A program made the position numbers and the translations under genes. Below, in pieces: positions 1 through 64,000 of a DNA stretch of 64,000 bases; positions within the stretch are counted from its first letter, which is position 1, and every line of letters starts with the position of its first letter. Source of the stretch: Vicia villosa (lineage: Eukaryota > Streptophyta > Magnoliopsida > Fabales > Fabaceae); the NCBI RefSeq assembly GCF_029867415.1, contig NC_081186.1, positions 14,020,930-14,084,929 on the forward strand, in the 5' to 3' direction. The notes below the pieces were generated by a model. That model was not told the DNA's origin, made no database searches, and was given only the letters and a program-made list of their open reading frames with translations.

Positions 1-30
1 CTTATGTCCCGTAAGTAACAATACTTCCTT

Positions 31-790
31 CAAAGTCCAGTGTTTACTGGCATCATCTAATAGAGTCTGGTCGTCACCAGTCCTCTCTTTGTATTCACTT
101 TTTGTGAGTCCCCTTACTGCCTTTTGCAAAAGGGATATCTCTTGCTTCTTGCAAGTTTGCCTTGGTTATTTTCCTGTATGCTGCGTGCAGATTAGAGTGC
201 GAATGAGGGTGGGCATTCAACCAATCTCATTTTTCAATCATTTGGGTAATCATACTTGGTGTGTGGCAACTCGAATGAATGCCACTCTTGAAGAGTACAC
301 CCCGCCTTTTGGCCTGAGGGATCCATGTAACTTTTATGCTTCGCAAGCATCAACATCTCCGTGAATGTTCAGTGGTTACTGTCATCTGCGCGTCGAGTCT
401 AGTCGTTACTAGTCTTGTTTTGGTTATTTTCCCGCATGCCGCGTGCATAATAGAGTGCGAATGAGGGTGAGCATTCAACCCATCTCATTTTTCAATCATT
501 TGAAATACATACTATGTGTGTGGCAATTCGAGTGATTGCCACCCTTGAAGGGTTACACCCCGCCTTTGGCCTGAGGGATCCATGTAATTCTTATGCTTCG
601 CAAGCATCAATATCTTCTTGAAAGCCCAGTATTTACTGGCATCCCCTGATTGATTCTAGTTGTCACTAGCCTTTCTTTCAGTCAAGCCCAATGGTTATTG
701 GCATCGCCTTCAAATTCAGTGTTCATAAACATCCCCCGTAGAGTCTAGTCATCACTAGTCCTCCTCTATAAAGTCCAATGATTATTGGCA
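31..790. repeat. Block of 14-base mini-hairpins (5-4-5 palindromes)
   Basis: Short inverted repeats with a 5-base stem and 4-base loop recur at 37-50, 67-80, 399-412, 626-639, 656-669, 688-701, 745-758 and 775-788, with a shorter one at 370-381. Stems alternate between a CCAGT or CCAAT type and a CTGGT or CTAGT type, and each is exactly complementary to its partner. Two types often sit 29-30 bases apart (37/67, 370/399, 626/656, 745/775). Larger hairpins occur too: ATGCTT/AAGCAT near 337-351 and again near 592-606, and a GTGGCA/TGCCAC stem around 260-283. Confidence 0.8.
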
Positions 791-1303
791 TACCTTTTCA
801 GATCTAGAGTCACCCTACGACTGTGTCTCTTTTCGAAGTCTAACTAAGGTTAGCAGTTTGGTAGATTCCCCTACGGCTGGTTTCTTCCTTTTAGAGTCGT
901 CCCACGGCTATGTCTCTTTTTCAAGTCTAACTAAGGTTAGCAATCAGGATTGGATTCCCCTACGGCTGGTTTCATCCTTGTTGAGTCACCCTACGGCTGT
1001 GTCTCTTTTCGAAGTCTAACTAAGGTTAGCAGTTTGGTAGATTCCCCTACGGCTGGTTTCTTCCTTTTAGAGTCGTCCCACGGCTACGTCTCTTTTTCAA
1101 GTCTAACTAAGGTTAGCAATCATGATCGGATTCCCCTACGGCTGGTTTCATCCTTGTTGAGTCACCCTACGGCTGTGTCTCTCTTTGAAGTCTAACTAAG
1201 GTTAGCAGTTTGGTAGATTCCCCTACGGCTGGTTTCTTCCTTTAAGAGTCGTCCCACGGCTACGTCTCTTTTGTTCAAAGTCTAACTAAGGTTAGCAATC
1301 TAT
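790..1303. repeat. Tandem array, about 88-bp units forming a 177-bp dimer
   Basis: Six units share a CTAAC-taag-GTTAG hairpin at 840-853, 927-940, 1016-1029, 1103-1116, 1192-1205 and 1282-1295, so spacing is 87-90 bases. Two variants alternate, one ending GTTAGCAATC and one ending GTTAGCAGTTTGGTAG, which makes a higher-order dimer. Each unit also has CCCCTACGGCTGG and either AGTCGTCCCACGGCT or AGTCACCCTACGGCT. It is not protein coding: the open frame at 950-1195 is only a product of repeat length. Confidence 0.9.
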
Positions 1304-1450
1304 TTAAGATCCACCTTCAACTGGTATCTCTTGATAACATCCAACACTCTTTGCTGTACCACATAATGCAAATTTTGATGGTACTTTTGGGTATTCAATC
1401 CACTTACACCTCTCATGTCTGAAACACAAGATGTTCGTACATTCGGGTCC

Positions 1451-1472
1451 AAGAAGATTGAATAAGGGCAGC
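1451..1472 (+). other. Polypurine tract of Ogre-1
   Basis: AAGAAGATTGAATAAGGGCAGC lies immediately before the LTR start at 1473. Equivalent tracts precede the LTRs at 22107 and 50824, which supports a shared plus-strand priming site for Ogre-type elements. Confidence 0.75.
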
Positions 1473-3423
1473 TGTTGCACCCCAAAATTTGCCCACTTAT
1501 TTATACCCAATTGGCTTTCATATCACATTCATCCACATACACTCCATTAGGTCATTCTACGCAACATACATTCATTGGATACATAATCAAAGGATCAGAG
1601 GAATAAGGGATAGTTGCACATGTGAGCCCGTTTCTTGTGAGGTCTCTATGCGTTAAGGGCCTGGACTGAGACTCTCTTGGGTTCGTATCTTCAATGGAAT
1701 TCTAGGGTTTTTGGTACCAAGAATTGGCTCATTTTCTTTATTTATGATATAAGTCTTTACATTGGATTTCATCTTAAGACTTGATATGGGTATGTCAAGA
1801 TAGACTTCTCAGGACTATGGATCAAGGTATTCATCATCATTTAAGGATTAATTCAATTGATCCTCATCACCTCTTCTAACTTGGTCCGGGTGGGCTTTTG
1901 ATATCATTTGAAGTATTGAATTGACCTGAATATGCGAAGTTTGTCATTTGGATCCAAACAATGATGTGAAAGTGATTCATTTAGAATTCAAGTCTCGACT
2001 ATATGAGAAGAACCCATTCGTAAAGTTAATTCAAGTGAGCATCATGACTCGTTGCAAGATTCATTCAAGGTTTTCCACAATAAATTTACAAGCTTATAAA
2101 GTCCAATTTCATTGTGAAGGATCACTACAAAAAGTCCACAGTATTTACAAATCCAAAAGAAATAGAGAGAAGTTGTTCTTTATTGATTGAAGAATAAAAT
2201 ATTCATCACAATTATCCATTCAAGTTCCATTCAAAATCTATTACAAAAGTCCACAACATTCACGATTTCAAGCTCAAGAATCACTACAAGTCAAAGTTAC
2301 AAAAAGGGTCAATATTTCATGAGAGAAGGTCAATTATGTTTCGAAGATCATGATACGTTACAAGATAATCCATTACAAAAAAAGTCCTACTATAAAGTGG
2401 CAAAAGTACAATACAAAGGTACTATACATGAGAATTGCATATTTGCACTAAAGTTGACAAGCTAGTCCATTCTGTGTTTTCACCATGGTGCTAACTAGTA
2501 TGACAACAGTTGAGGAAGTCCACCCTTCTATGTTTCCAATCGCACAGACCCCACTGCTTCTCCACTTTTGGAACCTAGAACAAGAAAGAAAGGGAAGGTC
2601 ACATGATTACCTCTAAACCAAAGGCCTTAAGTTCATAAGCTCTATTTAACAGGTTTAAATCATTATCTTCCAGGAGTTTAGCCTGGCCTTCATCAAGTAG
2701 TCACCGTAGCTCTGCAAAAAAGGAGATAAAAAACGGTGCCTTCAGATGCTTCACAGAGCTGCCGACCTGCACTCGAAAGAGAAAATCATCATGCTAACAA
2801 TTCAGCACATATCCAACTCAGAAAATCACTTCAACTGCAGAAAAAATCTAGAAAATACAAGTAATCCATACACAAAAAACTAACTTCCATTAGAGAAATC
2901 CACAACTGTCCTAAACTAACCTACAACAGTTATAACAGTTTCATCATAACCCCATCACAACCACTAATGCCAACAGAACCTAACAAACCCTCTAACAACA
3001 TCTAACCTTCAAATTCAACTTGTTGCACAGTTCAAAATGGATACTAACATAAACCAAAATCAGATCACAGCAGTAGCATACACGCATATTGCACACACAT
3101 AACCAAACTTTCAAATAACCAATAACAGAATTAACCTCCATCCTAACCAAAAAAACCAACATAACAGAATTTCAACCCTAACTAACTCCATAACTACCAA
3201 ACAGAAGTAACAGAAACCTAACAGCAACTAACCGATTCAGTTACTAAACTAACAGAATATAACAGAAAGAAGAGGAGGAGAAACAGAAATGTAACTGAAA
3301 AATCAGAATATAACTAACCTTAGAATCTCTGCAATCTCGACCCTTCAATTCTAACCAACCCCACATCTCACCATTGAATCTCCAACCTTTCTCAAGCTCT
3401 AACTGAATTCATCCTCTTCACCA

Positions 3424-3431
3424 CCTATATA
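3424..3431 (+). promoter_or_regulatory. Possible TATA box of the Ogre-1 LTR
   Basis: CTATATAAC lies in the LTR, followed after about 25 bases by a pyrimidine- and CTTCA-rich stretch typical of the R region of plant LTRs. The short ORFs at 3448-3854 lie in this transcribed leader and are not thought to be genes. Confidence 0.45.
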
Positions 3432-4979
3432 ACAGGAACACTGCTCTATGCTTCAGTTATTCACTCTTCATTCATTCATCTCCATCCTCACTTCACATTC
3501 TTCAATCTTCAACTTCACTCACCCTCTTCATTCTCTTCCACCTTCTTCACCATCTTCTTCACCACCATTCTCCTCCACCAATAACCTTCAATCAACCACC
3601 AATAACCTTCAATCACCAAAATTCATAAAATCACCATCGTAGCAAATTTGGAGAACAGAAAAAAATCAAAGGAGAACGAACCTTGTAACAAACTCTCTGC
3701 AATCTTCAATCTCCCTTATCTTCTCTTCTATATTCTTCAACCACCAGATTCTTCAAGAACCAAAACTCTCGTCAATCATCTACCTTCATCTTTCTCCTCC
3801 ACTATGAGAATCATCGCTCTGCATCACTCCACACAATTCATCTCCAATTTTTGAATCTTCATCATCACGCTCCTACAACAACATCCTACACAAAAAAAAT
3901 GCGTGAATGAGAAGAGGAAATAGAAACGTGAAACGGAATGGAAGAGAAGGTCGGAAAGAACGGATAACTCACGTCGGAGCAGCTTTTTCATTGTGTTTTA
4001 CTCTATCGTCGAAGATTGAAAGATCATCAGGATCACTCCGGTTGCGAGGGAAACTAATTGATGAGGGATCGAAACCGAGTGACGTAGGAGAAAGATTAAC
4101 AATTACATGTGAAGGAAGAGACAAGAGAGGTTGAGTTGAAAGGATGACGTTTGTGGTGATGAATGGAGCTCCGTTACGGTGGTACTCATGGGGATTCTGA
4201 TCGGAGAAGAGGAGCGGTCGCCGCTGCGTTTTGTCCGTGAGGAGAGGAGAGAAGATTTTCTGTCAAGAATTCCAATCGGCCATAACACGTAACCCTAAGC
4301 CCTCTTTTTATTTATTTTTTTGATTAATTGTATTAATTGTTGTTAATTATATCAATTAGAAATATCTACATGATTAATATTAGTATAAAGTCTGAATAAT
4401 GATTAATTAATTAATATAAGGTCTAGATTAATTGTGATTAATGTGATTTTGGAAATTGGATAAAAAGTAATGGATAATTGTTTCAATTGATGTTGGATAA
4501 AGATAGGGATCACCATTCTCAGTGGGCCTAGACCGAATTTGGCACCATACCCCCACTCTGTCCCAATTCACACGTTTTGTGTGTGATTGAGTACAAAAAA
4601 ACAACCTTGGCCTATGTAGCATTTAGGTTTTTTAGTATAATTTTGGCTTGAATTAGAATTCCCTTAACACATAAAAAGCTCATAAAAATAGTAGTATTTT
4701 TTAGGCTAATTTTGTATTAGTACTTGAATTGCTTCTTTTATTCTTTTGTACCATTTCCATGTTTTTTTTGGTATAATTGTTGTGTGATTTTGGCCATACT
4801 TTGGCCTATGTTGTTAATATCATTCATATGCTCCTTTTAGAATTTAGTCACCATGTTAACATTAGACTTAGATTAGAATAACAATTAGGCTAGAAAATAG
4901 GTTAGTCTCCCCTCTTTCATTCTTTTTTCTTTTCAACATTAAAACACTAATAAATAAAGATGCGAATCACATTAGGAAA

Positions 4980-5248
4980 GTGATAGAGAAATGAGTGGGA
5001 TTCATTCCCTAATCTGTTTCTCAATCACTTAGTGGCATAGAAATGAGTGGGACTCATTCCCTGATCTGTTTCTCGGTCACTACTTAATGGGAGAGAAATG
5101 AGAGGGATTCATTCCCTAATCTGTTTCTCGAACATTAATTAATGGGATAGAAATGAGTGGGATTCATTCCCTAATCTGTTTCTTGAACATTATATAATGG
5201 GATAGAAGTGAGTGGGATTCATTCCCTAATCTGCTTCTCGATCATTAT
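4980..5248. repeat. Five-copy tandem repeat inside the Ogre-1 LTR
   Basis: Units of about 52-62 bases contain GAAATGAGTGGGATTCATTC followed by CTAATCTGTTTCTC. The unit can fold through GAGAAA with TTTCTC, or more locally through AATGA with TCATT. Copies differ by a few substitutions, and all five are in the same direction. Confidence 0.85.
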
Positions 5249-5864
5249 ACATTTTTATGTGATTCAAATCGCAAAGTAATTCCCCTTAAAAAATACCCAA
5301 CCAAAAACACTTAAAACACTTAATAAAGGCTCAAATTTAAACAAAGTGATGAAGTGGTGCGAAACCTTGTATTGGGTTTTGTTCATCATGTAGTTACATA
5401 AAAAACACAAACCCAAGATTCTTTTCTCCTTAAGAACATGTTGAGTCCATTCCAGAATTAGGCGTATAAGTCTCCAAAGGTTGAGCATCGTGGATTGTGA
5501 CCTTAACATCTGTTCAACTAAAAAACACAAAACAAATGGAAACTATTGAGCCGAACTACGGTAGCTCTGGTTCCTGGTAAGGGATACGTAGGCATTGGGT
5601 CGCGGGGCCTAAGCGAGCACACTTTTAAATAATTCCTTCTTTTCCCCGTATTTCTTTTGCATTCATTCGCATTTAGGTTTAGACATAGATACACCCTTTA
5701 GATAGAAACAAACATAGGTGGATACCATCGAGTACGATGGGCGTGAGGGGTGCTAGCACCTTCCCCTCGCGTAACCGACTCCCGTACCCTGTTTCTCTGG
5801 TCGAAAGACCTTGTTCTTATTTCGAGTTAGGTTTCCTGGTATTCCTTTCCCTCGATGGGATAAA

Positions 5865-5869
5865 TATAT
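5865..5869. other. Target-site duplication TATAT (left) of the SIRE element
   Basis: TATAT here is repeated at 19160-19164 directly after the 3' LTR. The 5-bp duplication proves that 5870-19159 is a single insertion into the Ogre-1 LTR. Confidence 0.9.
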
Positions 5870-6456
5870 TGTTAGAACAAGATTTGTTCTGATCAATATT
5901 CTTAGTTTTGATGATAACAAGGATATGAATTTTGTATGAGATAATGTGGTACTCTAATACTATGCAATTTCCATTTCAGGAATTATACAAAGAGTATGCA
6001 CAAAATCAGCGCAAGAAGCAACTGACTCAGAAGGTTCAGCATGCAACATCAGAACATGGTCTGGCAAGACATCAGAAGATGGTCAAGCAGAATCAGAACA
6101 TGGGTCTATGGAAGCATCAGAAGAGCTTGAGATCAGAAGCAGAAGCACTGAAGTTCTCATGGTATCACGCTCAGAAGCTCTTCAAGGTCAGAAGATAAGA
6201 AGATGCTCTGCACCAAGCTGTTTGACTCTGATGACATTCAAACGTTGTTTACACAAACATCAGATCAAAAGCAAGTACTAGACTGGCAGGCTACGCTGAC
6301 TGACAAAAGGAACGTTAGAAGCTATTAAAGGCAACGTCAATAGAACCAGCGGAAACAAGGCTCGAGGTAGTTGACAAAAGAGTGAAACATTAAATGCAAT
6401 GCTGTACGGAATACGCAAAGCATTAAATGCTCCCAACGGTCATCTTCTCAAACGCC

Positions 6457-6464
6457 TATAAATA
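6457..6464 (+). promoter_or_regulatory. TATA box, SIRE 5' LTR
   Basis: TATAAATA in the context CGCCTATAAATATGAAG is conserved in the 3' LTR at 18588-18595. It is the most likely Pol II core promoter and places the transcript start roughly 30 bases downstream, so the 6711-6812 hairpins fall in the RNA leader. Confidence 0.7.
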
Positions 6465-6710
6465 TGAAGTTCTGATGAGAAGCAAAGGTTAACGCACAAC
6501 TGACGAATTCTAAAACAACACTTGCGCATTAAACTGAAACGCTGTCAAATTCAAAAGCTCTCAAACTTTATCATCAAGCTCACTACATTGCTGTTGTAAT
6601 ATCTTAGTGAGATTTAAGCTTAAACTTAAGAGAAAATCACAGCTGTGATAATAGCTTTATAAGAAGCATTGTAACTCTTAAAAGAATTTGTTTACATTAA
6701 GTTGTAAGTT

Positions 6711-6812
6711 CTAGAGTGATCAGGTTGTTGATCAGTATACTCTAGCAAGTCTTAGAAGTTGTCTAAGCAGTTTGTTCCTAGAGTGATCAGGTTGTGATCA
6801 GGATACTCTAGA
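6711..6812 (+). repeat. Twin hairpins with TGATCA sites in the LTR leader
   Basis: CTAGAGT pairs with ACTCTAG in each of two near-identical units about 67 bases apart. Each loop holds two TGATCA palindromes, 11-12 bases apart (6717/6729 and 6784/6795). The 3' LTR retains the same design. Because it falls in the transcribed leader it could be an RNA dimerisation, packaging or control element; that role is inference. Confidence 0.75.
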
Positions 6813-7033
6813 AGACTTAGCAGTTGGCTAAGTGGATAACCATTGTAATCAAGTGTGATTAGTGGATTAAATCCTCAGGTGAGGTAAATCACTCCAAGGG
6901 GGTGGACTGGAGTAGTTTAGTTAACAACGAACCAGGATAAAAATCATTGTGCAAATTGTTTTTATCTTACAAGTTTTAAAGCTACACTTATTCAAACCCC
7001 CCCCCCTTTCTAAGTGTTTTTCTATCCTTCAAT

Positions 7034-7045
7034 TGGCATCAGAGC
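7034..7045 (+). other. Primer-binding site of the SIRE element
   Basis: TGGCATCAGAGC starts two bases after the 5' LTR. It resembles the initiator methionine tRNA 3' end complement used by most plant copia elements (usually TGGTATCAGAGC), with one substitution. Confidence 0.85.
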
Positions 7046-7117
7046 GCCGGTTCTATGGTGCAAGCACTTAACCGTGTTTAGAAAAGATTCAGGAAGAGAA
7101 AAACGCTTCAGTAAAAG

Positions 7118-9049
7118 ATGGCTGGTGAAATTCCAACAAACACACCTACATCTACATCTGGCTCTGCTGAGCAATACAATGGAAATGGTAACAATGGTTA
7201 TACTAGACCACCAGTATTTGATGGTGAAAACTTTGAATACTGGAAAGATAAACCGGAAAGTTACTTCCTTGGTCTAGATTGTGACTTATGGGATCTTCTG
7301 GTGGATGGTTACAAACATCCAGTGAATGCTACTGGCGTAAGGCTTACAAGACAAGAAATGAATGATGATCAAAAGAAACTTTTCAAAAATCATCATAAAT
7401 GTAGGACTGTTTTGCTGAATGCTATCTCTCATGCTGAGTATGAGAAGATATCTAACAGGGAAACTGCCCATGATATATATGAGTCATTGAAAATGACCCA
7501 TGAAGGAAACGCTCAAGTCAAAGAGACCAAAGCTCTTGCTCTAATCCATAAATATGAAGCCTTCAAGATGGAGGACGATGAAGATATTGAGAAGATGTTC
7601 TCAAGATTTCAAACGCTAACTGCTGGATTAAAAGTTCTGGACAAAGGCTACACCAAGGCTGATCATGTAAAGAAAATCATCAGAAGCTTGCCCAGAAGAT
7701 GGGGCCCAATGGTGACTGCATTCAAGATTGCAAAGAATCTGAATGAAGTTTCTTTGGAAGAGCTAATCAGTGCCTTGAGAAGCCATGAGATAGAGCTGGA
7801 TGCAAATGAGCCTCAGAAGAAAGGTAAGTCTATTGCATTAAAATCTAATATTAAAAAATGCACTAACGCTGTTCAGGCTGAAGAAGTAGATTCTGAAGAA
7901 TCAGAATCAGAAGAAGAAGATGAACTGTCCATGATCTCCAGAAGGGTGAACCAACTCTGGAAGAGCAAGCAAAGGAAGTTCAAGAGCTTCAGAAGTTCAA
8001 AGAAATTTGAACGAGGAGAATCTTTTGGTGGCAGAAGATCTGACAAGAAGAAAGTTGTCTGCTATGAGTGCAATGAGCCTGGACACTTCAAGAATGAATG
8101 TCCAAAACTTCGGAAGGAGAATCCCAAGAAGAAGTTTCATAAGAAGAAAGGTCTTATGGCAACATGGGATGATTCTGAATCAGAATCAGAATCAGACTCT
8201 GAAGGAGAGCAAGCCAACTTTGCACTGATGGCCACAGTGGATGATGGATCAGAATCTACATTAGAATCAGATTCTGAAGAGGTATTTTCTGAACTATCTA
8301 GAGATGAATTAGTTTCCAACTTGACTGAACTTCTGGAACTCAAGGCTCACCTTAGTATCAAATACAAAAAGCTGAAAAAGCAATTTGAATTTGAAACTAA
8401 GAAGCTGGAAGTGGAAAATTCTGAACTGAAGGAAAAAGTTTTAAAATTATCCAATGATAGTGGATCTCCTTCTAAATCAGAAAAATCCATTCCTAGTGTC
8501 AATCATATTCTGAAAGAATATGACTCGAGCTTCAGAAAGTTCCTATCTAGAAGTATTGGCAGAAGTCATCTTGCTTCTATGATATATGGTGTTTTTGGAA
8601 ACAGAAGGTTTGGCTTTGGCTATGAGGGTGATACCTCACACAAATTTGAACCTGTTGATGATTTGAAAATCACATACAAGCCATTGTATGATCAGTTCAA
8701 ATATGGCCATGCACATGATATTAGGCTCACTTCACATGCACAGAGTTTTAACACTGTACACACAAAGAAGCATGTGACACAACCTAAGAAATATCATGAT
8801 GTCAAACCTAAAGAATATCATGATGTTCCTCCTGTTAATTATCATGTTAAACCCAAGTTCAATCAGAACTTGAGGAAAACTAACAAGAAAGGACCCAAGA
8901 AATTATGGGTACCTAAGGAGAAGATAATTTTTGTTGCTGATATCCTTAGCTGCAAAGAGGACAAAGCACAAAATGTCATGGTACCTGGACTCTGGGTGCT
9001 CGCGACCCATGACGGGAAGAAGGTCTATGTTCCAAGAAATGGTGCTTAA
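7118..9049 (+). CDS. gag: Gag polyprotein of the SIRE element
   Basis: This 643-residue ORF starts at the first ATG after the PBS. Residues about 25-260 form the copia-type Gag core. A CCHC zinc knuckle (CYECNEPGHFKNEC) lies near 315-328, flanked by acidic serine/glutamate runs and lysine-rich stretches, and a charged coiled-coil-like segment follows near 405-450. Gag would form the cytoplasmic virus-like particle and bind the element RNA. The last 40 or so codons overlap the pol frame, which is +1 relative to gag. The overlap could be a programmed frameshift or a small lesion; the true Gag C-terminus is therefore uncertain. The Gag core itself shows no stop. Confidence 0.88.
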   Translation: MAGEIPTNTPTSTSGSAEQYNGNGNNGYTRPPVFDGENFEYWKDKPESYFLGLDCDLWDLLVDGYKHPVNATGVRLTRQEMNDDQKKLFKNHHKCRTVLLNAISHAEYEKISNRETAHDIYESLKMTHEGNAQVKETKALALIHKYEAFKMEDDEDIEKMFSRFQTLTAGLKVLDKGYTKADHVKKIIRSLPRRWGPMVTAFKIAKNLNEVSLEELISALRSHEIELDANEPQKKGKSIALKSNIKKCTNAVQAEEVDSEESESEEEDELSMISRRVNQLWKSKQRKFKSFRSSKKFERGESFGGRRSDKKKVVCYECNEPGHFKNECPKLRKENPKKKFHKKKGLMATWDDSESESESDSEGEQANFALMATVDDGSESTLESDSEEVFSELSRDELVSNLTELLELKAHLSIKYKKLKKQFEFETKKLEVENSELKEKVLKLSNDSGSPSKSEKSIPSVNHILKEYDSSFRKFLSRSIGRSHLASMIYGVFGNRRFGFGYEGDTSHKFEPVDDLKITYKPLYDQFKYGHAHDIRLTSHAQSFNTVHTKKHVTQPKKYHDVKPKEYHDVPPVNYHVKPKFNQNLRKTNKKGPKKLWVPKEKIIFVADILSCKEDKAQNVMVPGLWVLATHDGKKVYVPRNGA

Positions 9050-12010
9050 GTCCGGTGGAGAAGTCAAGTTTGGAGGAGATCAGAAGGGCAAAATTATTGG
9101 TTCTGGAACCATAAGTATTGGTAACTCTCCTTCCATAACTAATGTACTTCTTGTAGAAGGATTAACGCATAACTTATTGTCCATAAGTCAATTAAGTGAC
9201 AATGGTTATGATATAATCTTCAATCAAAAGTCTTGCAAGACTGTAAGTCAGAAGGATGGCTCAATCCTATTTATAGGCAAGAGAAAGAACAACATCTATA
9301 AGATTGATCTTTCAGATCTTGAGAAGCATAAGGTGACTTGCCTTATGTCTGTTTCTGAAGAGCAATGGGTCTGGCACAGAAGATTAGGACATGCTAGTTT
9401 GAGAAAGATTTCTCAGATTAACAAACTAAATCTGGTCAGAGGTCTCCCAAATCTGAAATATAAATCAGATGCTCTTTGTGAAGCATGTCAGAAGGGCAAG
9501 TTCTCCAAACCTGCATTCAAATCTAAGAATGTTGTCTCTTCCTCAAGGCCATTAGAACTTCTGCACATTGATCTGTTTGGACCACTCAAAACAGCATCTG
9601 TCAGAGGGAAGAAATATGGATTAGTCATCGTAGATGATTATAGCCGCTGGACATGGGTAAAGTTCTTAAAACACAAGGATGAGTCTCATTCAGTGTTCTT
9701 TGAATTCTGCACTCAAATCCAATCTGAGAAGGAGTGCAAAATCATAAAGGTCAGAAGTGATCATAGTGGCGAATTTGAGAACAGATTCTTTGAGGAGTTC
9801 TTCAAAGAAAATGGTATTGCCCATGATTTCTCTTGCCCTAGAACTCCACAGCAAAATGGAGTTGTAGAGCAAAAGAATAGGACTCTGCAAGAAATGGCCA
9901 GAACCATGATCAATGAGACTAATATGGCTAAGCACTTCTGGGCAGAAGCAATAAACACTGCATGTTATATTCAGAATAGAATCTCTATAAGACCTATTCT
10001 AAATAAGACTCCTTATGAATTGTGGAAGAACAGAAAGCCCAACATTTCATATTTTCATCCTTTTGGATGTGTGTGTTTTCTTCTTGGATATTCTGAACGC
10101 TCTAAAGGCTACAGAGTATACAATACTGAAACATTGGTTGTAGAAGAATCAATAAATATCAGGTTTGATGATAAGCTTGGTCTTGAAAAACCAAAGCAGT
10201 TTGAGAATTTTGCAAATATAGATATTGACATATCAGAAGCTGTAGAACCAAGAAGTAAAGCTCCAGAAGCTGAAAGTCTCAGAAGCAATGAATCAGAAGA
10301 TCAAGTTGCTGCGTCTTTAGAGAATCTCAGGATTTCTGAAGAGCCAACAGTCAGAAGATCTTCTAGACTCACCTTAGCTCACTCAGAAGATGTGATCCTC
10401 GGAAAGAAAGACGATCCCATCAGAACAAGAGCATTCCTTAAGAACAATGCAGAATGTCAATTAGGTCTTGTTTCTTTGATCGAGCCAACTTCTGTTGATC
10501 AAGCTCTAGAAGATCCAGACTGGATCATTGCCATGCAAGAAGAACTAAATCAGTTTACAAGGAATGATGTATGGGATTTGGTTCCTATACCAAAAGGATT
10601 CAACATCATTGGTACTAAGTGGGTGTTCAGAAACAAGCTCAGTGAAAAGGGAGAAGTGGTAAGAAACAAAGCCAGACTAGTGGCTCAGGGATATAGTCAA
10701 CAAGAAGGGATTGACTATACAGAAACCTTTGCACCAGTGGCCAGGTTAAAATCCATTCGCTTATTGATTTCCTTTGCCACTCAACATAACATCACTCTGT
10801 ATCAGATGGATGTTAAGAGTGCCTTCTTAAATGGTTATATAGATGAAGAAGTCTATGTCCATTAACCTCCTGGTTTTCAAGACTTTAAGTCTCCAGAACA
10901 TGTTTTCAAACTTAAGAAATCATTGTATGGTTTGAAGCAAGCTCCCAGAGCTTGGTACAAAAGATTAAGTTCTTTCCTTCTAGACAATGGTTTCACTAGA
11001 GGACAAGTGGACATGACTCTTTTCTGTAAAACATCTAAGAAGGATATTTTAATTTGTCAAATTTATGTTGATGATATTATATTTGGAACATCTAATGCTT
11101 CACTTGGAAAGGAGTTTGCTAAGTCTATGCAGGCTGAATTTGAAATGAGCATGATGGGTGAACTCAAGTATTTCCTTGGGATTCAAATCAATCAAACTTC
11201 TGATGGAACCTATGTTCATCAAACGAAGTATGTGAAAGAACTTCTGAAGAAGTTTAATCTTTCTGAAAGCAAAGAAGCCAAAACTCCTATGCATCCAACA
11301 TGTGTTTTAGGTAAGGATGAGGTAAGTAAGAAGGTAGATCAGAAGTTGTACAGAGGTATGATTGGATCTCTTCTATACTTAACTGCTTCTAGACCTGACA
11401 TTCTATTAAGTGTGTGTTTGTGTGCTAGATTCCAATCAGATCCTAGAGAATCTCACTTAACTTCTGTTAAGAGAATTCTGAGGTATCTGAAAGGTACTAC
11501 TAACGTTGGTTTAGTCTACAGAAGATCTAAAGAATACAACTTATTAGGATTCTGTGATGCTGACTATGCTGGAGATAGAATTGAAAGAAATAGTACTTCT
11601 GGAAGTTTTCAATTCCTTGGAAGTCATTTGATATCCTGGTACAACAAGAAGCAAGCTACCATAGCTCTCTCAACTACAGAAGCAGAATATGTTGCTGCTG
11701 CTGGATGTAGCACACAAATGCTATGGATGAAGAGTCAGCTAGAAGATTATCAGATATATGAGAGTATTATTCCTATTTTCTGTGATAATACTTCTGCTAT
11801 ATGTTTATCTAAGAATCCTATCTTACATTCCAAAGCTAAACATATTGAAATTAAACATCATTTATGAGGGACTATGTTCAGAAGGGTGTTCTTTCTTTGA
11901 ACTTTGTGGATACAGACCATCAATGGGCTGATATCTTTACAAAACCCCTTGCTGAAGATAGGTTTAAGTACATTCTGAAGAATATCAGTATGGACTTATG
12001 CCCAGAATGA
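8931..12010 (+). pseudogene. pol: Pol polyprotein of the SIRE element (broken)
   Basis: Domains run protease (WYLDSGCSR near 8980), integrase with the zinc-binding HRRLGH and CEACQKGK parts and a D,D,E core, reverse transcriptase ([11 protein letters not shown] near 10800; YVDDIIF near 11066) and RNase H (CDADYAGD near 11550; ALSTTEAEYVAA near 11670), ending at TGA 12008-12010. Three defects are visible. An in-frame deletion of about 25 codons follows the integrase near 10078. A TAA stop interrupts RT at 10863-10865, with the same frame continuing beyond. One base is lost near 11863, shifting the last 48 or so codons. It cannot yield full-length Pol and would depend on helpers. Confidence 0.93.
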
Positions 12011-12437
12011 GAAGATGAGAAGATCTTTGTATGAATACCTTCTGAAATGTGTTAGGACTAGGCAGCTATAAGAAGTTCTGATACTAATCAATTAGAAGTT
12101 ATGATTCTGTTATTACTAATGTTTCATTATCTAAGTTGATTCATAAACTCTTTTAAAGCAAAACAGCTGTCACCAGTCTTTCCAGAAAATGAACACGTGT
12201 TCACTATTTTTTTTGGACAAGCATGCGTGCAGTTGAGGAGACGCCGCCCTAGGTAACTGTGCAAATCATTTCACTTTGTCACATTATCTCTCCTAACGTC
12301 ATTTCTCATTAAATGCATATTGATGTCATTTTCTTTTAAACAGTTTTCTTTTTACTTTATTTTATTGTCTTTTTCAAACCGTTTAAATAACCCGCTTCAT
12401 CTTCATTTCATCTTTTTCTCTCTCTCTCTCTCCATTT
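12011..12437 (+). other. Pol-env spacer of the SIRE element
   Basis: This is AT-rich and non-coding. It contains TTTAAATAACC (12384-12394), which might serve as a weak TATA element, followed by a CT-microsatellite-like run (12412-12432). The spacer precedes the env-like ORF; whether that ORF has its own promoter is unknown. Confidence 0.4.
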
Positions 12438-12974
12438 GTGCATCTCTCTCTTTGCATTCGTCTCTTTCAATACCCTGTTCTGCTCGGAGATTTCAGGACT
12501 CTCTTTGACTTTCTGAGGGAAAACCCTTCTAAGGAAGACCCAAGCTTGGTCATTCCAGAAGTTGTTGACCCACCAGAAGTTGAAGGTCCTTCTGCTCCTA
12601 GGAATCTTGCTGCCATTCTTCAGGCACTTGAGAATGGAGATTCTGAGGTTCCTGCTGCAGAGTATGGAGATGCTTCTATGGAAGAAGCAGATGCTGATCA
12701 TGTTGTTGAAACAATTCCTGTTGAGGAAAATCCTGCAAATGATCTGATCATGGAAGCTGCAGATCAGAATGCCATCCCTTTGGAAAGAAGTTGTGAAGCT
12801 TCTTCTGATGAACCTTCCCGTCTTGCAAGGACTTTGGAAGTTATTCAGAAGAACCAGGATGAGCAGAGATCAATCAATGCTGAGTTTCGTGCTTTCATGG
12901 AAAGGCAGAATGAGAGCAACAGTGGGATTCATGATATGCTGGCCAAGATCATGTCGAGGCTAGGGTCATCTTAG
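12438..12974 (+). pseudogene. Env-like ORF remnant of the SIRE element
   Basis: A 178-codon acidic ORF follows pol, in the place where SIRE elements carry an extra ORF often called env-like. The start is arbitrary: credible protein sequence begins only near 12500. Residues about 125-175 are rich in charged and heptad-compatible residues and probably form a coiled coil. No signal peptide or clear transmembrane segment is present. It is much shorter than the env-like protein described for soybean SIRE1, so it is probably a truncated copy. The assignment rests mainly on position and composition. Confidence 0.55.
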
Positions 12975-13446
12975 ATTGAGTCTTAGACTGTTTCTTTTTG
13001 CTTTGCTGCATCTGTTTTTCTTTGCATCTTCTCTTGCCCTTCCTCTTGTACTTCTGAACTTTTTCTCCATGCTTAATGAAATTTATCCTTTTCTTCTATG
13101 TGTTTGTCGTGTCTTTCATCTGAATCTTTTATTTTTTGATGTTATGACAAAAAGGGGGAGAAAAAGGTGATAAATGATCTGATTTATTTTATCAGTTACT
13201 GGGAGAAAGGCTCCACATTTCTAACAGAACTTGCAAAGTTCTATGTCTTTGAGTGTTGTCTTGCAGGAATTGAAGATCCTCTTTAAAAGCTCAACATGAG
13301 AAGCAAAGAGATAGGGAAAAGCAAATCTATAAAGAATAAACTCTTGGAAATTGAAGCAAGCTGAGTGCTATAAAGCTTCAAGAATCAGAAGCAAGAAGGA
13401 AGAATGTTCTGATATTCTGATGATAGAATATACTTTCATTCTTATT
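12975..13446 (+). other. SIRE 3' untranslated region, upstream part
   Basis: No coding signal is seen. A polypurine-like AAAAAGGGGGAGAAAAAGG occurs at 13149-13167, well before the true tract at 17987-18000. Several AGAAGC-rich words match the same family's LTR. Confidence 0.6.
13444..13446. other. Target-site duplication ATT of the CACTA element (left)
   Basis: ATT is repeated at 17383-17385. A 3-bp duplication is the expected signature of CACTA (En/Spm) transposition. Confidence 0.85.
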
Positions 13447-13459
13447 CACTACAAGAAAA

Positions 13460-13720
13460 AAAGTGATTTGCGACAGTTTTTTTTATGGTTGCGACAGTTC
13501 AAACTGTTGCAAAATCTGTTTCGCGACAGTTTCTCAACTGTCGTAAATGCGTGTGTCGCGGGGCTGTTTTACGACAGTTCAGAAAACTGCCGTTCTAACT
13601 GTCGTACATATTTGCGGCGGTTTTAAACCGCCCCCAAACTATATTTGCGACAGTTCTAAACCTATCAACTATTTTTTGTTTTCAATAAAAACCGCGGCGG
13701 TTTTAAACCTCCGCAAAATT
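13460..13720. repeat. Left subterminal repeats of the CACTA element
   Basis: Copies of GCGACAGTT, ACGACAGTT and GGCGGTT occur in both orientations, several as hairpins (for example GGCGGTTTTAAACCGCC near 13616). The matching right block (17180-17365) includes GCGACAGTT-caag-AACTGTCGC. These are presumed transposase-binding sites. Confidence 0.85.
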
Positions 13721-14290
13721 GTAAATTTTAAATAAAAAAAATTCCACCCCCAGTTTTTAGCATATTATAAAATAAACAAAATAAAAATTAAAAAAACTAA
13801 ATTCTAACCATATTTCAACTCTATTAATGTTATAAAAAAACTCTTTATTGCTACAACCAAAACCAATACACCATAAACATGAGTAGGTAGCTTAAATCAT
13901 GGTATTTGAAACCTCAAAATGTTGTGTGAATATATTCAGTACAAGTATAAGCTCACCAAGCATAACCAAACATATTCACTAATATGATAAAGAATAAATT
14001 ACTCTTTCAAACATAATTCTAATAAGTGTAACCTTCAATAGTACAGATTCAAATAACTTAGTAATTCTAACTAAAACTGATATCAATAAAAGCATAGTCT
14101 AACTAAAGTCAATATAAAAAGAGCTATACAGTGAATGTCGACTAGATTGAGCATGATTCCGATTGTTTATGATTATGTTGTTAAAAGAGACACCACTGTT
14201 ACTAACAGAAGGAGTATTTTGTTGTTGTTGTTGTGTTGTTGAGTGCGATGTGATTTATAAGATCCTCCCGTGCTGAAACCGGCAGACCTC
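13721..14290. other. AT-rich interior of the CACTA element
   Basis: No ORF or repeat with support is seen. On the minus strand, a spliced or 3' untranslated part of the captured gene may lie here (TTTTTGCAG acceptor-like sequence ends at 14298). Confidence 0.35.
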
Positions 14291-14828
14291 CCCATCTGCA
14301 AAAAGAATCCATGTAATAGTGAGATTAGAATTTGGTCCCATAATATCATATACAAGTATAAAAACCAATGTTGTCATGTCTCCGCTATAATGAAAATCAA
14401 GGCTGGAAACCGACTTTGATTTGTAAGTTTGACTTGGATTCATAGATGCTCTATTGTTGTAAAAGACGTGTTCAATTATTTTCAACCATAGACATTCAAA
14501 TCCAATCATATCGGATATATAACATTAAGAATAAAAACACATAAAATATATCTTAATTGTTATTGTGTCAAAGTCACTAAGAAATGCTTTGACTGCATAT
14601 CGTAAATATGGAAAGGAGTATGTGTGAAATATATATGACTGAAACTATAGGAAAAAAATCCGATTGGTTCTATACAATTTGTTTTTCAATACCAGTCTGC
14701 CTTTATCAAAAGGCCACAAATAAGTATACTGACTTGTTAACACGAGCGGTATACCATGACATGGCCTATCTTATTAAATAAAGTGCTTTTTATCAATTGA
14801 AAATAGTTGTGAATTATGTAAAGTCTAC

Positions 14829-14885
14829 TCACAGTTCGCACATCCGCAGAGGTATACTTTGATGGATCCAGTGTCGGCTCCTGCT
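14829..14885 (-). other. Exon-like block in the CACTA element
   Basis: On the minus strand an open stretch follows a possible acceptor (CATCCAAGCAG) and ends at a good donor, GTGAGTAG (14822-14829). It encodes about 15-20 residues including EPTLDPSKYTSADVRT. It is one of several short blocks bordered by splice-like signals, but no protein family was recognised. Confidence 0.4.
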
Positions 14886-15286
14886 TGGATGGAAGTTGTG
14901 ATGGAAAAAAAATCTTCAAACTTAAGAAACCTGGCACATTACATTGACCTTTATAAGAAAGTTCATAATAATAATATAAAACAAATGAAGGGCCTTCTTA
15001 AGTTCCAAAAGCTAAACTAAACCTTACATTTAACTGAAATTAATTATAGTAACAACAGTATAATATTCATCGAATTCTTCCAACTATTTTTTGATTTCTT
15101 TGGCCAACTCATGCACTTCAGGTGTCTATAGATCAGACATAACAATTATTATCACAACTTGCAAGAAACCACCAACTCCTACAACAACTCAATATATACT
15201 CAAGAATCACTAGAGTATTTTCAGAGACAGAAATTGTAATTACTGCTTTGGCGTCATCATCCTCAAAATCCATTTTACAAACTCAC

Positions 15287-15331
15287 CTTGTATCCATAAT
15301 GGCCATGGAGAAAAGCTCACAGTTGGCAAAG
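15287..15331 (-). other. 45-bp exon-like block in the CACTA element
   Basis: It is bordered by acceptor CCTTTGCAG on its 5' side and donor GTGAGT on its 3' side, both on the minus strand. It is open in two frames. Together with the 16236-16324 block it suggests capture of a host gene with introns. Function is unknown. Confidence 0.5.
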
Positions 15332-16235
15332 CTGCAAAGGTATGTTAAATCAATCAATCATTTGCTTCAATCTATAAACTGACAAATAGCTACCACTACG
15401 AATGGCTTATACTAAGGCACTAAGTGAGATTAGTCATTATGTTTTATACTAACAGTTGCAGGAACTTGATCCAAATTTAAAGAATCTAAAGCATCGAATA
15501 AAACTGAGCGTTACTACATTAGAAACAATAATTTATGCTTCACATAACGAGAAACAAATCACAAATTGCTAGGTTGGAGGTAGAAGTAAAAAAATTACAA
15601 ACCACAACATGAGATAAAGTTAAAACCAAAGTAATGAGAAGTCAAAAAAGATATAAAATATATTTTTTAAACATATACAAAATCATTTACAAATGATAGG
15701 AACTGAATGTCTGAATCAATACAAAAACTAAATATCTAGATTTTATCATAGTATGATACATTTAAGTAGTATTCAAAATGAATAAATGATAGCTTGCTGA
15801 TATATTAGATGAAGAAACTAAACAAATAATATCATCTTCAAACATTAACAGTCACAACAGAACTCACTGACAACAACAAGAGCATCTCTTTTACGTTAAC
15901 ACACATTCTACTATATCTAGTAAACTTGGTGTAATGTAAAATTTGAAATAAATTTCAGTAAAGATAAGTTGATCTTTTCTTCCTACTTAGAAAGAGTTCT
16001 ATTGTATATTGGTTAATAGTTTTAGATTGCAGGAACCTTGACGAAAGGAAGTAAAGGAACCTTGGGTGTTAATTACTTAATTTTATGTCATTTGTGTTGG
16101 TTGAAATCTTCTACCAAACCAGATGATAATACATTTCATTAACTTGATCATATATTAAAATCCAACATAAGTGCTTCTCAAATGCAGATTAAATAAATCT
16201 AGGAGTTTTCTTGTTGTAAGGGATATTACACATAC

Positions 16236-16324
16236 CAGTTCATGAACTTCAGCCCCCTAGCTGCAAGGTCCTCATTTGTCTCTGTCACATCATTCTTCCA
16301 CCAACTATCCTCATCACTATCTAT
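16236..16324 (-). other. 89-bp exon-like block in the CACTA element
   Basis: On the minus strand, acceptor TTTGTTTGTTTAAG precedes an open frame whose peptide begins IDSDEDSWWKNDV and ends GLKFMN; donor GTATGT follows. The acidic, tryptophan-containing peptide looks like true coding sequence rather than chance. Its phase is compatible with joining to 15287-15331. I do not recognise the parent gene; a transposase exon is not excluded. Confidence 0.55.
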
Positions 16325-16836
16325 CTTAAACAAACAAAAACAATCAAATTTTGGCTACCTTTATACACAAAAAAGAAATGGTTAAGTTATAAGCTATCTT
16401 CCATAAAATAATAAACCTCGTGCATACAGGTACTTGACGTATAAGCACTTGCCAGTGAAAATCAACAGCAGGAATAAGAAACTGATACTCGCTAACACTT
16501 CTTCTTGTGACACATGGATAATCTCCCTACATGAGAAAAAAATGTGGAGAAATCTGTAAGGTTTGTAATCCATAAGTCTGTCAATGTTAATGTAAAGCCT
16601 AAGAAACATTAATTTGTCATAGATTAATTTGCAGAACAGAAGATAAAAAACACTAACCCCATGGTATTAACTTTAACATTAACCTTGAACAAAGAGATCA
16701 TAAAGTTGACCCAAATCAGCATCATTGACATGAGAGTAAAGCAGATTTAATCGTGCATAAGGGTTCTTAAAGATAAAAAGCAACAATCTTATTTCCATGT
16801 TTTATATCAACAAGAAGAACATCCAATGAGTTATCA

Positions 16837-17130
16837 TCAGAATGAGGAATCGGAGTTGAAGAAGATAAAAAAACTATTGAAGTTTAAGAAGGATCTTAGG
16901 GTTTGATAACACAAACCTGTTAAGATTTGTGGTGGTCGTGGTTGCTTTGACGACGGTTGAGAAAGAGATTCGCGGTGGATTTGTATCGAGCAGAGAGAGC
17001 TCGGCAGTTTTCTTGATTCGCGGCTGAGAGAGAGATTAGGGAAGCAGAACGTGAAGAAATTCAGCCCTAACTGTATACCTCTTTCTCCAATGCGTGTTTT
17101 AGGGATATTTGAGAGACCACTGTTGTACAA
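16837..17130 (-). other. Possible 5' end of the captured gene in the CACTA element
   Basis: Open minus-strand sequence, serine- and arginine-rich, lies just inside the right subterminal repeats. A donor-like CAG/GTTTGT lies near 16919. It has no ATG at its start, so it may be a 5' untranslated exon. Low confidence. Confidence 0.3.
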
Positions 17131-17385
17131 TCTTCGTAGACCTAAAATTCACCCAGGCGCGCGCTAATTGCATATAGTTAGGGGGCGACAGTTCAAGAAC
17201 TGTCGCAGACTTCTCTTTACGGCGGTTGGGCCTATAACTGTCGCAAATTTTAAGATTATTTTAAAAAAATCAAAGGCGGTTGTCCAAAACCGTCGTGGAA
17301 ACTGTCGTAACTTACAAAAGAGGGCAGTTCTTATGGAACGGTCGCAACCTATGTGTCGCAAAACACTTTTTTTCTTGTAGTGATT

Positions 17386-17986
17386 CTTTATATGTTTTGA
17401 TGCATGTTTTAGTTACAAAATATGCTCTGAAACATTTTATGTTTGCATGCTCTGATACATAATTATATGTTCTGATACATATTTTATGTTCTGAATCATT
17501 CATGCTGACTTTTGTCGTTTAGTTTGTTCTGTAACATTTCAGGATGTAGAGATGCTCTGATGATGCTCTGGTACATTCAACAATGTTCTGATACAATCTA
17601 GCATGCAATGACTCAAGAAAATATTCAAGCTCTGAAGTTGTCCTATGGAAGCAAGAATCAGAAGCTATGAATACTCTGAAGATCTAGGAAATTCAAATTT
17701 TGAAGCTGTCCTATGGAAGCAAGAATCAGAAGCTGTGAATGTTCTGAAGATCTAAGCATATGTGAAAGTCTCTACTGAAATACTCAGGGAAGTCTTTTAT
17801 TTATAAAAATTCTCCTAGTATTTATTTCAGGGGGAGATTATTTATCTCAGGGGGAGATTGTTAATCTCAGGGGGAAACATATTCACACATTGTCTATATG
17901 CTTGTGCTATAGCTGTGTAACTGTCTTTAGCAGTCTGATATTCTGATCGCAACTTCATATCATTTATGTATGTTTTTGTCATCATC
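17386..17986 (+). other. SIRE 3' untranslated region, downstream part
   Basis: No ORF is supported. About 70-bp near-duplicates built around TCCTATGGAAGCAAGAATC occur at roughly 17633-17700 and 17701-17760. Three copies of TCAGGGGGA follow at 17829-17877, each resembling the real polypurine tract. Confidence 0.75.
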
Positions 17987-18000
17987 AAAAAGGGGGAGAT
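17987..18000 (+). other. Polypurine tract of the SIRE element
   Basis: AAAAGGGGGAGAT abuts the 3' LTR start TGTTAG at 18001. It primes plus-strand DNA synthesis in this family. Confidence 0.88.
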
Positions 18001-19159
18001 TGTTAGAACAAGATTTTTTCTGATCAATATTCTTAGTTTTGATGATAACAAGGATATGAATTTTGTATGAGATAATGTGGTACTCTAATACTATGCAATT
18101 TCCATTTCAGGAATTATACAAAGAGTATGCACAAAATCAGCGCAAGAAGCAACTGACTCAGAAGGTTCAGCATGCAACATCAGAACATGGTCTGGCAAGA
18201 CATCAGAAGATGGTCAAGCAGAATCAGAACATGGGTCTATGGAAGCATCAGAAGAACTTGAGATCAGAAGCAGAAGCACTGAAGTTCTCATGGTATCACG
18301 CTCAGAAGCTCTTCAAGGTCAGAAGACAAGAATATGCTCTACACCAAGCTGTTTGACTCTGATGAAATTCAAACGTTGTTTACACAAACATCAGATCATA
18401 AGCAAGTACTAGACTGGCAGGCTACGATGACTGACAAAAGGAACGTTAGAAGCTATTAAAGGCAACGTCAGTAGACACAGCGGAAACAAGGCTCGAGGTA
18501 GTTGACAAAAGAATGAAACATTAAATGCAATGCTGTACGGAATACGCAAAGCATTAAATGCTCCCAACGGTCATCTTCTCAAGCGCCTATAAATATGAAG
18601 TTCTGATGAGAAGCAAAGGTTAACGCACAACTGACGAATTCTAAAACAACACTTGCGCATTAAACTGAAACGCTGTCAAATTCAAATGCTCTCAAACTTC
18701 ATCATCAAGCTCACTACATTGCTGTTGTAATATCTTAGTGAGATTTAATCTTAAACTTAAGAGAAAATCACAGTTGTGATAATAGCTTTATAAGAAGCAT
18801 TGTAACTCTTAAAAGAATTTGTTTACATTAAGTTGTAAGTTCTAGAGTGATCAGGTTGTTGATCAATATACTCTAGCAAGTCTTAGAAGTTGTCTAAGCA
18901 GTTTGTTCCTAGAGTGATCAGGTTGTGATCAGGATACTCTAGAAGACTTAGCAGTTGGCTAAGTGGAAAACCATTGTAATCAAGTGTGATTAGTGGATTA
19001 AATCCTCAGGTGAGGTAAATCACTCCAAGGGGGTGGACTGGAGTAGTTTAGTTAACAACAAACCAGGATAAAAATCATTGTGCAAATTGTTTTTATCTTA
19101 CAAGTTTTAGAGCTACACTTATTCAAACCCCCCCTTTCTAAGTGTTTTTCTATCCTTCA
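18001..19159 (+). repeat. 3' LTR of the SIRE element
   Basis: This 1159-bp LTR is highly similar to 5870-7031. TATA box at 18588-18595; twin hairpins at about 18842-18943. It ends CTATCCTTCA and is followed by the TSD TATAT (19160-19164). Confidence 0.95.
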
Positions 19160-19679
19160 TATATTAGTGGCGACTCTGATCCATTTTTCGCGGTAGCGAC
19201 AGCATGTCAAACAGGGGAAGAATTCACACTTAAAAGGATAGAACATCATGGATAACCTTCCATATCCTGGAGATCAAGGGCACACCCTTTAATCTAAACG
19301 TCAAAGCATGAAAAGGTTATTTCTCGGGGCATTTCCTTCATGGCATGGAAATCATAGGCATCTTTTCCCACAAAAATATTGGGGTAATGGATATCAAATC
19401 TATAACACGCACAACATAAGGGAAAGGCGTTTTCATACTTTACAACCTCGGAACGATCTTTCTCCTAACTACGATCTTCAAATGCAAAAACAGGGATTGG
19501 GAAGTCGCGCTAGCATCACACCCCACCTTATCAAACAAACCTACAACTCCAGCGAGCTATATACGCTTTGGTTGTCAACAAACCTATCATTGGGGCATCA
19601 TGCAAACACGTCTAAATCATGCATTACATACATTGGTTGATACACCACACCTCTTCAAATAGTCTTCTTTAAGACATTC

Positions 19680-20410
19680 TACAAAACTTTTTAGGTAGTA
19701 TTTTCTAAGACATTCATTGTCCCTTCCAAGTACCTTTTCAGGTAGTCTTCTTTAAGACAATTTGTCATCCTTTTCAGGAGCCTCCCCAGGTAGTCTTCTT
19801 TAAGACATTCCTTATCCTTTGCTAAGAACCTTTTCAGGTAGTCATCTTTAAGACAAATGTTCATATCCATTCCAAAAACCTTTTTAGGTAGTCTTCTCTA
19901 AGACAATCATCGCTATTTCCAAGAACCTCTTCAGGTAGTCTTCTTTAAGACATTATTTTTCTAAGAACCTTTTTAGGTAGTCTTCTCTAAGACAATCATT
20001 GTCATTTCCAAGAACCTTTTAGGTAGTCTTCTGTAAGACATTCTTTTTCTAAGAACCTTTCTAGGTAGTCTTCTTTAAGACGAATAATCATCCATTTCCA
20101 AGAACCTTTTTAGGTAGTCTTCTTTAAGACATTCTCTTTCTAAGAACCTTTCTAGGGAGCCTTTTCTAAGACATTCATTCTCTTTCTAAGAACCTTTCTA
20201 GGGAGCCTTTTCTAAGACATTCATTCTCTTTCCAAGAACCTTTTTAGGTAGTCTTTCTAAGACATCTTTTCAGCCTTTCCAAGTAGTCATCTTTAAGACA
20301 TTCCTCATTCTTCACTAAGAACCTTTTCAGGTAGTCTTTTTTTTAAGGCAAATTTTCATATTCATTCCAGAAACCTTTCTCAGGTAGTCTTATAGAAGAC
20401 ATTATCTCGT
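19680..20410. repeat. Tandem array with GTCTT/AAGAC and ACCT/AGGT hairpins
   Basis: About 15 units of 40-60 bases contain GTAGTCTTCTTTAAGACATT preceded by AACCTTTTTAGG. Perfect 5-4-5 hairpins (GTCTT, 4-base loop, AAGAC) occur at 19745-19758, 19793-19806, 19891-19904, 19938-19951, 19980-19993, 20026-20039, 20068-20081 and 20117-20130. Loops vary (CTTT, CTCT, CTGT, ATAG). At 19731-19744 a TACCT-tttc-AGGTA hairpin abuts the next one. Confidence 0.88.
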
Positions 20411-20514
20411 TCCACTCATTACATCAGTCAACGCATACACATGAGCATAAGCATTATCCCATACATCAAAACATCCAATTCAAAACTCTGGCGCGAAGCT
20501 ACATTGTCCACCTG

Positions 20515-20625
20515 TTTCCCGGTAACCTTACCGATGCCAGTAATCGTACTGATGATAGCAACCTTACGGAGATATTCACCCGATCACCTGATTGATGTAT
20601 ACCGGTAACCTTACCGATGATAGAA
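20515..20625. repeat. CGGTA/TACCG hairpin repeats
   Basis: CGGTA-acct-TACCG occurs twice. A variant, CAGTA-atcg-TACTG, lies between them, so stem and loop both change while pairing is kept. Confidence 0.75.
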
Positions 20626-20698
20626 ACCTTGTTGTTCATTTCAGCATACATATATACGCATTAGCATACGCATATCATCTAGTGCATTCGCATACTAC

Positions 20699-20945
20699 AA
20701 ATAGTCTTCCAACCCTCGAGTCGTGAGTTTCCAACCCCCGTGTTGTGATTGGTGTGTTTTCCAACCCTCGAGTCGTGGGTTTCCAACTCTCGTGTTGTGA
20801 TAGGTGTGTTTTCCGACCCTCAGGTCGTGAATGTCCGACCCTTGAGTCGTGAATTTCTAAACATATCGTTCCTTTCCGACTCTCGAGTCGTGAACATTTG
20901 ATATGCTATTTTTCTCCGACCCTCGAGTCGTGAGTCTCCAAACAG
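20699..20945. repeat. CGACC/GGTCG hairpin repeats
   Basis: Units read TCCAACCCTCGAGTCGTGAG or variants, spaced 25-60 bases. Perfect 5-4-5 hairpins are at 20814-20827 (CGACC-ctca-GGTCG) and 20877-20890 (CGACT-ctcg-AGTCG). Others keep 4 of 5 pairs, such as CAAC with GTTG. Confidence 0.8.
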
Positions 20946-20957
20946 GTGAATCTTTTT

Positions 20958-21545
20958 CTTGCAGGTAAGTTTGCTAGAACTATAGCAAATGATTACTCTT
21001 ATGCAGGTACGCTTGTCAGAACCATGGCAGGTAATTCCTTTGGTGCAGGTGAAATTTGTCCAAACCAGGGCAAATGATCCAAATGGTGCAGGTGAAATAT
21101 GTCCGAACTAGGGCAAATGATCCAAATGGTGTAGGTGAAATTTGTCCGAACCAGGGCAAATGTTCCAAATGGTGCAGGTGAAATTTGTCCGAACCAGGGC
21201 AAATGATCCAAATGGTGCAGGTGAAATTTGTTCGAACCAGGGCAAATGATCCGAATGGTGCAGGTGAGTTTGCGATAACCCTCGCAAATGATCCTATTGG
21301 TGCAGGTGAGTTTGCGATAACCCTCGCAAATGATCCTATTGGTGCAGGTGAGTTTGCAATAACCCTTGCAAATGATCCTATTGGTGCAGGTGAGTTTGCA
21401 ATAACCCTCACAAATGATCCTATTGGTGCAGGTGAATTTGCGATAACCCTCGCAAATGATCCTATTGGTGCAGGTGAGTTTGCGATAACCCTCGCAAATG
21501 ATCCTATTGGTGCAGGTGAGCTTGTTAGAATCATAACAAGTGATC
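20958..21545. repeat. 42/43-bp tandem array, about 14 copies, each a hairpin
   Basis: Units begin GGTGCAGGTGA. Five copies carry an ATTTGTCC...GGGCAAAT arm pair, and about seven carry GTTTGCGA...TCGCAAAT or variants; two divergent units lead the array. Because the second type is 42 bp, reading frames stay open on both strands (plus 21185-21643, minus 21016-21534), giving repetitive 14-residue periods. These are not believed to be proteins. Confidence 0.92.
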
Positions 21546-22084
21546 CTTCTTACGAGTCCTCGCTATGTAAGACTCAGGCTTTAGCAGGACGGTTCTTTTC
21601 TCTCACGCTCGAGCACAAGATTTTCAAAGGTTTCTTCAACTAGGTTTATCACGTGAGTCCCTCGGCAGTGATATTCTCCAAAACATCATCAATAACAAAC
21701 AAAGGTTTTATTTTTCTTTTTCAAAATTTACCAACATACTTCAACTGACAATCATGCATCATTCAACTAACTCATTCATACATAATGCATATACATACAT
21801 TGCTCTCATTTACTTTGAGAAGCTCATTGCATCATGTATCGCATGCATCATAATATTGCATAAAATTCAGGTTGCCTTTTTAGGCCGTGCTACAACCAAA
21901 ACACAGTGGTCCCTTTCAAAAGCGTTTGCTCCACACTCATGGTATTCACCTCGGATGGCATCTGTAAGCCCATCTCCTCCAGAACTTCTTCCCAACAAGT
22001 GCAAATTTCGGGGCATTCAATATTCAATCCTCTTCTACCTTTAGATCACGATAGGCAGACGTGCCTATCTGCCTCTTCAGGTTT

Positions 22085-22106
22085 AAGAAGATTGAATAGG
22101 GGTAGC
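22085..22106 (+). other. Polypurine tract of Ogre-2
   Basis: AAGAAGATTGAATAGGGGTAGC directly precedes the LTR start TGTCATACCCC, matching the tracts at 1451 and 50803. Confidence 0.78.
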
Positions 22107-24880
22107 TGTCATACCCCAAAATTTACCCGATACAATCCACATCTTCTAATTTATTAAGGGTGTTAAAAATTAAGAGCCATAGGGTTTAATATATCTATTA
22201 TTAAACTCGATCTCTTATAAAATTCCCTTATAAATTGTTCGAAATAAAATTGAGGTGTGAATAGCAAACATGGAAATCCAATTTGTTTTGGGCCCATTTG
22301 TTCCCCATCATTTAATCCTTTTTTAACAAATAATTACTAACTATTAGTGTTAGTATTATTATTAATCTAATCATTTTTATTAGGATTTTTTATACATTTG
22401 TTAGGATTATTAGTATTATTTTTAATATTAGTGTTATTAGGATTAGTGTTAGTATTATAGTTAATTAAGAGTTTTATTTTAATTAGGCTTAGTTTATTAA
22501 CTATATTATCAGGTTTGGGTTTTTTTTTATCATTTCGGTATTATATTTCTTTTACTAACATTTGCATTTTATTATTTACTAATTTTTATTATTATTATTA
22601 ACTATTGATATTTTAATATTTAATTAATTATTAGGATTATTTTTATTAAGTTTTAGTATTAGGATTATTAGGTTTAATTTATTTTGGGTCACTAGGTTAA
22701 TTGGGCATTAGGCCCATTAGAAGTAAATCCCTAATTTATGCATTATAAAAAGAAATATGTTGACAGCCAAAAAGTCTTACGCTCATACAGAAAAACCCTT
22801 ATTTTTATAAGGATTGTTTGACTTTTCAACCCATACGGCGGAGACACACAATTGTACAACAAAAAGGCCTCACACCCCGACTGGTGTTATTCTTCACGTT
22901 GGTATACATCACAGCATTTGATGTTGTTCTCTATGCAACCAAACAATAACCATTAATCAAAGCTAAATTAAAAAAAGAATTGCATCAAGTACTGTTTTTT
23001 TTCTGGGTAACTATTGGGCATCATAGGTACATATTGTTGTGTTCATCACAAAGGCCCAGAAGGTAATCCGGGATCGATCACCGCACACCAATCCTCCAGC
23101 CATGTCACAGAGTTGTTCACACCAACAAAACCTTCAAACCGCAAGATCCCCCCATCGCAAAACAACCTTCCGGCAAAGCCACCGATGCTTAGCCCTCGGT
23201 TTTCTCTGCGATTCAATAACCGAAACGGTCAACAAGCCAACGACAACGACTGTGACGTTCTCCATCTCATGGCTCAAAAATTGTAAACCGAAGCACCTCC
23301 GCCGGGATCGCCGCGGATCCAGCCACAGCCGCTTCCTCTGGTCTGACCGTTCGCCCTCACGCGACTTCCCTCAACCGTTCAAACCGCTGTCAACCGGAAA
23401 CCACCATAGATCCAAAGCGAAACCGCCTTCTTTTTTTATTATGTTCTGGGCGGTGAAATCAATTCAAAGATGAGAAACTCATCAACACCAGGAAAGCAAA
23501 TCATGGGAAATACTGAAACAGGTCCAATGGAGAAGAAGGATCCAATGGAGACGAAGGAAGGGACATGCTGGGCACGGGATTTGTTCCATTCAAATTTCCC
23601 AGATTTGTTTTTATATAATATATATTGGTTTCCTATATGTGTCAAGTGGTTAACGCAGCGCAGACGGTTGGAAGCGTACTCTGGCAATCCAGTTGGCGTG
23701 GGTTCGATCCCGCTGCATGACAAGTAATTTTTATCATTTGTTTGTGTCTCATTGATCCAATGCGGGAGTTCCGCGCGTGACCGTGGTGAATCCCCATGTT
23801 ATGACCGTTAGATCAGGCCAGCATGTGATCTGACGCTCCTCAACCTGCAAGCATACCACGCTCCCTCAAAGGATCAGCCACACAAGATAAAAAACCATGT
23901 TTCTTTTATATTTTTATATTATTTACATTTTATTTACATAATTGTTTATTTATCTCAGTATATTTTTAGTATATATATACATAATTTAATTAGAAATAGG
24001 ATTATTATATAATTAGGATATAGTTAGTATTAGGACTTCTCCCGACTATTTTTAATTACTCGATTTAATTATTTTAATTAAATTTAACTATAAAAATCAC
24101 AAAAAAACCCTAGGAAGATTACCCATGCATTAGGGTTTGCCCTATCCCATTGCCATTTGGCAAAAATATTAATTCGATTAATTCTTACCAATTCTTTCCT
24201 CGACCCGACTAAAGCTATTAGTCGCATTAGACGAGAGATAAAAAACATGAAATTTAAAATACATTTTATTTGCTGCCCGCGACGATCAAATCTATCGATC
24301 TGAGTAACCAGCAATGCCCCATTAATCCGTTAGCTATACTGATCAAATCTATTAATCATCGCATCTAACGGTGACATATCAAATCAGGGTTGTACGCCCA
24401 AACCTAAAACACACTAAACCACGACACTACGGATTTTCATCCTTTTCAATCAGGCAATTCAAAATGCCTTGCAAACCACAACATTTCAAAACTACGATAG
24501 GCCATTCAAAAAGCCTTCAAACTACCACAAATTCTACTTCTAAGGCGTACAACCCTGTGCCCGAACTACGTTGACTCTGACTCTCCCTAAGGAGATACGT
24601 AGGCACTTGGATAACCAAGGCGAGTCCCCTTCCTCAAAACCTCCATTCAGTTCAAATCTCAATTTTCACCCTGTTCACTTCTTTAGCTATTAAACCTTAA
24701 TATTTAGCCATAAACCTTATCTTCGATAAAACCTTAGGAAAGGGTTGAGGGTGCCTAATACCTTCCCTCAACCTGATTATAATAACTTACCCTGAATCTC
24801 TTAACTGCGTAGGGTTTCCTATTCGCCCTTCAGAATAGGTGGCGACTCTAAACCTTTAATTTTTAGGGCAGGTTGCTACA
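22107..24880 (+). mobile_element. Ogre-2 3' LTR
   Basis: This 2774-bp LTR begins TGTCATACCCCAAAATTTACC and ends GGGCAGGTTGCTACA, preceded by the Ogre-type GGTGGCGACTC motif (24839-24849). A likely TATA box, TATAAAA, is at 22744-22750. A tRNA-like segment is at 23640-23712. The conserved block CCGAACTACGTTGACTCTG (24560-24578) also occurs near the end of the Ogre-1 LTR, which shows they are related families. ORFs inside (23014-23727) are short, overlapping and unsupported. Flanking sequence after 24880 belongs to the Retand-type element. Confidence 0.78.
23640..23712 (+). promoter_or_regulatory. tRNA-like segment with Pol III A/B-box signals
   Basis: TCAAGTGGTTAACGC resembles an A box and GGTTCGATCC (23701-23710) is a perfect B box, about 59 bases apart. 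The T-arm pairs imperfectly, so it is not a working tRNA gene. It may be a tRNA-derived SINE relic or an internal Pol III promoter within the LTR. Confidence 0.5.
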
Positions 24881-25038
24881 GCCGGGAGCTAGGAAGCGTG
24901 TCGCTTCAGAGTTGTCAGTTAGGGGACGTGTCACATTTAATGCGTGATGATGGCTAGGCTACCCTAGGCGATTAAGGTTAAAGATGACCATTCTGTTTCC
25001 AGTGGTCATGTGCACTACACGTGACATTTTCATGTACT

Positions 25039-25046
25039 TATAAATA
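25039..25046 (+). promoter_or_regulatory. TATA box for the antisense gene
   Basis: TATAAATA in the context CTTATAAATACCC lies 600 bases upstream of the antisense ORF. A splice donor (GTAAGT at 25174) and possible acceptors before the ORF (for example GACTTAG at about 25456) suggest a spliced leader. This is good evidence that the antisense gene had its own promoter. Confidence 0.6.
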
Positions 25047-25644
25047 CCCAGGACTGTCATTTCCCCCAAAATTTTCAAACTCGTTTCCTTCTCTTCTCTC
25101 CCTCCGTCGCCGATTGAGTGCTCAATCGCCAGTTTCACCGTCAATCTTCGTTGCTCCTTCCAGAATCCTTGCTTGTAAGTTCCCTTTTTCTTTCTTTCTA
25201 GTTTTTCATGCTTTGATTGTCCTAGAAATCACTTGCATGTGGTTAGGGTAGGCTTTTAGGAATGATTTTTAGGAGGGTTTAGAGGTTTGTTGGTGGTAGA
25301 CGGTGGAGATGGCTAGCTTCACCGCCGCTGACGGCTGTATGCGACTGGTTTATTTGTTTTGAGTCATCTTCTGATTTGTTGACTGTTATTGGGGGTTTTA
25401 ATTACCTTTTAGTGCGTTTTTAGGTTTTCTCTTGAAAGTGTGTTATCGTGACTTAGCATGGATATTCAATCTCCCTTTTGGCGCGAGTCATCTTCTGCTT
25501 GACGGCCGTTTCCTCGGGAAGGATATGGTCGGGAGTTCCTCAGTCCCCGGACTGTTGGTGCGCCCTTCCATTTTGAGCGGGGGTGGAAGGGTGGATTTGA
25601 TCGTATTGTCGAATTCACTATTCTCCCCTCTTTTTCAAGTGAAC

Positions 25645-27712
25645 ATGGCCGATCCAGGGCGTCCATCTACGTCGGGCTCGTCGTCTACGACTCCCCCAGA
25701 TCAACAGGGGGTGCCTCTATCGGCTTGGGTGCTTCAGGAGGCGCTCGACATCGAGAGCCATTTTGTGGAGTATAGTTCGGATATTTTCTTGGAGATTGGG
25801 GGTCACGTGGATCCTGCCAGGGATGCGAACAGGAACGGGTGGTTGGTTCTTATCCCCAACGAGGAAGATCGTGTATGCGACGTGTATGCCCCTGACTTGA
25901 TCCCGATGTACGAGGTGGTCTTTCGGGAGATGGGGTTTCGTGTGCCCTTTATTGAGTTTTAGATGGCAGTTTTCAATCACCTGGAGGTGGCTCCTGGCCA
26001 GCTCCACCCTAACGCAATTGCGTTTATCCGGGCGTTTGAGTTGACTTGCTCTCATTTGAAGATAGCGGCGACTATCCCCTTGTTCTTTATATCTTATGCG
26101 TCCAACGGAAAGTAGCTGACGGTCATTTCGGGTGGGTGTCCGTAAAACAGTCCAAAAAGATCTTCAAGTCTTATTCGGATTCTCTGAAAAACTACAAACC
26201 GCGTTTCTTTCTCATTCGTCCTCAGTCCCGAGAGGCTCGTGATAGTGTATTTGCTCGGGTACCGACCTTAGACGTTCATGGTCTCCCGCTCCTCAATGAT
26301 ATTGGAGATCCCGTTACTGCCCGAAGGCAGAAGTTTAGATTCTTCTGCTCACGGGACCATTTCGCGTACGGGACCAATCAGTATATTACCAAGGTGTCAG
26401 ATCTAGACGAGGATGCTCGGGCGGATTATGCCATCCTCCAGAAGTTTGTGCAGGGACTTCCATCGGTCGCGAAATTGGATCGCTCGGGAAGGCCTGTGGT
26501 TGATGATAGTGGGGCTCCCATCACGGAGCCGGGTATAATTAATATAAAGGACCTGTTGGCCGGTGGGTGCGGCGGCCTATTTGGGTATCTGCCCCTTCTT
26601 TTTTTCTGGTTTTGTGTCTAAGTCCTCCTTTATAGTAGTGATTTATGACGGGCTGACTCTTAACGCGTTTTGTGTTTTCTTTTTTTTTTTAGAATCAATG
26701 GATCGGGCGTGCCATGATATGATGCTTAAACAGGCGAGCAAAGCTAAAGCGGTTGTCAAAAAGAATACTGGTCCCCGGTTGGCTGTTGTGCAGAGATCCC
26801 CGGAGACTGGTTCGGGCACTTATTCCTCTTCTCCTGCTGCTGTTGGATCTCCGCTTTGGGCATCCGATCAAGGGGAATCATTGAGGCCTGCAGTGGTTCA
26901 TCTTTCTCCCCTCCGTCAGCAACCGCATTCGGACGCCTTGGTCCGACATAAGCGGCAGAGATTTGAAGCCGTGGATCTGAGTCAGGAGGAGGCTGCTGAC
27001 ACCTTTACTCTTCCTTCCTGTTTTCTCCAGCCTCGATTTTTCGAAGGAGGGCCTTCTATGACTATCCCTTGGGCGGAGTCCCTTCACAATGAAGGCCTGG
27101 ATCCGTCCGTTCGTCAACGGTTCTTGGGACAAGATGCCGCTGCTGTGGTTAGGGTCCTTGAGCTGGCTTCTTTGTATGCCCAATCGGCGCCTTTATCCGT
27201 GGATGCCGTGAGGAGGCTCGAGGAGGTGGTCAGGAGTAGGGCTTCTTCCCTGGAGGAGCGGGATCTGGAGCTGAAGGAGCAGGGTGAGGAGTTGACGATT
27301 GTGAAGGCTCGGCTGGAATTAAGGAAAATGCTCTAGCTGACATGCAGGGGCAGTATACTTTGTCTACCGGACTATGTATGGAATGATGATGTCTTCTTCG
27401 GTGAAGGAGGCTTCTCTTTGCCGATCTCAGGCTCCTGCCGAGAACGAGACGGAGGAGGAGAAAGCCCTCTTGACCCGGGCGAATTTGATTCAGTATATAC
27501 GAGTCCTGGGAGGTGACTTTGTTGCTGCTGCCGAGGACACCTACAGCTCCACTGTGGCCTAGCTTAAATTGAAGAATCCCATGGTGGATTTGGTGACTGA
27601 GGGCATCGGGCCTTACCACCGTGTTGAAGGTGACCAAATCGTTTCTCCAAATTTCGGGGAAGAGCCAGTGACCCATGAGACCGAGGAGGCCCGAATGGAA
27701 GAAGGTGTATGA
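25645..27712 (+). pseudogene. Antisense ORF of the Retand element (gypsy-type 'Transposase_28' domain), broken
   Basis: The ATG at 25645 opens a protein starting MADPGRPSTSG. The region around 25870-26070 has the pattern of the plant 'putative gypsy type transposon' domain (VYEVVFREMGFRVPF-like, then a QLHPNA motif), known from antisense ORFs of Tat elements; its function is unknown. A 130-bp intron (26563-26692, GT-AG) interrupts the frame and its removal keeps phase. After it comes a low-complexity linker and a C-terminal coiled coil (27170-27330). Defects: stop TAG at 25960-25962, a frameshift near 26095, a frameshift near 27320 and a stop at 27560. It probably makes no full product. Confidence 0.75.
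26563..26692 (+). other. Intron in the antisense ORF
   Basis: Donor GTGGGT follows codon sequence TTGGCCG, and the acceptor is a T10 run followed by AG. Splicing joins G to AA to make a glutamate codon and keeps the frame. The unspliced frame runs into a hydrophobic, stop-terminated sequence. Confidence 0.7.
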
Positions 27713-28710
27713 AGTCTTATTATGTTTAAGTTTTTGGCCTGCGTGCCATTTTGTTATTTTGTTGTGATGTGCCGGGGGGTATGCCCTCTGTTTTTGACTT
27801 GTAATGATATTACCGCCTCAGTCTTCATGGCCGTAGTCGGGCACACTCTCGGGATACTTGTTTGTTTTAATTTGGAAGTACTTTATTTTTAACGCCCTTG
27901 TTTGTTGTTTCCGTTTCTTGAAGTCTGTGTGCATGTGTTTTGACTCCTTCGGCGGCGTGTCGCTGGTTTCCAACGGTTTTGTCTGTTTCCAAAAATGCCT
28001 TTTTCCTTTCCCCTATTAAAGGAGGTCTTATGGGCCTCTTCTTCTTCATTTTTACGCAGGAATGGGTGGTGCAAAGGAGAAGAAGGTTTCTACAGTCTCT
28101 TGCTCTCGCGGAGTCAAGGGGGTAAAGGAGAAAAAGAAGGAGGCCTCCACCGGGTCTGGTTCCCGTTCTCAAGGGGCTCGTGGTCTGGCTGCGCAGGTTC
28201 AGTCCTCCGGTGTGAAGGTGGTGACCAACATAGATGGTACGAAGACGGAGTGGGATGAGGATTGATATCAATACCTTCATTCGGAGAAATTCATTCGTCG
28301 GGCAGAATAATGCTTTTAGTTTTTGTTTGATGCATGTATTTTGTAACTTTCATTGACAATAAATAAATTGTCGTTGTTGTTGTAGTTTTTTGCTTGTGTT
28401 TTTGTTGATTTAGGAGGTTTTCTCAATTATAATGTAATGATCGTCAAGTGTGTGGAACTTTGGTCGGTGGCCGGGGATAAGTGTCTGGCGAGGGTGAGTC
28501 TCAGGCCTCGTTGTGCTGAGTCCTGAGTCTCATGGCGTGAATGGTCCCCTTGTGAGCGGGGTTTTCTGCCGTCATGGTACTTGCTTATGATGGGAATGCT
28601 CGGTATTCGTGCCCCCCAAAGGATAAGGAGTCTACTCGATTAAGAGAGCGGGCTTCTATCTTTTTCTTTCATTATGAGGTGCTCGGCGTGTACCCGGGCC
28701 GCACCTGCGT
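27713..28710. other. Retand spacer between antisense gene and integrase
   Basis: The antisense transcript's 3' end probably lies here. A 67-codon lysine-rich plus-strand ORF (28062-28265), preceded by TTTTACGCAG, may be a last exon of the antisense gene or a small separate peptide. The rest is GT-rich and has no other recognisable signal. Confidence 0.4.
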
Positions 28711-29793
28711 TTAGCTGTAATACTGCTTGAGTTTTTCAGCGTTCCAAGGTCGAGAGAGTTCTTCTCCTTGTAGGTTTTCTAAGTAGTATGCCCCGTTTTC
28801 GGTCTTAGGGCAATTTTTTGTTTGAGTGAAGCTTTGCGCAGAGCGGCTCCTGTTCGGATTTCTTCGACCAGGTCTAGCTCTTATCTAATGGCCTCGAGGT
28901 TGCCCTCTGTCTCGAGGGGTTCCTCGACGCACCTGGTGGGCACGTGTACCTCGATGGGGATTACGGCTTCCGTCCCGTATGTAAGCCGAAAGGGAGTCTC
29001 CCTGGTGGTGGAATCTGGGGTGGTGCGGTAGGCCCAGAGGACGTTGTGTAGTTCCTCGACCCATCCTTTTTTTATTTCGTCCAATATTCTTTTGAGGCCC
29101 CTCAGGATTACTCTGTTAGCGGCTTCGGCTTGCCCGTTTGTCTGGGGGTGTTCGACGGATGCGAAGTGTTGTTTAGTTCCCAGTTTTGTGATGAATTCTT
29201 GGAAGCGCTTGTCGGTGAACTGGGTGCCGTTATCGGTGATGATGGCCAGGGACACTCCGAACCGGGCGAGGATGTTTCTTTTGTAGAAGTGTAGCACGTT
29301 CAGGGACGTGATTTTGGCCAGTGGCTCAACCTCGATCCATTTGGTGAAGTAGTCGACCGCGACTAGGAGGTATTTATTCTGGTTGCTTCCAGTCACGAAC
29401 GGGTCGAGGAGGTCCATGCCCCACCACGCGAACAGCCAGTGAGAAGATAAAGAATTGAGTTCATTAGGGGGTGCGAGGTGCATGTCCTCGAAGCGTTGTC
29501 ACTTGTCACATTTCTTTACGTATTCTTTCGCGTCGTGCTGCATGGTAGGCCAGTAGTACCCTACTCAGAGCGCTTTCCTGGTGAGGTATCTTCCTCCTAG
29601 GTGTTGGGAGTTGATTCCCTCGTGTATTTCTTAGAGTATATGGGGGGTTGTGCCCTCGTCGACACATTTGAGGAGGGGAATGGAGAACCCTCGGCGGTAG
29701 AGTCAATTTTTGACCAGGAAGTACGAGCAGGCTCTTCTCCTAAATACGGAGGTTTCTTTAAGGTCGTTCGGTAGAAGATCGCTCGTCAGGTAG
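28711..29793 (-). pseudogene. pol: Retand integrase, broken
   Basis: The minus-strand core holds DYFTKW, TDNGTQF and HPQTNGQAEAANR, the D,D,E region of Ty3/gypsy integrase, in a 200-codon frame (29483-28881). The C-terminal part ends at TAA 28711-28713 and is cut by a stop at 28881. Upstream (29790-29490) the zinc-binding region is visible but has at least four in-frame stops. Integrase would insert the cDNA; this copy cannot. Confidence 0.85.
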
Positions 29794-29795
29794 TT

Positions 29796-30590
29796 TTATA
29801 CGGGGGTCATCCAGCAGGATGTATCTCCGACTGTTCTCACGTGTGTTAGCCCGGTCAGCGGTTCAGTGCTGGGTCTGGCTAGTATCTCTTGGATTACAGA
29901 CTTATTTTCCCCCGTTTTCCTTATGCTAGCCAGTTTTAACAGAACATCTGCCCAGGAATTGTGTTCCCTTGGGATATGCCTCACCTTGGCATTTTTGAAC
30001 CAGGTCATCCTTTCACGTACGAGGTTCAGGTACTCAGTGAGATGGTCGCTTTTGACTTGGTATTCGCCCGAAACGTGCGACACTACCAGTTGGGAATTAG
30101 TGAATACTTTGATCTCTTCGACTGCTAGGTCATTGGCGAGACGTAGTCCAGCGAGTAGTGCTTCGTATTCTGCTTGGTTGTTGGAGGTTGGGAAAGAGAG
30201 CGACAGGGATACTTCTATTAGTGTTCCTTCTCCGTTTTCCAAGATGATGCATGCCCCGCTTCCGGATGAGCTGGAAGCCCCGTCTACGTATAGGGTCCAT
30301 CTCCGAGCGTTGCAGGTCGTTGTTTTGGGGAAAGCCATTTCGGCTACGAAGTCCTCTAGGACCTGTGCTTTAAGTGCTTTCCTTCCTTCATGCTTTATGT
30401 CGAATTCTGAGAGTTCTAGCGACAAGCGGAGCATCCCTCCGGCCATGTCGGGGCGCCCGAGTAACTGCTTTATGGGTTGTTCGATTCGCACGACTATGGT
30501 GTTTGCCAAGAAGTAGTGTCTCAGTCTTCTGGCTGCGGTGATCAGTGCGAGTGCGACTTTCTCGATCTGCTGGTATCTAACCTCGGGGCC
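29796..30590 (-). pseudogene. pol: Retand RNase H
   Basis: The open frame 30509-29796 carries LYVDGASSSSGSG, NNQAEYEALLAGL and TNSQLVVSHVSG, motifs of the plant/archaeal-type RNase H found in Tat elements (usually beside a degenerate retroviral-type RNase H). Two in-frame stops separate it from RT (TAG near 30624 and TGA near 30590). Confidence 0.82.
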
Positions 30591-30623
30591 TCAGAGCACT
30601 TTTCTCGTGAAATAGATGCCCCT

Positions 30624-31589
30624 CTAGCCCTCTGGGGTTTCTCTGATGAGGGTCGCACTGACAGCCTCAGCGGCGACCGCAAGATAGATATAGAGTATTT
30701 CCCCGTTCTCTGGTCTCAAGAGGATAGGTGGGCACGAGAGGGCTAGTTTGAGATAGGAGAGGGAGCGCTTGCATTTGTCTTTCCATTCGAACGCGGTTTC
30801 CTTACGGAGGAGTTTGAAGAGTGGGAGGGCGTGTTGGGCTGATTTGGCCACGAACCTGGATAGTGACGTGAGCATACTGTTTAGGGATTGGGTGGATTTC
30901 TTTGAGTTCGGTGTTGGGAAATCCGAAAAGGCTCTGCACTTGTCCGGGTTTGCTTCGATTCCTCTTTCTGTTAGGTAAAAGTCAAGGAATTTGCCTGCTC
31001 GGACTCTAAAGGTGCATTTTTCGGGGTTAAACCTCATGTTACACTTTCGGGCTTGTTCGAAGACTTTTTTGAGGTGGATGGCATGATCGATCTCCTCTTG
31101 GGATTTGACGATCATATCGTCTATATCGCCGATCTCCGCCCGGAACACTTTGTTCATCAAACCGAAGGGCATTACGTTATAGTAGTAATTGACCGAAGCG
31201 TCTTTAGGGAAAGCCCTATTAAGATCAGTATAGTCAATGCACATGCGCCATTTTCCATTAGATTTCTTTACAAGTACAATGTTGGAGAGCCAAGTAGTGT
31301 ACTTGGCTTCCGATATGAATTTAGCCTCTGAGAGGTCCCTAACAGCTAATTCGGCCGCAATCGCTTTCTCCGGGGACTACTTTCTTCTCCTCTGGGCGAT
31401 GGCCTTGCACGTGGATCAATTGTCAGGTGGTGACATGCTACTTCCGGGTCGAGGCCGGGCATCTCGGCCGTGCTCCAGGCGAACAGGCAGGCATTCTCCC
31501 TAAGGCAGGCCTTGAGTTGTTTTCTGGCTAGTTCGGGTAGATCCGTCCCGATCTTGACACCTCTGGTCGGATCGTCACCGAGGGTTATC
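30624..31589 (-). pseudogene. pol: Retand reverse transcriptase with internal deletion
   Basis: The RT fingers (WRMCIDYTDLNRAFPKDA, near 31210) are followed immediately by sequence from the palm. About 50 codons are missing, and the catalytic-region motif reads DIDDMIVKS in place of a Y/F-x-DD form. The thumb and connection region (FNPEKCTFRVRAGKF) is intact. A TAG stop splits it from the protease part at about 31590. It is clearly inactive. Confidence 0.85.
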
Positions 31590-31591
31590 AG

Positions 31592-31967
31592 CTAGAAATC
31601 CCCGTCGGGGATCGGACGGAGACCTTCTTCTGATGTATTCGCATCTGTTTTTCCCTCGGATTCTTTGTAGAAGCGGCTGTCCAGGTCGATGGTGTCGATG
31701 CGGGGCATGGATTTGTTGGGCTTAGGGCCTGCGTTGGCTGTTGCTTTGTCCTGAGCGGCTGCTTTTATAGAACTGAGGCCATTAGCGGAGGCTTCAAAAC
31801 ACCTTCTAGCCGCTTCGATGTCCCCGTGAAGCGTTGCAACTTGTCCTTTGGCCGTGAAGTATTTGAGTTTGAGATGTACGGTTGAGAGGACGACGATAAG
31901 TTCGGCCAGCGTTGGGCATCCCAAGATGCATTGGCGATAAGTTCGGCCAGCATTGGACTTTGATGGT
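31592..31967 (-). pseudogene. pol: Retand protease/RT linker next to the Ogre-3 left end
   Basis: The minus-strand frame holds CPTLAELIVVLSTVHLKLKYF, typical of the segment between protease and RT in Tat elements. Near 31880-31950 the sequence GATAAGTTCGGCCAGC occurs twice, showing a local tandem duplication, and about 15-20 codons expected before it are missing. The Ogre-3 LTR starts at 31968. Confidence 0.75.
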
Positions 31968-34900
31968 TGTCATGCCCCAAAATTTTCCCATCATATTTCA
32001 AAATATTATGGTTCAAGCACTGAGAAATAAACCTAACTATCTCTCTCCTAAGCAACAACTCTCCAACTAGGGTTTTTATCTTTTTAAAGTAAGAGCAGCT
32101 TCTGAGCCTCTAGTGGACTCCATGTCCTCTCATATGATTCAAAGGATCCTCACCTCAAGTTCCAAGCTCTGATTCCTAAGATTGCTCAATCAACGGCTCA
32201 AATGGTCAATAGTCGATTAGTTTGACCTAAAAGTCAACTGTGGTCAAAGTACAGTCAAAATTCCTAATTTTTTGTCAACATCCTTATTTTGAAGTATCAT
32301 TCATCATTTGATCAAGTATTGATCATGATTCATCAAGGAAAGTTCAGAAATCAACAAAACCTAAAGTTTCTAAATTAGAGTTTCTTGACCTAAAGTCAAC
32401 TAAATTTTTACCAGCCATAACTTTCACATGGAACATCATAAATTTCCCATCCAAAGCTCATTTTGAAGGAAATTGAATTCCCTACAAAATTGTCTCTCAC
32501 AAGCCAAGTCTAAAAATACTTTAATTCAGAGATATGGATCAAAAGATTATAGGTCCTTTTTGAAAGTCAACCAAAAGCAGTTTTTTCTCAGAAGCCATAT
32601 CATCAAGATAAAATCCTCAAATGAGAAAAAGGTTTCAAAGTAGCTTATAGAGGACATCTTGATCTTTCCAAAAAGTCCTAGATCATCTCCATCTGATAAA
32701 AATTAAAGGAGATATGAGGCTTAAAAGTTGGTCAAATTTCAAGAAAAGTATAAAACCCAAATTGAGTAATTTTGTGTTTTTGGACTAATGGGCCTAAGAT
32801 TTGGACTTCAAACACATTCATGACATAAATAGAAACCCATAAACCTATCCATCTATTTTTCTAGTTCTTATTTAATTTATTTGGATTTTTTATTCATTTA
32901 AAGGCCAAATTAATTAAATAAAATATGAAAATAATGAGATTTAAACATGGGGTTTTATTTTTAATCATGTGAAAGCCCAAATAAAATCACAAAAACATCC
33001 AAATTTCGTTGGTACATGATGAAGAGATCTTGGCCAAAAATAGAAAGAAATATAAGATTTTTACTCAAATATTTTGCTATCCTAATACTTGAAGCCCAAG
33101 ACCAAAACCTATCCTAATTTCTCCCTCCATATATACTGAGCCAAGGCAAATAATTAGGGGACGAAAAAGGCTGCCTCAAGAACCCTACACAAAACTCATG
33201 AATTTTCCAAAGTTTAGGGAAAACTTGAAACCGATTCTACGAGCACTCTCAGCCAACTCCAAGCGTCCTTCCACTCTCCTGAGGGTTTCAGTAATTGATC
33301 CAAATACTCGTATGGCCTCGAGGCATCTCATAAATCGCTCCCTCAAGTGCACCAAGTTGGTAAATTTTGAGATCTCAAACCTTCAATTCTCGCAAACTAA
33401 ATGAATTTGATGCATATATTGCTATTCATACTGGTGTTAAGAATGTTCTAGAGCATTCTTTTACGAGGTTTGGTACAGGTACAATCGGTTGCCATTGTTA
33501 GGGCAAGCTCGAGGTTTACGTCGGATTCCTAGTTCTAGGATATTTCAGTCCAAACAAATAGCGTATTCGTAATCGGAAGCCCTTTTTATGTAATTTGGAT
33601 GTTTGGGTTTCCTCTTTTGCTGATGATTTTGCAGGTTTAAAGTTTTGGAAACTTTTCTACGGAATTGATCACAGGCTTCGTAGCTAATTCGCATGCAAAT
33701 CGAAGCTAAATATTTGGTGAAGAAGATGGATAGTGGAGAATGGAGCTTTTTCCCTAATCCTGATTGGCTGCGCAAATTGAAAGGGCCCCACGTTTGACTT
33801 TTTTTGTTATTAAACCTTTTTTATTATATTTATTAGTTGTTGAGAATTCCTATATCGACTAACAATTCCAGTACAAATGGCAATGGGCAGGCGTTGGTAG
33901 CTTTAAAGGCAGGGGTTCGATCCTCACCAAAGACCCTTATTTTTGATGAATTATTTGTTATGATTCACCTACAGATTCAACGCAGCATGCCCACGCCTGA
34001 CCACGGTGTTCCCTTCCAGCGTCACCATCGGATCTTCAGCAAAGACGGATCCAAAGGCCACCAAAACGCAACTCCATGGTGCACCTTCCAGACCTTACCA
34101 CACCTGATCAGAGCTAAGTTTTTCCAATTTTATTTAATCTTTAATTACATTAATCCTTTTTATTTATTTCCTTTCCTCTCTTATATTTTTATTAAAATTA
34201 TTTTATTTCAACATTTTTATTTATTAAATAATATTTTTCATGACTCTTTAATTTATTTAATCGAAAACTCGATTTTTCTCATAATATTAAAAATAATCGT
34301 TTTTATAATAAAAATTATTATTTTTTAACTTATGCTTTTTAAATCAATTTAATTAATTAGGATCAATCCAATAATTAAAATCGTGATAAATAAGTTCATT
34401 CATACACTAATCTTTTTTTTAATTTTTGATTTTCAAGCTTGATCGAAGGATCGACGACAATTCAAGCTATTTAAATATTTTTTGAATTAATTATAGTTTC
34501 TTTAATTTCCGTCTTTATTTTTCCGCAAAACCCCCACAGGTGTTTATTGTAAAATCCCCCACCCATAAAACTGTAATAGCGTAGGTTTTATTTTCCGCAT
34601 TTTAATTTCCGCATGATTATTTATTGCGTGGTTAGTAGTTAGGGAGTGCAACCTTTGAATTGGATTAGAATAACTTATACAAGATAAGTATAATCGAATT
34701 GAACCACATGATTGCTGCACACACCCACCTTTAGGGTAACTCCTTTCACTGTTGCCTTTCGATCAGAATAGTCAAGTCCCTTCAAGCGTAAGGACTCCTT
34801 AGCCTGTTACCTTCGATAAAATCATCATAGTCCCTCGATATAAAGATCATAGTCCCTTCGAGTTTCCTACGATAAATATGATCCCGTCCCTCGATGTTGC

Positions 34901-35501
34901 CTCGATAAATGATGATCGTCCCCTCGGATGCTAAGAAGTCTTTACATGTTGCCTAAATGACTATTATATCCTTCCCTTAGACTACATGCCCTCTTTATGG
35001 TAGGGACAGTCTTATGGCGAACAATACTCTCGATGACCCTTTCAAATCCAATGAAAGACTTCCTGCCCTCTCATGGTATGGATAGACCCTTTCGCCCGGA
35101 AGACTTAAAGAACATGAAAGACAAACTTAGGGTAGGTAGTTCTCAATTGCTTGCGCACATTTAAACTTTCAAAATGCTTTTCACACCTCCTTTTTAAATC
35201 AATTTAGAAGGCTACGCTTATTTACAAGCTAAAGTTCTTATTCAAACATTTTCTTATTCACACACTACACTTCAAACATTTTTGAAAACAAAATGAGCTA
35301 AGCAATTAATAGCCCATGGATAACCATGGATACAAAGGGTGCTTACACCTTCTCTTTGTATAACTTACCCCCCGAACTCAATCTCTTTCAAAAAAAGGTT
35401 TATTTCTGTTCTTTTAGCCTTCTAATAAATTGGATAAAATAAAAGTTGGTGGCGACTCTTGCAATCCGCAACATTTCAAAAAGTCAGTTCACCGTATTAC
35501 A
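31968..35501 (+). repeat. 5' LTR of Ogre-3
   Basis: This 3534-bp LTR begins TGTCATGCCCCAAAATTTTC and ends CACCGTATTACA. A Pol III-like A/B box pair sits at 33878-33923. Compared with the 3' LTR it lacks a 47-bp segment at about 33740. Open frames such as 33837-34328 are LTR sequence. Confidence 0.92.
33878..33923 (+). promoter_or_regulatory. Pol III A/B-box-like pair in the Ogre-3 LTR
   Basis: TGGCAATGGG (33878-33887) resembles an A box and GGTTCGATCC (33914-33923) is a perfect B box, 36 bases apart as in tRNA genes. The 3' LTR keeps it at 52775-52784 and 52811-52820 (GGTTCGAACC). Confidence 0.45.
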
Positions 35502-35505
35502 GAAC

Positions 35506-35523
35506 TGGCGACTCTGCTGGGGA
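35506..35523 (+). other. Primer-binding site of Ogre-3
   Basis: TGGCGACTCTGCTGGGGA, 4 bases after the 5' LTR, is the PBS reported for Ogre elements and ascribed to an arginine tRNA. Confidence 0.9.
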
Positions 35524-36686
35524 TTTTTCGAATAAAAAGAGGGGTTACCTTAAAGTTTAGGATCACTTAATGTTTGTTTTGCTTGATTTATTTTTTTAGG
35601 GTTGTTTTGGGAACTGAATGGAAGATGAATTCTATACCTGGATTCGAGTGCACCTTGAGATAGGAAGTGGCATAGTCATGGCGACCTCCTTCATGTATGT
35701 GGAGGATTGGTCAATATGAGATTTCACGCTTAAGTTAGGCCTCTATGGGTGTTTGCATGCTTCTCTTGTATGAGGGAGGTTCGTGTGGATATCTGTGGGT
35801 GAGTCGGAGCTTAATGACCTTTAGTTACCTTTAACCCATCTTGGCCTTTAGGAACGTAGTGGGGGGACTACTCTTGATGTATGTTGAAGGCAAAGTCGCT
35901 ACCCGATACTACAACTCAAATAGGTTCTTTCTTAAAGTATCATTGCGTGGTATGCATGTACCATGTTCGAGGGTGCTTTAGAGGGGCTGACAATTCTGAG
36001 TAACTGGTAGAATCTGTTACTAAATTCACTCTTATCCATAGAAGTACCTTTGGGAAGGGTAGTTACTTGGCCAGACTCCATACAAGCCTTTAAACCTAAG
36101 AACACTTGTGTGACTTGCTTGTGTGTACTACTAACCCTTTGATTTCCTTGCAGGTTTTGTCATAGGACTTGTTTGTCCTTACTATCTTACGCTTTGCCTA
36201 ATGTACTGCATTCGCATAACATCATGACATCATGACATCATGACATCATAACATTGCATGTAAACTAACCCTTTCAAGGATCTTAGGAATTTAGGGCGCA
36301 CAATTGCAGGTGCCCTTATTAAGGACTAAATTCTCATCAAGGGGCAAGAGAATTTATTTTTCTCTGGCCATATGTCTTCCAATTCAAAGACACCATACCT
36401 ATCAAGGGGCAAGAGAATTTATTTTCCTCTAGCCATGTACCTTTAAATTCAGAGATATCCCGAATCAGAGGCGATGACCCACTCGATATGGTAAGCTTGA
36501 TTCTGAAAGAAGGAAGTTCACAGACGAAAGTCATAATTCTTCAGACAAGGCTGCGACCGACTTAATCTCTAAATGTCGCAAACTAAATTTCCTAAAGATC
36601 CTTGAAAACATTGCATTTGCATTCATAACATTGCATAACAGGTCCCTGACACAGGTCTCTCATCTCTCGTTGTTTATTTCAGCACA
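35524..36686 (+). other. Ogre-3 leader
   Basis: No ORF is supported. An ACATCATG repeat (4 copies) lies at 36219-36250. A 60-bp near-duplicate, CAAGGGGCAAGAGAATTTAT, occurs at about 36338 and 36398 and can fold through AGAGAA with TTCTCT. Confidence 0.7.
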
Positions 36687-37330
36687 AATGGATCTCGAGC
36701 AATTTATTAGAAATCTCCAGGCTCAGAACAACCGGTTCCAAGAGATGATCCTTAACTTGGCCAAGGGGAAAGAAGAATTGAAGGCACTGCTATTCCTGGG
36801 TACAATTACAATGCGAGATGTGCTTATTATTCGAACAATCCTAATCATGATGTAAAGGGTTATAGACCGTTGAAGCATGTGATTCAAAACTTAATTCATG
36901 ACAAGATCATTGATTTCAACTCAACTGAGGAGCCTCATATGGCTTATACTGCAACGGTCGTAATGAACGTAACCAATCTGATGAGGCATTTCTGATCTCT
37001 ACATTGGCACCACAACAACAACGTAAGCTAGATGTACCTAAGAGTTGATTCACCAAGATCAATATATCGTCGGCTCAAGCATTACGACATCTGTTGAAGA
37101 TCAGATTGATTACTCTGAAGGATGCTCCTAAGAATTCTAACACCTCCACTCCAGGCTATAAACTCAATGCGAGGTGCGTGTAGCATTCCAACAGTCTTGG
37201 ACATTACACAAACAACTGCTGGACATTGAAGAATAAGATTCAAGATCTGATCGATGACGGGGAAATCAAATTCAACCCTCTTGAAAACTCCTGTGGTAAT
37301 CACCGCTCCTATGCCTAGTCATGACAAGAC
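36687..37330 (+). pseudogene. gag: Ogre-3 gag remnants (two zinc-knuckle-like copies)
   Basis: The frame starts MDLEQFIRNLQAQNNRFQ at 36687, near the expected Gag coiled coil. Two diverged copies of the Ogre Gag C-terminal motif follow: around 36818-36910 (RCAYYSNNPNHDVKGY, then LKHVIQNLIHDK) and around 37170-37270 (SLGHYTNNCWTLKNKIQDL). Stops and frameshifts break both. These are the only coding relics of Ogre-3. Two copies may mean a duplication or a deletion that joined separate elements. Confidence 0.7.
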
Positions 37331-37841
37331 TGATTGACGTCTAGACGGACGAACTTTTGGATCATTAGATCTACTTTCATTTGCAAGTTTCTTTTCTATT
37401 TTTTTAAACATTTGACTTATGATAGACATTATCTGTTTTATTAATCATCATCAGTGCATTGCATATGTTTGTCTTGAGTAAATTATTTCGCTATCACTCA
37501 TCTTAAATTGTATCTTTACTTTTCATGTGTTTTGTGATATTCAACTCGTGCTAAGCTGTAATCCTTTTAAGAGAGGATGACGAAAACGATACCGCAACCT
37601 CATACAGTGATACTTTTGAACAGACAATGTTGACGATGTACAGGCATTGTTTCAATTCCTAAACAGTGGATATATAAGGATGTTAATCCCTCGTAAACCC
37701 TTTTGAGCCTAAGGAGTAGAAGTTTTCTTTCATATGCGATTTAAAACCCTTAATCATAACATGGGGCAGGGTAGTTACTCAGTTAACTCAATTATACTAG
37801 TCGTTGTTCACACAAATAATGATGGGTCCCCGCAACCATTA
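37331..37841 (+). other. Ogre-3 internal DNA before the solo LTR
   Basis: This is AT-rich and non-coding. It ends with the target site CATTA (37837-37841). Confidence 0.6.
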
Positions 37842-39937
37842 TGTAACACCCTTCTAAATCCCCAATAAATTAAATGATATTTTCAGAGTAAATATGTAAT
37901 TAAGAGTGTTACAATTATCTCATATAAAATAAAACATCTGTCATGCTGTTCTGAGGAACATAAACAATTGCAAACATGTTTAAAACACAGCGGAATACTT
38001 TATTAGTTGAATAATCAAAACCATCATCCACCACGTTCAAGGCATAAACAACATTATTCAACAACAAAACCAAAACTAGAGTTATCATCCAACTCTACAC
38101 ACAAGAGCCCCCCAGTGTTACAAGACCAGAGCATGACACCGACACAACTGAACTACACGAAGTAACTCTACGAGTTATCCTCACCCAGAGCAAGCCACTA
38201 ATCCTTAATCTGAAAAATAATCAACAGTAAGGGTGAGTCTCATTCGCAATTAAACAATGTTATCAGTTCATAAACGATAAAACATCAACAGTATAATATT
38301 CACCCAACATCATCATATATTCAGGCTATACACACATACATCAAACACACAACATTATAACATTGGACAACTTCCATTCATGTTATAATAAATCAAACAC
38401 CTAATGCAATGCAACTACATGCATGTGGTACCAATCATGGGACGAACCCATCTCACCGATCCACCATCGTCAAGGATACGGCGACACCCATTCACTAATT
38501 CCACACAATGGGAATTAGCTACCACTGATCCACCATCGTCAAGGATCAGCCACATAATGATTATGAAATGCATGTATCAACCATACCATGCTCATCATCC
38601 ACATAGACCAACCAATGTCATAATCATCAACCAATATAGTAATCAATAGCCACACACACAGTTATGCTATTCCCAATCAAATAGAATACATATTTTACAT
38701 CAACAATATATGTATAACAAACACCAATTACAACCACAACATCATAACAGATATAACATCCACCACCCAGTGCAACAACAATAGCAACTCTCACAATCGT
38801 GTATCAAGTACAACAAATCCACACAACAACAACAACATGAGATTTACATCACCATAATACCACATATAACACATCCATCATAATTCAACACCTTGAATTA
38901 TCCACCATTGGTATAACATACATTCATCATGTAACAATCACAAAAATACATAGAACTTATCATTTATCAATTCCATGTATCACAATTAGCACATAAACAC
39001 AATACCCATACATGTTATTCTTAAATAACAATAATCCACGACATACACAAACACAATTACTTATCATTTTCAAACCACATAATAATTAAATTATCTAGTG
39101 ATAATTAATTTATTTTAATCATAAAGAGCATTTCATTAGCTTCGTAACGCTTCGAACGGAACCCAAAACGGACTTACGGATCAAAAGATATGAGTTTTAT
39201 AAAAACAAGTATTTTTCAAAAACGTACAGCGGTAACCGATTACCCAAACACTAGTAATCGGTTACTGAAGTTCAAAACCCCAAATTTGCTGTTTTTACTA
39301 TGGGTAATCGATTACACCCCTTTCGGTAACCGATTACCTCGTACCTGCAACCCAAAAACCAGTTTTCAGCACCTTGAATCCCCCCAAACATCCCCCAATC
39401 GAACCAATACGATTGTATACGAAAAACAGAGGTATTTCACATGAAATATGAGTTATATCATCAACCAAACAACATTTTTAACATCAACAATCACTACCAA
39501 CAAGTAATCACACAAAGTTCACAAAATTGAACCTAAATACCAAAACCCCATCCTAGAACATATTCTCTATCGAATCAATAGTATACGATTTCAATCCTAA
39601 CGCCTACGACCCGATAATAGAGGTTAACCGGAAGAGTCCCCCTTACCTTAGAGTTTGGGATCCTTGAAGCTCTCTTCCTCTTCTTCTCCTCTGTCACACT
39701 TTCACGTTCTCCCAAATGCACTTGTATTTCTCTTCTTCCAGAACTCTTGTTTTATGAAAAACACAACATAGCTTTAGTAAAGGCCTTATTTCTTGCACCC
39801 CCTTTCTCACTAACTACAGCACTGACCCATTACTACATATTCCAATTTTATTATTTTAATCACCGCATAATTACATAAATCCAATTAATTAAATTAAAAT
39901 CCAATTAATTAATAAATATAAAATATGGGGTGTTACA
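37842..39937. mobile_element. Solo LTR of a Tekay-like gypsy element
   Basis: A 2096-bp LTR (TGTAACACCC...GGTGTTACA) is flanked by CATTA on both sides (37837-37841 and 39938-39942), with no internal region. Unequal recombination between two LTRs is the usual origin. It is related to, but clearly distinct from, the LTRs at 41050 and 47484: they share blocks such as GATCCACCATCGTCAAGGAT and CAATGGGAATTAGCTACCAC. A motif array at 39231-39337 differs entirely between the subfamilies. Confidence 0.92.
39231..39337. repeat. Paired GTAACCGATTAC palindrome array in the solo LTR
   Basis: Sites are at 39232-39243, 39254-39265 (reverse-complement form), 39304-39315 (perfect palindrome GTAATCGATTAC) and 39326-39337. 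Both pairs have a 22-base offset, and the pairs are 72 bases apart. Confidence 0.85.
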
Positions 39938-39942
39938 CATTA

Positions 39943-41049
39943 AGTCAGGAAGTCAATATCCACCAAAAAGAAAAAAGTTGTTAAGTCCAAACTTATGAAG
40001 GAGACTTATCAAAAGTCAAAACATACCGCTGACTGTAATCACAAAATAAACAGTTCAGGCAAAAGTTAGGGATAACAAAGTCAAAAAAGAGGTCACTACA
40101 AATCCTCAACAAAAGCAAATTTTACAAAAAAGGATGACCGTCTGTCCAAATAAATTGCCGGTGCTTCAACCATCACCAACTGTCAATGTTACGATTTCAA
40201 GCTCTGCTAAGGCTTAAACGCAAAGTTAACTGAGCATAGGACCGAAGAACATCAGGAAGATTGGGATAGGGTACAAATAAACTTTGATCCATTATCCTTT
40301 GTTTCTTAAAACCGTGAACCAAGCCACGTTACAACCCTTGAAAGTCCTAACTGAAGCATGGTTAGTTCGAAAGCATACTGTCACAACAAAGGTATCCCTA
40401 ATCCTTAAGGTTTACCACAAATGCTGAGTTGATATTTAGTTTTTACAAACATCACGCTTTTATAAACATCACGCTTTTACATCTCCTGTTGTAATTTATT
40501 CACCAAAAAAAAGACAGACATATGCATTGCATCTCATGAATTCATTATTAAACATCTTCTGCTACATAATTTCAAATGTTAGCATCAGGAAGAATTTGCA
40601 CAGGGTACGACTAATGGCTAAAGGTCATCCCGACAGACAATTACTTCAGAAGAGACATCTCCTACAAGGGGCATGACATGTTTGTCCAATCAATCTGGGG
40701 AAATCAGGTCAAGATTCCAAGAATCTCTCAAGAATGCCAAACAATTAGGGGCGTACACCCAAGTAGGTCTGAAGCTACTTCCCGATCAGTCAGGGGCATC
40801 ACCTTAAGTCTATAAGTACTAGGGGCATGTCACCCATAATACACATCTTATAAGGTCCTCGCGAGGCAAATCTCTTCAAATTCCCTACTAGCTGGGGCAA
40901 AGCTGTGCAAGGCATGTTTGACACTTCGATCAATATTCATTGGTGTGTTCCAATCAACAAGAGTCTAGGAATGACAGTTACTATATTACTGGGGGCAACG
41001 TTCAAGACATCCATGTCTTCCCACAAAGCCGGTTTCACAGGATCATATC
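39943..41049 (+). other. Ogre-3 internal DNA between nested elements
   Basis: There is no ORF. Repeated words such as GGGGCATG and a run of loosely repetitive sequence suggest the Ogre 3' non-coding region. It ends with target site ATATC (41045-41049). Confidence 0.6.
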
Positions 41050-43023
41050 TGTAACACCCTTCTAATACCCCGCATAATATTAAACAATAATCAGAGTAAA
41101 ACATGAAAAGGGCATTACAACTTCCATATAATTAAAATAATACTCATGTCATGCCATAAAAGGAACGTCAAACCCAAATATTATTCAGATCGTCATGTCA
41201 ACACAGCGGAAATATATTTAACATCTGAACAATGCAACATCCAAAGTCATAGACTTAAAACACCACCATAATAAAAATACTGAAGTAAAAGAGTTCCACA
41301 AATAACTCTAAACAACGTCCCCAGTGTTACAAGACCAGAGCATGACACAGACCCAACTGACTCTAACGAACTACTTGACGAGCTAATCCTCACCAAGTAC
41401 AAGAGCTACTCCTCAATCTGAAAAATAACAACAGTAAGGGTGAGTCTCATTCACATTTAACTAATGTTATAAGATATAGATAATAAAATATCATTTCACA
41501 TGCCATTCACCCAATCACAGTTACGATCAGATTCAAACCATACAATCAGTAAGCAAATAACCAATCAATACATATTATAACATTGGACAATCTTCCATTC
41601 ATGTTATAATAGCACAAACAGCCTAATGCAATGCAACTACATGCATGTGGTACCAAAATCTGGGATAACCCAACTCACCGACCCACCATCGTCAAGGATA
41701 CGGTAACACCCACTCACTAATTCCACACAATGGGAATTAGCTACCACTGATCCACCATCGTCAAGGACCAGCCACAAAATGATTATGAATGCATGCATCA
41801 ACAATAACATGCTCATCACCCACATAAATCGACCAAATGTCATAATCATCAATTACCATAATAAACAGCCACACACAATCATACTATTCCTCAACCATAG
41901 TAAAACACATATTTTACACCAACAATACATGTATAACAAACACCGGTTACAACCATAACATCATATAGGTAAAACATTCATTAGTGTACCTATAAGCATA
42001 AACCACCACAACCAAATAAAATCGATTCACAACTCAAGACACTATTTTATTATATAAATTATTTGATTAGCTTCACCATGCTCGAAACGGCACCAAAATC
42101 CGGTTTACGCTTTAAAAGTTACACATTTTTAAACTTTCAAAATGGCCTGTCACCAACAGCACGCGGCGCCAACCTTGGTTCGCGGCGCCAACCTTGGTTC
42201 GCGGCGCAAACTGAGCGAGTCAAAAATCCCCAACATTCTGCCAAGCACTTCGCGACGCAAATATGTGTTCGCGGCGCGAAATGAGAAAAGAAGTACGCCT
42301 TCGCGGCGCGGCCATATGCTCGCGGCGCGTACTGAACACAACAAAACTTCTTGGCTTTCTGCCAAGCAGTTCACGGTGCCAACTCCTGGACGCGGCGCAA
42401 ACTGGCGATTTCCAGAACTCCGAATCGCAGAAAACAGCCTGCGATTTCGTCCCTCTTTCATCGAATCACTACCAAACCAATCCCATTCCAACCAGATTTC
42501 GCATACAGCAAACAAACACATATTATAACACATTTATAATACATTCAACCATCCAATTAACACCATACATGATCAATACAATCATCATAAATCAATTTTC
42601 CCAAAAACCTAACATTTCTACAATCTAAGCATAACCCAATTGATACGAATAACACGATCAAATTCTATCATACTACCTATAATCCCATAATAGAAGATAA
42701 ACGGAAGAGTCCCCCCCTTACCTGAAGGTTGACTCTTCGCTCTTCCTCTTGTCGCACTTCTCCGCTCCTCTTCTCTTTTCACGTTCAGACTTCTTTTCCC
42801 AAAATGATGTAACCCTCTCTATTCCACAACTCCTTCTATTTTATTAAAATTGAAATAAAATTGTTTTAATCAGTAATAGGGCCTACCAATGCACCCCCTT
42901 CCTTACTAACCACAACTCAAGCCCAATTGCTTAATTCCTCATAATCTTCCATAATTCCAAATAATTCCCCATAATTCAATTAAATTAATTAAATTAAATT
43001 ATGAAAATAAATGGAGTGTTACA
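41050..43023 (-). repeat. 3' LTR of the Tekay element (left copy)
   Basis: This 1974-bp LTR has termini TGTAACACC and GTGTTACA, so both strands read TG...CA. It contains a CGCGGCGC array at 42162-42398. It is longer than the right copy mainly because of a 19-bp duplication in that array. Confidence 0.93.
42162..42398. repeat. Paired CGCGGCGC array in the Tekay 3' LTR
   Basis: Sites start at 42162, 42181, 42200; 42251, 42270; 42302, 42321; and 42372, 42391. Every within-group offset is exactly 19 bases. The fullest form, TTCGCGGCGCGAA (42269-42281), is an odd-centred palindrome. The array stands out as GC-rich in an AT-rich LTR. Confidence 0.92.
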
Positions 43024-43036
43024 ACTCTCCCCCACT
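43024..43036 (-). other. Polypurine tract of the Tekay element
   Basis: On the minus strand AGTGGGGGAGAGT abuts the 3' LTR. Confidence 0.85.
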
Positions 43037-43064
43037 AAATAGTTTTCGTCCTCGAAAACATACC

Positions 43065-44131
43065 TTAGGCAAATAACTCTGGATAGGAATCCTTCATCTG
43101 ACTTTCCAGTTCCCAAGTCACATTCCCACCTGCTGGTCCTCCCCAAGCTACTCTGACCAACGCTATCTCCTTGCCACGCAATTGTTTCACCTTCCGATCT
43201 TCAATCCTCATAGGCAAAGTTTCAACTGTCAGATTATCCTTTACCTGTACATCATCGACTTGGATCACATGAGATGGATCAGCAATGTACTTCCTCAACT
43301 GCGATACATGGAATACATCATGCAAATTCGCAAGTGTCGGTGGCAACGCAATACGATACGCCACTTCTCCAACCCTCTCCGTAATCTTAAACGGACCAAT
43401 GAAACGCGGAGTCAACTTCCTTGATTTCAGTGCTCTACCAACACCAGTTGTAGGAGTCACCCTCAAGAACACATGATCTCCTTCTTGAAATTCAAGTGTC
43501 CTTCTTCTTTTATCATGATAACTCTTCTGACGACTCTGAGAAGTCTTCATCTTCTCCGGAATCATCTTAATCCTTTCTGTTGTCTCCTGAACAATTTCTG
43601 GCCCAATCACAACACTTTCGCCAGATTCGTACCAACATAAAGGCGTTCTACACCTCCGACCATACAAAGCTTCAAACACACAAGCACGCCCTTTTCCAAC
43701 ACACAAGCACGCAACAAATCTTCTAGCGATTGAATAGTTCTTTCCGTCTGTCCATCCGTCTGCGGATGATAAGCAGAACTCAATCTCAGCTTAGTACCCA
43801 AGGCCTTCTGTAAACCTTCCCAGAATCTGGATGTAAACCTTGGATCTCTATCTGATACGATACTCAAAGGAATACCATGTAAACTCACTATCTTCTCAAT
43901 ATACAATTGAGATAGCTTTTCCATTGGGTAATCCATTCTCATTGGTATAAAGTGAGCAGACTTTGTCAACTTGTCCACAATAACCCAAATAGCTTCACAA
44001 TTCTTCACCGTCCTCGGCAAACCTGAAACAAAATCCATAGATATACTATCCCACTTCCATTCCGGAATAAATAACGGTTGCATAGCTCCATACGGTTTCT
44101 GATGCTCAATCTTCGACTTCTGACAAGTCAA
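43065..44131 (-). pseudogene. pol: Tekay integrase and chromodomain, broken
   Basis: From 44131 the frame holds the integrase core ([33 protein letters not shown]). Between 43730 and 43670 about 30 codons are lost; the join lies at the repeated word GCGTGCTTGTGTGTT, which shifts the frame. The second frame (43706-43065) carries the GPY-type region (RFIGPFKI) and a C-terminal chromodomain-like segment (VRVAWGGPAGGNVTWE). Chromodomains target chromoviruses to heterochromatin. Confidence 0.88.
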
Positions 44132-44147
44132 ACAAGCATAGACAAAT

Positions 44148-45118
44148 TCAGCTAGGCCACCAAAACAGCTTCTTTAAGTCATGATACATCTTGGTAGCAC
44201 CAGGATGAATACTCAATCCGCTACGATGTCCCTCCTCATGAATGCTTCTCCTCAATTCGGCAACGTCAGGGACACAAACACGATTACCAAACCTCATTAT
44301 ACCATTCTCGTCGATTCTGAATTCACCTCCTTTATCTTGGTTAATCAGAGTCAACTTATCAACCAACTCTACATCAGTCTTCTGACCCTCTCGGATTTCC
44401 TCAAGAATACCACTAGTCAGCTTCAGCATACCCAATTTAACACTGGTAGGAGTGTCTTCACATACTAAGCTCAAATCTCGGAATTGTTCAATTAAATCCA
44501 ATTCTCTCACCATAAGCATAGACATATGCAGGGACTTCCTACTCAATGCATCGGCAACAACATTTGCTTTACCCGGATGATAATTCAGTTCAAAATCATA
44601 ATCCTTGAGAAATTCTAACCATCTTCTTTGTCTCATATTCAGCTCTTTTTGGTCAAAGAGATACTTCAAACTCTTGTGATCACTAAACACTTCAAACCTT
44701 GAACCATATAGATAATGCCTCCGCAATTTCAACACAAATACCACTGCCGCCAACTCTAAGTCATGAGTCGGATAGTTTCTCTCATGCACTTTGAGTTGTC
44801 TCGATGCATAAGCGACTACCTGTTGATTCTGCATTAGTACACCTCCTAATCCCAACAACGAAGCATCACAATATACAACAAAAGATTCCGCCGGATTCGG
44901 CAAAATCAAGATCGGCGCACTAGTCAACCTCTTCTTCAACTCTTGGAATCCTTCTTCACATTTCGAATCCCAGATGAATGCTTGACTCTTCCTAGTCAAC
45001 TTAGTTAACGGCAACGCTAACTTTGAAAAACCTTCAATGAACTTTCTATAGTAACCCGCAAGACCAAGGAAACTACGGATTTCGGAAACTGACTTCGGAG
45101 CTTCCCATTGAGATACTG
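44148..45118 (-). pseudogene. pol: Tekay RNase H and integrase zinc-binding region
   Basis: The RNase H motifs YCDASLLGLGG, LELAAVVF and FSDHKSLKYL are open, followed by the YHPGKANVVADALSRK linker and the start of the integrase HHCC finger. The frame ends at FWWP: about 15 bases are lost near 44150 and the cysteine half lies in another frame. Confidence 0.88.
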
Positions 45119-45121
45119 CTT

Positions 45122-45406
45122 CTACTTTCGTTGGGTCACAGCAATACCATCCTTAGAAATTACATGCCCAAGAAAGCTTACTTCATTTAGCCAGAACTCA
45201 CACTTTGACAGTTTTGCATAAAGTTTCTTTTCCTTCAATAGTTCCAATACCAATCTAAGATGATCTGCATGCTCTTCTTCATTCTTAGAATATATTAAAA
45301 TATCATCGATAAATACTACTACGAACTGGTCTAGATAGGGATGAAAAATCCTATTCATATATTCCATGAAAACCCCTGGCGCATTAGTTACTCCAAATGG
45401 CATCAC
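45122..45406 (-). pseudogene. pol: Tekay RT, C-terminal half
   Basis: MPFGVTNAP and the catalytic FIDDILIYS motif are present. One base is missing on each side (near 45408 and 45133), placing this segment in a different frame from its neighbours. Confidence 0.88.
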
Positions 45407-46941
45407 TGTATATTCGTAATGCCATACCTCGTTCTAAATGTCGTCTTTTGAATATCATCTGTCTTCACCCGAATCTGATGATATCCCGACCTCAAGTCAA
45501 TTTTGCTGAACACGCTCGCACCAACCAGTTGATCCATTAAATCATCAATCCTCGGCAATGGATACCGATTCTTGAGAGTAACTTTATTCAGTTGCCTGTA
45601 ATCCACACACAGCCTCATTGAGCCTTCTTTCTTCTTCACTAGTAACACCGATGCACCCCACGGTGAGACACTAGGACGAATAAACTTCTTCTCAAGTAAC
45701 TCTTCCAATTGACTCTTTAACTCAGTCAATTCCGATGCCGACATACGATAAGGTGCCATCGACACAGGACTAGTTCCAGGAATTAATTCAATAGCAAAAT
45801 CTACCTCCCTCTCTGGCGGTAATTCTCTTACATCTTTTGGGAAAACTTCCGGAAATTCACATACTACCGGTATGTCACTACTCACCGCTTTCTTTTTCAC
45901 TTCCATGGATGCAATCAACATAAACACAGCAGCCCCGTCCTTCCTTGCTTCGTCCACTTGTCTAGCCGTCATTGCTAAATCCTCAACACCGACATCTTCA
46001 GGAAAAATAACCGTCTTCGTGAAACAGTTGATATGAACCTGATTAAATTGCAACCAATTCATGCCCAGGATAACATCAAGTTGTTCCAACGGAAGGCACA
46101 CTAAGTCCATTCCGAATTCTCGACCAAAAATATCAATTGGACAGTTCAAACAAGCAAACGAAGTAGTCACCGAACCCGACGCAGGAATGTCAATGATCAT
46201 ACTTCCATTAATATCAGATATTTCCAAATTCAGGCGTTTAGCACAATCTAATGAAATAAACGAGTGAGTTGCTCCAGTATCTATTATTGCAATTAAAGGA
46301 GTGCCATGGATAAAACACGTACCTTTAATCAACCGATCCTCTAGAGTAGTCTCTGAACCAGATAAGGCGAACACCTTACCACCAGCTTGATTCTTCCTCG
46401 GCTTAGGACACTTAGGACTAATATGACCTTCTTCCCCGCAGTTGAAACAAGTTACAGTGTTCCCTTTGCATTCGATAGTAATGTGACCTGCCTTTCCACA
46501 TCTATAGCACTTCTTTTCCTCACTTTTGCACTCGTGAATGCGATGTCCAGGTTCTCCACACTTGAAGCACTTAATAGGGGCACTAGAGTCTCCCCCACTA
46601 GGCTTCTTCCAGCCTCCAGCCTTCTGGTTACCCTTACCATATGGCTTACCACGATCCATATGCTTTTTCCCTTTCCTGTCGACTAACTCGCGAGAGTGTG
46701 ACGACTTCAGCTTAATATTGTCCTCTTCAAAGATTCGGCTGCAGTCAACCAAATCGACAAACCTGCGAATCCTCTGGTATCTGATACCCTGTTTAATCTC
46801 GTCACGGAGACCATTTTCAAACTTAACACACTTCGAGAACTCGCTGGCCTCATCATTATTGTAGTGGATATAATACTTTGCCAGTTCAACAAACTTGGAC
46901 GCATACTCTGGCACGGTCATGTTACCTTGTGTCAGCTCCAA
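45403..46941 (-). pseudogene. gag-pol: Tekay Gag C-terminus, protease and RT N-terminus
   Basis: Three CCHC zinc knuckles lie at residues 125-138, 145-158 and 165-178. The protease IDTGATHS is near residue 220. RT begins near 385 with [11 protein letters not shown] and CVDYRQLN. The 512-codon frame is open until a 1-base loss in RT. The Gag N-terminus lies in the overlapping 46922-47347 frame because of one extra T in a six-T run near 46935. Confidence 0.9.
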
Positions 46942-47347
46942 AAAATTTAATCTCTTTCATGCCTCTAACATCCTCAGGAAAGTACCTCCGCAAGAATTCT
47001 CTCTTGAACACAGCCCAAGTGATTGCAACACCTGCAGCTTGCAGTTCGTCGCTACTAGCCATCCACCAATCATAGGCTTCTTCAGACAGCATGTGAGTAC
47101 CATATCTCACCTTCAGATTTTCGTCACAATCAATCACCCGGAAGATCCTTTCAATTTCCTTTAGCCACTTCTGGGCGCCTTCGGGATCGTGAGTGCCTTT
47201 GAACAACGGAGGGTTGTTCCTCTGAAAACTGTTCAGCTGCCTGCCAGCACCAATACCAGCTCCATTGGCATTCCCTCCTAACACACCAGCAATCATACCG
47301 AGAGCCTCAGCAATCGCGTCGTCGTTTCTTCCTCCTCTTCCGGCCAT
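46922..47347 (-). pseudogene. gag: Tekay Gag N-terminal part
   Basis: It starts at ATG 47347 (MAGRGGRNDDAIAEALG), 120 bases after the PBS. It carries the Ty3/gypsy Gag capsid motifs (FKGTHDPEGAQKWLKEIERI, AYDWW). A homopolymer indel breaks the frame in the AAATTTTTTGG run. Confidence 0.9.
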
Positions 47348-47467
47348 TATTCTGCTAAGTATAAAACAATATTTATTAGAACAAGAAGTATTGACAGTGT
47401 CAATCTTACACTAATCGCATACGAGGGATTAACCGACACTAAGACTCTGACTCAAACGACCGACTAT

Positions 47468-47479
47468 GCTCTGATACCA
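47468..47479 (-). other. Primer-binding site of the Tekay element
   Basis: On the minus strand TGGTATCAGAGC matches the complement of initiator Met tRNA and lies 4 bases from the 5' LTR. Confidence 0.92.
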
Positions 47480-47483
47480 CTAT

Positions 47484-49440
47484 TGTAACACCCTTCTAAT
47501 ACCCCGCATAATATTAAACAATAATCATAGTAAAACATGAAAAGGGCATTACAACTTCCATATAATTAAAATAATACTCATGTCATGCCATAAAAGGAAC
47601 GTCAAACCCAAATATCATTCAGATCGTCATGTCAACATAGCGGAAATATATTTAACATCTGAACAATGCAACATCCAAAGTCATAGACTTAAAACACCAC
47701 CATAATAAAAATACTAAAGTAAAAGAGTTCCACAAATAACTCTAAACAACGTCCCCAGTGTTACACGACCAGAGCATGACACAGACCCAACTGACTCTAA
47801 CGAACTACTTGACGAGCTAATCCTCACCAAGTACAAGAGCTACTCCTCAATCTGAAAAATAACAACAGTAAGGGTGAGTCTCATTCACATTTAACTAATG
47901 TTATAAGATACAGATAATAAAATATCATTTCACATGCCATTCACCCAATCACAGTTACGATCAGATTCAAACCATACAATCAGTAAGCAAACAACCAATC
48001 AATACATATTATAACATTGGACAATCTTCCATTCATGTTATAATAGCACAAACAGCCTAATGCAATGCAACTACATGCATGTGGTACCAAAATCTGGGAT
48101 AACCCAACTCACCGACCCACCATCGTCAAGGATACGGTAACACCCACTCACTAATTCCACACAATGGGAATTAGCTACCACTGATCCACCATCGTCAAGG
48201 ACCAGCCGCAAAATGATTATGATTGCATGCATCAACCATAACATGCTCATCACCCACATAAATCGACCAAATGTCATAATCATCAATTACCAAAATAAAC
48301 AGCCACACACAATCATACTATTCCTCAACCATAGTAAAACACATATTTTACACCAACAATACATGTATAACAAACACCGGTTACAACCACAACATCATAC
48401 AGGTAAAACAATCATTAGTGTACCTATAAGCATAAACCACCACAACCAAATAAAATCGATTCACAACTCAAGACACTATTTTATTATATAAATTATTTGA
48501 TTAGCTTCACCATGCTCGAAACGGCACGAAAATCCGGTTTACGGTTTAAAAGTTACACATTTTTAAACTTTCAAAATGGCCTGTCACCAACAGCACGCGG
48601 CGCCAACCTTGGTTCGCGGCGCGAACTGAGCGAGTCAAAAATCCCCAACATTCTGCCAAGCACTTCGCGGCGCAAATATGTGTTCGCGGCTCGAAATGAG
48701 AAAAGAAGTACGCCTTCGCGGCGCGGCCATATGCTCGTGGCGCGTACTGAACACAACAAAACTTCCTGGCTTTCTGCCAAGCAGTTCACGGCGCCAACTC
48801 CTGGACGCGGCGCGAACTGGCGATTTCCAGAACTCCGAATCGCAGAAAACAGCCTGCGATTTCGTCCCTCTTTCACCGAATCACTACCAAACCAATCCCA
48901 TTCCAACCAGATTTCGCATACAGCAAACAAACACATATTATAACACATTTATAATACATTCAACCATCCAATTAACACCATACATGATCAATACAATCAT
49001 CATAAATCAATTTTCCCAAAAACCTAACATTTCTACAATCTAAGCATAACCCAATTGATACGACTAACACGATCAAATTCTATCATACTACCTATAATCC
49101 CATAATAGAAGATAAACGGAAGAGTCCCCCCCCCTTACCTGAAGGTTGATTCTTCGCTCTTCCTCTTGTCGCACTTCTCCGCTCCTCTTCTCTTTTCACG
49201 TTCAGACTTCTTTTCCCAAAATGCTGTAACCCTCTCTATTCCACAACTCCTTCTATTTTATTAAAATTGAAATAAAATTGTTTTAATCAGTAATAGGGCC
49301 TACCAATGCACCCCCTTCCTTACTAACCACAACTCAAGCCCAATTGCTTAATTCCTCATAATCTTCCATAATTCCAAATAATTCCCCATAATTCAATTAA
49401 ATTAATTAAATTAAATTATGAAAATAAATGGAGTGTTACA
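47484..49440 (-). repeat. 5' LTR of the Tekay element (right copy)
   Basis: 1957 bp. Its CGCGGCGC array has exactly four pairs: 48596/48615, 48666/48685, 48717/48736 and 48787/48806, all with a 19-base offset. Individual sites vary by one base (CGTGGCGC, CACGGCGC), but the spacing does not. Confidence 0.93.
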
Positions 49441-49445
49441 ATATC

Positions 49446-50823
49446 CCCACAGAGTAATCATTAAGAAGATATCTTCAAATGTTCTTGTCCCAACAAAGAC
49501 TTAGTTCCTTAATGGAGTTTACATCTTCGACACTGTCGGTTCCCCGACACTTTTCTCTTCTCCAAATAGGGTTATTCATCTCTTTTATCCCCAATCAGGA
49601 TACATCAAGATCAACCATTCAAATTGCTTTCATCCCCAAGCAGAATCTAAAAGATCCCCAATGGAAGATTTATAATTCGTATTCTTCACAACAGCCAGGG
49701 ATTTATTTTCCCCGCCCAGCACTGCTACAATTTGCTATCGTTATTGACAATATTTGACATACATACATCATTCATAATCAACCATTACATAATACATATC
49801 ATGCATCGTGACATTGCATATTTCTAACTTTGTTTTCAGGTTCCATTTCGACAAGTATTCCTCTCAGATATAATCAATCTGAAGATTCATTCTGACAAGT
49901 CTTTTTACATTCCAAAACTTCATCAAATAACTTATCAACTCTAACAAGCAAGCATTCTCTATTAGATATGGTCTAATGTATGACTCGTTCTTGTATTCTC
50001 AGTCAGATATGGTCTAATGTACGACTCATTCTGGCATTATCTAACAGATATGGTCTAATGTAGGACTCGTTCTGACGTCTTCCATCAGATATGATCCAAT
50101 GTATGATTCGTTTTGATATTCTTCCTCAGATATGGTCTAATGTATGACTCGTTCTGACATCCTTCAACAGATATGGTCTAATGTACGACTCGTTCTGACA
50201 TCCTTCAATAGATATGGTCTAACGTATGACTCGTTCTGACACCCTCCAATAGATATGATCTCCTTCAAATATGGTTTAATGCATGACTCATTCTGATGTC
50301 CTCTGTCATATATGGTCTAATGTATGACCCGTTATGGTATTCTATTTCCAATAATCTAATTCTGTCACCACGAATGGTGAAGACACGATCACCTCTTCGA
50401 GATCTAATCCAGTTACTACGAACGGTGTTGACACAAAATCTCCAATCCTCAAAGATCTAAATCTATCATCACGAACGGTGAAGAGACGATCATCTTCTTA
50501 AGGTCTAAATCAGTTACTATAAAAGGTACTAAGACGATCGACATTCAAATCAACCTAACAAGTTAGGTGGCATCTTTACGCCCATCTCCCACAAACACTT
50601 CTCAATACTTCAAGCTCAGATGTAGCCTAATGTACGACTCATTTTGACTTTCATATTATCAAGATCAGATGGCATCTTTAGGCCCATCTCCGACAAAGGT
50701 CCCTACCTCGGCAAGGGCAAATTTCTTGGTATTCTAGTGTTCAATCCTCTTCCACCTTCAGATTCCGACAGGCACACAAGCCAATCTACATCCTAAGGTT
50801 TAAGAACATTGAACAGGGGCAGC
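49446..50823 (+). other. Ogre-3 3' non-coding region
   Basis: No gene is seen. Array of about ten 40-bp units with GATATGGTCTAATGTATGAC at 49963-50340, then a set of CACCACGAATGGTG-like units (50360-50530), and CCTAAC-aa-GTTAGG at about 50552. A polypurine tract ending GGGGCAGC (50803-50823) abuts the LTR. Confidence 0.8.
49963..50340. repeat. About 40-bp tandem repeats in the Ogre-3 3' region
   Basis: The core AGATATGGTCTAATGTATGA is followed by CTCGTTCTGAC. Around ten copies are partly eroded, and a further copy occurs near 50617. They differ entirely from the Ogre-1 and Ogre-2 arrays. Confidence 0.85.
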
Positions 50824-53800
50824 TGTCATACCCCAAAATTTACCCATCATATTTCAAAATATTTTGGTTCAAGCACTGAGAAATAAGCCTAACTATCTCT
50901 CTCCTAAACAACAACTCTCCAACTAGGGTTTTGATCTTTTTAAAGTAATATCAGCTTCTGATGCCTCAAGTGGACTCAATGGCCTCTCATATGATTCAAA
51001 GGATCCTCACCTCAAATTTCAAGCTCTGATTCATAAGATTGCTCAATCAACAGCTCAAATGGTTAACAGTCGATTAGTTTGATCTAAAAGTCAACTGTGG
51101 TCAAAGTACAGTCAAAATTCCTGATTTTTTTATCAACATCCTTATTTTAAAGTATCATTCATCATTTGATCAAGGATTGATCATGATTCATCAAGGAAAG
51201 TACAGAAATCAACAAAACCTAAAGTTTCTAAATTAGGGTTTCTTGACCTAAAGTCAACTAAACTTTGACCAGCCATAACTTTCACATGGAACATTAGAAA
51301 TTTCCCATCCAAAGCTCATTTTGAAGGAAATTGAATTCCCTACAAAATTGTCTCTCACAAGACAAGTCTAAAAATGCTTTAATTGAGATATATGGATCAA
51401 AAGATTATAGGTCCTTTTTGAAAGTCAATCAAAAGCAGTTTTTTCTCAAAAGCCATATCATCAAGATAAAATCCTCAATTGAGAAAAAGGTTTCAAAGTG
51501 GCTTATAGAGGACATCTTGAGATTTCCAAAAAGTCCTAGATCATCTCCATCTGATAAAAATTAAAGGAGATATGAGGTTCAGAAGTTGGTCAAATTTTAA
51601 GAAAAGTATAAAACCCTAATTGTGGTTTTGGACTAATGAGCTTAAGATTTGGACTTCAAACACATTCAAGACATAAATAGAAACCCATAAACCCATCCAT
51701 CTATTTTTATAGTTCTTATTTATTTTATTTGGATTTTTTATTCATTTAAAGGCCAAATTAATTAAATAAAATATGAAAATAATGAGATTAAAACACGGGG
51801 TTTTATTTTTAATCATGTGAAAGCCCAAATAACATCACAAAAACATCCAAATTTCGTTGGTACATGATGGAGAGATCTTGGCCAAAAATAGAAAGAAATA
51901 TAAGATTTTTACTCAAATATTTTGCTATCCTAATACTTGAAGCCCCAGACCAAAACCTAACCTAATTTCGCCCTCCATATATACTGAGCCAAGGCAGATA
52001 ATTAGGGGACGAAAAAGGCTGCCTCAAGAACCCTACACAAAACTCATGAATTTTCCAAAGTTTAGGGAAAACTTGAAACCGATTCTCTGAGCACTCTCAA
52101 CCGACTCCGAGCTTCCTTCCACTCTCTTGAGGGTTTCAGTAATTGATCCAAATACTCGTATGGCCTCGAGGCATCTCATAAATCGCTCCCTCAAGTGCAC
52201 CAAGTCGGTAAATTTTTGAGATCTCAAACCTTCAATTCTCGCAAACTAAATGAATTTGATGCATATATTGTTGTTCATACTGATGTTAAGAATGTTTTAG
52301 AGCATTCGATTACGAGGATTGGTGCAGGTACAATCGGTTGCCATTGTTAGGGCAAGCTCGAGGTTTACGTCGGATTCCTAGTTCTAGGATGTTTTAGTCC
52401 AAACAAATAGCGTATTCGTAATCAGGAGCCCTTTTTATGTAATCTGGATGTCTGGGTTTCCTCTTTTGCTGATGATTTTGCAGGTTTAAAGTTCTGGAAA
52501 TTTTTCTACGGAATTGAGTCACAGGCTTCGTAGCTAATTCACATGCAAATCGAAGCTAAATATTTGGTGAAAAAGATGGATAGTGGAGAAGACTAGTTGA
52601 TTCGACGCGGAGGCCTTCTATTGGCTGGTCAGCAGAATGGAGCTTTTTCCCTAATCCTGATTGGCTGCGCAAATTGAAAGGGCCCCACATTTGACTTTTT
52701 TTGTTATTAAACCTTTTTTATTATATTTATTAGTTGTTTAGAATTCCTATATCGACTAACAATTCAAGTACAAATGGCAATGGGCAGGCGTTGGTAGCTT
52801 TAAAGGCAGGGGTTCGAACCTCACCAAAGACCCTTATTTTTGATGAATTATTTGTTATGATTCACCTACAGATTCAACGCAGCATGCCCACGCCTGACCA
52901 CGGTGTTCCCTTCCAGCGTCATCGTCGGATCTTCAGCAAACACGGATCCAAAGGCCACAAAAACGCAACTCCATGGTGCACCTTCCAGACCTTACCACAC
53001 CTGATCAGAGCTAAGTTTTTCAAAATTTTTTTAATATTTAATTACATTAATCCTTTTTATTTATTTCCTTTCCTCTCTTATATTTTTATTAAAATTATTT
53101 TATTTAAACATTTTTATTTATTAAATAATATTTTTCATGACTCTTTAATTTATTTAATCGAAAACTCGATTTTTCTCAAAACATTAAAAATAATCGTTTT
53201 TATAATAAAAATTATTATTTTTTCACATATGCGTTTTAAATCGATTTGATTAATTAGGATCAATCCAATAATTAAAATCGTGATAAATAAGTTCATTCAT
53301 ACACTAATCTTTTTTTTTCATTCTAGATTTTCAGGCTTGATCGATGGTTCGACGACGATTCAAGCTATTTAAATATTTTTTGAATTAATTATAGTTTCTT
53401 TAATTTCTGTTTTTATTTTCCGCAAAACCCCCACAGGTGTTTATTGTAAGATCCCGCACCCATAAAACTGTAATAGCGTAGGTTTTACTTTCCGCATTTT
53501 AATTTCCGCATGATTATTTATTGCGTGGTTAGTAATTAGGGAGTGCAACCTTTGAATTGGATTAGAATAACTTATACAAGATAAGTATAATCGAATTGAA
53601 CCGCATGATTGCTGCACACACCCACCTTTAGGGTAACTCCTTTCACTGTTGCCTTTCGATCAGAATAGTCAAGTCCCTTCGAGCGTAAGGACTCCTTAGC
53701 CTGTTGCCTTCATTAAAATCATCATAGTCCCTCGATATAAAGATCATAGTCCCTTCGAGTTGCCTACGAAAAATATGATCTCGTCCCTCGATGTTGCCTC

Positions 53801-54398
53801 GATAAATGATGATCGTCCCCTCGAATGCTAAGGAGTCTTCACATGTTGCCTAAATGACTATTATATCCTTCCCTTAGACTACCTGCCCTCTTTATGGTAG
53901 GGACAGTCTTATGGCGAACAATACTCTCGATGACCCTTTCAAATCCAATGAAAGACTTCCTGCCCTCTCATGGTATGGATAGACCCCTTCGCCCGGAAGA
54001 CTTAAAGAACATGAAAGACAAACTTAGGGTAGGTAGTTCTCAATTGCTTGCTCACATTTAAACTTTCAAAATGCTTTTCACACCTCCTTTTCAAATCAAT
54101 TTAGAAGGCTTTGCTTATTTACAAGCTAAAGTTCTTATTCAAACATTTTCTTACTTACACACTACACTTCAAACATTTTTGAAAACAAAGTGAGCTAAGC
54201 AATTAAGAGCCCATGGATAACCATGGATACAAAGGGTGCTTACACCTTCCCTTTGTATAACTTACCCCCCGAACTCAATCTCTTTCAAAAAAGGTTTTTT
54301 TTCTGTTCTTTTAGCCTTTCTATAAATTGGATAAAATAAAAGTCGGTGGCGACTCTTGCTATCCGCAACATTTCAAAAAGTCTGTTCACCGTATTACA
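50824..54398 (+). repeat. 3' LTR of Ogre-3
   Basis: This 3575-bp LTR contains a 47-bp segment (52591-52637) missing from the 5' LTR, flanked by AGAA. It ends CACCGTATTACA at 54398. The Pol III-like boxes are at 52775-52820. Confidence 0.92.
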
Positions 54399-54665
54399 AC
54401 AGCCCTCGCGGTTTTTGCTGACCCAATTGAAATGATGAACTCGATGAATCCCCACGGTTTCGTCATGGTGCCATTGAAACCTTGTAGGTCCGAGCCCACG
54501 TAGGGGGTGAGGTGGCTGTCGTTCAGCTGCAATGTTTTGAATAGCTCATAGTACATAATGTCTACCGAGCTCACTTGATCGACCAACATGCAGCGCACGT
54601 CAGAGTTGGCCATTCAGCCCTTATAAGGAGGGGAATGGTCGCGTTGGGTGCTCCGCCCGACAATT
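54399..54665 (-). pseudogene. pol: Retand protease, N-terminal part
   Basis: The minus-strand frame holds VRCMLVDQVSSVDIMYYELF; the aspartic protease signature is altered to DQV where D-T/S-G is expected. The frame is cut by the Ogre-3 end at 54398. Confidence 0.75.
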
Positions 54666-54678
54666 CTTCCCTATAGAA

Positions 54679-56262
54679 TTATATGGGGGATGAGTCGCCC
54701 TTGGCAAGGTCGAGAGTAGTGGTTTTGCTCGAATTTGCTGAAATTAGATCGTCGAACTTCCGTTTTACGGATCCGAAAATGAGTTTGCTGAATCCTCCCC
54801 CGGAGATGACCATGGCGGAAGGGAAGATTTCCCAAGGTCTGTGAGGAGAAGGGGTGGAGGACAACCCAGCCCAATCGGGGAGGTAAAATTCCTCCGGTCT
54901 GGCGATGCTCAGGGCCACTTGAATGGCGGGCGTATCTTCCGGTGGTTTCTCCTTGACGACCGGTTTGGCTTCCTTGGCGGCCTCTTGCTTCTTTGCATAC
55001 TGCTTCAAGTGTCCTTCTCGAATTAATATTTCTATTGCGTCTTTCAGGTGGATGCAATCTTTGGTGTTATGTCCATGGCCTTTGTGGAAACGACAGAACA
55101 TTGATTTGTCGATGTTTGGCCGTGCGGGCATGGACTTTGGGAAGCGGACCTTGCCCGTATGGAACTCGACGATCGCACACTCGTTCAAGATGCGTTCTCT
55201 CGACGCGTTCAATGGGGTTTACTCCTGGAATTTTCTCGCTGGTGCTTGGTAGTCTTTAGGATCTCGACCTTTATCTTCTTTCTTCTTATCAGATCCTCGG
55301 CGAGAGTCGTCTTGACGGGCCCCTTTGGTATTTTCTTCCTGTCTTGAGTTGCGGACTGCGTGAGCAACTTCTTTTTCCTCATATTGTATGTATGCTTGGG
55401 CCTTGAGGAAGAATTTGTCCAGAGTGGCAGGCGTCTCGATCCCGACGTTCTTGGAAAAACAAGAACGTGGTCGGAGGCCCCGCTCAATCAAGAACTTTTT
55501 TATGTGGGCAATTGTGGACACCTGCACGGCCTCTTTATTGAACCTTTCGATGTAGGCCCGGAGGGACTCACCTTTTCCCTGGATGATGGCTTCTAGGGAG
55601 GCTTCCGACTTCAGGTGTCTTCGGGAGGCCGTGAACTGTTTGGAGAAAAGTTTTTCGAGCACTTTCCATGATGTGATGGATTCATCGGGAAAACTCTTGT
55701 ACCATGTCATGGCTCCTTTGCATAGAGTGGTCAGGAATAACCGGCACTTGAATGCGCCCGACACCCTTCTGTAATCCAGGAGGGCGTCGATGTTTTCGAT
55801 GTGCTCGTCTGGGTCGGTGGTCCCGTCATATGTGCCTAGTGGCGGGGGCTTTTCAAGAATGGCTGGTAGGGGTGCCTCCAAGATTGCGTGGGACAGAGGG
55901 CCCCAACACTCCTCCTCTTCGTTGCTGGCGGGAGGAGTGGAGGATCGGCTATGACTTCGCCTGTGTCGCCTACGGTTGTAGCCGTGCTTCGCAGGAGGTA
56001 ACCTGGATCTTCTTTTTGGTCGAGGAGAGTGTGAGAGGTGTCGGGATCGGTGATCGCTTGACCCTTTCTTGGAGATGGGGCCCGTGTTTTCCCTGGGGGA
56101 GAGTGAACGAGGGCGTGTCTTGTGAACCATGTCGCGCTGGGAGCACGTTTTGTGGCTGGGGGGAGTCTTTGAACAATGCTTTCGCTCAAGTGCCCTGATC
56201 CTGTCGTTCTGCTGCTGGATAAGGGCGTTTGTCTGCGCAAGGGCGACCAGAATGGCGGTCAT
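54679..56262 (-). pseudogene. gag: Retand Gag
   Basis: It starts at ATG 56262. An arginine/serine-rich N-terminal half (residues about 30-120) precedes a Ty3/gypsy Gag domain (LTTLCKGAMTWYKSF, near residue 190). An in-frame TAA at about 55219 splits the frame. The continuation (to 54679) has a zinc-knuckle-like CRFHKGHGHNTKDC segment. Gag would build the particle shell. Confidence 0.88.
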
Positions 56263-56601
56263 AGTTTGGTCCTGGGGAGTTGGACCCTTGGAAGAGAAAG
56301 GGTTCTCTAGAACCTCTTCGTGGAAGTCTTTGCCGCTGGTGTCTCCGAGGTGATGGAGGGTATCGTCTCAGGAATATTTCGGGGAAGGAGACGCCGTGAC
56401 ATCGTCCTGAGGGACGGTGTTTCTGGGTGGAGGAATGACGACAGAGATATCGTTCTTGTTGAGTATTGTAGTGTCCAGAGAAGAGGAGTCTTCGTTATTA
56501 CCAGCCATGGAAGATGATTGAGTTAGAGCTTTGGTTTATGGATTCTTGCAGGGAGCAAGAACGGATCAAGAAGCACAAGAAGAGAAATGGGGGAGCTGAG
56601 A
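56263..56601 (-). other. Retand leader between PBS and gag
   Basis: No gene is supported in this stretch; GC content is like that of the surrounding element. Confidence 0.6.
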
Positions 56602-56620
56602 TTTCCCATAGACGGCGCCA
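56602..56620 (-). other. Primer-binding site of the Retand element
   Basis: On the minus strand TGGCGCCGTCTATGGGAAA begins one base after the LTR end. Similar sequences serve as PBS in several plant Tat elements. Confidence 0.8.
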
Positions 56621-56621
56621 C

Positions 56622-57035
56622 TGATCTTACCGAGCAAATCAGATGGCCAGCAACAACAGAGGCTTGAAATCCTGAACGGTTGAGGGAAAAAGGGTTGTAC
56701 CTGCAAGGCACTCCGATGCCAAAGTAAGTGTGTGATCAACAAGGTACAACAAAGTGAGAGATTTTGGGGTAAGAAAAGATTACCTTGCCCTCTGGGTCAG
56801 AGGGCTATTTATAGAGATATCCCATGCGAAATGGGCTCCACTTTGCAAGGCGCTAGTCTAGGCGATACGCGAGCTGGCTGATACCGAACATGAGGCTCCA
56901 TCGTGCTCGGTTACGTTTAGTGTTTGCCTGGAGCGGACCAGGGGAAGTTGTCGCGCGCGCGTCTAGGGTGATTGGCCCAATTGAGGTAATTGGGCCGGTC
57001 CAGAACATGATGTATCTACAAGGTGATTTCCAAAG
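56622..57035 (-). repeat. Retand 5' LTR, truncated by the copia insertion
   Basis: The LTR end (CGGTAAGATCA on the minus strand) adjoins the PBS. A TATA box, TATAAATA, is at 56806-56813. The remainder lies beyond the copia element, outside the window. Confidence 0.75.
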
Positions 57036-58564
57036 TGTTAGACGCTGGCCTATAGATCTAGAGGGGGGGTGAATAGATCTCACTAAGTTTTTACAGATTT
57101 TTCTACAGACTCGAGCGAAAGCGGTTCTGAATCGACTTGCGTCTATTCTGGACCGCTATTGCAAAGGTCGTATGTGTTTCAAAACCAAAGAGTAAGTGGA
57201 ATTAATGGTGAAATAATATGATAGCTAACCAATACGTTTAACAACTGAAATCCAATTAACTTCTAGATTGACAACTTTGATTTGCAATGCAGTAAGATTG
57301 GATAAAGCAAAAACACAAACACTTGGTGATAGGTTCAAATTGATAGTGATTCAAGTTGTGGTGAATTGTGATGTTTGTGCAGAACTTTAATTCACAATTT
57401 TAACACTTGAATCGTTGATCAATTTTGCACTTATAACCAATTATGAACAGAAAGTAAAAGAGAAAGTAAAAGCGACAAGAACACGATATTTGTTTAGGCA
57501 GTTCGTCGATCGTCCTCGCTACGACTACGTCTGCCCCCAATTCCAAATTGAAATTGGGTAATCTTTCATTAATGTTGAAAGTAGTATATACAAAGAAGAT
57601 AACAAAGCGATAAACGATAAACCAATTATGTCGATCCTTTGAATCTTCTCCCCCCTTAATCTTGAGCCAGATCAAGGTTATCCAAGAGCTTCACTTTGAT
57701 TCCCTTCTGCAGTGTCTTGATTCCTTGAACTCCCCGTTCCTCAATCGTTACACTCAGCCGAATCCTCAATGAACGCCTCTTGATAAAAACCCCCAAGAAC
57801 CACCCGTCGTGGAGGACAAAACCCGCAGATTTTATTCACCAACAAACCCCACAAACCTTCACCCACTAGGAATCTTCAATTCCGTTCCATGGACGTTATC
57901 GAACTCATCACTAACCCGCAACGCAAGAATGATTATGTGTAATTGTGTTGGAGATGATGAAGAACGAATATGAGAAGCGTTTGTGTATCTTTCAGTCGTT
58001 GGTGTCTTGAATAATTAACCCTTGCACAATATATATGATTGCATAGCAGTTGGAATCAAGAATAACTGAATTTTGGACTTTCTTGATCAGTTAGGTCGAC
58101 CTCTTGTAGAGGTTAGGTCGACCTAGCAGTGCTTGCTGAACTTTGCTCCCAGTTAGGTCGACCTGTTGAAGGAGTAGGTCGACCAGAATCCTCTTCTGGT
58201 GCGTTCTGGGAACATTTTCTCAGATTAGGTCGACCTAGTTGCTATGTAGGTCGACCTAACAGACTGATATGAAGATTTCTTCATTTTGAGTCGACCTGAA
58301 TGGTCTGTGAGTCGACCTAGCAGAAGTATATGGATTTTCCTTCATTTTAGGTCGACCTGGGTTGACAGTAGGTCGACCTAACTGCTGATTTTCTGCATTT
58401 TTCATGTTCAGCTTGTGTTGAGTCGACTTATATGCATAGTAGATCATCTTGTGCTTTCATGAGTGATCAAATGCTTTACTTCTCTGATTCCTCCTTGTTG
58501 TTTGGATGCTCATTTGAGTTTGCCATAAATCAAAAACATCTTTGAGTGTAATCTTGTATTCACA
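57036..58564 (-). repeat. 3' LTR of the right-hand copia element
   Basis: 1529 bp, TGTGAATAC to GTCTAACA on the minus strand. Possible TATA ATATATAT at 58029-58036. Palindrome array at 58091-58450. A C-rich run sits near the terminus (57063-57070 in plus orientation). Confidence 0.88.
58091..58450. repeat. Paired AGGTCGACCT palindrome array
   Basis: GTCGAC cores start at 58095/58117, 58157/58178, 58229/58250, 58290/58311, 58351/58372 and 58422 with a degenerate partner near 58442. Offsets within pairs are 22, 21, 21, 21 and 21; pairs recur after 62, 72, 61, 61 and 71 bases. Most sites extend to the 10-bp palindrome AGGTCGACCT. Confidence 0.95.
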
Positions 58565-58578
58565 TACTCCCCCTTTTT
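58565..58578 (-). other. Polypurine tract of the right-hand copia element
   Basis: On the minus strand AAAAAGGGGGAGTA precedes the LTR start TGTG. It is nearly the same as the SIRE tract. Confidence 0.88.
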
Positions 58579-59067
58579 GATGATGGCAAACCAATAGTCA
58601 AAAGCTTTGGTAGTAAGTGATGAAGACTCAGCAGAGCTCCCCCGTACATCCAGCATCTATCTCTCAACAGGGCAATCTCTCAACAAAGCTCCCCCGTACA
58701 TCCAGCATCTATCTCCCCCTTTGTCAACATCAAAAAGAGAAAACAGGAGAATAGAAGAGTAACAAGAGAACCATAGATAATAATCCTAGCATGTATAGTG
58801 TAGTAGGTAAAAGGTAGTTAATGGTAGAATGAGACACATATGTGAGCAGGAGCAGTTTTTATGCATGAGGTCACTATAAGCATGTTAATTGATATCATAT
58901 TATAGTATCAATAATATTTTTGGAAGTGAACAACAATTACGTTACCGCTTTTTCAATATGACGCCTGGCTTGATGATGAACTACCTTTATGCTAAAAAAA
59001 AGTGTTAGCAAGACAAATAGATATATACATAAAGTAAAGAAATAATATTAAGAGAAAACAAACGTAA
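58579..59067 (-). other. Pol-to-PPT spacer of the right-hand copia element
   Basis: It holds no ORF. A short duplicated block with AGCTCCCCCGTACATCCAGC occurs at about 58637 and 58678, and a second CCCCCTTT run (58712-58719) resembles the real purine tract on the other strand. Confidence 0.65.
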
Positions 59068-62000
59068 TTAGCCCAAATTAGAGATATCGAGTATCCCTAA
59101 TTCCCTACGAATGTTGAAATATTGCTCCGTTGCTAGCGGTTTGGTGAAGATGTCAGCTAGTTGCTTCTTGCTTTCTACATGTTCAAAAGTAACGTCTCCT
59201 TTCTCTACATGATCTCGTAGAAAGTGATGCCTTATTTCAATGTGTTTGGTACGTGAGTGTAAGACAGGATTTTTACTCAAGTTTATGGCGCTTGTGTTGT
59301 CGCACATGATAGGTATGTGATCAAGCTTAATACCAAAGTCAAGAAGTTGTTGCTTGAGCCATAATATTTGTGCACAGCAGCTTCCAGCAGCTACATATTC
59401 TGCCTCAGCAGTGGATAATGCAACCGATACTTGTTTCTTACTATGCCAACTTATTAATGAGTTTGAGAATAGATGACACGTTCCACTAGTGCTTTTTCTA
59501 TCGGATTTGCAGCCAGCAAAATCTGAATCGGAGAATCCTACCAAATGACACTCATTTCCTTTTGGATACCATAGGCCATATGTAGTAGTTCCACGTAAGT
59601 ATCGCAGAATTCTTTTGACAGCTTTCAAGTGAGATTCTTTTGGACAAGATTGATATCTTGCACACATACACACACTAAACATGATGTCTGGTCTTGAGGC
59701 AGTAAGATACAATAGTGAACCTATCATACCTCGGTATAATTTCACGTCAACCTCTTTACCTTTCTCATCTTTGTCTAGATTTGTATTTGTTGCCATAGGT
59801 GTGTCAATTTCCTTTGCTTCACTCATTCCAAATCTTTTGAGCAGCTCCGTACAATATTTAGTTTGATTCACAAACGTTCCATGACTGAGTTGCTTGATTT
59901 GTAGGCCAAGGAAGAAATTTAGCTCACCCATGAGACTTATCTCAAATTCACTCTGCATAAGCTTAGAAAAGTCTTTGACAAGTTTTGCATTAGTGGACCC
60001 AAATATAATATCATCTACATAAATTTGGACTAAGAGAATATCCTTATCTTTTCTTTTAATAAAGAGAGTAGTATCAACTTTACCTCTAGAGTACCCTTGA
60101 CTAAGGAGAAATTTGCTCAAACGTTCGTACCAAGCCCGAGGGGCTTGTTTAAGACCGTATAGAGCACGTTTCAGCTTATAAACATGAGTTGGATACATGT
60201 AATTCTCAAAGCCGGGTGGCTGAGCAACATAGACTTCTTCATTTATATAGCCATTTAGAAAGGCACTCTTAACATCCATTTGGAATAGTTTGAAGTCTTT
60301 AGAACAAGCATAAGCAAGTAAGAGGCGAATAGCTTCGAGACGTGCTACAGGAGCGTATGTCTCTTCATAATCAATACCTTCCTCTTGATTGTAACCTTGG
60401 GCAACTAATCTAGCTTTATTTCTAGTAATAACACCGTTTTCATCAAGTTTGTTACGAAAAACCCATCTAGTGCCTATTACTTGATGATCTCCCGGATGAG
60501 GGACTAAGTCCCAAACATCATTCCGTTTAAATTGATTTAATTCTTCTTGCATGGCCATTAGCCAATGCTCATCAAGTAATGCATCCTTAGCGTTTTTCGG
60601 CTCAACTTGTGAAACAAAAGCAAATTGATGGCAGAAGTTACTTATCTTTGAGCGTGTTGTAACGCCCCTTGAGATGTCTCCTATTATATTATCAATTGGA
60701 TGGTCTTTCACGTTTGTCCAGGCCTTGGGAAGTTCTTCATTGTTTGAGATGCTTTCTTTTTCATTTTCATTGTGAGACTCATCTTTCTCTCTCTCAGCAT
60801 CTTTCTTTACAATACTTTCATCCTCATCTTCCTTATCCTTGACAATGTCTTTAGTGGATGTGCCTGCACCATTAAATGAAAGACCTTTCTCGACATATTT
60901 TGCATAAGATTCATCAAAAGAAACGTGTACTGACTCTTCTACTATAAGTAATCTCTTATTATATATTCGATATGCTTTGCTAGATTGTGAGTAACCAAGG
61001 AATATGCCCTCATCAGCTTTAGCATCGAATTTGCCAAGATTATCCTTACCATTGTTCAAAACAAAACACTTGCAACCGAATACATGGAGGTGAGATACAT
61101 TTGGTTTTCTACCCTTTAGTAATTCATAGGGAGTTTTGTTCAGTATAGGACGTATTATTATCCTATTCAAAACATAACATGCTGTACTAATCGCGTCAGC
61201 CCAGAAATACTTTGGTAGATTACCCTCATTCAGCATTGTTCTTGCCAGCTCCTCTAGAACTCGATTTTTACGTTCAACTACTCCGTTTTGTTGAGGTGTT
61301 CTAGGAGCTGAAAAGTTATGCTCAATTCCATGTTTATCACAGTATTTTTCAAAAAGAATGTTTTCAAATTCTCCACCGTGATCACTTCGAATTGCAACTA
61401 TTTTGTTGTTCATTTTGTTTTGACATAATCTTGCAAATTGAGTAAAGGCTGAAAAAGTTTGATCCTTACTAGGTAAAAAGATTGTCCAACAAAATCTCGA
61501 GTAATCATCGACAATGACAAAACCATAGGTGTTTCCACCTATGCTTTTAGTCCTTGAAGGGCCAAAGAGATCCATGTGAAGTAGTTCAAGAGGGCGTGAT
61601 GTTGAAACCACGTTCTTTGATTTAAAAGAGATTTTTGTTTGCTTTCCCTTTTGACAAGCATCACATAGATGATCTTTTGAAAACTTCATTTTGGGTAAGC
61701 CGATTACTAAATCTTTTGAGACAACTTTATTTAGTAAGTCAAAATTTATGTGGGCGAGACGTCTATGCCAAAGCCATGAGTCATCGCCTAGAGCAACTAG
61801 ACATTTGGTACTAGACTTAGATACCTCATCCAAGTTTAGCATGTAGATGTTGTTTACTCTCAAGCCCTTAAACATAATGTCTCTTTTCTTAGTATGTTCT
61901 ATTGTGCATCCAGAATTTGTAAACATTACTTTAAAATCTTTGTCGCACAATTGACTTATACTTAAAAGATTATGTTTAAGACCTTCTACTAGCAGCACAT

Positions 62001-62226
62001 CAGTTATAGTAGTGGTAGAAGGGTTACCTACACTTCCTTTACCAAGTATGGCTCCCCGATTGTTATCTCCATAGGTGACATACCCCTTTTTCTTTGCTTG
62101 AAACTCAACGAAAAGAGATAGGTCTCCAGTCATGTGTCTTGAACATCCGCTATCAAGGAACCACAACCTTTCGGCAATGTCAAGACACTTTTCCTGCAAG
62201 ATTAATTTAAAGAGGGAGGTCCCCAA
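59068..62226 (-). CDS. pol: Pol polyprotein of the right-hand copia element, uninterrupted
   Basis: About 1050 residues without a stop. Order: protease ([12 protein letters not shown] near 24-35), integrase with HRRLAH and CDACQKGK zinc-binding residues, catalytic [14 protein letters not shown] and [11 protein letters not shown], reverse transcriptase ([28 protein letters not shown]) and RNase H ([22 protein letters not shown]), ending ILDISNLG. All catalytic signatures look intact. Pol makes cDNA and inserts it. It has no own ATG: translation most likely comes from -1 frameshifting out of gag (overlap 62202-62226). Confidence 0.95.
62180..62211 (-). promoter_or_regulatory. Candidate -1 ribosomal frameshift site at the gag-pol junction
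   Basis: On the minus strand the heptamer TTTAAAT (62211-62205) is in the X-XXY-YYZ phase relative to gag and is followed at once by the gag stop TAA (62204-62202). Pol is open in the -1 frame. After 16 bases GTGTCTTGA (62188-62180) begins, exactly complementary to TCAAGACAC at 62142-62134 on the same strand; three further pairs form across a bulge. Confidence 0.7.
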
Positions 62227-63941
62227 TTTTCATTGGGTCCTTGGTAGTGAGTACACAATTTGTTGCACTTAGGCAACCATTGAAATACTCCTTTAGGAAC
62301 TAGAATTCTCCTAAATTTGCATTTTTCAATGGTATGTCCCTTTTTGCAACAATAATGACAGGTAATATGATGAGAATATGGAGTTTTGCTAGTTGATACT
62401 TTTGGTACAAAAGTGTATTTACTATATAAAGGAGTATACGATCTTTTGAACTTGTTTGGATCAACTGCAAAAGTCACTTTTGGTTGTAGAGCCTTGTCTA
62501 ACTTGGCTTTTAGATCTCTCACTTCTTTTTGCCAAATGTGACATGTCTCACAACCAAACCATGATGTAGGATCTAATTCAACTTTGTCCTTTTGAATGTC
62601 TAACATAGATTGTTTTAAAGCTTCCATATCCCTTTCGGTTTTCTCAACTTTTGATTCAAGATATGAAAAAATTTTCTTATTTGAGGCCAAAAGTTTGAAA
62701 GCTTTAATTGCATCTCTATGTAATTCTTCAAAAGCAAGTTTTAGTTGAGAATGAGATACCTTATCTACGAGTTCAGGTTTAAGATGACTTACAGCTTTCT
62801 TTTTCTTGTTTTGATGAGCCATGAAACATAGGTTTGCTGATTCTTCTTCATCGCTTGACGAGCTTTCACTAGATGAATCACTTTCCCATGCTATGTAAGC
62901 TCTTTTAGATTTGTTATGACCTTTGCTTTGGTTTTTCTCCTTTTCTTTCTTAAGGTATGGACAATCCGGTTTGTAGTGACCGGCTTTCCCACAATTGAAG
63001 CAAAGACCTTTGATCTTTCCTTTGTTATCGTCATCTTGTTTGAACATGTTTGATTGCTTTCTATAGTTGATCAATCCTTTGTCGGAATGTTTTGCTCCAT
63101 TTTTCTTTAGATATTTGTTGTATCTTCGCACAAACAGTCCCATTTCCTCATCATCGGAGTCTTCGTCATCACTTGTGTCACTATCCTTTGGCTCTCGTTT
63201 TGAGGTCTTGGAGCTCGAAGCTTTTAGAGCTATTGACTTCTTCTCTACCTCTTTCTCCATGTTCTTTTCTTTCTTTGTCCTCTTCTCATGCATGTCAAGG
63301 CATTTAAGATGCTGTTCATGTTCCTCTAGTTTACCAAAGAGAGTGGTAATGTCTAAAGTGTTGAGATCATTTGCTTCCTTAATTGCTGTAACTTTGGGCT
63401 GCCATTCCCTGTTCAAACACCTTAAGATTTTGTTAGTAGCAACTGCATTGGAAACAGGTCTATCAAGAGAATTTAATCGATTTTTCAGGTGAACGAATCT
63501 TTTCTGCATGCTTTCGATGGTTTCACCATCTTCCATGTGGAAAAGTTCGAACTCTTGAGTTAACGTATTGATCCTAGCTAGTTTGACATCATCCGTTCCC
63601 TCGTGGGCAACTTGCAATGTGTCCCACATAGCTTTAGCTGATCTACAATGGGAAACGCGATAGTATTCATCAACTCCTAGAGCTGAGATTAGAATGTTTC
63701 TCGCTTTCCAATCGTATGCATATTTCTTTTCATCTTCAGCATTCCAAGTATCTTCTGGTTTTGGAACAACTGCACCAGCTGCATTTGTCATAGTGATCTG
63801 AAATGGACCATTGACAATAGCTGTCCAGATGTTCCTATCAATTGCATTGATATGGACACACATACAATCCTTCCAATAGCCGTAGTTTTCTCCGTTGAAA
63901 ACTGGAGCTCTATTATGAGCCCCTTTAGGTCCAGAAGCCAT
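62202..63941 (-). CDS. gag: Gag polyprotein of the right-hand copia element
   Basis: About 580 residues from ATG 63941 ([10 protein letters not shown]), the first ATG downstream of the PBS. Residues 10-220 are the copia Gag core; CCHC zinc knuckles are [14 protein letters not shown] (near 315) and a second [14 protein letters not shown] (near 530). Acidic serine runs and lysine-rich coiled-coil segments lie between. It ends at TAA 62202-62204 after GPPSLN. No lesion is visible. Confidence 0.93.
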
Positions 63942-63981
63942 CTTTCCAATAAGTGTTTCACGTAGCACGGAATAAACCAGA

Positions 63982-63994
63982 GCTCTTGATGCCA
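63982..63994 (-). other. Primer-binding site of the right-hand copia element
   Basis: On the minus strand TGGCATCAAGAGC begins two bases after the 5' LTR terminus ACA. It is a variant of the initiator Met tRNA-type PBS. Confidence 0.82.
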
Positions 63995-64000
63995 CTTGTT

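Follow-up and report, generated by a model that had tools for sequence, protein, structure and literature searches.

Compensatory changes in hairpins of several Ogre 3' tandem arrays of Vicia villosa suggest stem-loops in the sense RNA

Macas reportedly described in 2009 that the tandem repeats in the 3' part of Tat/Ogre LTR retrotransposons are hypervariable, and Ogre 3' repeats have so far been regarded as hypervariable stretches from which satellite DNA arises. Retroviral packaging and dimerisation stem-loops are hairpins of the genomic RNA with exposed loops, located in the 5' leader, and in the Xist A-repeat one stem-loop recurs many times along an RNA. The Ogre hairpins considered here would share with the former a place in genomic RNA and an exposed loop, but they are tandem and 3', and protein binding to them is putative; with the latter they share the repetition of a stem-loop, but in Ogre the arms differ between copies and families. 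In the available sections of PMC7004042, where Ogre elements account for 45% of the Lathyrus sativus genome, and of PMC3305785, on GmOgre minisatellites, the Tat/Ogre 3' repeats are like the present ones in lying between the coding region and the 3' LTR, in their short family-specific units and in the occurrence of several arrays per element, and differ from the present case, where stems covary. The terms 'hairpin', 'palindrom' and 'secondary structure' are absent from the main texts in those sections, as are 'hairpin' and 'secondary structure' from the available main text of PMC11963269, in which the Retand region between POL and the 3' LTR is, like that of Ogre, a long non-coding 3' part. 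Hairpins in plant tandem repeats have been noted in an excerpted published passage, without Ogre 3' regions, covariation or RNA. Where hairpins are mentioned in the accessible parts of published LTR retrotransposon and Ogre texts, the subject is target-site palindromes, tandem repeats of Silene, the design of probes or Helitrons. No statement on covarying hairpins in Ogre 3' repeats was found in the accessible parts of the literature searched, Macas 2009 being outside that scope.

We analysed a window of 64,000 nt of Vicia villosa (GCF_029867415.1, NC_081186.1, 14,020,930-14,084,929, forward strand), which includes the following Ogre 3' regions.

1..1473, + strand: R1, ending at the PPT, with the LTR from 1474; its upstream part lies beyond the window edge
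19200..22106, + strand: R2, with the LTR from 22107
49449..50826, + strand: R3, the third region, ending at the PPT, with LTRs at 31968-35501 and 50824-54398; it was not used in the earlier, sequence-only reading of this DNA

The PPT/LTR boundary of R1 resembles those of R2 and R3, and R2 is without any ORF of at least 180 aa. The two LTRs of the R3 element are 94% identical and very long, as is characteristic of Ogre, for which LTR lengths of 1.9-6.5 kb are given in the available part of PMC6431247. For Ogre (Tat clade, Ty3/gypsy), the available part of PMC6317226 gives the order RT, RNase H, second RNase H, integrase and names an intron that separates the protease frame from the RT frame. 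No Ogre pol was identified within the window; the order was found in one relative (L047), whose ORF carries RVT_1, RT_RNaseH, RVT_3, Integrase_H2C2 and rve, and another relative (L013) has a DUF7745 ORF followed by a Retrotrans_gag ORF, that is, the extra ORF upstream of gag seen in Ogre. Of 40 fetched elements, 39 have an array that starts in the last 1600 nt and, as in Ogre, lies between the coding region and the 3' LTR, compared with arrays in about half of Retand elements (PMC11963269, available sections). Of the first 42 listed boundaries, two that lie near another were left out, and all tests concern one genome, in which the elements are related to each other. The window gave no Rfam match at the gathering threshold, and the LTR-start pattern had no match among viral contigs.

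The hairpin cores named in the sequence-only reading are present in the window, and the hairpin-bearing features are as follows.

37..788, + strand: F1 hairpins, 5-bp stem and 4-nt loop, CCAGT (37, 626), CTGGT (67), CTAGT (399, 656, 745) and CCAAT (688, 775), with imperfect copies at 369 and 716
805..1301, + strand: 87-bp array, hairpin CTAAC-taag-GTTAG, 6 copies
805..1301, + strand: second hairpin of the 87-bp array, GAGTCAC/GTGTCTC, GAGTCGT/ACGTCTC and GATTCC/GGTTTC, with covarying arms
4987..5249, + strand: 55-bp array within the LTR, AGAAA/TTTCT stem, one compensated copy AGAAG/CTTCT
19645..20402, + strand: 46-bp array, ACCT-tttt-AGGT and GTCTT-cttt-AAGAC
20519..20637, + strand: 18-bp units, CGGTA-acct-TACCG (2), CAGTA-atcg-TACTG, CGATC-acct-GATTG (one G.U) and two degraded copies
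20707..20935, + strand: CGACY-ctcg-AGTCG / CAACC-cccg-TGTTG units, 8 copies
20958..21547, + strand: 42-bp array (F6), 14 copies, 7-8 bp stem and 6-nt loop
36347-36365, + strand: leader hairpin AGAGAA-tttattt-TTCTCT
36412-36430, + strand: leader hairpin AGAGAA-tttattt-TCCTCT, one A.C
49952..50350, + strand: 41-bp array, octaloop hairpin GGTC-taatgtat-GACT, with a further copy at 50618
50354..50550, + strand: 48-bp units with loop ACGAAY, stems CACC/GGTG, TACT/GGTG and CATC/GGTG, and a fourth copy TACT-ataaaa-GGTA

Raw counts of hairpins (stem of at least 5 bp, 4-nt loop) were compared with shuffled sequence. The 5-4-5 form proved dense in R1 (17 vs 1.2) and R2 (19 vs 3.2) and near or below expectation in three LTRs (4 vs 6.2, 10 vs 6.3, 10 vs 6.8) and the leader (1 vs 2.8); R3 (3 vs 1.5) is not dense, unlike R1 and R2. 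Counts were also raised at 22107-25000 (the fourth LTR and beyond; 10 vs 4.0), in a copia stretch (16 vs 7.2) and at 25001-31967 (13 vs 5.7). Much of the raw density is tandem copying; with each array counted once, R1 gave 15 vs 4.0 (p 0.001), and neither R2 (11 vs 6.7, p 0.055) nor R3 (8 vs 5.1, p 0.13) reached significance. The best hairpin per unit did not exceed that of shuffled units, either for nine window units (Fisher p 0.18) or for 19 genome unit families (one with p<0.05, Fisher p 0.32); an energy version of the test gave p<0.05 in 5 of the 19. The per-unit hairpin is at chance level, and therefore '5-4-5 in every array' is no rule. The earlier claim that each array centres on a hairpin thus describes no more than chance per unit, and geometry varies, with 4-6-4, 4-8-4, 7-6-7 and 5-11-5 also found. 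Across the 40 elements with arrays collapsed, the last 150-1500 nt held 75 5-4-5 hairpins vs 38 expected and 247 vs 174 with loops of 3-8 (31 of 40 elements above expectation), and the stretch at -3.0 to -4.5 kb held 71 vs 66 and 320 vs 310, respectively. A 5-4-5 excess of about 1.4 also occurred at -1.5 to -3.0 and -4.5 to -6.0 kb.

Covariation is stronger evidence than hairpin density. In tree tests, where identical copies count once, the R1 hairpin had 95.7% of its pair cells paired and changes on both sides at all 5 pairs, with 17 both-side changes vs 2.0 under a tree-aware null (p 0.002), and a search over all helices, applied identically to null data, recovered the same helix (p 0.0033, the floor). 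The set used (A1) treats hairpin types a, b and c as homologous, which is our reading; both-side changes gave p 0.0015 for a+b, 0.001 for b+c and 0.0145 for a alone, and the paired share by itself was not significant in these subsets (p 0.10, 0.19 and 0.26). CCAGT, CTAGT, CTAAC, CCAAT and CTGGT share similar flanks (ARAGTC...), and as judged from these flanks they are probably one family with different arms; the count of seven sequence-unrelated arrays cannot be kept. Both-side changes were also in excess in the second hairpin of the 87-bp array (15 vs 2.0, p 0.001) and in the 42-bp array (12 vs 1.4, p 0.001), whose stems include TTTGCGA/TCGCAAA, TTTGCAA/TTGCAAA, TTTGCTA/TAGCAAA, CTTGTTA/TAACAAG and TTTGTCC/GGGCAAA. 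The GTCTT array had no both-side change and no covariation (p 1.0), and covariation was not significant in the 55-bp LTR array (p 0.14), the 41-bp octaloop array alone (p 0.17) or the 48-bp ACGAAY units alone (p 0.15). The innermost pair of the CGACY/CAACC units is disrupted in 6 of 8 copies.

Of 23 sources, 22 carried the 42-bp hairpin, in 267 copies of which 188 were distinct; the loci had been retrieved with a pattern that includes five bases of one arm. In this set 93.1% of pairs were paired vs 63.4±7.4 in the null, with 132 both-side changes vs 24±18 (p 0.002, the floor), and an unbiased helix search recovered the helix. The locus L079 was spotted post hoc among 17 fetched loci, and its units were selected by visual inspection of 38 GTC-anchored sites and of the array as printed. 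A 19-unit subset (A12) showed 19 both-side changes vs 2.5, and its helix was recovered without bias (p 0.001, the floor). Adding four units with other flanks (three paired, one broken) gave 23 units with a 4-nt loop, 21 of them fully paired, and 25 changes vs 3.1 (p 0.0005, the floor); two units with 5-nt loops were left out of both sets. Compensatory changes beyond a phylogenetic null, a criterion for structured RNA, were found in A1, A2, A8, F6 and L079, at p 0.02-0.04 in A7 and A3, and not in A4, A5, A6 or A9. The unbiased search found no qualifying helix in A7 or A8 and no significance for A3, A4, A5 or A9. That the unit changes while the hairpin stays is supported by compensatory changes in some arrays, such as R1, the 42-bp array and L079, but not in GTCTT.

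Among 17 genome families, those with fewer than five distinct rows having been left out, three reached p<=0.05 in the unbiased test after two-rotation correction (Fisher 0.028 with loops to 12, 0.049 with loops to 30). The commonest family, L037_p44 (14 arrays), had no covarying helix with loops of up to 12 (p 0.995, 0.81); allowing loops of up to 30 brought out an outer stem in which essentially a single pair covaried (p 0.04 and 0.17). A tree-aware, R-scape-like pairwise G-test placed no hairpin pair below E 0.05, the best being E 0.05 in the 13 genome families that had 8 or more distinct rows (L037_p44, A-T 53 / G-C 13) and E 0.093 in 7 window alignments; its power is low because short units yield few substitutions. 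A classification by helix length was discarded, as it diluted the signal (compensated, 2.4% of control pairs; 5-bp helices, 14.8% in one rotation and 3.1% in the other).

Two loop words sit on several different paired stems. Within arrays, TRAYGYAY had paired 4-bp arms in 91 of 100 cases vs 64.8±2.7 with shuffled partners, with 8 different 5' arms among those paired, and ACGAAY in 80 of 102 vs 53.1±3.2. Over all sites, TAAYGYAY was paired at 90/128 on the sense strand and 1/35 on the opposite strand, and ACGAAY at 114/242 and 0/56. Permuted octaloops gave 0-1 paired sites; of two hexaloop controls, CAGAAY gave 10/168 vs 3.3 expected. The loop-word table held 34 words forward, 33 in the reverse complement and 34 in the reversed sequence, and the sheer number of words is therefore not strand-specific. 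Antisense folded better in the last 200 nt of 36/40 elements, and sense leaned to better folding at -200 to -1500 (26, 27 and 24 of 40), a lean also seen outside arrays at -2 to -3 kb and -4 to -5 kb (25/40 each).

Arms that change together while pairing is kept suggest a working RNA shape. From these sequence comparisons, we lean towards the reading that several Ogre 3' arrays are strings of sense-RNA stem-loops whose pairing is kept by selection, and which may well be protein docking sites. Quasi-palindrome correction is a known mutational route to complementary arms, and the main rival, which we regard as rather unlikely, is such a palindrome repair: the nascent strand in reverse transcription would switch over within an imperfect hairpin and copy its opposite arm, giving complementary arms without selection. 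It would yield simultaneous two-arm changes, and about 21 direct WC>WC double changes were reconstructed; it fits the free loops of the 42-bp and GTCTT families, in which the loop is less conserved than the flank, and abnormal strand transfer is already proposed for array growth in the available text of PMC7004042, citing Macas 2009. However, it does not predict a near-invariant loop beside a variable stem, as in L010_p48 (ACGAAY), where divergence is 0.22 in the stem, 0.14 in the flank and 0.03 in the loop; in octaloop families the loop is not more conserved than the flank (L012_p41 0.11 vs 0.09; L021 0.05-0.07 vs 0.08). Nor does it predict a constant stem length, a fifth pair occurring in 2/95 octaloop hairpins, but in 23/111 ACGAAY hairpins, or an excess of G.U on the sense strand. 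In 14 hairpin sets of our choosing, stems showed 74 WC>G.U vs 48 WC>A.C events, compared with 206 vs 249 for the same classes in flanks (Fisher p 0.003).

The same excess bears on a function at the DNA level, in which dyad symmetry would act in double-stranded DNA, either as a cruciform or as a site for protein, with a role in chromatin or in satellite amplification. A strand-symmetric signal should not prefer G.U on one strand, but the pooled loop-class counts of G.U vs A.C (71:64, p 0.30) show no preference, and Lathyrus satellites derive from Ogre 3' repeats according to the available sections of PMC7004042; we consider this explanation improbable. Chance hairpins multiplied by tandem duplication without constraint would suffice for the unit-level tests, since most 45-nt units contain a 5-bp hairpin, and for GTCTT without covariation and R3 without excess. 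This account leaves the compensatory changes of R1, L079 and the 42-bp array unexplained and is contradicted there; it stands for the other families and is improbable as a general explanation. An RNA device that keeps its shape, as the sequence-only reading had proposed, thus draws support from compensatory changes and the sense G.U excess in several arrays, but not as a universal 5-4-5 rule. The roles suggested in that reading, namely packaging, nuclear retention, Gag binding or a dsRNA decoy, are putative.

Under the favoured reading of stem-loops in sense RNA, selection on genomic or messenger RNA would keep pairing while stem sequence and unit turn over, and in at least one family the loop (ACGAAY) would be kept as well. 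The hairpins may offer one of the element's own RNA-binding proteins, most likely Gag, a multivalent set of docking sites, and docking might help the packaging or dimerisation of a large RNA; tandem copying would multiply the site and let the arms drift in concert. A bolder version, which we think doubtful, is an RNA in which shape comes first, with a kept loop on a swappable stem in a tandem multivalent array, so that stem turnover would evade sequence-matched host small RNAs while docking sites are kept. If RNA hairpins are indeed kept by selection, Ogre elements would carry unexplored RNA machinery, which could also explain the frequent origin of tandem repeats in Ogre 3' regions.

Three Ogre 3' regions lie in the window:

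1-1473: R1, Ogre 3' region, ending at a polypurine tract and LTR start
19200-22106: R2, Ogre 3' region, ending at a polypurine tract and LTR start
49449-50826: R3, Ogre 3' region unused in the sequence-only reading, ending at a polypurine tract and LTR start

An LTR-start motif is common to all three ends. Ogre identity was checked on two relatives in the 2.03-Gb assembly that contains the window and was examined here: L047 has the domain order RT, RNase H, second RNase H, integrase, and L013 carries an additional ORF upstream of gag. Self-BLAST (E 1e-10) gave no mutual match between the Ogre LTR starts flanking R2 (1474-5866; 22107 onward), indicating different elements or a rearranged one. 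A copia-type element (5868-19159, LTRs 98% identical) is inserted within the Ogre LTR starting at 1474.

In R1, the arms CCAGT, CCAAT, CTAGT, CTGGT and CTAAC are each followed after 4 nt by their own complement. In this set, which rests on our reading of the units as homologous, 95.7% of pair cells were paired, compared with at most 46% when the partner was slid. Under a tree-aware null, in which columns evolved independently along the inferred tree, we observed 17 both-side changes (both partners altered yet still complementary) vs 2.0 (p 0.002), and an all-helix search, run likewise on null data, recovered the R1 helix (p 0.0033, the lowest attainable). Locus L079, noticed after the fact among 17 R1-type loci, holds an expanded R1-type array with units of ~30 nt and arms CCAAT, CCTGT, CTAAT, CTGGT, CTAGT, CTGAT and CTAAC. 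Its adjacent units have arms that differ yet pair, in a recurring order (CCTGT, CTAAT, CTGGT, CTAGT). Units with a 4-nt loop were fully paired in 21 of 23 cases and had changed on both sides 25 times, against 3.1 under the null (p 0.0005); in a 19-unit subset, 14 units were all-Watson-Crick, four had a single G.U and one had A.C.

Covariation was also detected in the second hairpin of the 87-bp unit (15 both-side changes vs 2.0, p 0.001), the CGGTA array (p 0.023), the CGACC array (p 0.04) and the 42-bp array of the window (12 vs 1.4, p 0.001). Across 267 copies of the 42-bp unit from 22 of 23 sources, gathered by similarity to one unit and hence biased against diverged arms, there were 132 both-side changes vs 24 (p 0.002, the floor), with all four Watson-Crick types at one pair. 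Under the tree-aware null, the GTCTT array showed no covariation, and that of the 41-bp, 48-bp and LTR arrays was not significant. An unbiased helix search of 17 genome families found 3 at p<=0.05 after correction, the Fisher value being 0.028 with loops to 12 and 0.049 with loops to 30. The longer loops added an outer stem TCAGT/ACTGA to family L010_p48 (49 vs 6.4, p 0.005). The commonest family, L037_p44, had no covarying stem with short loops; with loops to 30 it had an outer stem TTAAG/CTTAA with one covarying pair (A-T 53, G-C 13), the two rotations giving p 0.04 and p 0.17.

Two loop words recur in the arrays. Sites were located via the word, which alone is no proof of loop conservation: the 4-bp arms of the octaloop TRAYGYAY were fully paired at 91/100 sites, with 8 different 5' arms (shuffled partners, 64.8±2.7, maximum 75 in 2000), and arms around ACGAAY at 80/102 (53.1±3.2, maximum 65). 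On the opposite strand paired arms numbered 1/35 (TAAYGYAY) and 0/56 (ACGAAY), and permuted octaloop words gave 0-1. Octaloop stems end at 4 bp (fifth pair in 2/95); ACGAAY stems are less strict (23/111). In alignments, divergence of stem, flank and loop was 0.22, 0.14 and 0.03 in L010_p48 (ACGAAY) and 0.14, 0.08 and 0.03 in L048_p47. Clear loop conservation was not seen in octaloop family alignments, and the GTCTT and 42-bp families vary most in the loop. Ogre leaders contain hairpins AGAGRA-tttattt-TYCTCT (36347-36365, 36412-36430; many loci near -4.2 kb), and several elements have TTCTCA-tttattt-TGAGAA, with the same loop word, upstream of their 3' arrays.

Folding of the sense RNA would be expected to favour G.U over A.C in stems. 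Across 14 sets, changes away from Watson-Crick pairs, resolved on trees, gave 74 G.U and 48 A.C, vs 206 and 249 for matching mutation classes in flanks (Fisher p 0.003). The GTCTT and CGACC sets leaned the opposite way, and pooled loop-class counts showed no sense preference (71:64, p 0.30). A sense lean in folding energy also occurs outside arrays. Over the final 200 nt, folding was better on the antisense strand in 36/40 elements, probably because of an inverted repeat, imperfect and of the GTTCAATC...GATTGAAC type, immediately 5' of the polypurine tract at the R1, R2 and R3 ends (before 1474, 22107 and 50827) and 40 genome loci. This repeat has <=2 mismatches in 9 in 42/43 sequences, and its alifold energies (antisense -32.6 vs sense -5.0) run opposite to the arrays.

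The sequence-only reading implied a density of 5-4-5 hairpins (5-bp stem, 4-nt loop) above shuffled sequence and above other element parts. Raw counts exceeded dinucleotide shuffles in R1 (17 vs 1.2) and R2 (19 vs 3.2), with no excess in R3 (3 vs 1.5). Three LTRs of the window and the leader were about or under shuffled expectation, whereas 22107-25000 (10 vs 4.0), 25001-31967 (13 vs 5.7) and the copia stretch (16 vs 7.2) were raised. Tandem copying inflates raw counts; with every array collapsed to one, the excess stayed in R1 (15 vs 4.0, p 0.001), was marginal in R2 (11 vs 6.7, p 0.055) and was not significant in R3 (8 vs 5.1, p 0.13). Within R1, five hairpins with five distinct arms fall in the first 160 bases (0.59 expected; p 0.0005, the floor), and raw hairpins exceeded shuffles at 17/17 fetched R1-type loci (7-21 vs 3.8-6.4 per kb). 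Forty further elements, drawn from the first 42 entries in a list of 6735 boundaries and all on one contig, C1, gave, when collapsed, 75 vs 38 5-4-5 hairpins in the last 150-1500 nt and 247 vs 174 with loops 3-8. At -3.0 to -4.5 kb the corresponding counts were 71 vs 66 and 320 vs 310; 5-4-5 surpluses recurred between -1.5 and -3.0 kb (110 vs 78) and between -4.5 and -6.0 kb (111 vs 80). A perfect 8-4-8 hairpin, GATAGGCA-gacg-TGCCTATC, lies near the R2 end (22050-22069), and the palindrome AGGTCGACCT occurs in another repetitive region (58080-58382; 61-bp array 58225-58382).

Arrays were present in 39/40 elements, yielding 19 unit families from 71 arrays. The best simple hairpin per unit was no better than in shuffled units (p<0.05 in 1/19 families; Fisher p 0.32 for the families and 0.18 for nine window units), and an energy-based version gave p<0.05 in 5/19. 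The proposed universal rule, a hairpin at the centre of each array, is therefore not supported as worded, per-unit hairpins being at chance level.

Ogre 3' repeats are described as hypervariable and growing into satellites in the parts of the literature consulted (PMC7004042; PMC3305785); the portions searched, whose scope excluded the key 2009 paper, contained no statement on covarying hairpins in these repeats. Palindrome repair, in which reverse transcription switches strands, could give rise to two-arm changes without selection; it predicts neither the nearly invariant ACGAAY loop nor the G.U bias. We lean, by a modest degree, towards several Ogre 3' arrays being tandem sense-RNA stem-loops selected for shape and partly for loop, as putative protein docking sites. 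The broader idea that Ogre 3' regions are shape-first RNAs, with a kept loop, a swappable stem and a multivalent array whose stem turnover evades host small RNAs, appears unlikely. The octaloop families, showing no loop conservation of their own, slightly lowered our confidence in both. If selected stem-loops they are, the hairpins would most likely dock Gag or another element protein.
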